This document shows positions 1 to 64,000 of a stretch of 64,000 nt of DNA, piece after piece. Positions within the stretch are counted from its first letter, which is position 1; each line of letters begins with the position of its first letter. Both the position numbers and the translations under genes were made by a program. The notes below the pieces were generated by a model. It saw only the letters and a list, made by a program, of their open reading frames with translations. It ran no database searches and was not told the origin of the DNA. Source of the DNA: Arenicola marina. Its lineage: Eukaryota; Annelida; Polychaeta; Arenicolidae. The stretch lies in the NCBI GenBank assembly GCA_964019135.1, contig OZ025263.1, forward strand, positions 33,334,133 through 33,398,132, read 5' to 3'.

Positions 1-3000
1 TCAGTTGATGGGCCCCTACACTTCTGTAGCCACTTCCTTCAGTTGATGGGCCCCTACACTTCTGCAGCCACGTCCTTCAGTTTATGGGCCCCTACACTTC
101 TGCAGCCATTTCCTTCATTTGATGGGCCCGTGCACTTCTGTAGCCACTACCTTCACTTCATGGGCCCCTACACTTCTGTAGCCACGACCTTCAGTTGATG
201 GGCCCCTACACTTCTGTAGCCACTTCCTTCAGTTGATGGGCCCCTACACTTCTGCAGCCACGTCCTTTAGTTTATGGGCCCCTACACTTCTGCAGCCATT
301 TCCTTCATTTGATGGGCCCGTGCATTTCTGTAGCCACTACCTTCAGTTGATGGGCCCCTACACTTCTGCAGCCATGTCCTTCAGTTTATGGGCCCGTGCA
401 CTTCTGTAGCCACTACCTTCACTTCATGGGCCCCTACACTTCTGTAGCCACGACCTTCAGTTGATGGGCCCCTACACTTCTGTAGCCACTTCCTTCAGTT
501 GATGGGCCCCTACACTTCTGCAGCCACGTCCTTTAGTTTATGGGCCCCTACACTTCTGCAGCCATTTCCTTCATTTGATGGGCCCGTGCATTTCTGTAGC
601 CACTACCTTCAGTTTATGGGCCCCTACACGTCTGCAGGCATTTCCTTCAGTTGATGGGCCCCTACACTTCTGCTGTCACTTCCTTCAGCTGGTGAGCCCC
701 AACACTTCTGTAGCCACTACCTTCAGTTGATGGGCCCCTACACTTCTGCTGCCACTTCCTTCAGCTGGTGAGCCCCAACACTTCTGTAGCCACTACCTTC
801 ATTTGATGGGCCCCTACACTTCTGCTGCCACTTCCTTCAGCTGGTGAGCCCCAACACTTCTGCAGCCACTTCCTTCATTTGATGGGCCCCTACACGTCTG
901 CAGCCATTTCCTTCATTTGATGGGCCCCTACATTTCTGTAGCCACTACCTTCACTTCATGGGTCCCTACACTTCTGTAGCCACTATCTTCAGTTGATGGG
1001 CCCCTACACTTCTGCAGCCACTTCCTTCAGTTGATGGGCCCCTACACTTCTGCAGCCATGTCCTTCAGTTTATGGGCCCGTGCACTTCTGTAGCCACTAC
1101 CTTCACTTCATGGGCCCCTACACTTCTGTAGCCACTACCTTCAGTTGATGGGCCCCTACACTTCTGTAGCCACTTCCTTCAGTTGATGGGCCCCTACACT
1201 TCTGCAGCCACGTCCTTCAGTTTATGGGCCCCTACACTTCTGCAGCCATTTCCTTCATTTGATGGGCCCGTGCACTTCTGTAGCCACTACCTTCACTTCA
1301 TGGGCCCCTACACTTCTGTAGCCACGACCTTCAGTTGATGGGCCCCTACACTTCTGTAGCCACTTCCTTCAGTTGATGGGCCCCTACACTTCTGCAGCCA
1401 CGTCCTTTAGTTTATGGGCCCCTACACTTCTGCAGCCATTTCCTTCATTTGATGGGCCCGTGCATTTCTGTAGCCACTACCTTCACTTCATGGGCCCCTA
1501 CACTTCTGTAGCCACTACCTTCAGTTGATGGGCCCCTACACTTCTGTAGTCACTTCCTTCATTTGATGGACCCCTACACTCCGGAAGTCACTTCCTTTAG
1601 TTGATGGGCCCCTACACTTCTGCAGCCACTTCCTTCAGTTTATGGACCCCTACACTTCTGTACCCACTTCTTTCAATTGATGGGCCTTTACACTTCTGCA
1701 GCCATGTCCTTCATTTGATGGGCCCGTACACTTCTGTGGCCGCTACCTTCATTTCATGGGCCCCTACACTTCTGTAGCCACTACCTTCAGTTGATGGGCC
1801 CCTACACTTCTGCTGCCACTTCCTTCAGCTGGTGAGCCCCAACACTTCTGTAGCCACTACCTTCAGTTGATGGGCCCCTACACTTCTGCTGCCACTTCCT
1901 TCAGCTGGTGAGCCCCAACACTTCTGTAGCCACTACCTTCAGTTGATGGGCCCCTACACTTCTGCTGCCACTTCCTTCAGCTGGTGAGCCCCAACACTTC
2001 TGTAGCCACTACCTTCATTTGATGGGCCCCTACACTTCTGCTGCCACTTCTATCAGCTGGTGAGCCCCAACACTTCTGCAGCCACTTCCTTCAGCTGGTG
2101 AGCCCCAACACGTCTGCAGCCACTTCCTTCAGTTGATGGGCCCCTACACTTCTGCTGCCACTTCCTTCAGCTGGTGAGCCCCAACACGTCTGCAGCCATT
2201 TCCTTCAGTTGATGGGCCCCTACACTTCTGCTGCCACTTCCTTCAGCTGGTGAGCCCCAACACTTCTGTAGCCACTACCTTCAGTTGATGGGCCCCTACA
2301 CTTCTGCTGCCACTTCCTTCAGCTGGTGAGCCCCAACACTTCTGTAGCCACTACCTTCAGTTGATGGGCCCCTACACTTCTGCTGCCACTTCCTTCAGCT
2401 GGTGAGCCCCAACAATTCTGTAGCCACTACCTTCAGTTGATGGGCCCCTACACTTCTGCTGCCACTTCCTTCAGCTGGTGAGCCCCAACACTTCTGTAGC
2501 CACTACCTTCAGTTGATGGGCCCCTACGCTTCTGCTGCCACTTCCTTCAGCTGGTGAGCCCCAACACTTCTGTAGCCACTACCTTCATTTGATGGGCCCC
2601 TACACTTCTGCTGCCACTTCCTTCAGCTGGTGAGCCCCAACACTTCTGTAGCCACTTCCTTCATTTGATGGGCCCGTGCACTTCTGTAGCCACTACCTTC
2701 ACTTCATGGGCCCCTACACTTCTGTAGCCACTACCTTCAGTTGATGGGCCCCTACACTTCTGTAGCCACTTCCTTCAGTTGATGGGCCCCTACACTTCTG
2801 CAGCCACGTCCTTCAGCTTATGGGCCCCTACACTTCTGCAGCCATTTCCTTCCTTTGATGGGCCCGTGCACTTCTGTAGCCACTACCTTCACTTCATGGG
2901 CCCCTACACTTCTGTAGCCACTACCTTCAGTTGATGGGCCCCTACACTTCTGTAGTCACTTCCTTCATTTGATGGACCCCTACACTCCGGAAGTCACTTC

Positions 3001-5366
3001 CTTTAGTTGATGGGCCCCTACACTTCTGCAGCCACTTCCTTCAGTTTATGGACCCCTACACTTCTGTACCCACTTCTTTCAATTGATGGGCCTTTACACT
3101 TCTGCAGCCATGTCCTTCATTTGATGGGCCCGTACACTTCTGTGGCCGCTACATTCACTTCATGGGCCCCTACACTTCTGTAGCCACTACCTTCAGTTGA
3201 TGGGCCCCTACACTTCTGCTGCCACTTCCTTCAGCTGGTGAGCCCCAACACTTCTGTAGCCACTACCTTCAGTTGATGGGCCCCTACACTTCTGCTGCCA
3301 CTTCCTTCAGCTGGTGAGCCCCAACACTTCTGTAGCCACTACCTTCAGTTGATGGGCCCCTACACTTCTGCTGCCACTTCCTTCAGCTGGTGAGCCCCAA
3401 CACTTCTGTAGCCACTACCTTCATTTGATGGGCCCCTACACTTCTGCTGCCACTTCCTTCAGCTGGTGAGCCCCAACACTTCTGCAGCCACTTCCTTCAG
3501 CTGGTGAGCCCCAACACGTCTGCAGCCATTTCCTTCAGTTGATGGGCCCCTACACTTCTGCTGCCACTTCCTTCAGCTGGTGAGCCCCAACACGTCTGCA
3601 GCCATTTCCTTCAGTTGATGGGCCCCTACACTTCTGCTGCCACTTCCTTCAGCTGGTGAGCCCCAACACTTCTGTAGCCACTACCTTCAGTTGATGGGCC
3701 CCTACACTTCTGCTGCCACTTCCTTCAGCTGGTGAGCCCCAACACTTCTGTAGCCACTACCTTCAGTTGATGGTCCCCTACACTTCTGCTGCCACTTCCT
3801 TCAGCTGGTGAGCCCCAACACTTCTGTAGCCACTACCTTCAGTTGATGGGCCCCTACACTTCTGCTGCCACTTCCTTCAGCTGGTGAGCCCCAACACTTC
3901 TGTAGCCACTACCTTCAGTTGATGGGCCCCTACGCTTCTGCTGCCACTTCCTTCAGCTGGTGAGCCCCAACACTTCTGTAGCCACTACCTTCATTTGATG
4001 GGCCCCTACACTTCTGCTGCCACTTCCTTCAGCTGGTGAGCCCCAACACTTCTGCAGCCACTTCCTTCATTTGATGGGCCCCTACACGTCTGCAGCCATT
4101 TCCTTCATTTGATGGGCCCCTACACTTCTGCTGCCACTTCCTTCAGCTGGTGAGCCCCAACACTTCTGTAGCCACTACCTTCAGTTGATGGGCCCCTACA
4201 CTTCTGCTGCCACGTCCTTCAGTTTATGGGCCCCTACACGTCTGCAGCCATTTCCTTCAGCTGGTGAGCCCCAACACTTCTGTAGCCACCACCTTCAGTT
4301 GATGGGCCCCTACACTTCTGCTGCCACTTCCTTCAGCTGGTGAGCCCCAACACTTCTGTAGCCACTACCTTCAGTTGATGGGCCCCTACACTTCTGCTGC
4401 CACTTCCTTCAGCTGGTGAGCCCCAACACTTCTGCAGCCACTTCCTTCATTTGATGGGCCCCTACACTTCTGCAGCCACTTCCTTCAGTTGATGGGCCCC
4501 TACACTTCTGCAGCCATGTCCTTCAGTTTATGGGCCCGTGCACTTCTGTAGCCACTACCTTCACTTCATGGGCCCCTACACTTCTGTAGCCACTACCTTC
4601 AGTTGATGGGCCCCTACACTTCTGCAGCCACGTCCTTCAGTTTATGGGCCCCTACACTTCTGCAGCCATTTCCTTCATTTGATGGGCCCGTGCACTTCTG
4701 TAGCCACTACCTTCACTTCATGGGCCCCTACACTTCTGTAGCCACTACCTTCAGTTGATGGGCCCCTACACTTCTGTAGCCACTTCCTTCAGTTGATGGG
4801 CCCCTACACTTCTGCAGCCACGTCCTTCAGTTTATGGGCCCCTACACTTCTGCAGCCATTTCCTTCATTTGATGGGCCCGTGCACTTCTGTAGCCACTTC
4901 CTTCAGTTGATGGGCCCCTACACTTCTGCAGCCACGTCCTTCAGTTTATGGGCCCCTACACTTCTGCAGCCATTTCCTTCATTTGATGGGCCCGTGCACT
5001 TCTGTAGCCACTACCTTCACTTCATGGGCCCCTACACTTCTGTAGCCACTACCTTCAGTTGATGGGCCCCTACACTTCTGTAGTCACTTCCTTCATTTGA
5101 TGGACCCCTACACTCCGGAAGTCACTTCCTTTAGTTGATGGGCCCCTACACTTCTGCAGCCACTTCCTTCAGTTTATGGACCCCTACACTTCTGTACCCA
5201 CTTCTTTCAATTGATGGGCCTTTACACTTCTGCAGCCATGTCCTTCATTTGATGGGCCCGTACACTTCTGTGGCCGCTACCTTCACTTCATGGGCCCCTA
5301 CACTTCTGTAGCCACTACCTTCAGTTGATGGGCCCCTACACTTCTGCAGCCACTTCCTTCATTTGA
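1..5366. repeat. 38-bp satellite array with higher-order structure
   Basis: Tandem 38-bp monomers with the core TGATGGGCCCCTACACTT fill the first 5.37 kb, about 141 copies, and the array is cut by the window start. Two monomer classes are seen: one with GTTGATGGGCCCC and one with CTGGTGAGCCCCAAC. They alternate as 76-bp dimers around 1.8-2.6 kb and 3.2-4.4 kb. A diagnostic variant monomer with CTCCGGAAGTC recurs at 1,579, 2,985 and 5,113. These spacings are 1,406 and 2,128 bp, exactly 37 and 56 monomers, so multi-monomer blocks have been duplicated. The array ends abruptly in AT-rich unique sequence. Reading frames inside it are repeat artefacts. Confidence 0.97.
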
Positions 5367-5853
5367 TGAGCTAATAATTATTTAATAAATAGTGACATAG
5401 TTTGGGTACGATGCTTTATCTTGATCAGAACACTACTCGTGTGAAACATAAATGAGTTGCACAAAGTTGGACAAAGGCAACCTTGTGCCATCTATATGAG
5501 CAGTATTTTAATCAAAATATAAAAATATGTCCCCAATATATCAGTCTACAAGAATTTGTATCATCTTATCGTTTTTACATAAATATATCTGACAAGCACT
5601 AGTTTGACACCAGTAGGTTTTACCTGTCTATTTTCGATAAAAGCGGATCATACAGCAAGGACAAAGTTTACCCTAATTGCCATATATATATATATCTTCA
5701 TATTCGATAATCGTAGTTCCAATTTTGCCACCGTGAGGCGCCAATGCATGTGCAATGCAATCTGGGTATTAGTTTGGTCTTTGCGATATATCAAGATGGC
5801 GTCATCGCATGACAATGTATTTTGCAGACATTTTAACATGAAATAGTGTCATC
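5367..5853. other. AT-rich spacer, no gene seen
   Basis: Unique-looking AT-rich DNA lies between the satellite and the mariner relic. It holds a short TA microsatellite near 5,683-5,694 and small open frames of fewer than 81 codons on both strands with no recognisable domain. I see no gene. Confidence 0.6.
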
Positions 5854-5855
5854 TA

Positions 5856-6478
5856 CAGGGTGATCCATAAAAAACGACCTGTTTTGTTTTCCCTCTAAAA
5901 AATGTTTCTAATGATATTGCTCCATTATTTCCAGGTGATATAGGGTAGAGGCCCACACAATTCTTCTGATACCAATATGGATCTGAACAGGCAGTATACT
6001 ATGCAGGAGCGGAAAAATATCGTTGAGGCCTACTTTGCGACAAAATTGGTGGTTCAGACGCAAAGCCAGTATGCAAGAGATTTTGGAAGGGGACATGTGC
6101 CGACCAGACGGACTATTGAGCGCCTGATAGCTAAGTTTAAGGAGACTGGGAGTGTTTGAAACAATAATAAAGCTCACAGTTGTTGACCATTTTCAGTTCG
6201 TACTTCAAACAGGATTGAGACGTTGCGTGACCGTCTCCGGGAATCTCCACCAAAGTCAACACGCCGACTTTCGTGGAGTCAGCAGCGAGTAGCGTGGATA
6301 GAGCACATGATCAAATATTGAAATTTGACTACGTTCCCAATTTCCAATTTCTGCAGAATTAAAAAAAAAAAAATGGTCATCCTCATGGAACAATTGGGTG
6401 AAAGATAGTTGGAAATATCTTAATTGTATCAAAATTCAGATGGAAAGTAAAATGGGTCGTTTTTCATGGACCACCCTG
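5856..6478 (+). mobile_element. Non-autonomous Tc1/mariner-type DNA transposon
   Basis: A 623-bp element is bounded by terminal inverted repeats. The left end begins CAGGGTGATCCATAAAAAAC and the right end, reverse-complemented, begins CAGGGTGGTCCATGAAAAAC, so about 22 of 24 terminal bases match. A TA dinucleotide flanks each side (5,854-5,855 and 6,479-6,480), the target duplication typical of the Tc1/mariner (IS630) superfamily. Only the start of a transposase-like frame remains (5,977-6,159), followed by an out-of-context piece near 6,210-6,300 that resembles the next segment of the same domain family. The catalytic DDE/DDD region is absent, so this is an internally deleted relic. Confidence 0.85.
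5977..6159 (+). pseudogene. Truncated mariner-type helix-turn-helix ORF
   Basis: The 60-residue frame starts MDLNRQYTMQERKNIVEAYF and ends KFKETGSV before a TGA. The pattern of an ERxxIVEAYF helix, a short spacer, then PTRRTIERLIAKF and a terminal FKETGSV matches the N-terminal DNA-binding helix-turn-helix (DUF4817-like) found in front of mariner-type transposases. In the intact family this domain binds the terminal inverted repeats. Here the stop and the lack of any catalytic domain make it non-functional. It sits fully inside the TIR-bounded element. The start was taken as the first ATG because the family normally begins a few residues before the YT-x-ER motif. The family call is recognition by motif, not by search. 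Confidence 0.7.
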
Positions 6479-6480
6479 TA

Positions 6481-7751
6481 TGTAACGGAAAAGTTACGTA
6501 ATCTGAAAGTAAGTCAGATATGCTCATTCATTTTATACATGCCTTGCCAATAACGGGGAAATATGGTATTTATCTCCATAGAAAAAGTCAAGATAACGCC
6601 AAAATATTTTCCATAACTCTTTGCGCCAGTCTCCATCTTTCCAGGATGGCGTATATTTGCGAAGTCGTGTATGGGGTACCAAGCAGGCTCAGTACAGTAC
6701 ATCTACCGAGAGTACGTATAAATACATTAAGTGCTAGTCAGGAAAACCAAACAACAGAAAATATGGAATAAGTTTGAATGTGATTATTTTTATGAACTGT
6801 TTTATGAGTTTTATGTACTAGTTAAAGAACGAGCTGGAGTGCATTCGCGTCTCGTGGTTTATTTGGGGAATGCACGACAGCGAGTTATTTAACGTATTTA
6901 TACAATTGTTATGACAAGGCATGACATGTGCTCGCGTTTGGCCACAGGAATTGACTATTGTGTCAATTGCACTGCCCGGCGAATACATGAGGCACATTGT
7001 GGAAACAACGGTTCGTCATTGTAAAGCCCCAGGGGCGGGTGGGGGGGGGGGGGGTACGGGTGTGAGGGCGTGGATGAAGTAGACATTTCGGAAATCATTG
7101 CTTCTTTATTTCGTGAAAACATCGCCCCATGAAAAGCGATATGACGGATAAAATAAGAAATGTATATGTAATGTATTGAATGTTAACATTATGATGTTTA
7201 GCGCCCGCCATGCGAATTACCTGTCAACTGTAAATCATGTGATGCAATGTTGCGCATGTGTAGAGGAACGGAAAATAGAACTTGAATGTACAAGCAAAAA
7301 GGCTGGTTGTTTGTCTTGGTTTAATCCGAAATCATTAGTGTTCAATCCGTCACTGCGAAGTGGAATGATATATTATAGTATGCAATCGATAACAGTACTG
7401 TGGAATTTCCATATATTTTGAGATTTCTGATCTAACCCCCGCCCCTTTGGTCCTTAACATTGACTTATGGATTCCATTGTTTGTCTTGAAACTGTAAGTT
7501 CTGTCAACACCAGCTAATTGGGCTCCGCTCCGCTCAGCTCAGCTCGACTGATTATACCGTGACACTTGACGAGTCAATATTAACAACTGTTCTTTATCTA
7601 GATAATGCACAGTTTTTCCGTTCATTATTAAAATAAAGCACTGTTTTACCGTTCTTTATTTGAATCACGCACACTTACGTTAATACAACACGATTAGTTT
7701 TGTTTTTCGATCCATTCTTCAAGATAATAAACACTTAAGACAAAGGCGTGA
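6481..7751. other. Intergenic DNA with a G tract, no gene seen
   Basis: Mixed-composition DNA with a run of G at about 7,040-7,055 and a short degenerate repeat of GCTCCGCTCC/GCTCAGCTCA type near 7,520-7,550. Open frames are shorter than 85 codons and show no domain. I see no promoter or RNA gene I could defend. Confidence 0.5.
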
Positions 7752-7982
7752 CGTCACACAATTTTTAAGAACTGGTTAACACGAACGGGATTTTCAACGA
7801 CAACATCGGCAGAATTTGATTCCGTCATTGGCGTTCGTCAAGGCGGAATGCTCTCTCCTTTCGCTTTTGCAATGATTATTATCGACTTCGATGAGTATAT
7901 TTTAATTTATGGCGTCAAGGGTATTACGTGCCATGTTATCTGTCAACACGAGGGCTTCGGGCCTATTGTTGAACTGAAATAA
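7752..7982 (+). pseudogene. Non-LTR reverse transcriptase fragment (motif B region)
   Basis: An open stretch with no start codon, bounded by stops, translates through FDSVIGVRQGGMLSPFAFAM. GVRQGxxLSPFxF is the conserved RT block carrying the RQG...LSP signature of non-LTR retrotransposons. The expected downstream catalytic YxDD block is not found in any frame, and the segment is only 76 codons. It is therefore a short dead scrap of a LINE ORF2. Neighbouring sequence gives no 3' tail or target duplication. The clade cannot be assigned from so little sequence. Confidence 0.55.
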
Positions 7983-9314
7983 ATATTTAATTCATTATAT
8001 TAATAATGCACATTAAGTCATGATCAAAGAAACATTTTAATAAGAAGAAAAATTAACTTTTATCAAGGCTGCCATATTGGCTTGAGTTTGCTTCCAGATA
8101 GCACTCATTAATTCAAAGTAACTATAATTGCTGTGAATTATAGCCTTACTAGCGCTTCATGGGACCCATAAACGGTGGAAAGGGGACGCAACAGAACACA
8201 GAGGAAAGGTAGCGAAAATAGCGGCATGGCTGATGGTACTGCGGCAGCGGGCTGTCCCCAAGGATACAAGGTGTGACGGCCGCGGGCGCTGGGAGGATGG
8301 CGAGCTGGCCCAATCACCCAGGGGTGGGGGGGGGGGGGGAGTGGAAGGGGTAATCATTGCCGAGACCTGTCAACGACAGAGTCTCTGGTACGAATTGACG
8401 CGTGAGACGCCAAGGTCAGTGCTCAACCATTTGATTCTCAGTGCCTCCGGCAAACCAAGTGTCTCCAACGCACACTCACCTTCATCACGTGTATATATGA
8501 ATACCGGGGACCCACGTTGTGCTGCAACACATGGATCAGGCAGAAGAAAGGAATAAGTCCCGTGCTTTGTTATGGTTATATCAATCACTTGACTAGAATA
8601 GTCTTGTAATGGAAGACATCGGGAATATAGCAAACATCCAACTTTATCAAATTTGAATTAGTTTCAAAAATTTTACTGGTAAAATACTGATAACATGTCA
8701 AAGCATACTCTTCAAAATGTCTGGAATGAACCATGTTCCACTCTCGTTGACGAAACTAAACTAATATCGCGGAAAAGATTAGCAGCGAAAGAACAGATTA
8801 TGAAAATATTATACCAACCGCCAACAACAAGGACAACCAACTATGCCATGTTATTGTTTATTGGACAGATAGGCCCATTTGACTACTTACGTAGGTAATT
8901 ACAGACAATGTATTTATTTCGTCGACTACTCAATTTTCCACATCGATAGCAAATACGCATAAAAATCATTACTTGATATTGATAATTCGGATCAAAACAG
9001 CTTTAGTGGAATAGTCTTCGGGGCATTTTGGTAGCATATGACAACATTGTTGTCAGCTAATAATCCTAGTATTCATTCGTTATCCAAGTGACAATCATAA
9101 GCAACTATAATTATAATCATAGCTATTATAACGATAATAAAAAATAACGAAAATAACGATAATAAGGTAGTTCTAGGCTTAAGTGTGCACCTCGTTTTTT
9201 CCGAACAACGCGTGAATGGAGCAGTAATTGAATAAGGCGTTTAAGCCATTGAAAGGGGATGTTTACCGACCCTGGAAACTCACAATGTCATCTACATTCC
9301 GACACTAAATGGTG

Positions 9315-9336
9315 TTATTATTATTATTATTATTAA
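9315..9336. repeat. (TTA)n microsatellite at array edge
   Basis: About seven TTA units sit between block G and the 21-bp array of R1. In F1 and F2 the same position holds about 100 bp of unique sequence (AATGATAACA...GAGTTATTTAG), so this copy has a deletion sealed by a TAA/TTA microsatellite. Confidence 0.8.
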
Positions 9337-9348
9337 GGCTGCCGAATC

Positions 9349-12300
9349 TCGCCTCGTGTCGTCTTGTCCCCGCCTCGTGTCGCCTTGTCCTCGCCTCGTC
9401 TTGTCCCCGCCTCGTGTCGCCTTGTCCTCGCCTCGTGTCGTCTTGTCCTCGCCTCGTGTCGTCTTGTCCTCGCCTCGTGTCGTCTTGTCCTCGCCTCGTG
9501 TCGTCTTGTCCTCGCCTCGTGTCGTCTTGTCCTCGCCTCGTGTCGTCTTGTCCTCGCCTCGTGTCGTCTTGTCCTCGCCTCGTGTCGTCTTGTCCTCGCC
9601 TCGTGTCGTCTTGTCCTCGCCTCGTGTCGTCTTGTCCTCGCCTCGTGTCGTCTTGTCCTCGCCTCGTGTCGTCTTGTCCTCGCCTCGTGTCGTCTTGTCC
9701 TCGCCTCGTGTCGTCTTGTCCTCGCCTCGTGTCGTCTTGTCCTCGCCTCGTGTCGTCTTGTCCTCGCCTCGTGTCGTCTTGTCCTCGCCTCGTGTCGTCT
9801 TGTTCTCGCCTCGTGTCGCCTTGTCCTCGCCTCGTGTCGTCTTGTCCTCGCCTCGTGTCGTCTTGTCCTCGCCTCGTGTCGTCTTGTCCTCGCCTCGTGT
9901 CGTCTTGTCCTCGCCTCGTGTCGCCTTGTCCCCGCCTCGTGTCGTCTTGTCCTCGCCTCGTGTGGTCTTGTCCTCGCCTCGTGTCGTCTTGTCCTCGCCT
10001 CGTGTCGTCTTGTCCTCGCCTCGTGTCGTCTTGTCCTCGCCTCGTGTCGTCTTGTCCTCGCCTCGTGTCGTCTTGTCCTCGCTTCGTGTCGTCTTGTCCT
10101 CGCCTCGTGCCGTCTTGTCCTCGCCTCGTGTCGTCTTGTCCGCGCCTCGTGTCGTCTTGTCCTCGCCTCGTGTCGCCTTGTCCTCGCCTCGTGTCGTCTT
10201 GTCCTCGCTTCGTGTCGTCTTGTCCCCGCCTCGTGTCGTCTTGTCCCCGCCTCGTGTCGTCTTGTTCTCGCCTCGTGTCGTCTTGTTCTCGCCTCGTGTC
10301 GTCTTGTCCCCGCCTCGTGTCGTCTTGTCCTCGCCTCGTGTGGTCTTGTCCTCGCCTCGTGTCGTCTTGTCCTCGCCTCGTGTGGTCTTGTCCTCGCCTC
10401 GTGTCGCCTTGTCCTCGCCTCGTGTCGTCTTGTCCTCGCCTCGTGTCGTCTTGTCCTCGCCTCGTGTCGTCTTGTCCTCGCCTCGTGTCGTCTTGTCCTC
10501 GCCTCGTGTCGTCTTGTCCTCGCCTCGTGTCGTCTTGTCCTCGCCTCGTGTCGTCTTGTCCCCGCCTCGTGTCGTCTTGTCCTCGCCTCGTGTCGTCTTG
10601 TCCTCGCCTCGTGTCGTCTTGTCCTCGCCTCGTGTCGTCTTGTCCTCGCCTCGTGTCGTCTTGTCCTCGCCTCGTGTCGTCTTGTCCTCGCCTCGTTGGT
10701 CTTGTCCTCGCCTCGTGTGGTCTTGTCCTCGCCTCGTGTCGTCTTGTCCTCGCCTCGTGTCGTCCTGTCCTCGCCTCGTGTCGTCTTGTCCTCGCCTCGT
10801 GTCGTCTGGTCCTCGCCTCGTGTCGTCTTGTCCTCGCCTCGTGTCGTCTTGTCCTCACCTCGTGTCGTCTTGTCCTCGCCTCGTGTCGTCTTGTCCTCAC
10901 CTCGTGTCGTCTTGTCCCCGCCTGGTGTCGTCTTGTCCTCGCCTCGTGTCGTCTTGTCCTCGCCTCGTGTCGCCTTGTCCCCGCCTCGTGTCGTCTTGTC
11001 CTCGCCTCGTGTGGTCTTGTCCTCGCCTCGTGTCGTCTTGTCCTCGCCTCGTGTCGTCTTGTCCCCGCCTCGTGCCGTCTTGTCCTCGTCTCGTGTCGTC
11101 TTGTCCTCGCTTCGTGTCGTCTTGTCCTCGCCTCGTGTCGTCTTGTCCTCGCCTCGTGTCGTCTGGTCCTCGCCTTGTGTCGTCTTGTCCTCGCCTTGTG
11201 TCGTCTTGTCCTCGCCTCGTGTCGTCTTGTCCTCGACTCGTGTCGCCTTGTCCTCGCCTCGTGTCGTCTTGTCCTCGCCTCGTGTGGTCTTGTCCTCGCC
11301 TCGTGTCGTCTTGTCCTCGCCTCGTGTCGTCTTGTCCTCGCCTTGTGTCGTCTTGTCCTCGTCTCGTGTCGTCTTGTCCTCGCCTCGTGTGGTCTTGTCC
11401 TCGCCTCGTGTCGTCTTGTCCTCGCCTCGTGTCGTCTTGTCCTCGCCTTGTGTCGTCTTGTCCTCGCCTCGTGTCGTCTTGTCCTCGCCTCGTGTGGTCT
11501 TGTCCTCGCCTCGTGTCGTCTTGTCCTCGCCTCGTGTCGTCTTGTCCTCGCCTTGTGTCGTCTTGTCCTCGCCTCGTGTCGTTATGTCCTCGACTCGTGT
11601 CGCCTTGTCCTCGCCCCGTGTCGTCTTGTCCCCGCCTCGTGTCGTCTGGTCCTCGCCTCGTGTCGTCTTGTCCACGCCGCGTGTCGTCTTGTCCTCGCCG
11701 CGTGTCGTCTTGTCCTCGCCTCGTGTGGTCTTGTCCTCGCCTCGTGTCGTTTTTTCCCCGCCTCGTGTCGTCTGGTCCTCGCCTCGTGTCGTCTTGTACT
11801 CGCCTCGTGTCGTCTTGTCCTCGCCTCGTGTCGTCTTGTTCTCACCTCGTGTCGTCTTGTCCTCGCCTCGTGTCGTCTTGTACTCGACTCGTGTCGTCTT
11901 GTCCTCGCTTCGTGTCGTCTTGTACTCGCCTCGTGTCGTCTTGTCCTCGCCTCGTGTCGTCTTGTCCTCGCCTCGTGTCGTCTTGTCCTCGCCTCGTGTC
12001 GTCTTGTACTCGCCTCGTGTCGTCTTGTCCTCGCCTCGTGTCGTCTTGTCCTCGCCACGTGTCGTCTTGTCCTCGCCTCGTGTCATCTGGTCCTCGCCTC
12101 GTGTCGTCTTGTCCTCGCCTCGTGTCGTCTTGTCCTCGCCTCGTGTCGTCTTGTCCTCGCCTCGTGTCGTCTTGTACTCGCCTCGTGTCGTCTTGTCCTC
12201 GCCTCGTGTCGTCTTGTACTCGCCTCGTGTCGTCTTGTCCTCGCCTCGTGTCGTCTTGTCCTCGCCTCGTGTCGTCTTGTCCTCGCCACGTGTCGTCTTG

Positions 12301-13908
12301 TCCCCGCCTGGTGTCGTCTTGTCCCCGCCTCGTGTCGTCTTGTCCTCGCCTCGTGTGGTCTTGTCCTCGCCTCGTGTCGTCTTGTCCTCGTGTCGTCTTG
12401 TCCTCGTGTCGTGTCGTCTTGTCCTCGCCTCGTGTCGTCTTGTCCTCGCCTCGTGTCGTCTTGTCCTCGCCTCGTGTCGTCTTGTCCTCGCCTCGTGTCG
12501 TCTTGTCCTCGCCTCGTGTCGTCTTGTCCTCGCCTCGTGTCGTCTTGTCCTCGCCTCGTGTCGTCTTGTCCTCGCCTCGTGTCGTCTTGTCCTCGCCTCG
12601 TGTCGTCTTGTCCTCACCTCGTGTGGTCTTGTCCTCGCCTCGTGTCGTCTTGTCCTCGCCTCGTGTCGTCTTGTCCTCGCCTCGTGTCGTCTTGTCCTCG
12701 CCTCGTGTCGTCTTGTCCTCGCCTCGTGTCGTCTTGTCCTCGCCTCGTGTCGTCTTGTCCTCGCCTCGTGTCGTCTTGTCCTCACCTCGTGTGGTCTTGT
12801 CCTCGCCTCGTGTCGTCTTGTCCTCGCCTCGTGTCGTCTTGTCCTCGCCTCGTGTCGTCTTGTCCTCGCCTCGTGTCGTCTTGTCCTCACCTCGTGTGGT
12901 CTTGTCCTCGCCTCGTGTCGTCTTGTCCTCGCCTCGTGTCGTCTTGTCCTCGCCTCGTGTCGTCTTGTCCTCGCCTCGTGTCGTCTTGTCCTCGCCTCGT
13001 GTCGTCCTGTCCGCGCCTCGTGTCGTCTTGTCCTCGCCTCGTGTGGTCTTGTCCTCGCCTCGTGTCGCCTTGTCCTCGCCTCGTGTCGTCTTGTCCTCGC
13101 CTCGTGTCGTCTTGTCCTCGCCTGGTGTCGTCTTGTCCTCGCCTCGTGTCGTCTTGTCTTCGCCGCGTGTCGTCTTGTCCTCGCCTCGTGTCGTCTTGTC
13201 CTCGCCTCGTGTCGCCTTGTCCTCGCCTCGTGTCGTCTTGTCCTCGCCTCGTGTCGTCTGGTCCTCGCCTCGTGTCGTCTTGTCCACGCCGCGTGTCGTC
13301 TTGTCCTCGCCTCGTGTGGTCTTGTCCTCGCCTCGTGTCGTTTTTTCCCCGCCTCGTGTCGTCTGGTCCTCGCCTCGTGTCGTCTTGTACTCGCCTCGTG
13401 TCGTTTTGTCCTCGCCTCGTGTCGTCTTGTCCTCGCCTCGTGTCGTCTTGTCCTCGCCTTGTGTCGTCTTGTCCTCGCCTCGTGTCGTCTTGTCCTCGCC
13501 TCGTGTCGTCTTGTCCTCGCCTCGTGTCGTCTTGTCCTCGTCTCGTGTCGTCTTGTCCTCGCCTCGTGTCGTCTTGTCCTCGCCTCGTGTCGTCTTGTAC
13601 TCGCCTCGTGTGGTCTTGTCCTCGCCACGTGTCGTCTTGTCCTCGCCTCGTGTCATCTGGTTCTCGCCTCGTGTCGTCTTGTCCGCGCCTCGTGTCGTCT
13701 TGTCCTCGCCTCGTGTCGTCTTGTCCTCGCCTCGTGTCGTCTTGTCCTCGCCTCGTGTCGTCTTGTCCTCGCCTCGTGTCGCCTTGTCCTCGCCTCGTGT
13801 CGTCTTGTCCCCGCCTCGTGTCGTCTTGTCCCCGCCTCGTGTCGTCTAGTCCCCGTCTCGTGTGGTCTTGTCCTCGCCTCGTGTCGTCTTGTCCTCGCCT
13901 CGTGTCGT
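9349..13908 (-). repeat. 21-bp minisatellite array 1 (about 217 units)
   Basis: A tandem array of 4,560 bp, unit 21 bp. The reverse-strand unit contains GAGGACAAGACGACAC followed by GAGGC. The plus strand is nearly free of A, and each unit carries three CpGs. Because 21 is seven codons and the unit has no stop in any frame, all six frames stay open for hundreds of codons. Internal periodicities of 105 bp (variant GTGTGGTC at 11,282, 11,387, 11,492) and 168 bp (variant CACCTCGTGTGG at 12,615 and 12,783) show block duplication in exact unit multiples. Small indels near 10,690 and 12,385-12,412 shift phase. It is the expanded form of the E7 seed. Confidence 0.97.
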
Positions 13909-13967
13909 AAGGGATGCCCTGACCATACAAGTGGAAACTGACCCGCAGCGCGGGTAACCTGAGGTCT

Positions 13968-14057
13968 ATTTCACGAACTATTTGGTCGGATAAAATCATT
14001 TACATGGTGGCTTTAGTCGACTAAGCCCCGTAGTCGGTTAAACTGCGTTCGTGAAAT
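13968..14057. mobile_element. Foldback (palindromic) mini-element
   Basis: A 90-bp near-palindrome runs from ATTTCACGAAC to GTTCGTGAAAT, with an inner stem made of GGCTTTAGTCGACT and TAAGCCCCGTAG-type arms. The same element, in reverse orientation, is at 40,990-41,094 in F2. Copy F1 lacks it at the corresponding place (about 31,340-31,352). It is a small non-autonomous inverted-repeat element, class unknown. Confidence 0.6.
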
Positions 14058-14774
14058 CTGACAAAGGTCACTTCCGGTTTGTGACTGCCGCTCCGGGGCC
14101 TAATATTAATGAAGGAAAAGCTTCGTGTTCCGTTCAGTTGAGGTCAGTGCCACGATAATGACAAAGATACACTAGCGCAGTGCTGCTTACCTCAGTGTGG
14201 AGCGAGATCATTGATGCCGTGGTTTGGTCACCCTTGGTGACAAATATGGTGAAAGCGGGCAATATCATATGACAAAGCAGGCACTAACTGACAATCAAGG
14301 TATGCATGCAATATGTATCATTCACGATGTCCGCCTTTCTTTTAATATATTTAATTTTTATCCAGAATAATTTAAAGTCAGTTTTTATCCGCAGGTAAGC
14401 ATACGTGATGAGTAAAATATCACAACCTTATAACTGTAAATCCCTTTTACTTTCACCCCATTTAAATGATTTAACAATGTTGGTTTTAGTTCTATAAATG
14501 TTTGACAATATCACTATAAGTCCCCTTAAATGTCTCAATAATTTCTGCCTCTTTAAATGTTTCAATGGTATCTACGTAACAACATCAATAGGTATATTTC
14601 AATGTCACCGTTATAAAAAATGCAAATAAGTGTCTTTAAATTTATCAACCATACTCACATTCATATATGAATGTGAGTTGCCCTAAAATGCACGTTTTCT
14701 TGTTGAATTAGCGTTCAGCGTCTTAACGCTAATTAATTCCTGAAATTTACCCCCAAACCTACCGTAAGCATAAC

Positions 14775-15380
14775 GCGCTATGAAAACAACACTTATGAAA
14801 TAGACCAATCCAGGCTGTCAACCATTCACTCACGTCACTGTTGCTTTTATCCAGACACACCGCCTCTCATCCGACAACATGTTATCTTCTTTATAAGCCT
14901 AACGCGCTATGATTATTATATATCTTTATTCGTACTTGGAGTACAGATGACAGTCACAGAGAAAAAAAAAATCAACATCAACACACACAAAAAACCGACC
15001 GATTTCGGTCTGTGCTACTCAGTGCATAAATACTCGATGATGTCAGTTATGCCTTCATTGTCGTCAAAACCTGTATGTTGTGCCCTTAATTGCAAAAATT
15101 GTTTTATGGAACCGACACGCATTAAATGTTCTTCCGTGGCGCGATCACAATGATTTAAGATGTACTGCCTTAAGCGGCTGGCTGATAAAGCACTCAAATT
15201 GTACTTAATGATACGATATTTGTCACATATAAAATTTACACTGTTACTTTTATTGGATTAACTTCCCTTTAAGAATAACCGTGCACAGACATTCGTGAAA
15301 TTTATGAAAACAACACTTATGTAATAGAACGATCCAGGCTGTCAATCATTCATTGACGTCACTGTTCCTTTTATCCAATC
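14775..15380. repeat. Direct duplication of a 75-bp block E6 segment
   Basis: The sequence TATGAAAACAACACTTAT through GTCACTGTTnCTTTTATCCA occurs at about 14,779-14,853 and again at about 15,303-15,380, with a few substitutions. The two copies bracket an inserted segment (14,913-15,302). F1 has the equivalent block once. Confidence 0.7.
14913..15302 (-). mobile_element. Possible LINE 3' fragment on the minus strand
   Basis: About 390 bp is absent from the matching place in F1 (near 30,540). TATGA stands on both sides (14,908-14,912 and 15,303-15,307). On the minus strand the segment ends with GAATAAAGATATATAATAA, a polyadenylation signal and A/T-rich tail typical of a retroposed 3' end. It carries a minus-strand frame (15,015 to about 15,230) with the stretch LRQYILNHCDRATEEHL. 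I do not recognise that peptide. The insertion itself is well supported by the copy comparison, but the LINE identity is inference. Confidence 0.4.
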
Positions 15381-15949
15381 AAGTGGTGAAAAGAGATCTT
15401 CCACGTGCGTTAGTTCGGACAAACAAGTCGGACAAAGCAGCGTGTTACTTTCTTGTCAGTTTCAGAGATGAGCACTTCTCACTTGTACCTACCATCAGCT
15501 AGGATTGTCAATTTCATACTCACCAGTAAGGAAAAAAGACTCAAGCTTGGGCGGGGCTTAGTGTTGAAGCCTGGATCGGTCTATTGGATTCGGGATAACA
15601 CCCACAAAACGTAACGATGTCGCTAAAATCTCGCATCTCATTCGTTTGGTGCCGGTTCACAAGGCTGGTGCACATTTCCCATTTAATATTTCGCCTGTTT
15701 ACTTTAGGCGGTGAAGAGTACACTGCATAATGAAATTCTTTGGGTGGGAATAGACCACCGTTTCAAACCCGTGGTAAAAACGAACCCAGTTGAACCCAGG
15801 CGATGGAGTGAGACTGACGTTATTGCTCCCGCTGTAGTCATTTCATAGCCACGAAAGTTCACTTTTTCTCCTTGTCGACGCCGATGAAACCAGTCTGCAG
15901 ACTGTCTTGATTAAAATGGGGCGCTAGTAGGCGGGCGGGGTGGGAGGGA

Positions 15950-16355
15950 GGCGGGGAGGCTCAATCCCCTTGGATACCGCGCCCGGTGCTTTAACCCTCG
16001 ACTCACCTTCCGTTGACTGAAGGTCCCAGCGCCAGAGTTGTGAAATTCCCACACCGATAACTAGCTAATCGAGTAAATTTGCGCGGCGAGTGCCAAAAGT
16101 TGCCTTGTAACACTGAATAGTGGCAGGTCTTGGTTCGAAAGTAGTTGTAAATGTTTCACAAATGTTCGTAGAAGCCAGGTAGGTTACTGATTTGGAGATT
16201 CAGCCATTAGAGATACAAGGCATTGAAGTGGGTGTTGACGCTCCGTGGCAGCCGTCGAGTCGTATAACCTCTTCTTATTTAGCTCGTCGCGGCGCATTCC
16301 AGGCCTTCAGCATAGCCTTCTCCTATTGGCCTGACGCAAAAAAACCGTGACCTGA
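15950..16355. other. Unassigned sequence between block E6 and the LINE fragment
   Basis: This stretch has no visible counterpart in F1 or F2 and no open frame of note. It lies immediately 5' of the Crack/Daphne-like LINE fragment and may be LINE-derived or host flank. I see no specific feature. Confidence 0.4.
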
Positions 16356-16357
16356 AA

Positions 16358-17545
16358 CGGCTCTAGAAGTGCTAAAGAATTATTTAACCGATCGTAAACA
16401 ATATGTTGAAATTGATAACTATGGCTCCGAGTTGGCCCATTTAACAACAGGAGTCCCCCAAGGTTCAATACTGGGTCCGCTTCTTTTTATCATTTAGATG
16501 AATGATATCACATCGGCTAGCGACCTCTTTCATTTTATATTGTATGTAGATGACACTACTCTGATAGGTACCTTAAGCCCAGTACAAAATGATACATCAG
16601 CATCCTCCAGTGCCTTATTAAACGATGCACTAAGTATTATAAGCAAATGGTTAAATGACAGTAGACTCTCATTAAATCCTAGTAAGAGTAAATTCATGGT
16701 CTTCCATATGCCTGGCAAGAAACAGCAGTTGCCAGATATTGTAATAAATGATGTAAAAGTTGAATGCGTAGATGAATTCAACGTGCTGGGTTAAACAATC
16801 ACCAAGAATATGAAGTAGCATAGTCATGTTGACTAGATCTGCATTAAAATCTCAAAGGCCCTGGGAATACTGAATAGACTCAAACATACTCTTCCCAAAT
16901 ACACTCTTTTAACTATATACAATTCCCTCATTCTTCCGTACATAAACTACAGCATACTAGCTTGGGGTTACTGTGGGGAACGAATATATAAACTACAGAA
17001 ACTATCATCAATTAAAAAATAATAATCTCCCCACGTGCTTCTCACAGATCCACATGACACGTTCCAACGAAATACACTCACATAATACAAGATATAAGGA
17101 TTATGCTCATACAAGTAGAGTTTACCATGATTATGCGAAGAAATGCATTAGTCATTGCCTAATTGAAATTGTAAATACCGAACCGGCAATAATTTTAGTT
17201 AAGATCAATACGCACAGCCTGATAGGATTCTCAAAGTACATTAAATGTAATATCATAAGCAATTATTCTGATCATTGTAGTCTTTTGAATTGCCATACAT
17301 GTCAGAAATAAAATTAGCCCCTCCGCCTTGCCCCTCCCCTCCACCGCGACCGCTCCCCCGCCCTCCCCTCCCCCCCACCCACTATTTGAGTTCCAGTTAT
17401 ATCATTCGTCTATGTTACAACAACTCCAGGTGGCTCAGCCGAGAGCGGTGTTCAACCTTAGTCTGACTTTATCTTTCATCTATGATCATTTATGTATTAT
17501 ATATTATCGCATTGACGAATAAATGATTTTGAATCTTGAATCTTG
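16358..17545 (+). pseudogene. Crack/Daphne-like LINE fragment (reverse transcriptase)
   Basis: This is a decayed 3' portion of a non-LTR retrotransposon. In order: NYLTDRKQYVEID, then GVPQGSILGPLLFII (RT motif B), a TAG stop at 16,495-16,497, then MNDI and FHFILYVDDTTLIGT with an intact YVDD catalytic motif, then SLNPSKSKFMVFHMPGKK and EFNVLG, then a TAA at 16,792-16,794. The frame continues as ISKALGILNRLKHTLPKYTL and LPYINYSILAWGYCG. A last frame (16,973-17,311) encodes the usual C-terminus with HSHNTRYK, THSLIGFSKYIK and NCHTCQK. The 3' end is GACGAATAAATGATTTTG followed by a GAATCTT-type terminal repeat. The intact family copies RNA into DNA at a nick, but this copy is broken by at least two stops and an internal deletion. 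It occupies the place of block E5 in R1. Confidence 0.85.
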
Positions 17546-17779
17546 AGTGACTGTTACTTTTGGGATGAGGCCAACAATTGAGAGGATGCTCACTATAGCG
17601 ACAGTTTTCCGGATCTGAAGGGTCAATATGGATATGAAGTATCAAATGTAGATCTGAGGGGTCAATCTGGATCTAAGGTGTCAAATCTGGATCGTAGGGG
17701 ACTATCATGTCACAAATAAAGTCACAGTCAAGTCAATTGTTAAAGTCAAGGTCATTAAGGTCATTGTTCGGCGTCACAA
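17546..17779. repeat. Degenerate 24-bp-scale repeats (GGATCTGAGGGGTCAAT type)
   Basis: Between the LINE tail and block E4 there are about four degenerate copies of a GGATCTnAGGnGTCAA(A/T) motif (17,612-17,700). No gene is seen. Confidence 0.5.
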
Positions 17780-18720
17780 TGAGTACATGCCAATGTTACT
17801 GTAATGGGAACGAAAGAGGCGATGTTTCCATGCATAGCTTTCTGGAAGCATATGAACGCCCCCTTCACCTTAACCATGCTCTAGCTCATGTAGATGTAAC
17901 GTTCTTCACTATAGTGACTCTTATGTTGGCGATGTCATATCTGACGGCTGGTGTACGACTTGCGACTTTGAGTGTTGTGGCGGACCTAGTGCTTTCGAGA
18001 AGTAGAACTTTTGCGCTTCATCACGATTATGAAGGATCAAAAATCAAGAAAACGCATTTTTGTTTCTTCAAAAACTGCTATTTCAGAAGAAATGCATATC
18101 TCGCGATCGGTCTAATCAAAGATTGTCTTTAGAATATTTGATCTAATAACCTACATTAACCTAGATTCCGCTGTCATTATAGTTCCCTAGAACACAAGCA
18201 GAGATAAATAGAGCAGCTAACTAACCCTTGGCAAGCCAAAGGGAATGACTTGAGATATCAGTGCGGCCAACCTGATAGGTGCCCTGATTGCAGACCACTT
18301 TGTCATGCCTTCCAAGCACTATAGTTTTGCTTTATACTGCGAGGATGTTTCTCACTTTTATTGCGGAAGAAGACAGGAATGAAGAGCCAATAAAAATCGG
18401 GAATACAAGGCCCCGGTAAAAAATGTCTGGATGACGTGGACCACCGGGTGCAAGAAGGTGGGCGCTGAGGGTAGAGGGGGAATAAGACAAGGAGTGCGGG
18501 ACAACAGGGCGGGATGGGCGGTGAGACAACGGCTCAGGATGTAAGACCTGAGCACTGTGAAGAGAACTGTATGGGGCAAGGGGGCGGATGGGGGGTAATA
18601 CAAGAGAGGCGGAAATGGGAGACAGGATGCGAAAGGGGAAGAGGCATTGGAGTAGACAGTAATAGCGCGAGGGGATGGAAGAGCAAAAAAAGAATAAAGG
18701 GAAAACCAAGAAAGCAAAAC

Positions 18721-18884
18721 AGGGGCGGATCCAGGGGGCCGACACGGCCCCGCCCCCCTTTCAGGGCCGACATTTATATCATTTAGCATAGGAGAACCGA
18801 AACCGCCCCCCCCCCCCCTATCCATCATATCTGGATCCGACCCTGAAACCGGCCCCCTCTATCCAGATTTTCTGGATCCGCCCT
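18721..18884 (+). mobile_element. 164-bp hAT-like MITE
   Basis: A short element with inverted ends: AGGGGCGGATCCAG at the left, and CTGGATCCGCCCT at the right. It is flanked by the direct repeat GCAAAAC (18,714-18,720 and 18,885-18,891), a 7-bp match that extends to 8 bp with one mismatch. This is in the size range of hAT target duplications. It sits inside block E3 of R1. In F1 and R4 the element is missing but two copies of the GCAAAA-type repeat remain, separated by 3 bp. The interior is C-rich and non-coding, so the element could only have moved with a transposase supplied from elsewhere. Confidence 0.75.
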
Positions 18885-20730
18885 GCAAAACGAGCGCAAC
18901 GGATGGAAGGGGACGCAGAAGGGAGGACTGAGGAAAGGAAAGAGTGGATAGTTCACTTGACTTAACGAAACTCTCAATCTGTCAGACATTGTTTGGCCAC
19001 CCAAGTTTGAAGGAGGATCCGAACATGATACGCAAGAAAATCAAACGTAATAACTGTTACGAGACCGAGATCGGAGGGAGGGGGACACTGTCGTGGTCAC
19101 GCGACACTGCAAAACCTCTCGAATATATTCTCAGCTGTCTCAACCCACACTCCAACCATTATCGCTTATCACAGCTCACCACAAAACTAGTCGATTGATG
19201 TCTGAAGGGTGACGATCCCCCGAACACCTGGCCAGCCATCTTGGATCTTCTCCAGAAAAGCAATGGGGCATTGGAACTCCAGGAGTTGAAGCGACAGTCA
19301 TGTTATTGCCACCCTCGGGTGGACCATTTGTCAGCTATCCCAATACTGAATGGTAATTACTTAACATCATATGCAAAATGCTCTTATTCTAGTCGCGTAC
19401 ATTTTAATATCTCACGCGGCTACGAAACACGATAAATACCGTGCTTTCTGTGTAATAAGAGCCAAAGTCGGTCCGCCTAATATCGGTTTTATTCGTAAAA
19501 TGGGTAACTAAAGAACCAGCAGCACTGCATTCGCAAAAATAAGAGACATCCATTAATATTTATATTAATGTTTGCCAGAAGGCTATGCAACGAGCGAAAC
19601 ACTGGTAGAAATGGCTCCGTGATGTCAATAGACTCCACAACATGACTATCTGCTAAATGGCACCCTCTTTACTTATGGAAATGAGCTGGTAGATAGATGT
19701 GCAGATCTCTGTCATTGTGTCGTTGGTCGTTGTCTCTGCAACACATCACTGTCCTTTCTGTCTGACTTCACTTAGCTTTTACGACTTTATATTCTGATCA
19801 TGAATAACATGCATAACCTAAAAGAACATTATAGAAGAGGACCTTTACTTTGCATATTTGAGAGCATTGAGATTGCGAGCGAGAATTAAATTATCAGGGG
19901 AGAAAGCCAAACCTTCTTTTTTTGCGGCGGGACACCATGATTCCAGAGTATAGAAGCTTTTCTTGTGAGATGAAAGGTTGACAGTATAAAAGTTTGTACT
20001 TATTTATTGCATAGTGTCTACCATACGACTGTCACTTTCGCAAAGCTCAGCGACCCAAGAAGAATATGGAGGGCGCACAGTTATTAAGTATCAATGACAA
20101 AACTTCATGACCGATATATCGATATATCGATATAAGTTAAACCTCAGATCTGATGTGATTGGCTACTTCCCGAATAATAAAGAGACCCGCCCACCTCATG
20201 GGCCATTATTTTTTACCATGACGGTTTCATCAGAGCTGGAATGGAGCCCCTGGTGGGCGAGGGTGAAACTATACGTGTCTTCGTTACACAGAGCTTAACG
20301 TTGTCCTTAACATCGAGCTCCTCGTCTCACCCAATCACAAGCCAGCCTGCCCCACTGCGCCCCCCCCCCCCCCACCCCCGCACTGCCCATCACAGCGCCG
20401 TTGGAACCCAGTCTTTATGTAAGCAGTACACGTGCCCATGTCCTTTCATATGAAGTAAACCTACGCCGTCTTTTTTGGCCTCAGGTTAATTAGACTCCAG
20501 GAATAACAAACTTCTTCTTGTAGCTCATTAACCACAGTATCTGCTGTCCGCGGTACATGGCTTAAACACATGCTTTTTACGCCTCTACTCTACCGCTCGG
20601 TATTTATTGAGGTTGTGTTGCATAGATTCCGTGTACTCCGGTAGTTTAATCGCCATGACTACCCCATGCTTGCTACGGACGTTTAAGGGGGACGGCTGAC
20701 ATATATTGGCTTCTTTCTACTATATTTCTT

Positions 20731-23489
20731 TATATCTCATTTTATATTATGATTTATAACATATATGTGTGTACCCCGCTATTTCGCCTAAATTCCATAA
20801 CATATGCAAACAGGAATCTACATGTAAAATGCGTGATTACGAGTATGAGCAAACGCCTTTATGACTCACATAACCGGATGTAGTATGAACGTGGGAGGGC
20901 TCGGATCTTCAACTAAGAGAACCGACGTCATGAACGTGAGAGGGAAAGCACGCGTCCATCTATTGTTTGCAAGATGTCCATTTCAACGCGTCTGTAGAAA
21001 CCCAGTTAGAAAAGAGTTTGACGGAAAAGACTGTTAACTAGCCATCCTCTCCAGCAAGAGGAATGGCCATTCTCTTAAAAAATACATTCGAATTAATGTA
21101 CGCAATATGAAGAAAGACGAAAAAGATACCTATTGTTTTTTTTTATACATAACGATGTCTGGCAATACATTTTCTTTAGTTAACATAATTTAATTATATG
21201 GATCTAATCGAGACCACCATGAGTTTTATTGTAATATGCACAAGGTAATTGAGAGTTTAGATAACCCCAGTATGATTATTTGTGGCCATTGGAACCTTGT
21301 CCTAGACTTTGAGCTGGACACAATTGGCTATAAACGTGAGAATAATACTATGGCAAGGAGAACCGTCGATACAATGATAGACACATTTTAACGTATTGCC
21401 TCATGGAGGGTTAACTCCCCACACACAAGGCGCTTCACCTGGACTAATCAGCAGAGAAAGAGCCAGAGAGCAAGATTAGATTTGTTCTGGTATCCTCACT
21501 CATACACGCTGCTGTCCAGACGGCAGATATTAGATCGAGGTATCGAACAGATTACTCCTTAGTTAGCGATAACGTTGATTTTTATCGGGCAGATAGAGGT
21601 ATTTTGGAAGGATTTTGGAAATTTAACACATCACTTTTGAGAGATTCTGAATATGGACAGCTGGTAGCTGAATGTATTTTACATACAATGGAAATGTACC
21701 AAGTTTCGGCTGAGAATAATAGTACTGGCAGCACTAATTTGATAATTAATGATCAGTTGTTCTTTGTAATGCTAAAGTTGGAAATCAGGGGGAAAACAAT
21801 AATCTATAGCAGTCATAAGAAAAGGGTTCTGCAGCAGGAAGAGATTAGTTTAGAGCGACAAATCAATGAACTTGAAACATGTAATGAAGATAGCCAATCG
21901 GGCTATTTCTAAGCAAGAAGAAATATTGAAGGAGCAAATGCACTACTATTAATTTTTGTACAGAAAGCAAGATAAGAAAAAAGCTGACTGTCATATTTCA
22001 TCTTTCTTAATGAATGAAGATGTGTAAAGATGAAGCGTAGCACAGAGAGAGTTGTGTTGAAGGGATATTGAGATGAACGAAATGGCAGAGGTTGTGATGC
22101 ATATGAAAAAAAATGATAAGTCACCTGGCAGTGATTGGCTTCTCGTTGAGTTTTATAAATTCTTTTGGAAAGATATAAGGCCGTTTTTATTAAGAAGCCT
22201 CCAGTATGCATTAAACTCTCAGACTCCCTCCGTAACACAAAGACAGGATGTGATTACGTGTCTACCAAAGGGAGATAAGCCAAGAGCTTTTATGAATAGT
22301 TGTGTTATCAACAATGGCCTTTTCTCAGGTTTTTTCTCCTCAGTTTATTTCGCCGGGTATGCATTTTGTGTAAATCTGAAAGATATTATTAGCATTAATT
22401 ATAGCCACACGTTAGCGGAATATGAACAAGTTTTAACGATATATGGCAAGATAAATCTCTCTCTACGAGGGAGAGTGACTGTTGTTAACGTGATCGCCTT
22501 GCCAAAACTTGTCCATGTCTTAACCGTACTTCCAACAAGGGGGAAAAAATACATTGATAGAATAAATAATGTCATTCGTAAGTTTGTGTTTATCGAGGTG
22601 AGCATTTACATAGGAATTCGCTGTTGCAAACCTCAGGATTTTTTTTTTTTAAACCCACATCATGTAGATATAAATTTCGTAGACTTTTATAATTTGATTC
22701 ATTGTATACCCCACGAATGAAAAGAGGCGTGTAAAATGCCAGTGCAAAACTACCGCATGTATCTTGTAGCTGGGCAGCGTCTATTTTAAATTCACAACAC
22801 CTATGCAAATATATTTATAGAAAACTGGTTGGGTCCTTGGATTATCATGTAAAGAATGAAGAAAAGAAAAGTGGGCAGAAGTATTTAACGAGCAAATAGA
22901 TAGCGGCAAATGGAGTCAAATTTATGCTTGCACTGTACCATTAATGAAAGTACGAGCAGCTTCCAGTATTTAATCTTACTTCGAGCATTTGTGACGAACA
23001 TGTTTCTATCTAAATGTAAGTTGAAACCCAATGATAGATGTGATTTTTGCGGAAGCGAACTAGAAACTATAGAGCATTTGGTGCTTAGTTACCGGCATAA
23101 AAAGCCTTTGTGGTCTCTTTTGGTACTATGGTTAAATGAGTCATGCACTTTATCCTTACCAGTGGATTTTCAGTCATGTATATTAGCTGAAGGTGAAACC
23201 TTATACAACTAACTTATTAATCATGTATTTTTTAATAACCAAGCAGTATATATGAAGATGTAAATGGATGAATGTAGCTCCGAATTCTATCGGTATTAAA
23301 ACCACTATCATATACATGTATCATTATAAATTAGAAAAGTACACGTCCAAAATCGCCAACTTTGCAAAGAAATGTGACCCTCTCTCAAACTCTTTAAAGT
23401 TTAACTATTGACGAATAATACTTGACTTGACGAACTTGTATATCTGCATTTTTGTTATGGAAATAAAGAAATTAAAACAATTTTTTTTC
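20731..23489 (+). pseudogene. Tx1/L1-type LINE ORF2 relic (endonuclease, RT, C-terminal CxxC)
   Basis: A degraded LINE ORF2 in several frames. The endonuclease region runs from about 20,860 (MNVGGLGSSTKRTDVMN) through LQDVHF and ARGMAILLKNTFE to IICGHWNLVLD at about 21,276-21,308. There the family's GDxN catalytic aspartate is replaced by histidine. RFTWTNQQRKSQRARLDLFW and the linker GFWKFNTSLLRDSEY (21,610-21,655) follow. The RT N-terminal part is at 22,073-22,280 (KSPGSDWLLVEFYKFFWKDI, ITCLPKGDKPRAF). The core with the YxDD motif is deleted. The post-RT part LSLRGRVTVVNVIALPKL is near 22,460, and the C-terminal RCDFCGSELETIEHLVL is near 23,036. The 3' end has GGAAATAAAGAAATTAAAAC. The intact enzyme nicks and reverse-transcribes at the target, but this copy cannot. 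It separates repeat copies R1 and R2. Confidence 0.85.
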
Positions 23490-24540
23490 AAAAATCCACA
23501 CTTGGTTCATAAACGTTAACATATTTATAGTACGATATGTACGAGAATAGTGCTCATATGGAACTACCTTGAACTTTATCAAATGCAACTGTGTGCTATA
23601 TGAGTTGTATGTCTAATTCAAGTCACTAATATATCAACACCCAAGAATTAATAATATTAGTCCACTAATAACGCTACGGCAAGTCGCCAAGGTTTGAAGG
23701 TCATGCGGGCTGAAGATGATCAGCTGGCGTGATCGCTCAGTCACCCCTCAGGGTGCGGAAGGGTGGGGTGGAGGGGTAAGATCTTTGCAAAGAAAACAAA
23801 TCATTGAAGCACCAAAATGCCATTGAAGCAAAAAGCACCAGTTGTATCTCAAGTAATGTAGATAGGAACAATACAGTAGTCTCCGCATCTGTTATTAGTC
23901 ACTGTTGTTTAATGACGATGACAAAGCTTCCCAATTTTAGGAACCACCATAATGACTAGCATACGTTTCACTCACTTGATATAAGAGATTTACTGACATT
24001 TTTTGCCGTTGTATTGACTACAATGCGTCTACTTTGCTCAAGGTTTAACTGGTTGATGCTTTTATGCTTTGTTGAGAGGGCTAGTCTGTTAGTTGATTTA
24101 TGATAGTTTCCTAAATAATATAAATGACTTAAAGTCAGTCATAAATGCCGTAGACTCACGTTTCGGCCCATATTTTCCGCGAATATGCCGCGATCGCTCT
24201 AAAAATCACTCACGTGACAAAGCAACCCTGTGCAATTTTAATGATACCAAACTTACGATAATGAGGCAGTTTTAGGCTCACTGTGGACCTAGCTTTTTCT
24301 GAATAACACGTGAATGGAACAGTACTTAGCTATGGGGTTTTCGCTAATGAAAGGGGATGTTTACCGACACTGAGCACCCAAAAAGCCATCTGCATTCCTA
24401 CACTACAAAAACTCATTGGGCGGGCTATTTGGCGGGATGTCAACAGCATTCTTCCGCCTCCGGGCTTCGCTTTTTTTTATTTCCTTCTTTTCTTATGTAC
24501 CCGATCCCAAAGCCGTCGCGGCAATGTATTATCTTTGAAA

Positions 24541-24600
24541 TGTGAGCCCTCTGTCCTCTCTCGCTTCGTGTGGTCGGTATATCGGTCGGTAGATGGCAGC
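24541..24600 (-). other. Unexpanded 21-bp array seed in R2
   Basis: The reverse complement reads CTGCCATCTACCGACCGATA, then CCGACCACACGAAGCGAGAG, then AGGACAGAGGG. Only about one unit-like stretch (CACACGAAGCGAG) stands between the same flanks that bracket the 4.8-kb array in F2 (left CTGCCATCTACCGGCCAG, right GCGAGAGAGGACAGAGG). Confidence 0.75.
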
Positions 24601-24702
24601 TCGACGGCCCGTCTGTCTAATCAGGCTAATTTAGAGGGGGTGACGTCTTGACGAACGGTAAAGACATCACGGCGGGAGACTAGACGGTGCAGCCAGAAAT
24701 AA

Positions 24703-24718
24703 AACAGAAAGAGAGAGG

Positions 24719-24785
<67 letters not shown>

Positions 24786-24868
24786 CAAGTGAGAGAGAGG
24801 AAAGGACTGAAGAGGGAGAAAGAAAAACAGACAGACAGAGGTACTGGAACAGAGAGAGAGAAAGAGGG
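24703..24868. repeat. (GA)n-rich purine microsatellite
   Basis: Interrupted GA/GGA repeats. The corresponding places in F1 (31,917-31,955) and F2 (41,460-41,600) hold CT-rich tracts in the opposite orientation, so the purine/pyrimidine tract belongs to block E7. Confidence 0.9.
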
Positions 24869-24869
24869 G

Positions 24870-25325
24870 TTGTTTTTTTCCCGCAAATGTAACATCGCCT
24901 TCAAATATAATAACAAATTTCATTGGGTGTCAGAGGTTCCTGCGTGGGCTGGTGGTATGAAAGTGACCTTCTCGCGTCATTTGGTCCACTTTCAAATGCA
25001 TGGACCCTCCATATGACATGAACTTACGACATTTGCTTGATAGTTTGGTTTGGGGAATTGACTTTCACCGTTAAGAGAGAAAGGAATCCACGGTAGGATT
25101 ATGTTTCCATTCTTTATTCAATATGTCACATGGCCATTGTGCATCTTCGTCCTCTCAGCTTGGAACCTCGCGATGGGGAGACCAGGTTGCAAGGGAAGAC
25201 CAGGTTGCAAGCGATGGTTAATAACATTAACAGATTATCATAAACTATTCGTGCCTAATTAGTAGCCTGCTGTCGGTCTGAGATCGCAGAGGTCTGCTCA
25301 TATGGGTTCAAATCTTCATTGGTTA
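24870..25325. other. Unassigned sequence at the first inversion axis
   Basis: Sequence between the end of R2 and the GC-rich repeats. It contains a short direct repeat of AGACCAGGTTGCAAG at 25,177 and 25,197. It has no counterpart in the other copies that I can see, and no gene. Confidence 0.5.
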
Positions 25326-25765
25326 TGGTTGGCATATTTGTGCCACTCGCTATCTCGCATTCTCGCCTGGCACAAAAAGGGCGCGCACGCGGGCAAGAAC
25401 GTGAGAACGCGAGGAGGAGAACGCGAGGAGGAGAACGCGTGCACGTGAGGAGGAGAACGCGAGAACGCGAGGAGGAGAACGCGAGGACGCGAGGAGGAGA
25501 ACGTGGGGGCGAGAAGGCGATAGAGAGAACGCAAAATTGACCTCACCCTCGCATTCTCGCGTTCTCGCCCTCACGTTCGTGCCCTCGCGTTCTCGCCCTG
25601 GCGTTCTCGCGATCTCGCCCTGGCGTTCTCGTCCTGCGTTCTTGCGAACACAAATATGCTACCATTATGGTGGCATATTTGTGCCACTCGCTATCTCGCA
25701 TTCTCGCCTGGCACAAAAAAGGCGCGCACGCGAGAAGGCGAGGGCGAGCCACAGAGAGCCATAGC
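25326..25765. repeat. GAACGCGAGG-type repeats with inverted halves
   Basis: A direct repeat of about 60 bp (GCATATTTGTGCCACTCGCT through GGCGCGCACGCG) occurs at about 25,331-25,391 and 25,675-25,733. Between them the left half (25,395-25,530) is built of GAACGCGAGGAGGA units, and the right half (25,548-25,640) of the complementary CCTCGCGTTCTCG units. The interval could therefore fold into a long imperfect hairpin. Very CpG-rich. No gene. Confidence 0.8.
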
Positions 25766-26045
25766 CCGCGCCCGAAGCCATAGCCCAGCGTATGGAACCA
25801 TAGCCCGGAGCTATAGCTCGCGCTCGGAGCCATGGCCAGGAACTTTAGCTCGCGCTCGGAGTCATAGCCCGGGGCAATAACCCGCACTTGGAGCTATAGC
25901 TCAGCGCGAGGGGCCCATACCCCGCGCCCGGAGCCATAATCCAGCGCATTAAGCCATGGCCCAGAGCCATAGCCCAGAGCCATAGCCCAGAGCCATAGCC
26001 CGTGCCCGGAGCCTAGAGCACAAGTTCAGCATACGGAGCCATAGC
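25766..26045. repeat. GAGCCATAGCCCG-type degenerate repeats
   Basis: About twenty degenerate copies of a 12-24 bp motif (GGAGCCATAGCCCGCGC and variants) adjoin the GAACGCG repeats and end where copy F1 begins. Confidence 0.8.
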
Positions 26046-26964
26046 CACATCACCTCTAAGCTTTAACTTGCGGTGAATAGGTCATGATGTTTTATCTCTG
26101 GTACTTAATAACCGTACATCCTCCATATGTTAATCTCATAATATCCTCCATATCATATCATGGGTCGCTGAGCTTAGTGAAAGTTACAATACCCGTATGG
26201 TAGATATTGTGCAATAAATAAATACAACCTTCCATGTCGACAACCTTTCACCTCACAAGAGAAGCTCCTATATTCTGGAATCATGGTGTACTCAATGGTG
26301 TATTCAAATAATATAAAATAACAATGGATGTCTCTTATTTATGCGAATGCAGCAGTCCGGCTGGTTCTTAATTACTCATTCAACGAATAATACCGATATG
26401 AAGCGAAACATCTCGAGCTCTTATCACAGAGAAAAAAGTATTTATCGTGCCATGTTAATATTAATGCACGCGACTAGAACAAGAGGATTTGGCTTATCGT
26501 GTTAACTATTTGCCCATCCCTTTTGGGATAGTTGACCGATGATCGAACCGAAAGTCGCAATAACATGACTGTCGCTTGGCATCCTGGAAGTCAAATGCAC
26601 CAGTATGCATTATGCAGAACTTTTATGGAGATCCAAGATGGCTGGCCAGGTGTTCCGGGGATCGTCGGCCGGCACCCTTCAGACATCAATCGAATAGTTT
26701 TTTGGTGAGCTGCGATAAGCGATAATGGTTGGAGTGTGGGTTGAGACAGCTGCGAAGAATAATATTCGAGAGGTTTTGCAGTGTCGCGTGACAACGACAG
26801 TGTCCTCCTCCCTCCGATCTCGGTCTCGTAACAGTTATTACGTTTGATTTTCTTGCGGTTCATTTTCGGATCCGCCTTCAAACTCGGCTGACCAGATAAC
26901 GTCTGAGTGTCGTTAAGTCAAACGAAGTATCCACCCTTTCCTTTGGCTAAATTCTGTCGCGCTC

Positions 26965-26981
26965 CTTTTGCCATGTTTTGC
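26965..26981. other. Candidate hAT excision footprint in F1
   Basis: The sequence reads CTTTTGC, then CAT, then GTTTTGC. In R1 the same position (reverse strand) is GTTTTGC, the 164-bp MITE, then GTTTTGC. Two target-duplication copies separated by 3 bp without the element is the usual appearance after hAT excision. Confidence 0.5.
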
Positions 26982-29900
26982 TCTCTTGGTTTTCCCTGTA
27001 TTCTTGCTTTGCTCTTTCATCCCCTCGCGCTATTACTGTCTACTCCAATGCCTCTTCCCCTTTCGCACCATGTCTCCCATTTCCACCTCTCTCGTTTTAC
27101 CCCCCATCCGCCCCCTTCCCCCATACAGTTCTTTTCACAGTCTCCAGGTCTTTCATCCTGAGCCGTTGTCATAATCCATACCGTGATAAAAGCGCTTCCC
27201 AGAAACACCCTCGCAGTATAAAGCGAGTTATACTTATAAGTTTTGCAGATATTAGTGCTCGGAGGGCATCACAGTGTACCTGTCAGATTGGCCGCACCGA
27301 TATCCCAAACATTCACTTCGGCTGTCCAAGGGTTAGTTATCTGCTCTCTTCATCTCTGCTTGTTTTCTAACTGCCTAAAGCCGCGACTAATGACGATAAT
27401 GACAACGAGACCTAGGGCACTATAGGTAATTGGACCACAGATTCCTTAGATTATCTTTGATTTGACCGATCTCGAGATATGCAGCTCTTCTGACGTGTCC
27501 AGCAGTTTTCGAAGAAACAAAAGCGCGTTGTCTTCATTCTTGATTTTTTCCTGATCCAGCGGAAAACCGGAAATGACTCAATGCAATCAAAAGGTTCGCC
27601 ACAACACTCGAAGTCACAAGTCGTGTATCAACCTTCCGATATGACATCGACAACATAACAGTAGTGAAGAACTTTACCTATAAATGGTATAGAGTATGGA
27701 CGTTAAGGTGAAGAGAGCATTTAATATATGCGTCCAGGAAGCAATATGTGGGTACGTCAGGCCTTGCGTCCCCATTGCACTAACATTGACATGTACTCAT
27801 TGTGACATCAAAGAAATATTGTATGTCATGCATTCAATATACGAAACATTACGTTTATACACTAAATAAAATATATGGGCCAAGAACACTTCGGATATAT
27901 GTGAAAATCTTCGAAAATAAAAAAGTTCCGTACGTCGTACATTTCCATAAACGATGCCGCTGCAGGGTGCTCCTCCACGGGGTCGCTGGCGCCTAGCGAA
28001 CTCGTGGAGAGCAATGAGGTGAACACGGATCACCGCTTATTCTGTGTCGCCATCTAGCGGCTGAATATTAAATGGAAATATTCGATCTAGGGTAGAGAGA
28101 GGGTGGAGCTGCACACAGGGATGCGGTCTCCGTAAATCACTTCGGATCATAATCTCAGAGGGGGGCGGGGCGAGGGGGGGGGGGGGACACATTTGTTGGG
28201 GCTCACGCCACCTGGACCGATATAACAGTCTCGCGAGTCATCGTGGCGTTAGGCAATTGTATTGACCCGACATCAAGCTGTAGCAGCCAGCCAGTTTTCA
28301 TGAAATAATGTAATTGAAAAACTGCTAAAGCTGATGAAGGCTCAATAAAATGCCTAACGCCGTGCAAAACTCGCCCTATTACTATTATTACGAGTTTAGT
28401 TTCCGCATGCATTGCAACCACAAAGTAAAACATTTTGCGACTGGCTGTCCGCAAACCGCATGCCTGTCCACATAATTGGCCAGTCGCCTTATTGATACCA
28501 TATATCGTTGCCAAGAAACATCGCACGTGTAACTAGGCAACTAGGCAGGTATGCGGGCCATTTAAATCTATAACTAATTCTTTTGGTGTGTGGTGTCATC
28601 TTTCATTGTTCTATGCAATGTCACTATGGCAACGATTGTAAATTGAGTGCACAGCAGGGCGGTTTGGGTTAGATTACAGCATTTTAGCCTTCAGATTTGA
28701 TGCCAATTGTACTAGTTAATACGACCATCAACGCGTAATAATGACAGTTGACCTATTTAAGCCAAGGGAGCAAGCGCAGGTAACATTCTCGCCTTTGGGA
28801 GGTTCAGCACGGAAGATCCTTCCGATGGTCTGATATCCCGTTGTGTTCTGCGTCACTCCGGATGGTGAGCCTTACGGCGATCTGTCTTCCTGTGTCTAAC
28901 ACCCACTGGTGACATGTACACTGCGCCGCGCCATTTATCAGACCTCCCCTCGGGTGGCCCTCTTTGCCCCTCCACCCCCCACCCCTCCCCTCGCCGAGTC
29001 TCGAGTCTCCATGAAGACTACTCAGCGGTTCACCCACAACATCCCAGGACATCCATCACCCCGACCTACCCACCCCGCCCACACCATAACCTTTCGGAGA
29101 TGATGTCAGCCGGTCGGGTGGGGATGGTTTATACGGTGGCCCGTTGGTGACATCGCTCGGAGATGACGTAGTTAGTGATCGGCACTAACGAAAGGAAAAT
29201 ATAAGTTAGTTATTTGGGTTGTTTGTATGCGATGAAATACGATACGTGTCGCACATTGTTGAGATTCGGGGACAACCAATGACAACTAATGGTTACTAAT
29301 GACATCCAACTAATGACAAATAATTACAACCGTTCACATCCGATGACCGCAATTGACAGCATATGACAGCCGATGGCGGTTGACGCTAACAAATCAATGG
29401 CAATCAGAGTCAATGTGATTATGTGACAGCTAATGAGAACCAATGAGAACCAATGACGCCACGGACATGGTAGCAGGTGAGTAGCATATGGCACATTGAC
29501 GTCTAACGCCGGCCAATGACGGGTAAAAATGATCAGCAACTACACTACAATTACTCGCCAACCTTGTAATATCGTGACTGATTGAGGGTTATGTGAATCT
29601 GTAGTTACAGCCAGGTAAGTCAGAGAGATGGTTCACCGCCGTCATCGGGTAGCCAATGCAATGGGTCATCTCAGATTCACTTGCGGCAAAATGTATTTGA
29701 TGCACCGTTCAGATCATCTCTCTAGACAAATCTAAGGGGGTTATTCATGCTTTTAGTATTTTAGCAACTGCTTCAGGACATCTATCAATGGATTCTGTCA
29801 TATCATTGTACCCCCCCCCCCCCCACCCCGTCCTCCGCGCCGCTTTTTACAAAAGTATGGTTTCCTCTATGATGGAGATTCTACGAAATCAGTCAGGATT

Positions 29901-32100
29901 TATTTCACGAATTGTCCCTCTGAAGGCCTCACCAAATGACCTTTGAAGTTCCATCTGGCGCAGTAGTCACAAAGACAACATACGTCGGGTCGTCCCTGCT
30001 CCACAGCCTCCGTGCAATCAATCATGACGACGGACATGTTCTGGCGTTGAACATTCTATATTCATTTACATTGACTGTTTCGAAGGCAATAAGGTCTCCA
30101 GGCGGCTGCAGCTCGTGCAGCTTCCGGACAATGTATTATGTTAGAGACTATAGAACCCGAGCTAGAACCCGAACTGACCCCCCCCCCCCGCCCCCCTCCC
30201 GCCCACTAGCGCCCCCGTTTTACTCAAGACAGTCTGCAGACTGGTTTCATCAGCGTCGACAATGAGAAGAAGTGAATTTTCGTGGCTATGAAATGACTAA
30301 AGCGTGAGCAATAACGTCAGTCTCACCCTATCACATGGTTTCAACTGGGTTCGTTTTGGCTACGTGTTTGCAAACATGGTCTATTCCGAGCCAAAGAATA
30401 TCATTATGAAGTGTACTCTTCCCCGCCTAAAGTACACAGGCGAAATAGAACACGAATGAGATGCGAGATCTTAGCGACATCGTTACGTTTTGTCGGTGTA
30501 ATCCCGAATCCAATTACATAAGCGTGGTTTTCATAGCGCGTTAGGCTTATAAAGAAGACAAAATGTTGTCGTCGGATGAAAGGCGGTGTGCCTCGGTTCT
30601 GGTCTCTGACCGCTCCAGTATAAAACGGTAGGTTTGGGGAGGACTTTCAGGAATTAATTAGCGTTAAAGTATAAGATGCTGCTTCGCCGCTGATTCAACA
30701 AGAAAACGGAACTTTTAAGGCAACTCACAGTGATATGGTTGATATATATTAATTAGTTGTATGTATATAACAGTGATATACAAAAAGACACATTGATGGT
30801 GTATGGTTGAAACTGTTGAAACATTTAACGAGGCTGAAACTGACATTTCTGAGACATTTAGGACAAATTGTAGTGATATTGCGAAACGTTTAAAAGACTA
30901 AAAGGAACATTGAAAAATCATTTAAATGGACTGAAATTGACTTTGTTGAAAAATTAGGTATTTACAGTTAAATGGTTGTTGTATTTTACATGTCACGTCT
31001 CCCTAACTGCAGATGAAAATTAAATTATTTTGGACAAATCAAATATATTAAAAGAATAGATGGACACCGTGAATGATATAGATGGCATGCTTACTATGGT
31101 CGTCAGTTAGTGCTGGCTTTGCCATATGACATTACTCGGCATCACCATATTTGCCACCAAAGGTGACCAAACCAAACCACGGTATTAAACCAAACCACGG
31201 CATCCATAATCTGAAGTAAACAGCATTGCGGTCGGGTATAATCATTGTCAGTATCGTAGCATTGACCTCAACCGAACGGAACACGAAACTTTGCCTTATC
31301 AACATAAGGCCCCCGAGAGGAAGTCACAAACCGGAAGTGACCTTGCCCTCCCGTGCTGCGGGTCAGTTTCTACTTGTATGTACGGGTACATCCCTTCTCC
31401 TATGTGCCCCCGTCCCCCACCACCCCGCCGCCAATACCTTTGCCCGAGGCCTTCCGTTGGCTGTCTGGTTCTCGCAGTGACACGTGAGGACACATTCTTA
31501 CTCCGGAAACGAGGCTCACACCTGACTGATGTCGTCTCGGTATGACACAATGCCACTCGTGGGTCCCAATTTCCGCGTCGGCAGTACGTACCGTATTTTT
31601 ACCAACCATTTATCGATCTTATTGTTTTGGGTCCGTGTTACCTAAACATATTGTGACACAAACAACAGCGGCACAATATAACAGTTGGTTTTTACTGGGT
31701 TCCTAAATATGTCAATGTATTTTTATTATTTGTAGCCGACTTATTCTTGTCCGCGTCGGGTTTATTGTTTTGTGGCTAGGACTATAACTCCTGTGTGCGC
31801 TCTGCTTAGCATAAATGCAACTGTCTACCCGTTGGCTTTCTGGGCGTCATCCCTCCAGCTCATTACTGTCTCTCACCATCTGCACAAATCACTCCAGGCC
31901 TCCTTCCATCCCCCCCCCTCTCTCTCTATGTTTTAGTCCTTCTGTTCCTCCCTCTCTCGCTTTTTCTGTCCGTCTTTCTGTTTGATTTCTATAGCTGGCT
32001 GCACCGTCTGGTCTCCCGCCGTGATGTCTTCGCAATTCGCAAGATGTATCCGCAAGATGTATCTACTGGCCAGGCGGTGACCTCGGCCGCGGGCGAGATC

Positions 32101-32160
32101 GGACCGAGACGATGACCAGACCAAACCAGACGAGGCGAGAGAGGTCAGGGGCTAACATTT
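32101..32160 (+). other. Unexpanded 21-bp array seed in F1
   Basis: Between CCTCGGCCGCGGGCGAGAT on the left and GTCAGGGGCTAACATTTC on the right lies only CCAGACGAGGCGAGAGAGG. The same flanks surround about 228 units in F2. This is the unexpanded state of the site. Confidence 0.75.
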
Positions 32161-35100
32161 CAATGATAACAAATTGCCGCCACGGCTGCAGAATCAGAAG
32201 CATTAAAACAAGAAAGAAAATAAATGAAGCGTTACCCGGAGGCGAAAAAATGCTGTTGACTTCCCGCTGAATACCCCCCCCCCCCCCAATGAGTTATTTA
32301 GTGTCGGAATGTAGATGACATTGTGAGTACCCAGTGTCAGTTAACATCCTCCTTTCAATGGGAAGAACCCCATAGTTAAGCACTGTTTCATTCAAGCGTT
32401 ATTCAGAAATTAGGCGCACACTGAAGCCTAAAATTGCTTTATTATCGTTGTTTTCATTTCTAACATAGATGCACCGTTATCTATTGACGCCAATGTAATC
32501 TATAATAATGATGATTATAATTATAATTGCTTACGATTGTCATTTGGATAACGAACGAATACTAGGACTATAACTTGACGATAGTGTTGTCACATGCTGC
32601 CAAAATGTCCAACAGTTCTTTCGTTGATCTCATAATCTGGGTGGCAGGTCAATGACACATTAGATTATTCTATGTCAGACAATTCAGTCAACGACATACA
32701 TTTCAATTACTCTGATTTTTACTTTCGTTGCCAATCCTTTGCGTGATATTAATTTAATTTCGTCAATTGGAATGGAACATGGTTTATTCCAAACATTCTA
32801 AAAAAAATTACCAGCAAAATTGGATCCTTGCTGTACTCCAGTTGTCTTCTAATACACGAATATTCTAGTCAAGTGAATGTAATAACCATAACTAAGCACG
32901 GGACTGATTTCTTCGTTCGCCTGATCCATGTGTTAGACAGCACAGCGTGGGTCCCCGGTATTCATATATACAAGTCCACGGCGCCAGGACATCTGTCCTG
33001 TTGATATATGCGAACCGACGCCCTGGTGGGCGAGATTGCGAATGCGTTTAGGAAGCCGCCGACGACATATAACGATATGTATATAACGATACAATTCGTA
33101 CCCGATCCCCGATTGGCGACAGGTCTAGGCCTTGGTTACCATCTCCACCCCGCCCTCCCTCCCCCTGAGGGGTGACTGGGCGATCACGCCAGCTGATCAT
33201 CCTCAGCCCGCATGACCTTCAAACCTTGGCGACTTGCCGTAGCGTTATTAGTGGACTAATATTATTAATTCTTGGGTGCTGATATATTAGGGACTTGAGT
33301 TCGATATACAACTCATATAGCACACGGTCGCATTTGATAAAGTTCAGGGTAGCTCCATATGAGCACTATTCTCATCCACATAACATATCGTACTATAAAT
33401 ATGTTAATGTTTATGAACCAAGTGTGGATGGTATGCGTTATGTTTGAACATGTCTAATTCCTCTGAGTCTGATGCCGAGATCAATTAGTAGAGAGTATGA
33501 CAATTGTGTTTTATTTTGGCGTGGGAGAACAGTATAAATATCACAACATATTGAATATTGTATTCTGTTTTAGGTGTACCCACCTTATGTCCGCCCCCCC
33601 CCCCCTTACCACCTCACCCGACGCCCAGACATTTTGTCGGACCTCAGTCGACTCATCTGATCTATTCCTCTCCAAACTTTTATAGAAATATGTCTTTTAG
33701 AAGCCGAATATTGTTTACGTCATCACTGCGCAACGATTAGAAACCAGAAATATAATGCCAGAAGATCATGCCAGATTTCAGCGCCCGTCTATTTAAATAT
33801 ATTTTAGATTAAACAGTATTTAAACATTATTTACGGGGAGCCAGTCAATTCACAGGTTGAGGAACGGAACCAGCCAACAGTTATGAACACAATACCCCGG
33901 GAGAGGGTGCTACAGCTTGTGATCTCCGCAGACACCGGCTTTGTTGTGGTGATTAGGCAGGAACCAGGCAGTAACATTACGTTAGCTGTAATTGGATCTG
34001 GTCAGATGGCGCTCCGCTGGGCCACAGAATGGCGCGATGATGCATCCAATGATAGAGCCAACAGTTATCATACGATCAGATAACATTGGACATAAGGCGG
34101 TATCTCTCGGACATATAGGTGTCAAATTACTAGCGTCTGGTTCTAACCTTCTGTTGTGCATAATAGCAGCTGCGTATACAGTGTTAGGATATTTGATCAT
34201 CGCATTTGGCATCTACCAGGAAATAAAATGATCCGGTTCTTGGGCATCTACCAGGAAATGAAATGATTCGGTTTCTGGGCCTGTTGGCTGAATATCCATT
34301 GGTTGTCAGCTCAAACCGCTTACCAACTGAGGTATAACGTAAACGATGATATACATATGCTACTCGTCAAGCGGTAGCACGGTGCTTCCGATTTACTGAG
34401 CACGGAAGCTGTTCAGACATTAGGCCATAGTACAGTCACAATACCAGGGTTTCCGTAGATGAACGATGCTTCAAATACAAGTCAATAACCCGATTTCTTC
34501 TCGTCAAAAATTGATGTGATTTGTGTAACATATGCTTCATTAGCAGAAAGAAGCCAATATATGTCAGCCGTCCACCTCAAACGTCCGTAGCAACCATGGG
34601 GTAGTCATGGTGATTACACTATCGAAGTACACGGAATCTATGCAACACAACCTCAATAAATACCGAGCGGTAGAGTAGACGCCTAAAAAGCATGTGTTCG
34701 AACCATGTACCGCGGACAGCAGATGCTGCGGTTAATGAGCTACAGGAAGAAGTTTGTTGTTCTCGGAATACAGTCTAATTAACCCGAGGCCTAAAAAGAC
34801 GGCGTAGGTTTACTCCATATGAAAGGACGTGGGCACGTGTATTGCTTACATAAAGACTGATAAAGACTGGGTTCCGACGGCGCAGTGAGGGGCGGGAGGG
34901 GGGGGGGGGTGCGGAGTTGGGCAGGCTGGCTTGTGATTGGGTGAGACGAGGAGCTCGATGTTTAGGATAACGTTTTGCTCTTTGTAACAAAGACACATAT
35001 AGTTTTGTCCTCGCCTACCAGGGGCGGCATTCCAGCTCTGATGAAACAACCGTCATAGGTAAAAAATAATGGCCCATGAGGTGGGCGGGTCTCCTTATTG

Positions 35101-37782
35101 TTGGGGAAGTAGCCAATCACATCAGGTCTGAGTTTTAACTTTCGATATATCGGTCATGAAGTTTCATCATTGATGCTTAATAACTGTGCACCCTCCATAT
35201 CCTTCTTGGGTCGCTGAGCTTTGTGAATATGACAGTAGTATGGTATATAGTGTGCAATAAATAAGTACAACCAAAAGTCTTTGTCCTCTTCTACAACGTT
35301 CTTTTGGGTTATGCATGTTATTCATGGTCAGAATATAGAGTCGTAAAAGCTAAGAGAAGTCAGACAGAAAGGACAGTGATTTGTTGCAGAGGCAACGACC
35401 AACAACAAAATGACAGAGGTCTGCACATCTATCTACCAGCTCATTTGCATAAGGTAAAATGGCGTCATTTAGCAGCTAGTCATGTTGTGGAGCCTATTGA
35501 CATCACGGAGCAATTTCTACCATTGTGTCTCACGCTGCCTAGCCTTCTGGTAAACATTAATATAAATATTAATGGATGTCTCTTATTTTTGCGAATGCAG
35601 TCCTGCTGGTTCTTTAGTTGCCCATTTTACGAATAAAGCCGATATTAGGCGGACCGACTTTGGCTCTTATTACACAGAAAGCACGGTATTTATCGTGTTT
35701 TGTAGACACGTGACATATTAATGTATGCAACTAGAATAACAGGATTTGGCCTACCGTCTTAACTATTTGCCATTCAGTATTGTGATAGCTGACAAATGGT
35801 CCACCCGAGGGTTGCAATAACAGGACTGTCGCTTCACTTCCTGAAATTCAAATGCACCATTGCTTTTATGGAGAAGAAGATCCGAGATGGCTGGCCAGGT
35901 GTTCGGGGGATCGTCGGCCGGCACCGTTCAGATATCCATCCTGTCCGTAGAGACAGCTGCGAATTTTTTTATTCTTGAGGTTTTGCACTGTCGTGTGACC
36001 ACGACAGTTTCCTCCATCCCATCTCAATCTTGTAATATGTGAGTACGTTTGATTTTCTTGTGTTTCATTTTCGGATTCTACTTCACGCTTGGAGGGCCCT
36101 ATAGCGACTGACAGGATGAGAGTGGCGTTAAGTCAGATGATGTCTTTTTTCCCAGCTCTCCTTTCATGATCCGCTTTGGCTTCTTCTTCTTCTTCTTCCC
36201 TCTTTGGCTTCTTTCCTCCCTCCGGCGGGCCCTTCCACCTGTTGCGCTCTTTTTGTTGCGCCCTGGCCTCTTAGTTTTCCCTTCCTTCTTTCTCCGCTCT
36301 GCTGTCTCCTCGCGCTATTACTGTACACTTCAATACCACTTCCCCTTTCACATCCTGTGTCCCTTTCCCGTCTCTCTCATTTTACCCCCCATCCGCCCCC
36401 TCCCCCCATGCAGTTCTCTTTTTAGTCTTCAGATCTCCTGAGCCGTTGTCTCACCGCCCATCCAGCCCTGTCGTCCCGCACTACTTGTCTAAATCCCCCC
36501 TCTACCCTCAGCGCCCACCTTCTCGCACCCGGTGGTCCACATCATGAAGACATCTCAGTTTACCGGGGCCTTGTATTTCCGATCTCCATTCGCTCATCGT
36601 CCATACGGCGATAAAAGCGCTTCCCAGAAACAGCCTCGCAGTATAAAACGAGTTATACTTATAAGTTTTGCAGATATTAGTACTCCTAGGGCATGACCAA
36701 GTGGTCTGCAATCAGTGCACCTATCAGATTGGCCGCACCGATATCCCAATCGTTCCCTTTGGCTGTCCAAGGGTTAGTTATCTGCTCTCTTCATCTCTGC
36801 TTGTTTCCTAACTGCCAAGAACCGCGACTGATGACGATAATGACAGCGAGACCTAGGGCAATGTAGGTAATTGGACCACAGCTTCCTTAGACAATCTTTG
36901 ATTGGACGGAGCGTGAGATATACATTTCTTCTGAAGTGTCCAGCAGTTTTCGAAGAACCAAAAATGCGTTGTCTTGATTCTTGATTGTTAATAGGCGCAA
37001 AACAGGAGCGGCCTCTAGAAACCAAACGGTCCACCACAGCGCTCAAAGCTCCTGATCCCAGATCAAGCGGAAAACCAGAAATGCATCTTGCAGTCAAAAG
37101 GTTCGCCACAACACTCGAAGTCGCAAGTCGTACATCAATCTTCTGAAATGACATCGACCAAATAACAGTGGAGCATTACGTTACTTCCAAATGATATAGT
37201 GTATGGATGTTAAGGTCAAGGGAGCGTTTGTATGTTTCAAGGAAGCAATACATGAAAACATCGCCTATTTCGTCCCCGTTACACTAACATTGGCATTAAT
37301 ATCATTATGACGTCAAACAAATATTGTATGTCATTCATGCACTATATGAACATTTAAGTCTATGCACTACATAAAATATATGGGACAAAAATATTCTGAA
37401 TATGCTTGGAAATTTTCGAGTTTGTACATTTCTATAAACGATACTGCTGCAGGTTGCTCCTCCACGGGGTCGCTTACGCTTAGTGAAATCGTGGAGAGTA
37501 ATGAGGTGAACCCGGATAACACCCGATCATGCTGTGTCGCCATCTAGCGGCTGGATATGAAATCGGAATACTCGCGGTCGGGTGACCAGAGGGCTGAGCA
37601 GCCCACAGGGCAGGCGATCCCCCCAAGTACTTCGAATCATAATCGAAGATGGGGGGGGGGGTCACATCTGTTGGTACTCCGACCACCTGAACCAGTGACC
37701 GTTGACCTATTTATGTCAAGAGAGCAAGCGGAGGTAACATTCTCTCCGTTGGTTGGTACACTATGGAAGGTCTTCAATATCT

Positions 37783-38933
37783 TGTGACGCCTCCCATTTT
37801 GATACCCTGGGAAATCAGGTATTTTTGTAAAATTATCCTTTTTAGTTACGCTATCAACCCCAACTAAGCTTTACCTACCTTGTATCAGGCCATATTGTCA
37901 CTTTCTGTTGTCTGTTTAACTTGTTTATTCTTATTTGGGATGGCACGAACCAATTTGTAACGGTTTGGGGGATGTTTACCTCCCGGGGTGGCCATGTTTG
38001 TTGTTCCTCGCGCGCGGCCTCGTTTTAGCAATTATGTTAATGACCAAAGTTTTCTAACCTCGCTGCCAACAAAATCCTCATTTATGTATAAGACACTGGT
38101 TTCTGGTCTTGTTCGCTTTGTCTGATACTTTGTTAATGTTTTAATGTAAGCCAGCCACCTGCATCGCATACTTTAGACTCTTAAATTAAGGAGAAATGAG
38201 AAAAGGGAGATGTAGATTATTTCTGTGTGCGTCTTCCGGTGAGAGGGGTATTTAAGAGGAGACGCCGGCTGAGATTGAAAAGCATTCGCATTCACATTCA
38301 GATGAGATTCGCATTCAGAGGCATTCAGATTCAGAGGTTCAGATGTAGAAGTCAGACCTTAGTCTTGGGACCGTTGACAAAGTTGGTTAGTGCCCCACCC
38401 ACACCGCACCCTCCCCCCTCCCATTCCTCCCTATTAACCACCATACCACGATGTGGATGACCACGATGACCCAGATGATGTGACGATGCGTGAACCCGAT
38501 GACCCGATGATACGATGTCGATGACCTCTGTTGATGTTTCCTGGCCTCCCACTCCACTGGATAGAATTTCACCCACCTAACTAGCCCAACCCTTGCATTT
38601 CCCTACTAGCATCTGTATGATTAGTCTGTTGTTAAGATTTTATTACAGATTTATAGCATAGACTACTGCCTAGGGGTGGGGGCACATTTTTGGTATTCAT
38701 TAGGTATCTCATTGTACGAGTGCATACTGTTATCATTTAATTAGTCTATGCCACGGTAGGGGTCCAGTGTACATACAGATTTGTTTAATCCTATATTCTC
38801 ATTGTACCTGCCTTCTAGAAGAAAATTTGAATAAATGCCGCCAATGGTGGGAGACTGAGATTATCTTTGTCAATAGTTTTTATTAGCTTATGTCTTTTCG
38901 ATTCAAAATATATTATTTGCGGCCATCCTGACA
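37783..38933 (+). mobile_element. Candidate solo LTR (about 1.15 kb)
   Basis: This segment is absent between the same flanks in R4 (about 51,440), where block E4 runs into E5 without a break. It begins TGTGACGCCTCCC and ends GGCCATCCTGACA, so it has TG...CA termini. It contains a TATA-like GGGGTATTTAAGAGG near 38,245 and an AATAAA at about 38,829, in the promoter-then-polyadenylation order of an LTR. Small repeats of CATTCAGATTC (38,280-38,345) and GATGACC (38,450-38,530) lie between. I found no clear target duplication and no internal retrotransposon genes, so the LTR call is moderate. Confidence 0.45.
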
Positions 38934-38935
38934 AG

Positions 38936-39178
38936 TTACGCGCGTAACCATCTCTTTGTATCCTGTGTCACCGATGATGCTGCGCGACCTGTCTTCCTGT
39001 GTCTAACACCCACTGGTGACATGTACGCTGCGCTGTCGGCAAGCTGATATACGTAGAGACATGCATAGGCACTGATTTCATCAGCAACGGTCGCTGAGAA
39101 GGCAGCGATTCCAGAAAATAATACTGACACGAATAAGATTATCAACACCTGGTGCGTATCCATTGTACAGTAATCCAC
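38936..39178 (-). pseudogene. Possible remnant of a secreted-protein exon
   Basis: A minus-strand frame of 80 codons contains MDTHQVLIILFVSVLFSGIA followed by AFSATVADEISAYACLY. That is a plausible signal peptide (a hydrophobic core of about 17 residues) with a short mature part. The paralogous block in R4 (51,270-51,345, plus strand) aligns without gaps but has a TGA within the hydrophobic stretch, and F1 lacks the segment. The frame ends at the LTR-like insertion. No family is recognised, and chance openness is a real possibility. Confidence 0.2.
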
Positions 39179-40989
39179 CCCTCATTTATTGTAGTCTCAA
39201 GCACCATTCAATGCCACTTCACCAGCTGTGCCATTTCATTTTCTTTCCCGATGCTGGTGCAGGTCTACATTTCTTCTCTGCTTTGTGTCCAAATTCCGAC
39301 CTTTTTTTATTTGGTCACTTTTTGCGTCCGCATAGATATGTCCTTCTTGCGTTCAAACATGACAAACCCACCTACCATCGTCCGCTCTAAATCCCCCCCC
39401 CCCCCCTGTTCCTTGCGTCTGCGTTAAGGTCCGGAAGATTCTCCGCTGCGTCATTAGTGCGGCCGTCCCGACCGCCGCGCCATCTAACGGGCCTCCCCTC
39501 GGGCGGCCCTCTTCGCCCCCCCCACCCTCCCCCGGCTGAGGCACGAATCTCCATGAAGACTACTCAGTGGCTCACCCACAACATCCCAGGACATCCATCA
39601 CCCCGACCTACCCACCCCGCCCACACCCCAACCTCTCGGAGAAGCGTTGGTGTCAGCCGGTCGGGCTGGGATGGTTTATACGGTGGACCATTGGTGACAT
39701 CGCTCCGGAGATGAAGTAGTTAGTGATCGGCACTAACGAGAGGAAAATATAAGTGCGTTTGTTGGGTTGTTTGTATGCGATGAAATACGATACGTGTCGC
39801 ACATTGTTGAGATTCGGGGACAACCAATGACAACTAATGGTTACTAATGACATCCAACATAATTACAACGGTTCACATCCGATGACCGCGACTGATAGCA
39901 TATGACAGCCGATAGCGGCTGACGCTAACAAATCAATGGCAATCAGAGTCAATATCATTATGTGACAACTGTTGGTCCTCTGGTCCTTGATATTGAGTTG
40001 GTCTACATCCTAGCACGAAGGATAATCCCCTACATTATGGACACCACTGGCTTATTCCCCTCGTCTTTCCTGACCCAAACTGAAATCACAATTCCAATAG
40101 CGATATTCCATCTTGGTAAAGTAAGATGTTTGTGCGGATATTATGCAATCCCTTACTTGGAAATTTAAGTTATATTTGGTAGTAACAATAGGGCTGGGTC
40201 TCCAATCGCCGAGATTATCTCTAATGCGCCGTTGGTCGCCTGGCTTATAACGTTGACCCCTGCTCCTGATAATGATTAGTTCTTTAGCGCCTGATTCCAA
40301 AGGGCGATTTTAAGTTGCTGGCACGGTTCCATCTGGCGCAGGAGTCACAAAGACAACATACGTTGGGTCGTCCCCGCTCCACAGTTTCCGCGCAATCAAT
40401 CATGACGACGGACAGATGTTCTGGCGTTGAACATTCACATTGAAATGGACATATTGATGTTGTTACGTTGATACTGTTGAAACATTTAAAGAGGCAGAAA
40501 TTATGGAGACATTTAAGGGGACTTATAATGATATTGTCAAACATTTATAGGACTAAAACCAACATTGTTAAATCATTTAAATAGGCTGAAATTGATATTG
40601 TTGAAAAATTTAAAGGGATTTACAGTTATATGGTTGTGATATTTTACACAGCACATCTCCCTAACTGCGGATGAAAACTTGCTTTAAATTATTCGGACTT
40701 AAATTAAGTATATTAAAAGAACAGACGCACACCGTGAATGATATATGTTGCATGCATGCCATGGTTGTCAGTTAGTGCCTGCTTTGCCATATCAGATTCT
40801 TCAGTTCCACCATATTTGTCACCAAAGGTGAATAAACCACGGCATCAATATTGAGGTAAGCAGCATTGCGGCCGGGTACTATCTCATTATCGTAGCACTG
40901 ACCTCAACTGAACGGAACACGAAGCTTGGCCTTATCAGCATTAGGTACCCGAGCGGCAGTCACAAACTGGAAGTGACATTTGGCGGATA

Positions 40990-41094
40990 TCACGAACGCA
41001 GTTTAGCCGACTACGGGGTTTAGTCGACTACAGTTACCAAGTAAACGATTTTGTCCGACCAAGCCCCGTAGCCGGCTAAACCATGTTCGTGAAA
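40990..41094. mobile_element. Foldback (palindromic) mini-element, second copy
   Basis: A 105-bp near-palindrome: TCACGAACGCAGTTTAGCCG on the left, and CGGCTAAACCATGTTCGTGA on the right, with complementary CTACGGGG and CCCCGTAG inside. It lies in block E6 of F2 and is the reverse-oriented counterpart of the element at 13,968-14,057. Confidence 0.65.
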
Positions 41095-41741
41095 CAGGTC
41101 CCAGGTTAGCCGCGCTGCGGGTCAGTTTCCACTTGTACAGTCAAGGCATTCCTTCTCCTCTATCTCCCAGGGGGCAGGTCTCGCCGCCCCACCCGTTGCC
41201 CACTTCCTCCCGCCCCTGCCGTTGCCTACGCGGTAAGGCCATCCGTTCAGGGATCTGGTTACCGCAGTGGCTGACATCCGGTGGTGACGTATGTTCGGCG
41301 TTGTGAGTACACGTGACATTCTCGCTGCGGAAACGAGGCTTACACCTGACTGATATCTACTTTTTTTTAGCATAAATGCAACTGTTTGTTGCTGGTTACT
41401 GTCTCTGACCTTCTGCACAAATCACCCCTCCGCCCCCCCCCCCCCACCCTCCACCCATCTTCCTCTCTCTCTCTCTTCCTGCCCATATGTCTCTCTCTCT
41501 CACAGTTTTTCTCCCTCTCTTCCATCCCTTTCTTTCTCTTACTTGTTCTCCCTATCTCGCCATCTCTCCCCCTCTCTCCCTCTCCCTCTCTTTTTGTTTT
41601 ATTTTTACAGCTGGTCTGGTGTCCCGCGGTGATGTCTTCATAGTCCGCCAGACGTCTCCCCTCCCTAATTAGCCTGTTTAGACAGAGGGGCCGTTGAACT
41701 GCCATCTACCGGCCAGCCGGGGACCTCGGCGAGACCAAACT

Positions 41742-44700
41742 GAGGCGAGGACAAGACGACACGAAGCGAGGACAAGACGACACGAGGCGTGGACAAGGCG
41801 ACACGAGGCGGGGACAAGACGGCACGAGGCGCGGACAAGACGACACGAGGCGAGGACAAGACGACACGAGGCGAGGACAAGACCACACGAGGCGAGGACA
41901 AGACGACACGAGGCGAGGACAAGACGACACGAGGCGAGGACAAGACGACACGAGGCGAGGACAAGACGACACGAGGCGAGGACAAGACCACACGAGGCGA
42001 GGACAAGACGACACGAGGCGAGGACAAGACGACACGAGGCGAGGACAAGACGACACGAGGCGAGGACAAGACGACACGAGGCGAGGACAAGACGACACGA
42101 GGCGGGGACAAGACGACACGAGGCGAGGACAAGACGACACGAGGTGAGGACAAGACGACACGAGGCGAGGACAAGACGGCACGAGGCGCGGACAAGACGA
42201 CACGAGGCGAGGACAAGACGACACGAGGCGAGGACAAGACCACACGAGGCGAGGACAAGACGACACGAGGCGAGGACAAGACGACACGAGGCGGGGACAA
42301 GACGGCACGAGGCGCGGACAAGACGACACGAGGCGAGGACAAGACGACACGAGGCGAGGACAAGACCACACGAGGCGAGGACAAGACGACACGAGGCGAG
42401 GACAAGACGACACGAGGCGAGGACAAGACGACACGAGGCGAGGACAAGACGACACGAGGCGAGGACAAGACGACACGAGGCGAGGACAAGACGACACGAG
42501 GCGAGGACAAGACGGCACGAGGCGCGGACAAGACGACACGAGGCGAGGACAAGACGACACGAGGCGAGGACAAGACCACACGAGGCGAGGACAAGACGAC
42601 ACGAGGCGAGGACAAGACGACACGAGGCGGGGACAAGACGGCACGAGGCGCGGACAAGACGACACGAGGCGAGGACAAGACGACACGAGGCGAGGACAAG
42701 ACCACACGATGCGAGGACAAGACGACACGAGGCGAGGACAAGACGACACGAGGCGAGGACAAGACGACACGAAGCGAGGACAAGACGACACGAGGCGAGG
42801 ACAAGACGACACGAGGCGAGGACAAGACGACACGAAGCGAGGACAAGACGACACGAGGCGAGGACAAGGCGACACGAGGCGAGGACAAGACGACACGAGG
42901 CGAGGACAAGACGACACGAGGCGAGGACAAGGCGACACGAGGCGAGGACAAGACGACACGAGGCGAGGACAAGACGACACGAGGCGAGGACAAGACGACA
43001 CGAGGCGAGGACAAGGCGACACGAGGCGAGGACAAGGCGACACGAGGCGAGGACAAGGCGACACGAGGCGAGGACAAGACGACACGAGGCGAGGACAAGA
43101 CGACACGAGGCGAGGACAAGGCGACACGAGGCGAGGACAAGACGACACGAGGCGCGGACAAGACGACACGAGGCGAGGACAAGACGACACGAGGCGAGGA
43201 CAAGACGACACGAGGCGAGGACAAGACGACACGAGGCGAGGACAAGACGACACGAGGCGAGGACAAGACGACACGAGGCGAGGACAAGGCGACACGAGGC
43301 GAGGACAAGGCGACACGAGGCGAGGACAAGACGACACGAGGCGAGGACAAGGCGACACGAGGCGAGGACAAGACCACACGAGGCGAGGACAAGACGACAC
43401 GAGGCGAGGACAAGACGACACGAGGCGAGGACAAGACGACACGAGGCGAGGACAAGACGACACGAGGCGAGGACAAGACGACACGAGGCGAGGACAAGAC
43501 GACACGAGGCGAGGACAAGACGACACGAGGCGAGGACAAGACGACACGAGGCGAGGACAAGGCGACACGAGGCGAGGACAAGACGACACGAGGCGAGGAC
43601 AAGACGACACGAGGCGAGGACAAGACGACACGAGGCGAGGACAAGACGACACGAGGCGAGGACAAGACGACACGAGGCGAGGACAAGGCGACACGAGGCG
43701 AGGACAAGACGACACGAGGCGAGGACAAGGCGACACGAGGCGAGGACAAGACGACACGAGGCGAGGACAAGACGACACGAGGCGAGGACAAGGCGACACG
43801 AGGCGAGGACAAGACGACACGAGGCGAGGACAAGACGACACGAGGCGAGGACAAGACGACACGAGGCGAGGACAAGACGACACGAGGCGAGGACAAGACG
43901 ACACGAGGCGAGGACAAGACGACACGAGGCGAGGACAAGACGGCACGAGGCGAGGACAAGACGACACGAGGCGAGGACAAGACGGCACGAGGCGAGGACA
44001 AGACGACACGAAGCGAGGACAAGACGACACGAGGCGAGGACAAGACGACACGAGGCGAGGACAAGACGACACGAGGCAAGGACAAGACGACACGAGGCGA
44101 GGACAAGACGACACGAGGCGAGGACAAGACGACACGAGGCGAGGACAAGACGACACGAGGCGAGGACAAGACGACACGAGACGAGGACAAGACGACACGA
44201 GGCGAGGACAAGACGACACGAGGCGCGGACAAGACGACACGAGGCGAGGACAAGACGACACGAGGCGAGGACAAGACGACACGAGGCGAGGACAAGACGG
44301 CACGAGGCGCGGACAAGACGACACGAGGCGAGGACAAGACGACACGAGGCGAGGACAAGACGACACGAGGCGAGGACAAGGCGACACGAGGCGAGGACAA
44401 GGCGACACGAGGCGAGGACAAGACGACACGAGGCGAGGACAAGGCGACACGAGGCGAGGACAAGACCACACGAGGCGAGGACAAGACGACACGAGGCGAG
44501 GACAAGACGACACGAGGCGAGGACAAGACCACACGAGGCGAGGACAAGACGACACGAGGCGAGGACAAGACGACACGAGGCGAGGACAAGACGACACGAG
44601 GCGAGGACAAGACGTCACGAGGCGAGGACAAGACGACACGAGGCGAGGACAAGGCGACACGAGGCGAGGACAAGACGACACGAGGCGAGGACAAGACGAC

Positions 44701-46520
44701 ACGAGGCGAGGACAAGACGACACGAGGCGAGGACAAGACGACACGAGGCGAGGACAAGACGACACGAGGCGAGGACAAGGCGACACGAGGCGAGGACAAG
44801 ACGACACGAGGCGAGGACAAGGCGACACGAGGCGAGGACAAGACGACACGAGGCGAGGACAAGACGACACGAGGCGAGGACAAGGCGACACGAGGCGAGG
44901 ACAAGACGACACGAGGCGAGGACAAGACGACACGAGGCGAGGACAAGACGACACGAGGCGAGGACAAGACGACACGAGGCGAGGACAAGACGACACGAGG
45001 CGAGGACAAGACGACACGAGGCGAGGACAAGACGGCACGAGGCGAGGACAAGACGACACGAGGCGAGGACAAGACGGCACGAGGCGAGGACAAGACGACA
45101 CGAAGCGAGGACAAGACGACACGAGGCGAGGACAAGACGACACGAGGCGAGGACAAGACGACACGAGGCGAGGACAAGACGACACGAGGCGAGGACAAGA
45201 CGACACGAGGCGAGGACAAGACGACACGAGGCGAGGACAAGACGACACGAGGCGAGGACAAGACGACACGAGGCGAGGACAAGACGACACGAAGCGAGGA
45301 CAAGACGACACGAGGTGAGGACAAGACGACACGAGGCGCGGACAAGACGACACGAGGCGAGGACAAGACGACACGAGGCGAGGACAAGACGACACGAGGC
45401 GAGAACAAGACGACACGAAGCGAGGACAAGACGACACGAGGCGAGAACAAGACGACACGAGGCGAGGACAAGACGACACGAGGCGAGGACAAGACGACAC
45501 GAGGCGAGGACAAGACGACACGAGACGAGGACAAGACGACACGAGGCGAGGACAAGACCACACGAGGCGCGGACAAGACGACACGAGGCGAGGACAAGAC
45601 GACACGAGGCGAGGACAAGACGACACGAGGCGAGGACAAGACGACACGAGGCGAGGACAAGACGACACGAGGCGAGGACAAGACGACACGAGGCGAGGAC
45701 AAGACGACACGAGGCGAGGACAAGACGACACGAGGCGAGGACAAGGCGACACGAGGCGAGGACAAGACGACACGAGGCGAGGACAAGACGACACGAGGCG
45801 AGGACAAGACGACACGAGGCGAGGACAAGACGACACGAGGCGAGGACAAGACGACACGAGGCGAGGACAAGACGACACGAGGCGAGGACAAGACGACACG
45901 AGGCGAGGACAAGACGACACGAGGCGAGGACAAGACGACACGAGACGAGGACAAGACGACACGAGGCGAGGACAAGACGACACGAGGCGCGGACAAGACG
46001 ACACGAGGCGAGGACAAGACGACACGAGGCGAGGACAAGACGACACGAGACGAGGACAAGACGGCACGAGGCGAGGACAAGACGACACGAGACGAGGACA
46101 AGACGACACGAGGCGAGGACAAGACGACACGAGGCGAGGACAAGACGACACGAGGCGAGGACAAGACGACACGAAGCGAGGACAAGACGACACGAGGCGA
46201 GGACAAGACGACACGAGGCGAGGACAAGACGACACGAGGCGAGGACAAGACGACACGAGGCGCGGACAAGACGACACGAGGCGAGGACAAGACGACAAGA
46301 GGCGGGGACAAGACGACACGAGGCGAGGACAAGACGACACGAGGCGAGGACAAGACGACACGAGGCGAGGACAAGACGACACGAGGCGAGGACAAGGCGA
46401 CACGAGGCGAGGACAAGACGACACGAGGCGGGGACAAGACGACACGAGGCGAGGACAAGATGACACGAGGCGCGGACAAGACGACACGAGGCGAGGACAA
46501 GACGACAAGAGGCGAGAGAG
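41742..46520 (+). repeat. 21-bp minisatellite array 2 (about 228 units)
   Basis: A tandem array of about 4,780 bp, the same 21-bp unit as array 1 but in the opposite orientation (core GAGGACAAGACGACAC). Only about six T residues occur in the whole plus strand. Each unit has 16 purines of 21 and three CpGs. A block with the signature GACGGC...GACGGC...ACGAAGCG occurs at 43,939 and again at 45,031, 1,092 bp or exactly 52 units apart. This is a large segmental duplication within the array. All six frames are open throughout, a consequence of the stop-free seven-codon unit. Left flank ACCTCGGCGAGACCAAAC and right flank GCGAGAGAGGACAGAGGC are block E7 and G sequence. Confidence 0.97.
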
Positions 46521-47104
46521 GACAGAGGCTAACATTCCAATGATAACAGATTGCCACCATTGTTGCGGGATCGGTAGCATTAAAACAGGCAAGAAAATAA
46601 AAGAAGCGTAGCCTGCAGGAGCAAGAATGCTGTTGACATTGCGCTGAATTGCCCGCCCAATGAGTTATTTAGTGTAGGAATTTAGAGAACATTTGTGGGT
46701 GTCCGGTGTCAGTAAACACCTACCCTTCAATGGCGAAAGCCCCATAATTAATTACTGCTCCATTCACGCGTTATTCAGAAAATTGTAGGTGCACACTGAA
46801 GCCTGAAACTGCCTTATTATCGTTATTGTCATTTTCAACACAGCTGCTCGTTTAGCTATTGGCATCATGGAATCGATAATAATTATGATTATAATTGCTT
46901 ATGATTGTCACTTGGATAATGAAGTAATACTAGAATTATAAGCTGACAATAGTGTTGTCACATGCTGCCAAAAATCGCCTGCGGTTCCAGCGTTGATCTC
47001 ACACTCTGGGTGGCGGGTCAATGACTGAAAGATTTGCTTATTCAGAAGAATTAACGGGACCCTAAAGTTGTTTTGGTCAGAATTATTAATATCAGACAAT
47101 TCTA

Positions 47105-47300
47105 ATAATAATGCTCATAATAATATACTAATTAGTACTAATACTAATTCAAATTTGATAAAGTTCGCATTAAACATTAAATAAGGGGAAAGTACGATAA
47201 GTACTTGTGTCTCATTACCGCGATGGCTGTTTTCGCCTGGGGGACATGGTTTGAACACGTGGTTCATGTACATCGACATATATATAATACGGTAGGTTAC
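47105..47300. other. Second inversion axis
   Basis: Copy F2 block G can be followed to about 47,105 and copy R3 block H begins, on the other strand, at about 47,300. The roughly 200 bp between are AT-rich (AATAATAATGCTCATAATAA and similar) with no partner elsewhere in the window. Confidence 0.6.
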
Positions 47301-47769
47301 TTGGCTGCGAATGCTGCTCACATGGAACTACCTTGAACTTTATCAAATGCAACCGTGTGCTATATGAGTTGTATGTCAAACTCAATTAGTCCCTAATATA
47401 TCAGCACGCAGGAACTAATAATATCAGTCCACTAATAACATTACGGGATGTCGCCAAGGTTTGAAGGTCATGCGGGCTGAGGATGATCAGCTGGCGTGAT
47501 CGCCCAGTCACCCCTCAGAGGAAGGGAGGGGGGGGGGGGTGGTAACCGCAGCCCAGACCGGTCACCAACCGAGTCTCGGGTACGAATTGACACGTGACAC
47601 GCCAAGGTCGGCACCCAACCCCTTGATTCCCAGTGTCTCCGACAAGCCACATGTCTCCAGCTCACACTCACCATGATCTCATGCCGCTAGGGGGCTTCGT
47701 TATATGTTGCCGGCTACTTCCTAAATGCATTCGCAATCTCGCCCACCAGGGCATCGTTTCGCATATATC

Positions 47770-48117
47770 TGTAGTGTCCAGACGTGACATGTGCAGGACG
47801 CGGCGGTGGCTGGTCCTCCCGCCACCGGTCGCTAAGCCCCGACCCCCTGTCTCCTGATTGGCTCGCTCGGCTGAGCCAGAGATCGGGTGGTACTGTCGCC
47901 CGGACTGGCGCTCCCCTTCGTGATCCAGACGGGAGAATAATGAAGGGCGGTATAGCAATGCGAGTGGTGTAGACCAGTCACCTTCTTGTAACTTAGAAAA
48001 TAAATTGATCGCTGGAAATAATCCACGTGTTGCGATGTGAACGCCAATATCCGCGGACCCGGAAGGGTACGTGCATGGGGAAGGACGGGAGTCCATACCC
48101 CCACCCACGAACACCAC
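47770..48117. mobile_element. 348-bp insertion with ATATC target duplication
   Basis: F1 reads GTTGATATATGCGA at 33,001-33,014. In R3 the reverse complement of this site is split by 348 bp, and ATATC stands on both sides (47,765-47,769 and 48,118-48,122). The insert begins TGTAGTGTCCAG and ends CGAACACCAC. Its ends show a weak inverted similarity (GTAGTGTCC versus GTGGTGTTC). It is GC-rich and non-coding. The insertion is well supported, but its class is unknown. Confidence 0.65.
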
Positions 48118-49452
48118 ATATCAATAGGACAAATGTCCTGGCGCCGTGGACCCACCAACCACAAGAACAACCTATTATGCTATCTTATTTTTATTGAACA
48201 GATAGAGTCACTTGCGTATTTTACAAGATAATTACAGATAATATATGCATTTGGACGAAAGCCCAATTTTCCACACCAACAGCAAATAACGCGGAAATCA
48301 GAGGAATTGGAATGTATATGATTGCCTGAATCTGAGGTCAATGCTACAATAATGACAATGGTAATACCACATAGCAATGCTGCCTACCTCAGTGTGGCGC
48401 GAGATTAGTGATGCCGTCTTTTGGTCACCTTTCGTGACAAATATGGTGAAACCGAACAATGCCATATGGCAAAGCAGGCACTAGCTGACAACATTAGTAT
48501 GCATGCAACATATATCATTCACGGTGTAGTCTGTTCTTTTAATATATTTAATTTGAAGTCCAGAATAATGTAAAGTAAGTTTTCATCCGCAGTTAGGGAG
48601 ACGTGATGTGTCTTGTCATCTCCGAGCGATGTCACCAATGGGCCACCGTATAAACCATGCCCGCCCGACCGGCTGACATCATCGCTTCTCCGAGAGGTTG
48701 GGATGTGGGCGGGGTGGGTAGGTCGGGGTGATGGATGTCCTGGGATGTTGCGGGTGAGCCGCTGAGTAGTCTTCATGGAGACTCGAGACTCGGTGGCCGG
48801 GTGTGGGGGAAGGGGGGCTGAGGGCCACCCGAGGGAAGGTCCGTCAGGTGGCGTGGCCGTCGGGACGGCCGCAGTAATGAGGCAGTAGAGAATCTTCCGG
48901 ACTGTAAAGCATACACAAGCGACATAGCGAAAGATCATTCGTCTTACTGGGAGGATGCTTCTATGAAACACATTTATCGAAGGCATTGATCTTGGAAATA
49001 GAGATCGGAAACAAAAGGCGCCGCAACACTGAGGTCTCTTCACAATGTGAACCCCGGGGTATGATGGGGGTGGGGGGGCTGGCGCGGGCGGGGGAGGGGG
49101 CAACAGAGGCGAGGAGGGAGGGACTACAGGGCGGCGTGTGCGGCGAGAAAACGGTTCAGGATGAAAGATCCAGATCTTTGTACTTACTGCATGGGTGGTG
49201 GGGGGGAGCGAATTAGGTAACATGGGAGAGATGTGGTTTACTGCATGGGGGGGGGGGGTGGACGACGTAGGGAACATGAGAGAGATGCTAAGTAGAGACA
49301 AGATTCATTTTTCGTTTGACTCATTGAACTCAGCTGCACTCTCCACCTGTCAGGCGTTAATAACATAATCCGAAAATGAAGAGAAAGAAATCGAAACATA
49401 AGGAAATGTTACACAGATTGGGGGAATATTTATTGCGGCTGGGTTGTATGAA

Positions 49453-49822
49453 GACGAGGTAATCCGATAGTGTAATCACCATGACGTCTGACGAGGTAAT
49501 CCGATAGTGTAATCACCATGACGTCTGACGAGGTAATCCGATAGTGTAATCACCATGACGTCTGACGAGGTAATCCGATAGTGTAATCACCATGACGTCT
49601 GACGAGGTAATCCGATAGTGTAATCACCATGACGTCTGACGAGGTAATCCGATAGTGTAATCACCATGACGTCTGACGAGGTAATCCGATAGTGTAATCA
49701 CCATGACGTCTGACGAGGTAATCCGATAGTGTAATCATCATGACGTCTGACGAGGTAATCCGATAGTGTAATCACTATGACGTCTGACGAGGTAATCCGT
49801 TAGTGTAATCACCATGATGTCT
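49453..49822. repeat. 37-bp tandem array (10 units)
   Basis: Ten nearly identical 37-bp units containing GAGGTAATCCGATAGTG and TAATCACCATGACGTCT. The single-copy counterparts are in block B of R1 (20,619-20,665), F2 (34,601-34,638) and R4 (53,490-53,545). F2 shares the stretch CGATAGTGTAATCACCATGAC-type core on its minus strand. The array is an in-place expansion of that block. Each unit has a TGACGTC half of a CRE-like palindrome. Confidence 0.95.
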
Positions 49823-50913
49823 GAAATATTGGCTTTTTTCAGATCATTGAGTATATTTTTCACTAAGTAATGGATATATTAGCTTTTATTCGGAGTATCG
49901 TTTATCTCCTGAAACCCTCATACTGTGAATGTATAATAGCTGCTATGTTCTCAATCATCACTTCTCACAGGAATCACCCCTTACGCTTGAGAAGTAACAT
50001 ATATCATCGTTTACGTTCTACCTCAGTAGGTAAGCTGTTTGAGCTGCCAATCAACAGTCAACCAATCAACAGGCATAAATCCAAAAGCATTTTATTTCCT
50101 ATTTTAGATGCAACATATACTGCTTAAATATCGGAAACGCTGTATACGTTGCTATGACCCTAGCCAACAACATGTTCGAAGCAGACGTTAGTAATTTTAT
50201 AGCGAGATGTCAAGGAACTGCTACATGTATATCCAATGTTATATGTGTTCGTATGAAAACTAATCAACGCTGTTGGCTATATCAATCTGTGGATCAGCGG
50301 TGCGCTGTCTTAAAGGCCCGATGACGGCTAATGTAATGCTACTGCCTGGTTCATGTGTGTTGATTTCTTGTTATCGTCATGTCACCAATCTGCCGTACGA
50401 TTGTATCTTATCGTGAAAAGCTTAGGTTGAGTGGGCGCTGAATGTGCCATCTTTTCACATTGCTTTTCTGATTGACAGGTCGATACATGTTGATAAGATG
50501 AAGAATATTCGGCTAAGGGTAATTCCACGATTTGCTGTTGGCGAGCGATAATCAGGGTTTAACTGTTCGCACAATGCTGGTATTTGGGATCAAACGTGAT
50601 GACCCCATGATGACCTCTTGATGACCTCTTGATGACCTTGCCCACGGGGAGATCCTCTTCTTCCTCTTCAACTATGCTGACCTGTAACCACACAGGGTTG
50701 GTGGAGGAGGGGGGGGGGGGGGGCACTTAATTAAATGAAATTGGGCAAAAGGCAAACTATCCGGTGAAGATCCGGTTTTGCAATGGAAGTCGGGTCTTTG
50801 ATGAATACCAGACGCTTGTCAGGTGAACCGCGCTTGTAATGACCGGTGCGGTGGCGAAAGAAGTAATTGGTGTTTTTTTGATTTTTTTTTAAGTGTTGGG
50901 GGCGCCATTGTGC

Positions 50914-51122
50914 TATTGTGCCATTGTGTCATTGTGCCATTGTGGCATTGTGCCATTGTGCCCTTGTGCCATTGTGCCATTGTGCCATTGTGCCCTTGTG
51001 CCCTTGTGCCATTGTGCCATTGTGCCCTTGTGCCATTGTGCCATTGTGCCATTGTGTCATTGTGTCATTGTGCCATTGTGCCATTGTGTCATTGTGTCAT
51101 TGTGTCATTGTGTCATTGTGTC
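50914..51122. repeat. 10-bp tandem array (about 21 units)
   Basis: Ten-base units of GCCATTGTGC and close variants. R4 has the same flanks (TTGGGGGCGC on the left, an ATATGGTGCGATGCA stretch downstream) but only CGCAATTTTGCCCCAA in between (about 54,918-54,945). The array therefore marks a second kind of local expansion in block P. Confidence 0.95.
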
Positions 51123-51284
51123 TGAAAGCAAAGAACAAATTTTGAACCCAATTAAATTAGCTCATCATGTTTTCTACTTGTCTGCTATATGGTGCGATGC
51201 ATGTGACCTAAGATGCCATTCTATATCATATAATAGTGGAGAGTTAAGTTAAGATAAGCAAGGGTATAGAACAGGTGTTGATAA

Positions 51285-54200
51285 TTCCATACGCGTCATT
51301 ATGATTTCCTGGAATCGCTGCCTTCCCAGCGACCGTTGCTGATAAAGTAAGTATCCAGGTATGTTTCACAGTTGGAGTCAGACACAGGAAGACAGATCGC
51401 CGTAAGGCTCACCATCCGGGGTGACACAGGATACAAAGGAATATCACACCAGCAAAACTGAAGACCTTCCGTACTGTACCATCCACAGATGTCTATGGTA
51501 CCTGCGCTTCCTGTGAGAGCACTGGTGAATAAAAGTGACCTGCCCCACCCCCCTCCACGCCTTCTCTCGCCGATTATGATCGGAAGTGTCTTACTTGGAT
51601 CGCATCCCCTGTGGGCAGCTCAACACTCTCTTCACGCCCGTCCAATCTAATTTTTCGTCCAATTACCTACATTGACCTAGGTTCCGCTGTCATTATAGCA
51701 ATCGGTCGCGCGTTTCGGAAGTTAGAAACGGATGAAGAGAGCAGAAAAATAACCCTTTGACAGCCGAAGGGAAGACATCGGTGCGGCCAACCCGATAGGT
51801 GCTCTGATTGCAGACCACCTTGTCATGCCCTCCAAGCACTAATAGTTGCAAAAATTGTTTCGCTTTATACTGCCAGGATGTGTCTGGGAAGCGCTTTTAT
51901 CACGGTATGGATGATGAGCGAATGGAGATCGGGAATACAAGACCCCCGTGAAAAGTGAGATGTCTTCATGATGCGGACCACGGGGGTGTAGGTGGCGGGA
52001 GGGGGAGGGGGGCAGAGGGGGAAGGGGAGGGGGAATGAGACAAGGAGTGTGCGGAGAGAACACGGCTCCGGGGGGAAAATCTGGAGATTGGAAAGATAAC
52101 CGCATGGAGGAGGGGGAGGAGGTATGATAAAATGAGAGCGACGAAAAGGAGAGAGGATACAAAAGGGGAAGTATCATTGGAGTAGACAGTAATGGCGCGA
52201 AAGGATGGACGAGCAGAGCAGGAAGGAAGAGAAAACCAGGACGGCAAAACAAAGCAAAAAAAACGTAATAGGTGGAAGGGAACACAGGGGGGAGGGGTGA
52301 AGCCACAGGAAAGAGTGGATAGTTCATTTGACTTAACGACACTCTCAGCCTGTCAAGTGCTATTTTGGCCGTCCAAGCATAAAGGAGGATCTGAAAATTG
52401 AAAACGCAGGGAAATAAAACGTAAGAAAATGTTGCGAGACAGGGATCGGCGGGAGGAGCGGTAAGAGGGGTAAGAACGACGGGACACGCAAAACTGAAGA
52501 CGATACACCCCTCAGGAAACTTGCGTAAAGTGACAATAAAAAAAGGAAATGAACCAGCAAAAACGGACAAAAATTAGAGTGCAAGATATTCCGTATAATA
52601 TCAGTATTATTCTTGACATGAATAACTAAAGAACCAGCGGGACTGCATTCGCTGAACTATGAGAGATACATTAATGTTCATATTAATTAGGCCCTTTCTC
52701 TTGCAGAAATTAGTAAGTTTTGACAATATCAAACCCGCTTGCTCACCGTTGCCCTGTGGCAATTATCGGGTTCCTGCGAGCGGGAAAGTAATCATAAAAG
52801 AAAACCGAAGACTTATTTGGGCACAATGCGCAATCATTCCACAATATAAGTCCTTCTTTTGTTGAGATGAAAGGTTGACGGCATGAAAGGTTGTACTTGT
52901 TTTTAACAATAGCTACCATGCAGGTACTGTAATTTTTGCCGAGGAACCCAACAAGGTTATGGAGGACGCACGGGTATTAAATATCAGTGCTAAGAAGTCA
53001 TGACCGATATCTCAGAGGTTAAAGCTTAGACGTGTGATTGGTTATTGCCCGATCACAAGGAAACCCGCCCACCTGATTGGCCATTATTTCTGACATGGGA
53101 TGCCATGTCTATTTCATCAGAGCTGGAATAGAGCCCCTGGTGGGCGAGGATGGAACTATACGTGTCTGTGTTACACAGAGCTTAACGTTGTCCTAAACAT
53201 CGAGCTCCTCGTCTCACCCAATCACATTCCAGCCTGCCCCACTCCTCCCACCCCCCCCCCACTTGCCCCTCACAGCGCTGTCGGAACCGGAAGTATATAC
53301 CAGTCAATATGTAAGCAATACACGAACTCACGTCATATCATTTGGAGTAACGTTTTTTTTTGTCCTAGACTCTGTATTCCAGGGATAAGAGACTAATGCG
53401 TTGTCATCTTTCGGCGTTATACACTTAATACGGGGAAATATAAGTGCGCAGATAGAGTAACGTGCTTCTTGGGGGAGTGTTTATTGCGGTCGTGTTGTAT
53501 GACGATCAGGTAATGCAATAGTACTGTTACTGCCCGTGCTTGATACGGAGGTTTGAGGCAGATATTCTTTCAGTTAATGGATAATGTTACACAAACTACA
53601 TACATTTTTGTGGACAAGAAATGGGTTTTGGGGATTTTAGTATCTACTGGATGCTCGTAGTGTGACTGTATTATGGCTGCGGCTGTCTGGACAGCTTCTG
53701 GATCAGGTAATCATCCATGGTTGACTGGAATCCCCTAATCCTCTGGAGAAGTAACATACATCATCAGCGGTCTGAGCGGCCAACCAACGGTCACCCAGCC
53801 AACAGACAACATCCAACAAACCATCAGTCAACAAACCATCAGCCAACAAACCATCAGCCAACCAACCAACAGCCAATCAACCATCAGCTGATGTAATTGA
53901 ATTGAACCAACAGCCAACCAACCAACCAACAACCAACCAACAGCCAACAAACCAACAACCAACCAAGAGCCAACCAACCAACAACCAACCAACAACCAAC
54001 CAACAATCAACCAACCAACAACCAACCAACAGCCAACTAACCAAACAACAACCAACCAACAGACAACCAACAGCCAACCAACAGCCAACCAAGCAACAAC
54101 CAACAAACAGCCAACAAACCAACAGCCAACCAAGCAACAACCAACAGCCAACAAATCAACAGCCAACCAACAGCCAACCAACAGCCAACCAACCAACAGC

Positions 54201-55280
54201 CAATAAACCAACAGCCAACAAATCAAAGGTCAACCAACCAACAGCCAGCCAGCAGCCAACCAACCAACAGCCAACCAACAGCCAACCAACCAACAGCCAA
54301 CCAAGCAACAGCCAACCAACCAAGAACCAACCAAAAGCCAACCAACCAACAACCAACCAACAGCCAACCAACCAACAACCAACTAACAGCCAACCAACCA
54401 AACAACAACCAACCAACAGACAACCAACAGCCAACCAACCAACAGCCAAACAAGCAAGCTGTTCTTAATTAGAACCAGACCTGTCAATGAGCTACCATCC
54501 TTACATCCAATGTCATAACTGTTCGCATGATAACTGATCAACATTGTTGATCTACTATACGACACTACACTGCTGAACTACTACAGTAGCTCTAAATAAT
54601 TTAGTAACGCTGAGTGCATCGACCTTTAAAAACATAAAAGGTTCAGTCATAGACAGATCAGATATAAATGAAGCGTGAGACGATTTACACGGACTGTAAT
54701 GACACAGGAGATGGGGGTGGTGGGGGGGGGGGGCTTAATGTAACTGAACTCGACAAAAAGCAAAGTGTCTGGTAAAGATCCTGTTTAGTAATGGCAGTCG
54801 GGTCTTTAACGTATGAGAGCCGCTGGTGATCGAAGCACTTGAGAATAGTCAGGTGAACCGCGATTGTAATGACCGGTGCGGTGGCGGTGGGTGTCATTGG
54901 TGTTTCCTTGATGGAGATTGGGGGCGCAATTTTGCCCCAATTTGAGACCAAAGGACGGCCAATTTAACCCAATTTACGGGGCACAATAGTTCAATTTGTC
55001 AGCAATATGGTGCGATGCACGTGTCCCAAGATGTAACTCCAGCCGTCTCCGTCCATAAGACACATTGACTTGGCAGCCGTGCCCTTATATTGGACGTATA
55101 TCATGGTTATGAGCTAAACAGGCATTCACTGTCACAGGGAAGAGTTAAGGAGAGATTAAGTGCCACAATAAAGCAGTAATTAAGTGAAGATTAAATAAGA
55201 GCGAAAGAACAAATAACTGTAACAATGTAGATTCGATTAAATGGCATTGAATATGATGTAGTGGAGAGTTAATAAAACTT
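51285..55280 (-). repeat. Large repeat copy R4 (E5 to P)
   Basis: A reverse-oriented copy: E5 (51,285-51,420), E4 (51,420-51,890), E3 (51,890-52,300), E2 (52,300-52,990), B (52,990-53,820), the CAAC array, N (54,465-54,560) and P (54,700-55,275). The sequence 53,100-53,240 aligns directly with 20,225-20,360 in R1. In block E3 it has GCAAAAC, AAA, GCAAAAA at 52,244-52,260, the place where R1 carries the hAT-like MITE. Confidence 0.8.
53760..54460. repeat. CAACCAACAGC-type tandem array
   Basis: About 700 bp of 4-bp (CCAA) and 11-bp (CAACCAACAGC) units, almost free of T on the plus strand. Its unexpanded counterpart in R3 (50,046-50,075) reads GCCAATCAACAGTCAACCAATCAACAGG-like sequence with three motif copies. 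F2 (34,290-34,330) has none. Glutamine/proline/asparagine-rich or tryptophan-rich frames across it are artefacts. Confidence 0.95.
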
Positions 55281-56250
55281 TAAATGTCAATGATCAATTA
55301 TGAAGCATCCATGTGGGATATTATCCGAAACTACTTAAAATAAAAAATTCAAGTTTTGTTTTTGCTTTTTTTTGTTACAGCATGCTTATTTATTTGCATA
55401 AGTAACATTTGCATAAGTAATCTTAGCTAGTCTTCATATGAAGATTTTTTTCTCTCTTTTTCTATATATAAAGATGATATGATAATTTGTATCTGATGTA
55501 AAGGAGGCAAATACATTGGGTGACGTACCAGGTAAGTGAGGTATCTCATCATACACATCGGCGTCGTGTTATGTATGAGTTATTGTGTGGACAGACTGTC
55601 CCAGCAAACACGCAACATAATATTCGGGTAGAACTTAATACATAGCTGCTTTTCGTCAAACTCGCAAATTGTTAACGACACCCCTTTCGGTGTTGACCTC
55701 ATGAAGGTCCATCAATTCCCCAAATATCACCCAGTGAATAATGTCTGATGTTACGTTAGTGAATACTCACGCGTCGAATATAAATTGATATATGCTGTTG
55801 ATTGAGGATTAATTGGATTATTAAAAATGTATGACTTATTATTAGACATGACAAGGAGCAGCACCGCCGAACCATATGCATTGAAAGTACAAATATTTCA
55901 TCATGACATTTTATCGCATGATTTCCGCTCAACAGTTGTCATAGCAACTGGAAATCGTCCTCAGGTATCATATTATTTATTTACAATGTGTCAGGGTACG
56001 CGTTTTTATTAGAACTGAGGCCGCTGGTTTGGTGTCTGGTTTGCGTGCTTGACATTGTCGAGGAGCTCTGCCAGGACAACCACCGTTTTCGGTTCGCGCC
56101 ACGCTGTGCGAATGCCAATGATTCTTAAATGATATATAAATAGCCCGTTTCCTCATTAGAAAAGAGTCTGCTCTGCCCTTGATCGTCCATATTTTCATTC
56201 AGTTTTTCTGTTTTAACCCAACGGACCGAAATATACTGTGATTGCTTGGT
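55281..56250. other. AT-rich spacer, no gene seen
   Basis: Unique-looking AT-rich DNA to the right of the large repeat. A stretch near 55,588 (CCCAGCAAACACGCAAC) resembles one terminal repeat of the MITE at 58,542-59,417 and could be a lone end. Otherwise I see nothing. Confidence 0.5.
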
Positions 56251-56251
56251 T

Positions 56252-56360
56252 CTATATTCAGGACGCTTTAACCACTTTGGGCATATCGCGTCAATGGGAG
56301 AAGGAAGGGAGAGTGGAGCCATTTCCCCGGGGGTAACCCCCTACTCTTTTCGAAGAAGGA
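56252..56360 (+). repeat. Left arm of an inverted repeat flanking the array cluster
   Basis: The interval from TATATTCAGGACGCTTTAAC to CTTTTCGAAGAAGGA is matched in reverse complement by 61,878-61,982, with scattered substitutions. Both include CGCGTCAATGG and CCCCCTACTCTTT. Confidence 0.75.
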
Positions 56361-56957
56361 CATGGGATCTTTATCCTGCAACCACATAAACATGACTACA
56401 GCGTGGCTCGTGCCGTTAGGCTCTCAGGTAGCCAGAACACTCGGTGCGAGAGTTGTAGCCCACTGGGCAACCGGGCCGGCCCCTGAAATCTACTGTGAGG
56501 CTTACACTATCAACTTTCGGCTATACCATTGTATCATTGCTTCAACATGTCCTTATAATTAATATGAGCGTGGGTGAAAATACTCCAATGGAAAGTTCTT
56601 CCATGACACAAAACACAAAACACCCACTTATGGCAAGCAAGTTCGGCTCAGTCCATGTGGTTGTTATTTAATTTTAGAAATATATTGGCCTGTAAATCTG
56701 TAGATAAGGATGAATAAAGTACATTTTTGTGGACTGGAAGCGGGGTTAATTGTAGCCGTGACGTCTTTAGTGCGCAATATTCACATACCTCTCACAGCCC
56801 AGGTGGCTGGCGTGGTGGATACCGCTGTCTACACACGCACTGATACATCTATCTGAATGCAACCTGGCGCGACTATCCTGTATGTGTTTCACCCAAACCG
56901 ACCACGTGTTTGGCACGACCAAACTCGCCACGCTTAAACCAGAAGTGGACCCAGAGG
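56361..56957. other. Spacer, no gene seen
   Basis: Mixed-composition DNA without recognisable elements or convincing coding frames. Confidence 0.5.
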
Positions 56958-57130
56958 CGGTGGGGGGGGGGAGGTGTGGGAGAGGCGGGGGGTGGGTATG
57001 GAGGGGGAGGTGTGGGAGAGGCGGGGGGGTATGGAGGGGGAGGTGTGGGAGAGGCGGGGGGGGGTATGGAGGGGGAGGTGCTGGGAGAGGCGGGGGGATA
57101 TGGAGGGGGGCAGGTGTGGGAGAGGCGGGG
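56958..57130. repeat. G-rich minisatellite, about 5 units of 33-36 bp
   Basis: Imperfect units of GAGGTGTGGGAGAGGCGGGG plus TATGGAGGG. Unit starts are at 56,971, 57,007, 57,040, 57,075 and about 57,110. Many runs of three or more G occur on the plus strand, so G-quadruplex folding is plausible. Confidence 0.9.
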
Positions 57131-57599
57131 CAAGAAAGGGAGGGGCTCCCCTGGGTGCACATGCTCCTACTTTTCGCTGTCATTTCAATTTCGTTTGCAC
57201 TTATGGTGAGTGCATTAATGCTACTGATGCCAGTAACATTATAAGACCTCCCCGCTCTCTGCCTTTAGAACTGCTGTGCATCCCACTTACGCCTCCACAT
57301 CTGCCATTTTCAGCAGCGCTTTCCCTCTATTGGCGTAACAATTTTATAAAGAATATCTATATACAGCGCAGTCGGAATTATACAGGTTTTATTTGAAGTC
57401 TGCAAGGCTAGTGTTCCATTTCTAGACCAATAGCAGGGATGCATTATTCATTCCATCTTGAAAGGTTAGGGATCGCTGCTACTGTGCAGCATAGGGCATG
57501 AGCTACATAACGGAATTCACTTTGTTCTTTCTTTTTTTTGCTTATCTATTCAGACAGATCTAGCTATTACGAAAAACGAGCCCACTCATGCATAATTTG
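57131..57599. other. Spacer, no gene seen
   Basis: Unique-looking DNA between the G-rich minisatellite and the 62-bp array. No recognisable feature. Confidence 0.5.
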
Positions 57600-58541
57600 C
57601 CAACCTCGTACAACCTGTAAAGTTTAGGGCGACAACCACTTACATCCTGTAGTGTAGTTCGGCAACCACGTACAACCTGTAAAGTTTAGGGCGACAACTA
57701 CCTACATCCTGTAGTGTAGTTCGGCAACCACGTAAAACCCGTAAAGTTTAGGACGACAACCACCTACAACCTGTAGGTTCGGCAACCACGTACAACCTGT
57801 AAAGTTTAGGGCGACAACCACCTACATCCTGTAGTGTAGTTCGGCAACCACGTACAACCTGTAAAGTTTAGGGCGACAACTACCTACATCCTGTAGTGTA
57901 GTTCGGCAACCACGTGCAACCTGTAAAGTTTAGAGCGACAACCACCTACATCCTGTAGTGTAGTTCGGCAACCACGTACAACCGGTAAAGTTTAGGGCGA
58001 CAACCACCTACATCCTGTAGTGTAGTTCGGCAACCACGTGCAACCTGTAAAGTTTAGGGCGACAACTACCTACATCCTGTAGTGTAGTTCGGCAACCACG
58101 TACAACCGGTAAAGTTTAGGGCGACAACCACCTACATCCTGTAGTGTAGTTCGGCAACCACGTGCAACCTGTAAAGTTTAGGGCGACAACCACCTACATC
58201 CTGTAGTGTAGTTCGGCAACCACGTACAACCTGTAAAGTTTAGGGCGACAACTACCTACATCCTGTAGTGTAGTTCGGCAACCACGTACAACTTGTAAAG
58301 TTTAGGGCGACAACCACCTACATCCTGTAGTGTAGTTCGGCAACCACGTACAACCTGTAAAGTTTAGGGCGACAACCACCTACATCCTGTAGTGTAGTTC
58401 GGCAACCACGTACAACCTGTAAAGTTTAGGTCGACAACCACCTACAACCTGTAGTGTAGTTCGGCAACCACGTACAACCTGTAAAGTTTAGGTCGACAAC
58501 CACCTACAACCTATAGTGTAGTTCGCAACCACGTGCAACTT
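57600..58541. repeat. 62-bp tandem array (about 15 units)
   Basis: Units of 62 bp with GTAGTTCGGCAACCACGTAC, then AACCTGTAAAGTTTAGGGCG, then ACAACCACCTACATCCT. One unit near 57,770 is shorter. Spacing was checked at 57,654 and 57,716. The array is broken on its right by a MITE and resumes in degenerate form at 59,460. Confidence 0.97.
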
Positions 58542-59417
58542 CCCAGCTAACAGGTTAACGTCATGACAACGTCGACACAACGTTATTTTTTGTTGTGACA
58601 ACGTTGTGGCCAAGGGAAAATGGAAGGTTCTTTTACGTCGCCAGAACGTTTTCAGATAATGTTGTCAGACATTTTCTGTGCGTACGTACAACCAGTTTCT
58701 AGTAGGGTATAATTGAAATTCAACAAGAAAACACTCGATTTTCATAAGATCTATTCAATATCAGCATAGACAGCCTGATGGAATGCTTAAGCCGCTATTC
58801 TTGGAGTTCTCGTCAGATTGAGCAACCGCGCCTGCCGTCTTCTACCGAGTTAAAAAAAAATCAAACCTGTAATCAGTACATGAGAAAGAAAACTAATGGT
58901 GAGGACACAATTCCTCAATAGAATTCTACATGCCAATATGCCCTGTGCCCTGTACCCACCGGCTGCAGTGGTCCCGGTCGGCCCTGAGGCCAGTGACTTT
59001 TATGTCTGAGCGAGCCAATCAGTGCGTCACACAATTTATAACAGCATTAAATTCTTGTAAATTGCAATGTTCATTTCCTTAACATATATGCTGTCAAAAA
59101 TATATATAATATACCTTGCAGAAGGTGTAGCTGCTACAGGCGATCATTTGCCGATTGTTTTCATTGTGTCGGATTTTTTCAGGTAACGTTGAGATAACGT
59201 TGTGAAAACGTCCACTCCCGACTTCCCACCATTTAGAATTAATAATGACCGCTAAAAGCAGCTACTTTTCTGTTAGCCATTGCACTTGGCAGAGGTTTGA
59301 ATTAGATGAAATATAGGCTGGAAAATTACAGTTCAATGTTTGCGACCTCGTTGTCCTGATGTTAACTTGGAGATTACGTGATAATTAACGTTGTGCGAAC
59401 GTTGTGTATTTGCTGGG
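58542..59417. mobile_element. 876-bp MITE with AACGTTGTG-rich inverted ends
   Basis: The left end begins CCCAGCTAACAGGTTAACGT. The right end, reverse-complemented, begins CCCAGCAAATACACAACGTT. Sub-terminal copies of ACAACGTT and its complement AACGTTGT recur at both ends. The interior is AT-rich with no transposase. It interrupts the 62-bp array: the unit stops at CACGTGCAACT and resumes after the element as CTGTAGTTTTA. I see no clear target duplication. The superfamily is not assigned. Confidence 0.65.
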
Positions 59418-59650
59418 CTGTAGTTTTACTTCAGCAAGCACGTAGGCCTGCAGCCTGCAGAGATTAGTTGGACAACCACGTACAACCTGTAGTTTTGTTC
59501 CGTAACAACCTACCTATACCTACCTACTAGTTGAGTTAGGCACCCCACTTACGACCGGTCTTGTTTAGTTCGGCAACCACGTTTAACCTATCACGTTTAG
59601 TGCATACCTAAGTAAATCTAAGTTCGGCAACCACGCTCGACTTATAACAT
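59418..59650. repeat. Degenerate tail of the 62-bp array
   Basis: Diverged units with ACAACCACGTACAACCTGTA (59,471) and TTCGGCAACCACG (59,569 and 59,622) continue the array on the far side of the MITE, with lower similarity than the left part. Confidence 0.8.
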
Positions 59651-59810
59651 GGTTTTTCGCTTTCGCTTCGGAGGAAATCACGTCCTTCCTGTGCACGCAA
59701 TGAACCTGCCTGGGTAGCTGGTAGGTGTCTACTCCAGTGTATTCTGCCCGGGTCGCCGCGCGTGGTAGTCATCAGGTTTCCAGTTAATTAACGTGTGCCA
59801 TAGGCCTACT

Positions 59811-61698
59811 GGGCCACGTGTGATACCGCCAGCCACCAACCTCTCGGCCATGTGTTACACCGCCAGCCACCAACCTCTCGGCCACGTGTTACACCGCCAG
59901 CCACCACCCTCTCGGCCACGTGTTACACCGCCAGCCACCACCCTCTCGGCCACGTGTTACACCGCCAGCCACCACCCTCTCGGCCACGTGTTACACCGCC
60001 AGCCGCCACCCTCTCGGCCACGTGTTACACCGCCAGCCACCACCCTCTCGGCCACGCGTTATACCGCAAGCCACCACCCTCTCGGCCACGTGCCATACCG
60101 CCAGCCACCACCCTCTCGGCCACGTGTTATACCACCAACCACCACCCTCTCGGCCACGCGTTATACCGCAAGCCACCACCCTCTCGGCCACGTGCCATAC
60201 CGCCAGCCACCACCCTCTCGGCCACGTGTTACACCGCCAGCCGCCACCCTCTCGGCCACGTGTTACACCGCCAGCCACCACCCTCTCGGCCACGTGTTAC
60301 ACCGCCAGCCGCCACCCTCTCGGCCACGTGTTACACCGCCACCCTCTCGGCCACGTGTTACACCGCCAGCCACCAACTTCGCGGCCACGTGTTACACCGC
60401 CAGCCACCACCCTCTCGGCCACGTGTTACACCGCCAGCCGCCACCCTCTCGGCCACGTGTTACACCGCCACCCTCTCGGCCACGTGTTACACCGCCAGCC
60501 ACCAACCTCTCGGCCACGTGTTACACCGCCAGCCACCACCCTCTCGGCCACGTGTTACACCGCCAGCCGCCACCCTCTCGGCCACGTGTTACACCGCCAG
60601 CCACCACCCTCTCGGCCACGCGTTATACCGCAAGCCACCACCCTCTCGGCCACGTGCCATACCGCCAGCCACCACCTTCTCGGCCACGTATTACACCGCC
60701 AGCCGCCACCCTCTCGGCCACGTGTTATACCGCAAGCCACCACCCTCTCGGCCACGTGCCATACCGCCAGCCACCACCCTCTCGGCCACGTGTTATACCA
60801 CCAACCACCAACCTCTCGGCCACGTGTTACACCGCCAGCCGCCAACCTCTCGGCCACGTGTTACACCACCAGCCGCCAACCTCTCGGCCACGTGTTACAC
60901 CGCCAGCCGCCACCCTCTCGGCCACGTGTTACACCGCCAGCCGCCACCCTCTCGGCCACGTGTTATACCACCAGCCGCCACCCTCTCGGCCACGTATTGC
61001 ACCGCCAGCCACCAACCTCTCGGCCATGTGTTACACCGCCAGCCGCCACCCTCTCGGCCACGTGTTACACCGCCACCCTCTCGGCCACGTGTTACACCGC
61101 CAGCCACCAACTTCGCGGCCACGTGTTACACCACCACCCGCCAACCTCTCGGCCACGTCTTACACCGCCAGCCACCAGCCTCTCGGCCACGTGTTGCACC
61201 ACCACCCGCCAACCTCTCGGCCACGTGTTACACCGCCAGCCACCACCCTCTCGGCCACGTGTTACACCACCAGCCGCCAACCTCTCGGCCATGTGTTATA
61301 CCGCCAGCCGCCAACCTCTCGGCCACGTGTTACACCACCAGCCGCCAACCTCTCGGCCACGTGTTACACCGCCAGCCGCCAACCTCTCGGCCACGTGTTA
61401 CACCGCCAGCCACCAACCTCTCGGCCACGTGTTACACCACCAGCCGCCAACCTCTCGGCCACGTGTTACACCGCCAACCACCAACCTCTCGGCCACGTGT
61501 TACACCGCAAGCCGCCAAACTCTCGGCCACGTGTTACACCGCCAGCCGCCACCCTCTCGGCCACGTGTTACACCGCCAGCCACCAACCTCTCGGCCACGT
61601 GTTACACCGCCAGCCGCCGCCCTCTCGGCCACGTGTTACACCGCCAGCCACCAACCTCTCGGCCACGTGTTACACCGCCAGCCACCAACCTCTCGGGC
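59811..61698. repeat. 34-bp tandem array (about 55 units) with an E-box in most units
   Basis: Units of 34 bp with CGCCAGCCACCAACCTCT and CGGCCACGTGTTACAC, and some 27-bp deletion forms (for example near 60,330 and 60,460). The palindrome CACGTG is present in most units. Unit length is 1 modulo 3 and stop-free in all phases on the plus strand, so three long overlapping frames of over 600 codons appear. They are artefacts. Confidence 0.97.
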
Positions 61699-62608
61699 AT
61701 CGTGAATAGTACCTTGGTGGGTACAGCAGCCGGCGGAAACATGCTACCTGCTGGTCCACAACGAATTACCCCTTTGGGAGTCTCGTCAGAGATGTCTCCA
61801 TGCCGGGGGAAGGGTGGAAATTAAGTGTTCTATATACTCAGGGACATGCTAGTCGGACCGTGGTACGGTACGGCCGGTCCTTCTTCGCAAAGAGTAGGGG
61901 GTTCCCCCTGGGATATGGCTCCACTCTTTCTCCCTCCATTGACGCGATATGACCGGAATTAGTTAAAGCGTCCTGAATATATAACCAACCCACGGTACGA
62001 CCGGACATGATACGAGCATGGAAGCACTTAGGATTGCATCCGAGTGTCAGCCGACGTACCATAGGCCTATCACACACAGCCCACCCTCATCACCTCCCTC
62101 TCCCATGGCTTAAGTTAATGACTTGCGCTCAGCCAGAAGAAGAGGGCGTTGACAAATAGCGTGAATGTAGCGTGAAGAACGTGCAACGTATTAGGTAATT
62201 ATACCAACAAATCCCAAGTATAAATTACACCCTGATTGGGTTACCTATTACTTAACTTAATATGCACATGTGCAGGGCCGTTGGATAATTTGGGTAGAGC
62301 GCGGAAGTTACTGCATTAATGGGAGGGAGGGGGGGGGGGGGGGAGGGGGAACGGGCAAGAGGGGGTCGTATTCCCAGATCACGAAGAATAAATTTATTTT
62401 TCCAGGTTAAATGAGAACTCCTAGTATACACAGGAAGGGCGGATACATGATATAAATAAGCGATTTCCGATTCACGATTATTTAATATTAAAATCTCCAG
62501 TTCACAACGGTCGGCTAATACCCCATTCCCAGTTCACGAAGAATTATTTGCCTCATTCACAGTACACGGTGAAATAATAAAAACATTCTCGTGGAACGGA
62601 AATACCCC
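61699..62608. other. Spacer with inverted-repeat arm and G tract
   Basis: It contains the right arm of the inverted repeat (61,878-61,982) and a G-rich tract at about 62,322-62,350. Degenerate motifs of CCCAGTTCACGAAGAAT type lie at 62,370-62,570. No gene is seen. Confidence 0.6.
61878..61982 (-). repeat. Right arm of the inverted repeat
   Basis: Reverse complement of 56,252-56,360. See that entry. Confidence 0.75.
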
Positions 62609-63603
62609 TTAACAGAACGTGTCTTTACCCATAGATCCGCCTTCCATGGTGTCGCCCCATGTTAGCCTGCAAAGTGTGTCCACGGTTAACAGAACGTGTC
62701 GTTACCCATAGATCCGCCTTCCATGGTGTCGCCCCATGTTAGCCTGTAAAGTGTGTCCACGGTTAACAGAACGTGTCGTTACCCATAGATCCGCCTTCCA
62801 TGGTGTCGCCCCATGTTAGCCTGCAAAGTGTGTCCACGGTTAACAGAACGTGTCGTTACCCATAGATCCGCCTTCCATGGTGTCGCCCCCTGTTAGCCTG
62901 TAAAGTGTGTCCACGGTTAACAGAACGTGTCGTTACCCATAGATCCGCCTTCCATGGTGTCGCCCCCTGTTAGCCTGCAAAGTGTGTCCACGGTTAACAG
63001 AACGTGTCGTTACCCATAGATCCGCCTTCCATGGTGTCGCCCCCTGTTAGCCTGTAAAGTGTGTCCACGGTTAACAGAACGTGTCGTTACCCAAAGATCC
63101 GCCTTCCATGGTGTCGCCCCATGTTAGCCTGTAAAGTGTGTCCACGGTTAACAGAACGTGTCGTTACCCATAGATCCGCCTTCCATGTTGTCGCCCTATG
63201 TTAGCCTGTAAAGTGTGTCCACGGTTAACAGAACGTGTCGTTACCCAAAGATCCGCCTTCCATGGTGTCGCCCCCTGTTAGCCTGTAAAGTGTGTCCACG
63301 GTTAACAGAACGTGTCGTTACCCATAGATCCGCCTTCCATGGTGTCGCCCCAGGTTAGCCTGTAAAGTGTGTCCACGGTTAACAGAACGTGTCTTTACCC
63401 ATAGATCCGCCTTCCATGTTGTCGCCCCATGTTAGCCTGTAAAGTGTGTCCACGGTTAACAGAACGTGTCTTTACCCATAGATCCGCCTTCCATGGTGTC
63501 GCCCCATGTTAGCCTGTAAAGTGTGTCCACGGTTAACAGAACGTGTCGTTACCCATAGATCCGCCTTCCATGGTGTCGCCCTATGTTCCATTATAAAGTG
63601 TGA
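62609..63603. repeat. 77-bp tandem array (about 13 units)
   Basis: Units of 77 bp with GGTTAACAGAACGTGTCGTT, then CCATAGATCCGCCTTCCATG, then TTAGCCTGTAAAGTGTGTCC. Unit spacing was checked at 62,684 and 62,761. Units differ by a few substitutions (CCCCATG/CCCCCTG, TGCAAAG/TGTAAAG), which may mark higher-order pairs. Confidence 0.97.
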
Positions 63604-64000
63604 GTTGGTCCAATTGACAACGCAGGAGACCATTGCGACAACACCCCACGTCGTTTATTTGTTACAAAACGTTCATCACCTACAGTCGTGCAACAGAAAG
63701 ACACGGAATAGAGTGGAATATAACTGTAGACTCTTCACAGGGGCTGTGCAATTAACAAAAAAAGCAGCTTGGATAACTTAACACCAGCATCCCGCATTTA
63801 CTTACTTACAGCTATAACAAGACCGAAACGGTTCCTACCATAGAACATTACACCTTTTCGTCTTTTCTCTTGCAGATATATTCGTTATGTTGATACCCCG
63901 TTTGTAAAGATGGCCATTCCTCCCGAGAGATGAACATGGTGACTAGTTTTGTTTGCAGGGAAACGTCAATTTTTGTATCCGAAACTTGTATCCTGCTGTT
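63604..64000. other. Unassigned right edge
   Basis: Unique-looking DNA after the 77-bp array. One short frame runs out of the array into it with no recognisable domain. No gene is seen before the window ends. Confidence 0.5.

Follow-up and report, generated by a model that had tools for sequence, protein, structure and literature searches.

Minisatellite arrays and their unexpanded counterparts in a probable local cluster of old duplicates in the annelid Arenicola marina

The question raised by the locus

The beginnings of minisatellites are difficult to study, the starting motif having usually disappeared. We asked whether a repeated segment of Arenicola marina (GCA_964019135.1, contig OZ025263.1, positions 33,334,133 to 33,398,132) holds both the motif and the array, and whether its family makes arrays unusually readily, as an earlier note on this DNA had proposed. 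The window is the whole stretch analysed, 64,000 nucleotides, and all positions below count from its first letter. We conclude that six old duplicates of the segment probably lie clustered here, with tandem arrays having arisen at four of their sites after the copies had split.

Six copies of one segment

Masked self-BLAST recovered six related copies of one segment within 8.3–55.3 kb of the window:

R1, ~8298..20722, + strand: 5′ start lost; 21-bp array, small inserts and a reverse-transcriptase fragment (RVT_1 match) inside
R2, 23494..24704, + strand: 5′ part only
F1, 26077..33429, − strand
F2, 33958..47025, − strand
R3, 47255..~51250, + strand: internal deletions; end placed by eye
R4, ~51262..~55300, + strand: 5′ truncated; ends placed by eye

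Identity among the copies was 65–91% in 53 of the 58 block pairs, lower in four, and 93% in one. The usual working cut-off for segmental duplication is at least 90% identity; with several copies of more than 1 kb at one locus the cluster resembles such a duplication, but in identity it does not, and it is safer to speak of 'old duplicates'. The ancestral segment would have been about 9–10 kb long and without recognisable genes, giving rise to six local duplicates in both orientations. No Rfam match at the gathering score and no tRNA were found.

A dispersed family, as the earlier note implied, should be visible elsewhere in the genome, yet three genome searches, whose queries covered about 4.6 kb of the segment (one of them scoring 40 of its 1,740 candidates), found no family copies outside the window. 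One search gave 42 matches, seven inside the window, with the other 35 (all 84–174 bp) falling to a single MITE-like insert (40 of 43 candidates scored); another gave 15, ten inside the window and five weak ones (60–145 bp) elsewhere (9 of 9 candidates scored). As far as the stretches searched show, then, the family is no dispersed repeat, and its copies look like old duplicates clustered at one locus. Membership of the six copies in a large family of non-autonomous transposons is very unlikely: although R2, F1 and R3 share a start point, each with different upstream DNA, those searches speak against it, as do an empty six-frame Pfam scan of F2 33958–41731 (up to E 0.1) and a self-BLAST in which no long terminal repeats were found (short ones would escape it). 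The 5′ end is common to R2, F1 and R3, and no target-site duplication was identified. A Helitron, suggested by a 5′ end starting TC after A in R2 and F1, was rejected because R3 starts TG and because neither a 3′ end nor copies elsewhere came to light.

Expanded and unexpanded states at four sites

Head-to-tail units of about 7–100 bp in one array make a minisatellite, and the five arrays are of this kind, with TRF units of 21, 21, 37 and 8 bp and a CAAC-rich array of 7–26 bp. At all four sites the flanks match those of sister copies. Each of 14 flank pairs was compared with 1,000 random stretches of the window, any true family copies being left among them, and in 11 of the 14 only 0–6 of the 1,000 scored as high. 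The earlier note's four array sites with unexpanded sister copies thus hold, as do its before-and-after states at homologous sites, with amendments to one unit size, to the flanks of R1 and to details of the CAAC site and of R4. Non-homologous flanks, which that note had said would overturn its reading, were found only immediately beside R1's array.

At the 21-bp site:

9348..13908, + strand: array in R1 (TRF), 218 units of CTCGCCTCGTGTCGTCTTGTC, found in the genome only in R1 and F2
41732..46528, − strand: array in F2 (TRF), 229 units, consensus as in R1
32119..32139, − strand: unexpanded site in F1, one unit-length seed, 17/21 identical to the array unit
24560..24580, + strand: unexpanded site in R2, a partial seed, 14/21

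Expansion in R1 and F2 and its lack in R2 and F1 were as previously described, except that the R2 seed is partial (its 14/21 was reached by 89 of 5,000 shuffles, the 17/21 of F1 by none of 5,000) and that R1's array lacks the flanks of F2's. To the left, R1's homology ends at 9310 (F2 46667), which leaves a gap of 139 bp to F2's array; to the right it begins at 13909 (F2 41154), about 577 bp beyond that array. Import from a satellite elsewhere was ruled out, all 430 matches of the unit in the 867-Mb assembly (205 + 225) being the 205 + 225 in the window.

At the 37-bp site:

49453..49824, + strand: array in R3 (TRF), 10 units, 98% alike
20625..20659, + strand: single site in R1 (flank alignment)
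34604..34638, − strand: single site in F2 (flank alignment)
53501..53532, + strand: single site in R4 (flank alignment)

TRF and the flank comparison confirmed expansion in R3 and the single state in the other three, although the three weak flank pairs are all from this site (R3–F2 left, 41 per 1,000; R3–R1 left, 40; R3–R4 right, 74); the left link rests on R3–R4 (2 per 1,000) and the right on R3–F2 (1 per 1,000). Here too import from a satellite elsewhere was ruled out, 10 of the 10 pattern matches in the 867-Mb assembly being the R3 array.

At the CAAC and 8-bp sites:

53796..54457, + strand: CAAC-rich array in R4 (TRF periods 7, 11, 15 and 26)
50047..50073, + strand: CAAC site in R3, a near-single, two-copy state with an 11-bp repeat at 15-bp spacing
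34280..34309, − strand: unexpanded CAAC site in F2 (flank comparison)
50904..51120, + strand: 8-bp array in R3 (TRF), 27 copies of GCCATTGT
54925..54945, + strand: unexpanded 8-bp site in R4, apparently two degenerate motifs, judged by eye

The CAAC site is expanded in R4 and nearly single in R3, as had been noted, and F2 adds a second unexpanded site. What had been called a 10-bp site does hold an array in R3, with a unit of 8 bp (GCCATTGT), and to call it absent in R4 is too strong, since R4 seems to hold the two degenerate motifs.

A probable single birth of the 21-bp array

Separate expansions of the 21-bp site in R1 and in F2 are not supported. Their consensus is identical (21/21), the arrays are private to these two copies, and the copies have two inserts in common:

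R1 13966..14060, + strand, and F2 ~40981–41104: palindromic MITE-like insert, absent from F1; edges approximate
R1 19610..19835, + strand, and F2 ~35295–35511: second MITE-like insert, absent from R4 and F1; edges approximate

The absence of the second insert from F1 may be a deletion, as F1 also lacks the adjoining DNA. Of F2's 15 variant positions, 11 were found also in R1 (7.4 expected, P = 0.023). R1 and F2 are the closest pair in four of the seven blocks that hold both (B4 86.8%, B9 85.0%, B10 85.7% and B11 90.7%) and not in the other three (B3, B7 and B8). Most simply, both arrays go back to one birth, whether or not a transfer followed.

Block trees of the copies conflict, joining F1 with F2 in B7 (bootstrap 97, 148 columns) but R1 with F1 in B8 (94, 228 columns); the remaining three trees are weak (bootstraps 55, 55 and 66). 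Conversion may be the cause of the conflict, and with the trees at odds a single birth passed on by descent could instead be a single birth followed by transfer. Movement of the array from one of R1 and F2 to the other, by conversion or by re-insertion of an excised circle, is on balance unlikely, though it would account for several features: on neither side does R1's array have the immediate flanks of F2's, and the 21/21 consensus persists despite R1–F2 divergence of 20% to the left (B3) and 13% to the right (B4) of R1's array, at which zero consensus differences are expected in only about 1–5% of cases. The conflicting trees also fit. Against transfer, an insert common to R1 and F2 starts close to R1's array (about 60 bp away), in keeping with descent, and the two arrays have no unit order in common (score 10.0; shuffled median 9.2), so that any transfer was not recent. 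Recent copying of the whole array between R1 and F2 was thereby ruled out.

Probable direction and mechanism of array birth

Most simply, judging from the copies compared, the unexpanded state would be ancestral at the 21-bp and CAAC sites, with two unexpanded copies each; at the 37-bp site it is taken as ancestral because R1 and F2, and R4 in part, keep about 30–40 bp that R3 has lost. The 8-bp site cannot be polarised, having only two comparable copies. The earlier note had itself named the opposite direction as a danger: the unexpanded copies could be collapsed arrays, the array state being ancestral and lost in sister copies. Arrays can contract, and the conflicting block trees suggest exchange among copies; for the 8-bp site such a collapse remains a candidate. 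Taken over all sites it is nonetheless most improbable, given the DNA lost in R3 and retained elsewhere at the 37-bp site, a match of the F1 seed to the unit (17/21, 81%) that is on a par with the nearby F1–F2 identity (79.4% and 81.5%), and the additional events that collapse needs at the 21-bp, 37-bp and CAAC sites.

With birth after the split as the preferred reading, the 21-bp array would have had one birth, in the line of R1 and F2; the 37-bp array would have been born in R3, the 8-bp array perhaps there too (its direction being unproven), and the CAAC array in R4. Sister copies would then hold something near the starting motif, in a single copy at most of the sites but in two at the R3 CAAC site. 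Slippage or unequal exchange, perhaps between short direct repeats, is the likely source of the first duplication, after which arrays would have grown by duplication of unit blocks, with turnover within each.

We searched the eight unexpanded sites for direct repeats of 5–10 bp at unit-length spacing. Two possible seeds emerged: at the F1 21-bp site a 6-bp motif recurs at a spacing of exactly 21 bp (equalled by 51 of 2,000 shuffles), and the R3 CAAC site has its 11-bp repeat at 15 bp (0 of 2,000); the R1 37-bp site has a 6-bp repeat at 37 bp (33 of 2,000), out of phase with R3's unit. The F2 CAAC site has a repeat of 4 bp only (338 of 2,000), and the F2 and R4 37-bp, R2 21-bp and R4 8-bp sites repeats of only 2–4 bp. 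Matches of the flanks to the array units were unconvincing, the best being 7 bp in the left flank of R2 (253 of 5,000 shuffles). F2's 21-bp array contains a pattern that recurs 52 units further on, in 12 of 92 places (0.13, against a maximum of 0.12 in 300 shuffles); R1's array has no repeated block beyond shuffles.

Relation to known minisatellite births

The process of minisatellite birth is already known, and the present example is a clean one. Passages of PMC6947457 and PMC3389668 attribute to Haber and Louis 1998 and Taylor and Breden 2000 the birth of minisatellites at short direct repeats, through slippage or unequal exchange. Compared with the cases in those passages, the present one is alike in having a near-single motif in relatives and an array in one copy, and in the unit-spaced direct repeats of the F1 and R3 CAAC sites; it is unlike them in that four sites belong to one duplicated segment and in that the unexpanded 37-bp and 8-bp copies have no in-phase repeat. 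The same passages describe minisatellites grown within repeated elements, such as Alu- or B1-derived arrays in mammals, where paralogous copies likewise supply the before state, whereas the repeated unit here is apparently a local duplicate and not a dispersed element.

At each of four sites here, a near-starting motif and a finished array stand in paralogous copies separated by a few tens of kilobases, and both arrays amenable to testing (21-bp and 37-bp) were found nowhere else in the assembly. Should other old duplicates of this array-rich genome allow a like comparison, array births could be counted and not guessed.

Array density in and around the cluster

The earlier note had suggested that the family is unusually prone to generating arrays. 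Counting arrays of at least 200 bp per 10 kb of non-array DNA, the cluster has a density of 1.37 (5 arrays), against 5.12 in the rest of the window (4 arrays) and, elsewhere in the genome, 2.38 at 53 loci (35 arrays) or 3.05 at the 38 non-redundant ones (31 arrays); these 53 control loci are non-random, each being centred on a match to a MITE-like or other short repeat, and 15 of the 53 are redundant. The suggestion is therefore not supported: the segment is no more repeat-prone than other sampled parts of a repeat-rich genome, and the family does not look special. That its own sequence makes new arrays more often than sequence elsewhere might be argued from the presence of five arrays at four sites within 47 kb and from the strong strand asymmetry of the 21-bp arrays (AT skew to −0.97 in R1 and 0.995 in F2), but the lower density of the cluster, and four further arrays in the 20 kb adjoining the window, leave this hardly likely at all. 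A 62-bp array also lies outside the cluster.

It is possible, and we suggest it tentatively, that new tandem arrays form so fast in this genome that most stay private to a locus, old duplications catching them before and after birth. If so, the four births in one 47-kb cluster would allow minisatellite birth rate to be gauged against sequence divergence within a single genome. Like the Atlantic cod genome (PMC5241972), this one is dense in tandem repeats throughout; in a 167-kb non-random sample of it, arrays of at least 100 bp with units of at least 7 bp make up about 13%.

Expanded and unexpanded copies of the segment

We judge that minisatellite births are recorded in this old local duplication cluster, the DNA holding six related copies of one segment, in a record clean and ordinary in kind. 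Such events are already known, since parts of two papers (PMC6947457, PMC3389668) give models of birth, by slippage at non-contiguous repeats or by duplication between repeats of 5-10 bp on either side, and also describe arrays born within repeated elements. The observation that four sites are expanded in some copies and unexpanded in others stands, with corrections. TRF found again all the arrays listed in the earlier note, at R1, F2, R3 (two) and R4; the R3 unit given there as 10 bp is 8 bp by TRF.

Arrays (TRF) and copies (self-BLAST, arrays masked; end of R3 and both ends of R4 by eye) in the cluster
9348-13908, 21-bp array of R1
41732-46528, 21-bp array of F2
49453-49824, 37-bp array of R3
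50904-51120, 8-bp-unit array of R3
53796-54457, CAAC-rich array of R4
~8298-20722, copy R1
23494-24704, copy R2
26077-33429, minus strand, copy F1
33958-47025, minus strand, copy F2
47255 to about 51250, copy R3
about 51262 to about 55300, copy R4

Homology of the array sites

On alignment, the four array sites are homologous between copies, except at the immediate flanks of the R1 21-bp array, where that homology fails: on the left it stops at 9310, which aligns 139 bp short of the F2 21-bp array, and on the right it starts at 13909, which aligns about 577 bp past that array. Either R1 lost DNA on both sides of its array, or the array arrived there by another route. F2, F1 and R2 can be aligned on either side of the 21-bp array or seed (an unexpanded motif resembling the unit), which is single in F1 and R2 at the point where the F2 array begins. 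The F1 seed (32119-32139) is identical to the unit at 17/21 positions (0 of 5,000 shuffles as good) and the R2 seed (24560-24580) at 14/21 (89 of 5,000). The 37-bp site is single-copy in R1, F2 and R4; because R1 and F2, and partly R4, retain some 30-40 bp gone from R3, R3 has the derived state. Compared with the CAAC site of R4, those of R3 and F2 are unexpanded; for the 8-bp site, comparison was possible between R3 and R4 only. Random window stretches, which may include true family copies, reached the same score at most 6 times in 1,000 in 11 of the 14 flank-pair tests; the three weak pairs, all at the 37-bp site, had 40, 41 and 74 of 1,000 as high.

One or two births of the 21-bp array

The R1 and F2 arrays have identical consensus (21/21), and 11 of the 15 variant positions of the F2 array are present also in R1 (7.4 expected, P = 0.023); no common unit order was found between them. 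The two copies have two inserts in common, one starting about 60 bp from the R1 array and missing in F1, the other missing in R4 and F1; F1 may have lost the latter, because adjoining DNA of R1 and R4 is also missing there. Four of the seven alignment blocks containing both R1 and F2 have these two as the closest pair. One birth in the R1/F2 line, followed by turnover, is the simplest reading. Array transfer from one of these copies to the other is a live rival, because block pairs, trees and the unchanged consensus count against a single birth: other pairs are closer in blocks B3, B7 and B8; block trees conflict, joining F1 with F2 in B7 (support 97) and R1 with F1 in B8 (94), the other three being weak; and the consensus would have only about a 1-5% chance of staying unchanged at the 13-20% divergence beside the R1 array.

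Growth and first step

The variant-unit pattern of the F2 array repeats with a lag of 52 units (about 1.1 kb). It does so at 12 of 92 informative places, a fraction of 0.13, and 300 shuffles gave at most 0.12; this points to growth by block duplication, not unit by unit. No lag in the R1 21-bp array rose above shuffles. The first step of array birth we infer. Among the unexpanded sites tested, the CAAC site of R3, apparently a two-copy stage, has an 11-bp direct repeat spaced by 15 bp (equalled in 0 of 2,000 shuffles), and F1 has a 6-bp one spaced by exactly 21 bp (51 of 2,000). A further 6-bp direct repeat, spaced by 37 bp (33 of 2,000), is present at the 37-bp site of R1 but not in phase with the R3 unit. 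No direct repeat of this kind was found at the unexpanded sites of R2, F2 (both) or R4 (both).

An apparently local family of old duplicates

The 21-bp and 37-bp arrays occur nowhere else in the assembly (867,369,267 bases, 762 contigs; window C18:33334133-33398132) at the search tolerance used. The doubled 21-bp unit, with 3 mismatches allowed, had 205 forward and 225 reverse matches genome-wide and exactly as many in the window alone; all 10 genome matches of the 37-bp unit lie inside the R3 array. Over the roughly 4.6 kb of the segment covered by genome queries, the family is a local cluster, with family copies matched in the window only. A 1.6-kb F2 query gave 42 matches (43 candidates, 40 scored), 7 of them in the window; the 35 outside it are 84-174 bp long and all fall on one MITE-like insert (MITE, mariner-like and similar labels follow sequence appearance). 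A 1.3-kb F1 query (9/9 candidates scored) gave 15, 10 in the window and 5 elsewhere, weak and of 60-145 bp. A 1.7-kb F2 query gave 63 among 40 scored of 1,740 candidates, 7 in the window and 56 to a short, widespread palindromic insert. An R1 query, dominated by a short repeat, gave 4,335 candidates; 40 were scored, and 2 of these are family. Block identity was 65-91% in 53 of 58 pairs, lower in four and 93% in one; the duplicates are therefore old. Six-frame translation of F2 33958-41731 had no Pfam domains, and no match to Rfam or to tRNAs was found in the window.

The suggestion that the family is unusually prone to arrays is not supported by their density, counted as arrays of at least 200 bp for every 10 kb of non-array DNA. 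The cluster has 1.37 (5 arrays) and the remainder of the window 5.12 (4 arrays); 53 loci outside the window have 2.38 (35 arrays, 167,140 bp) and the 38 non-redundant ones among them 3.05 (31 arrays, 119,604 bp), the outside loci being non-random because they were chosen through short-repeat matches. Arrays covered 12-13% of this outside sample. The 20 kb adjoining the window hold four further arrays of at least 200 bp, one extending to the window edge, next to the window's first array.

Other features of the window

Tandem arrays make up about 54-55% of the window outside the cluster.

Arrays outside the cluster
1-5371, 38/76 bp unit
56959-57130, 35 bp unit
57601-58539, 62 bp unit
59812-61704, 34 bp unit
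62609-63587, 77 bp unit

Several copies of a repeat of roughly 110-240 bp lie near arrays flanking the cluster (56243-56410, 61877-61990; L069, L070). A remnant mariner-like by appearance (5842-6500) has a DUF4817 helix-turn-helix match between its inverted ends (5854-5899, 6435-6480). Broken non-LTR retrotransposon-like pieces lie at 16366-16800 (RVT_1 match) and 21200-23490 (zf-RVT match just below cut-off), the second stopping exactly where R2 starts. In R1, a short repeat (14911-15301) that matched 38 other places when 40 of 4,335 candidates were scored has a copy of one 75-bp stretch on each side (14779-14853, 15303-15377). GC-rich degenerate arrays between R2 and F1 (25403-26013) include a large imperfect palindrome (25418-25642). 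R2, F1 and R3 share a start point (23494, 33429, 47255) with unrelated DNA upstream, an unusual arrangement if these were plain duplication breakpoints; the R2 and F1 starts read TC, preceded by A.
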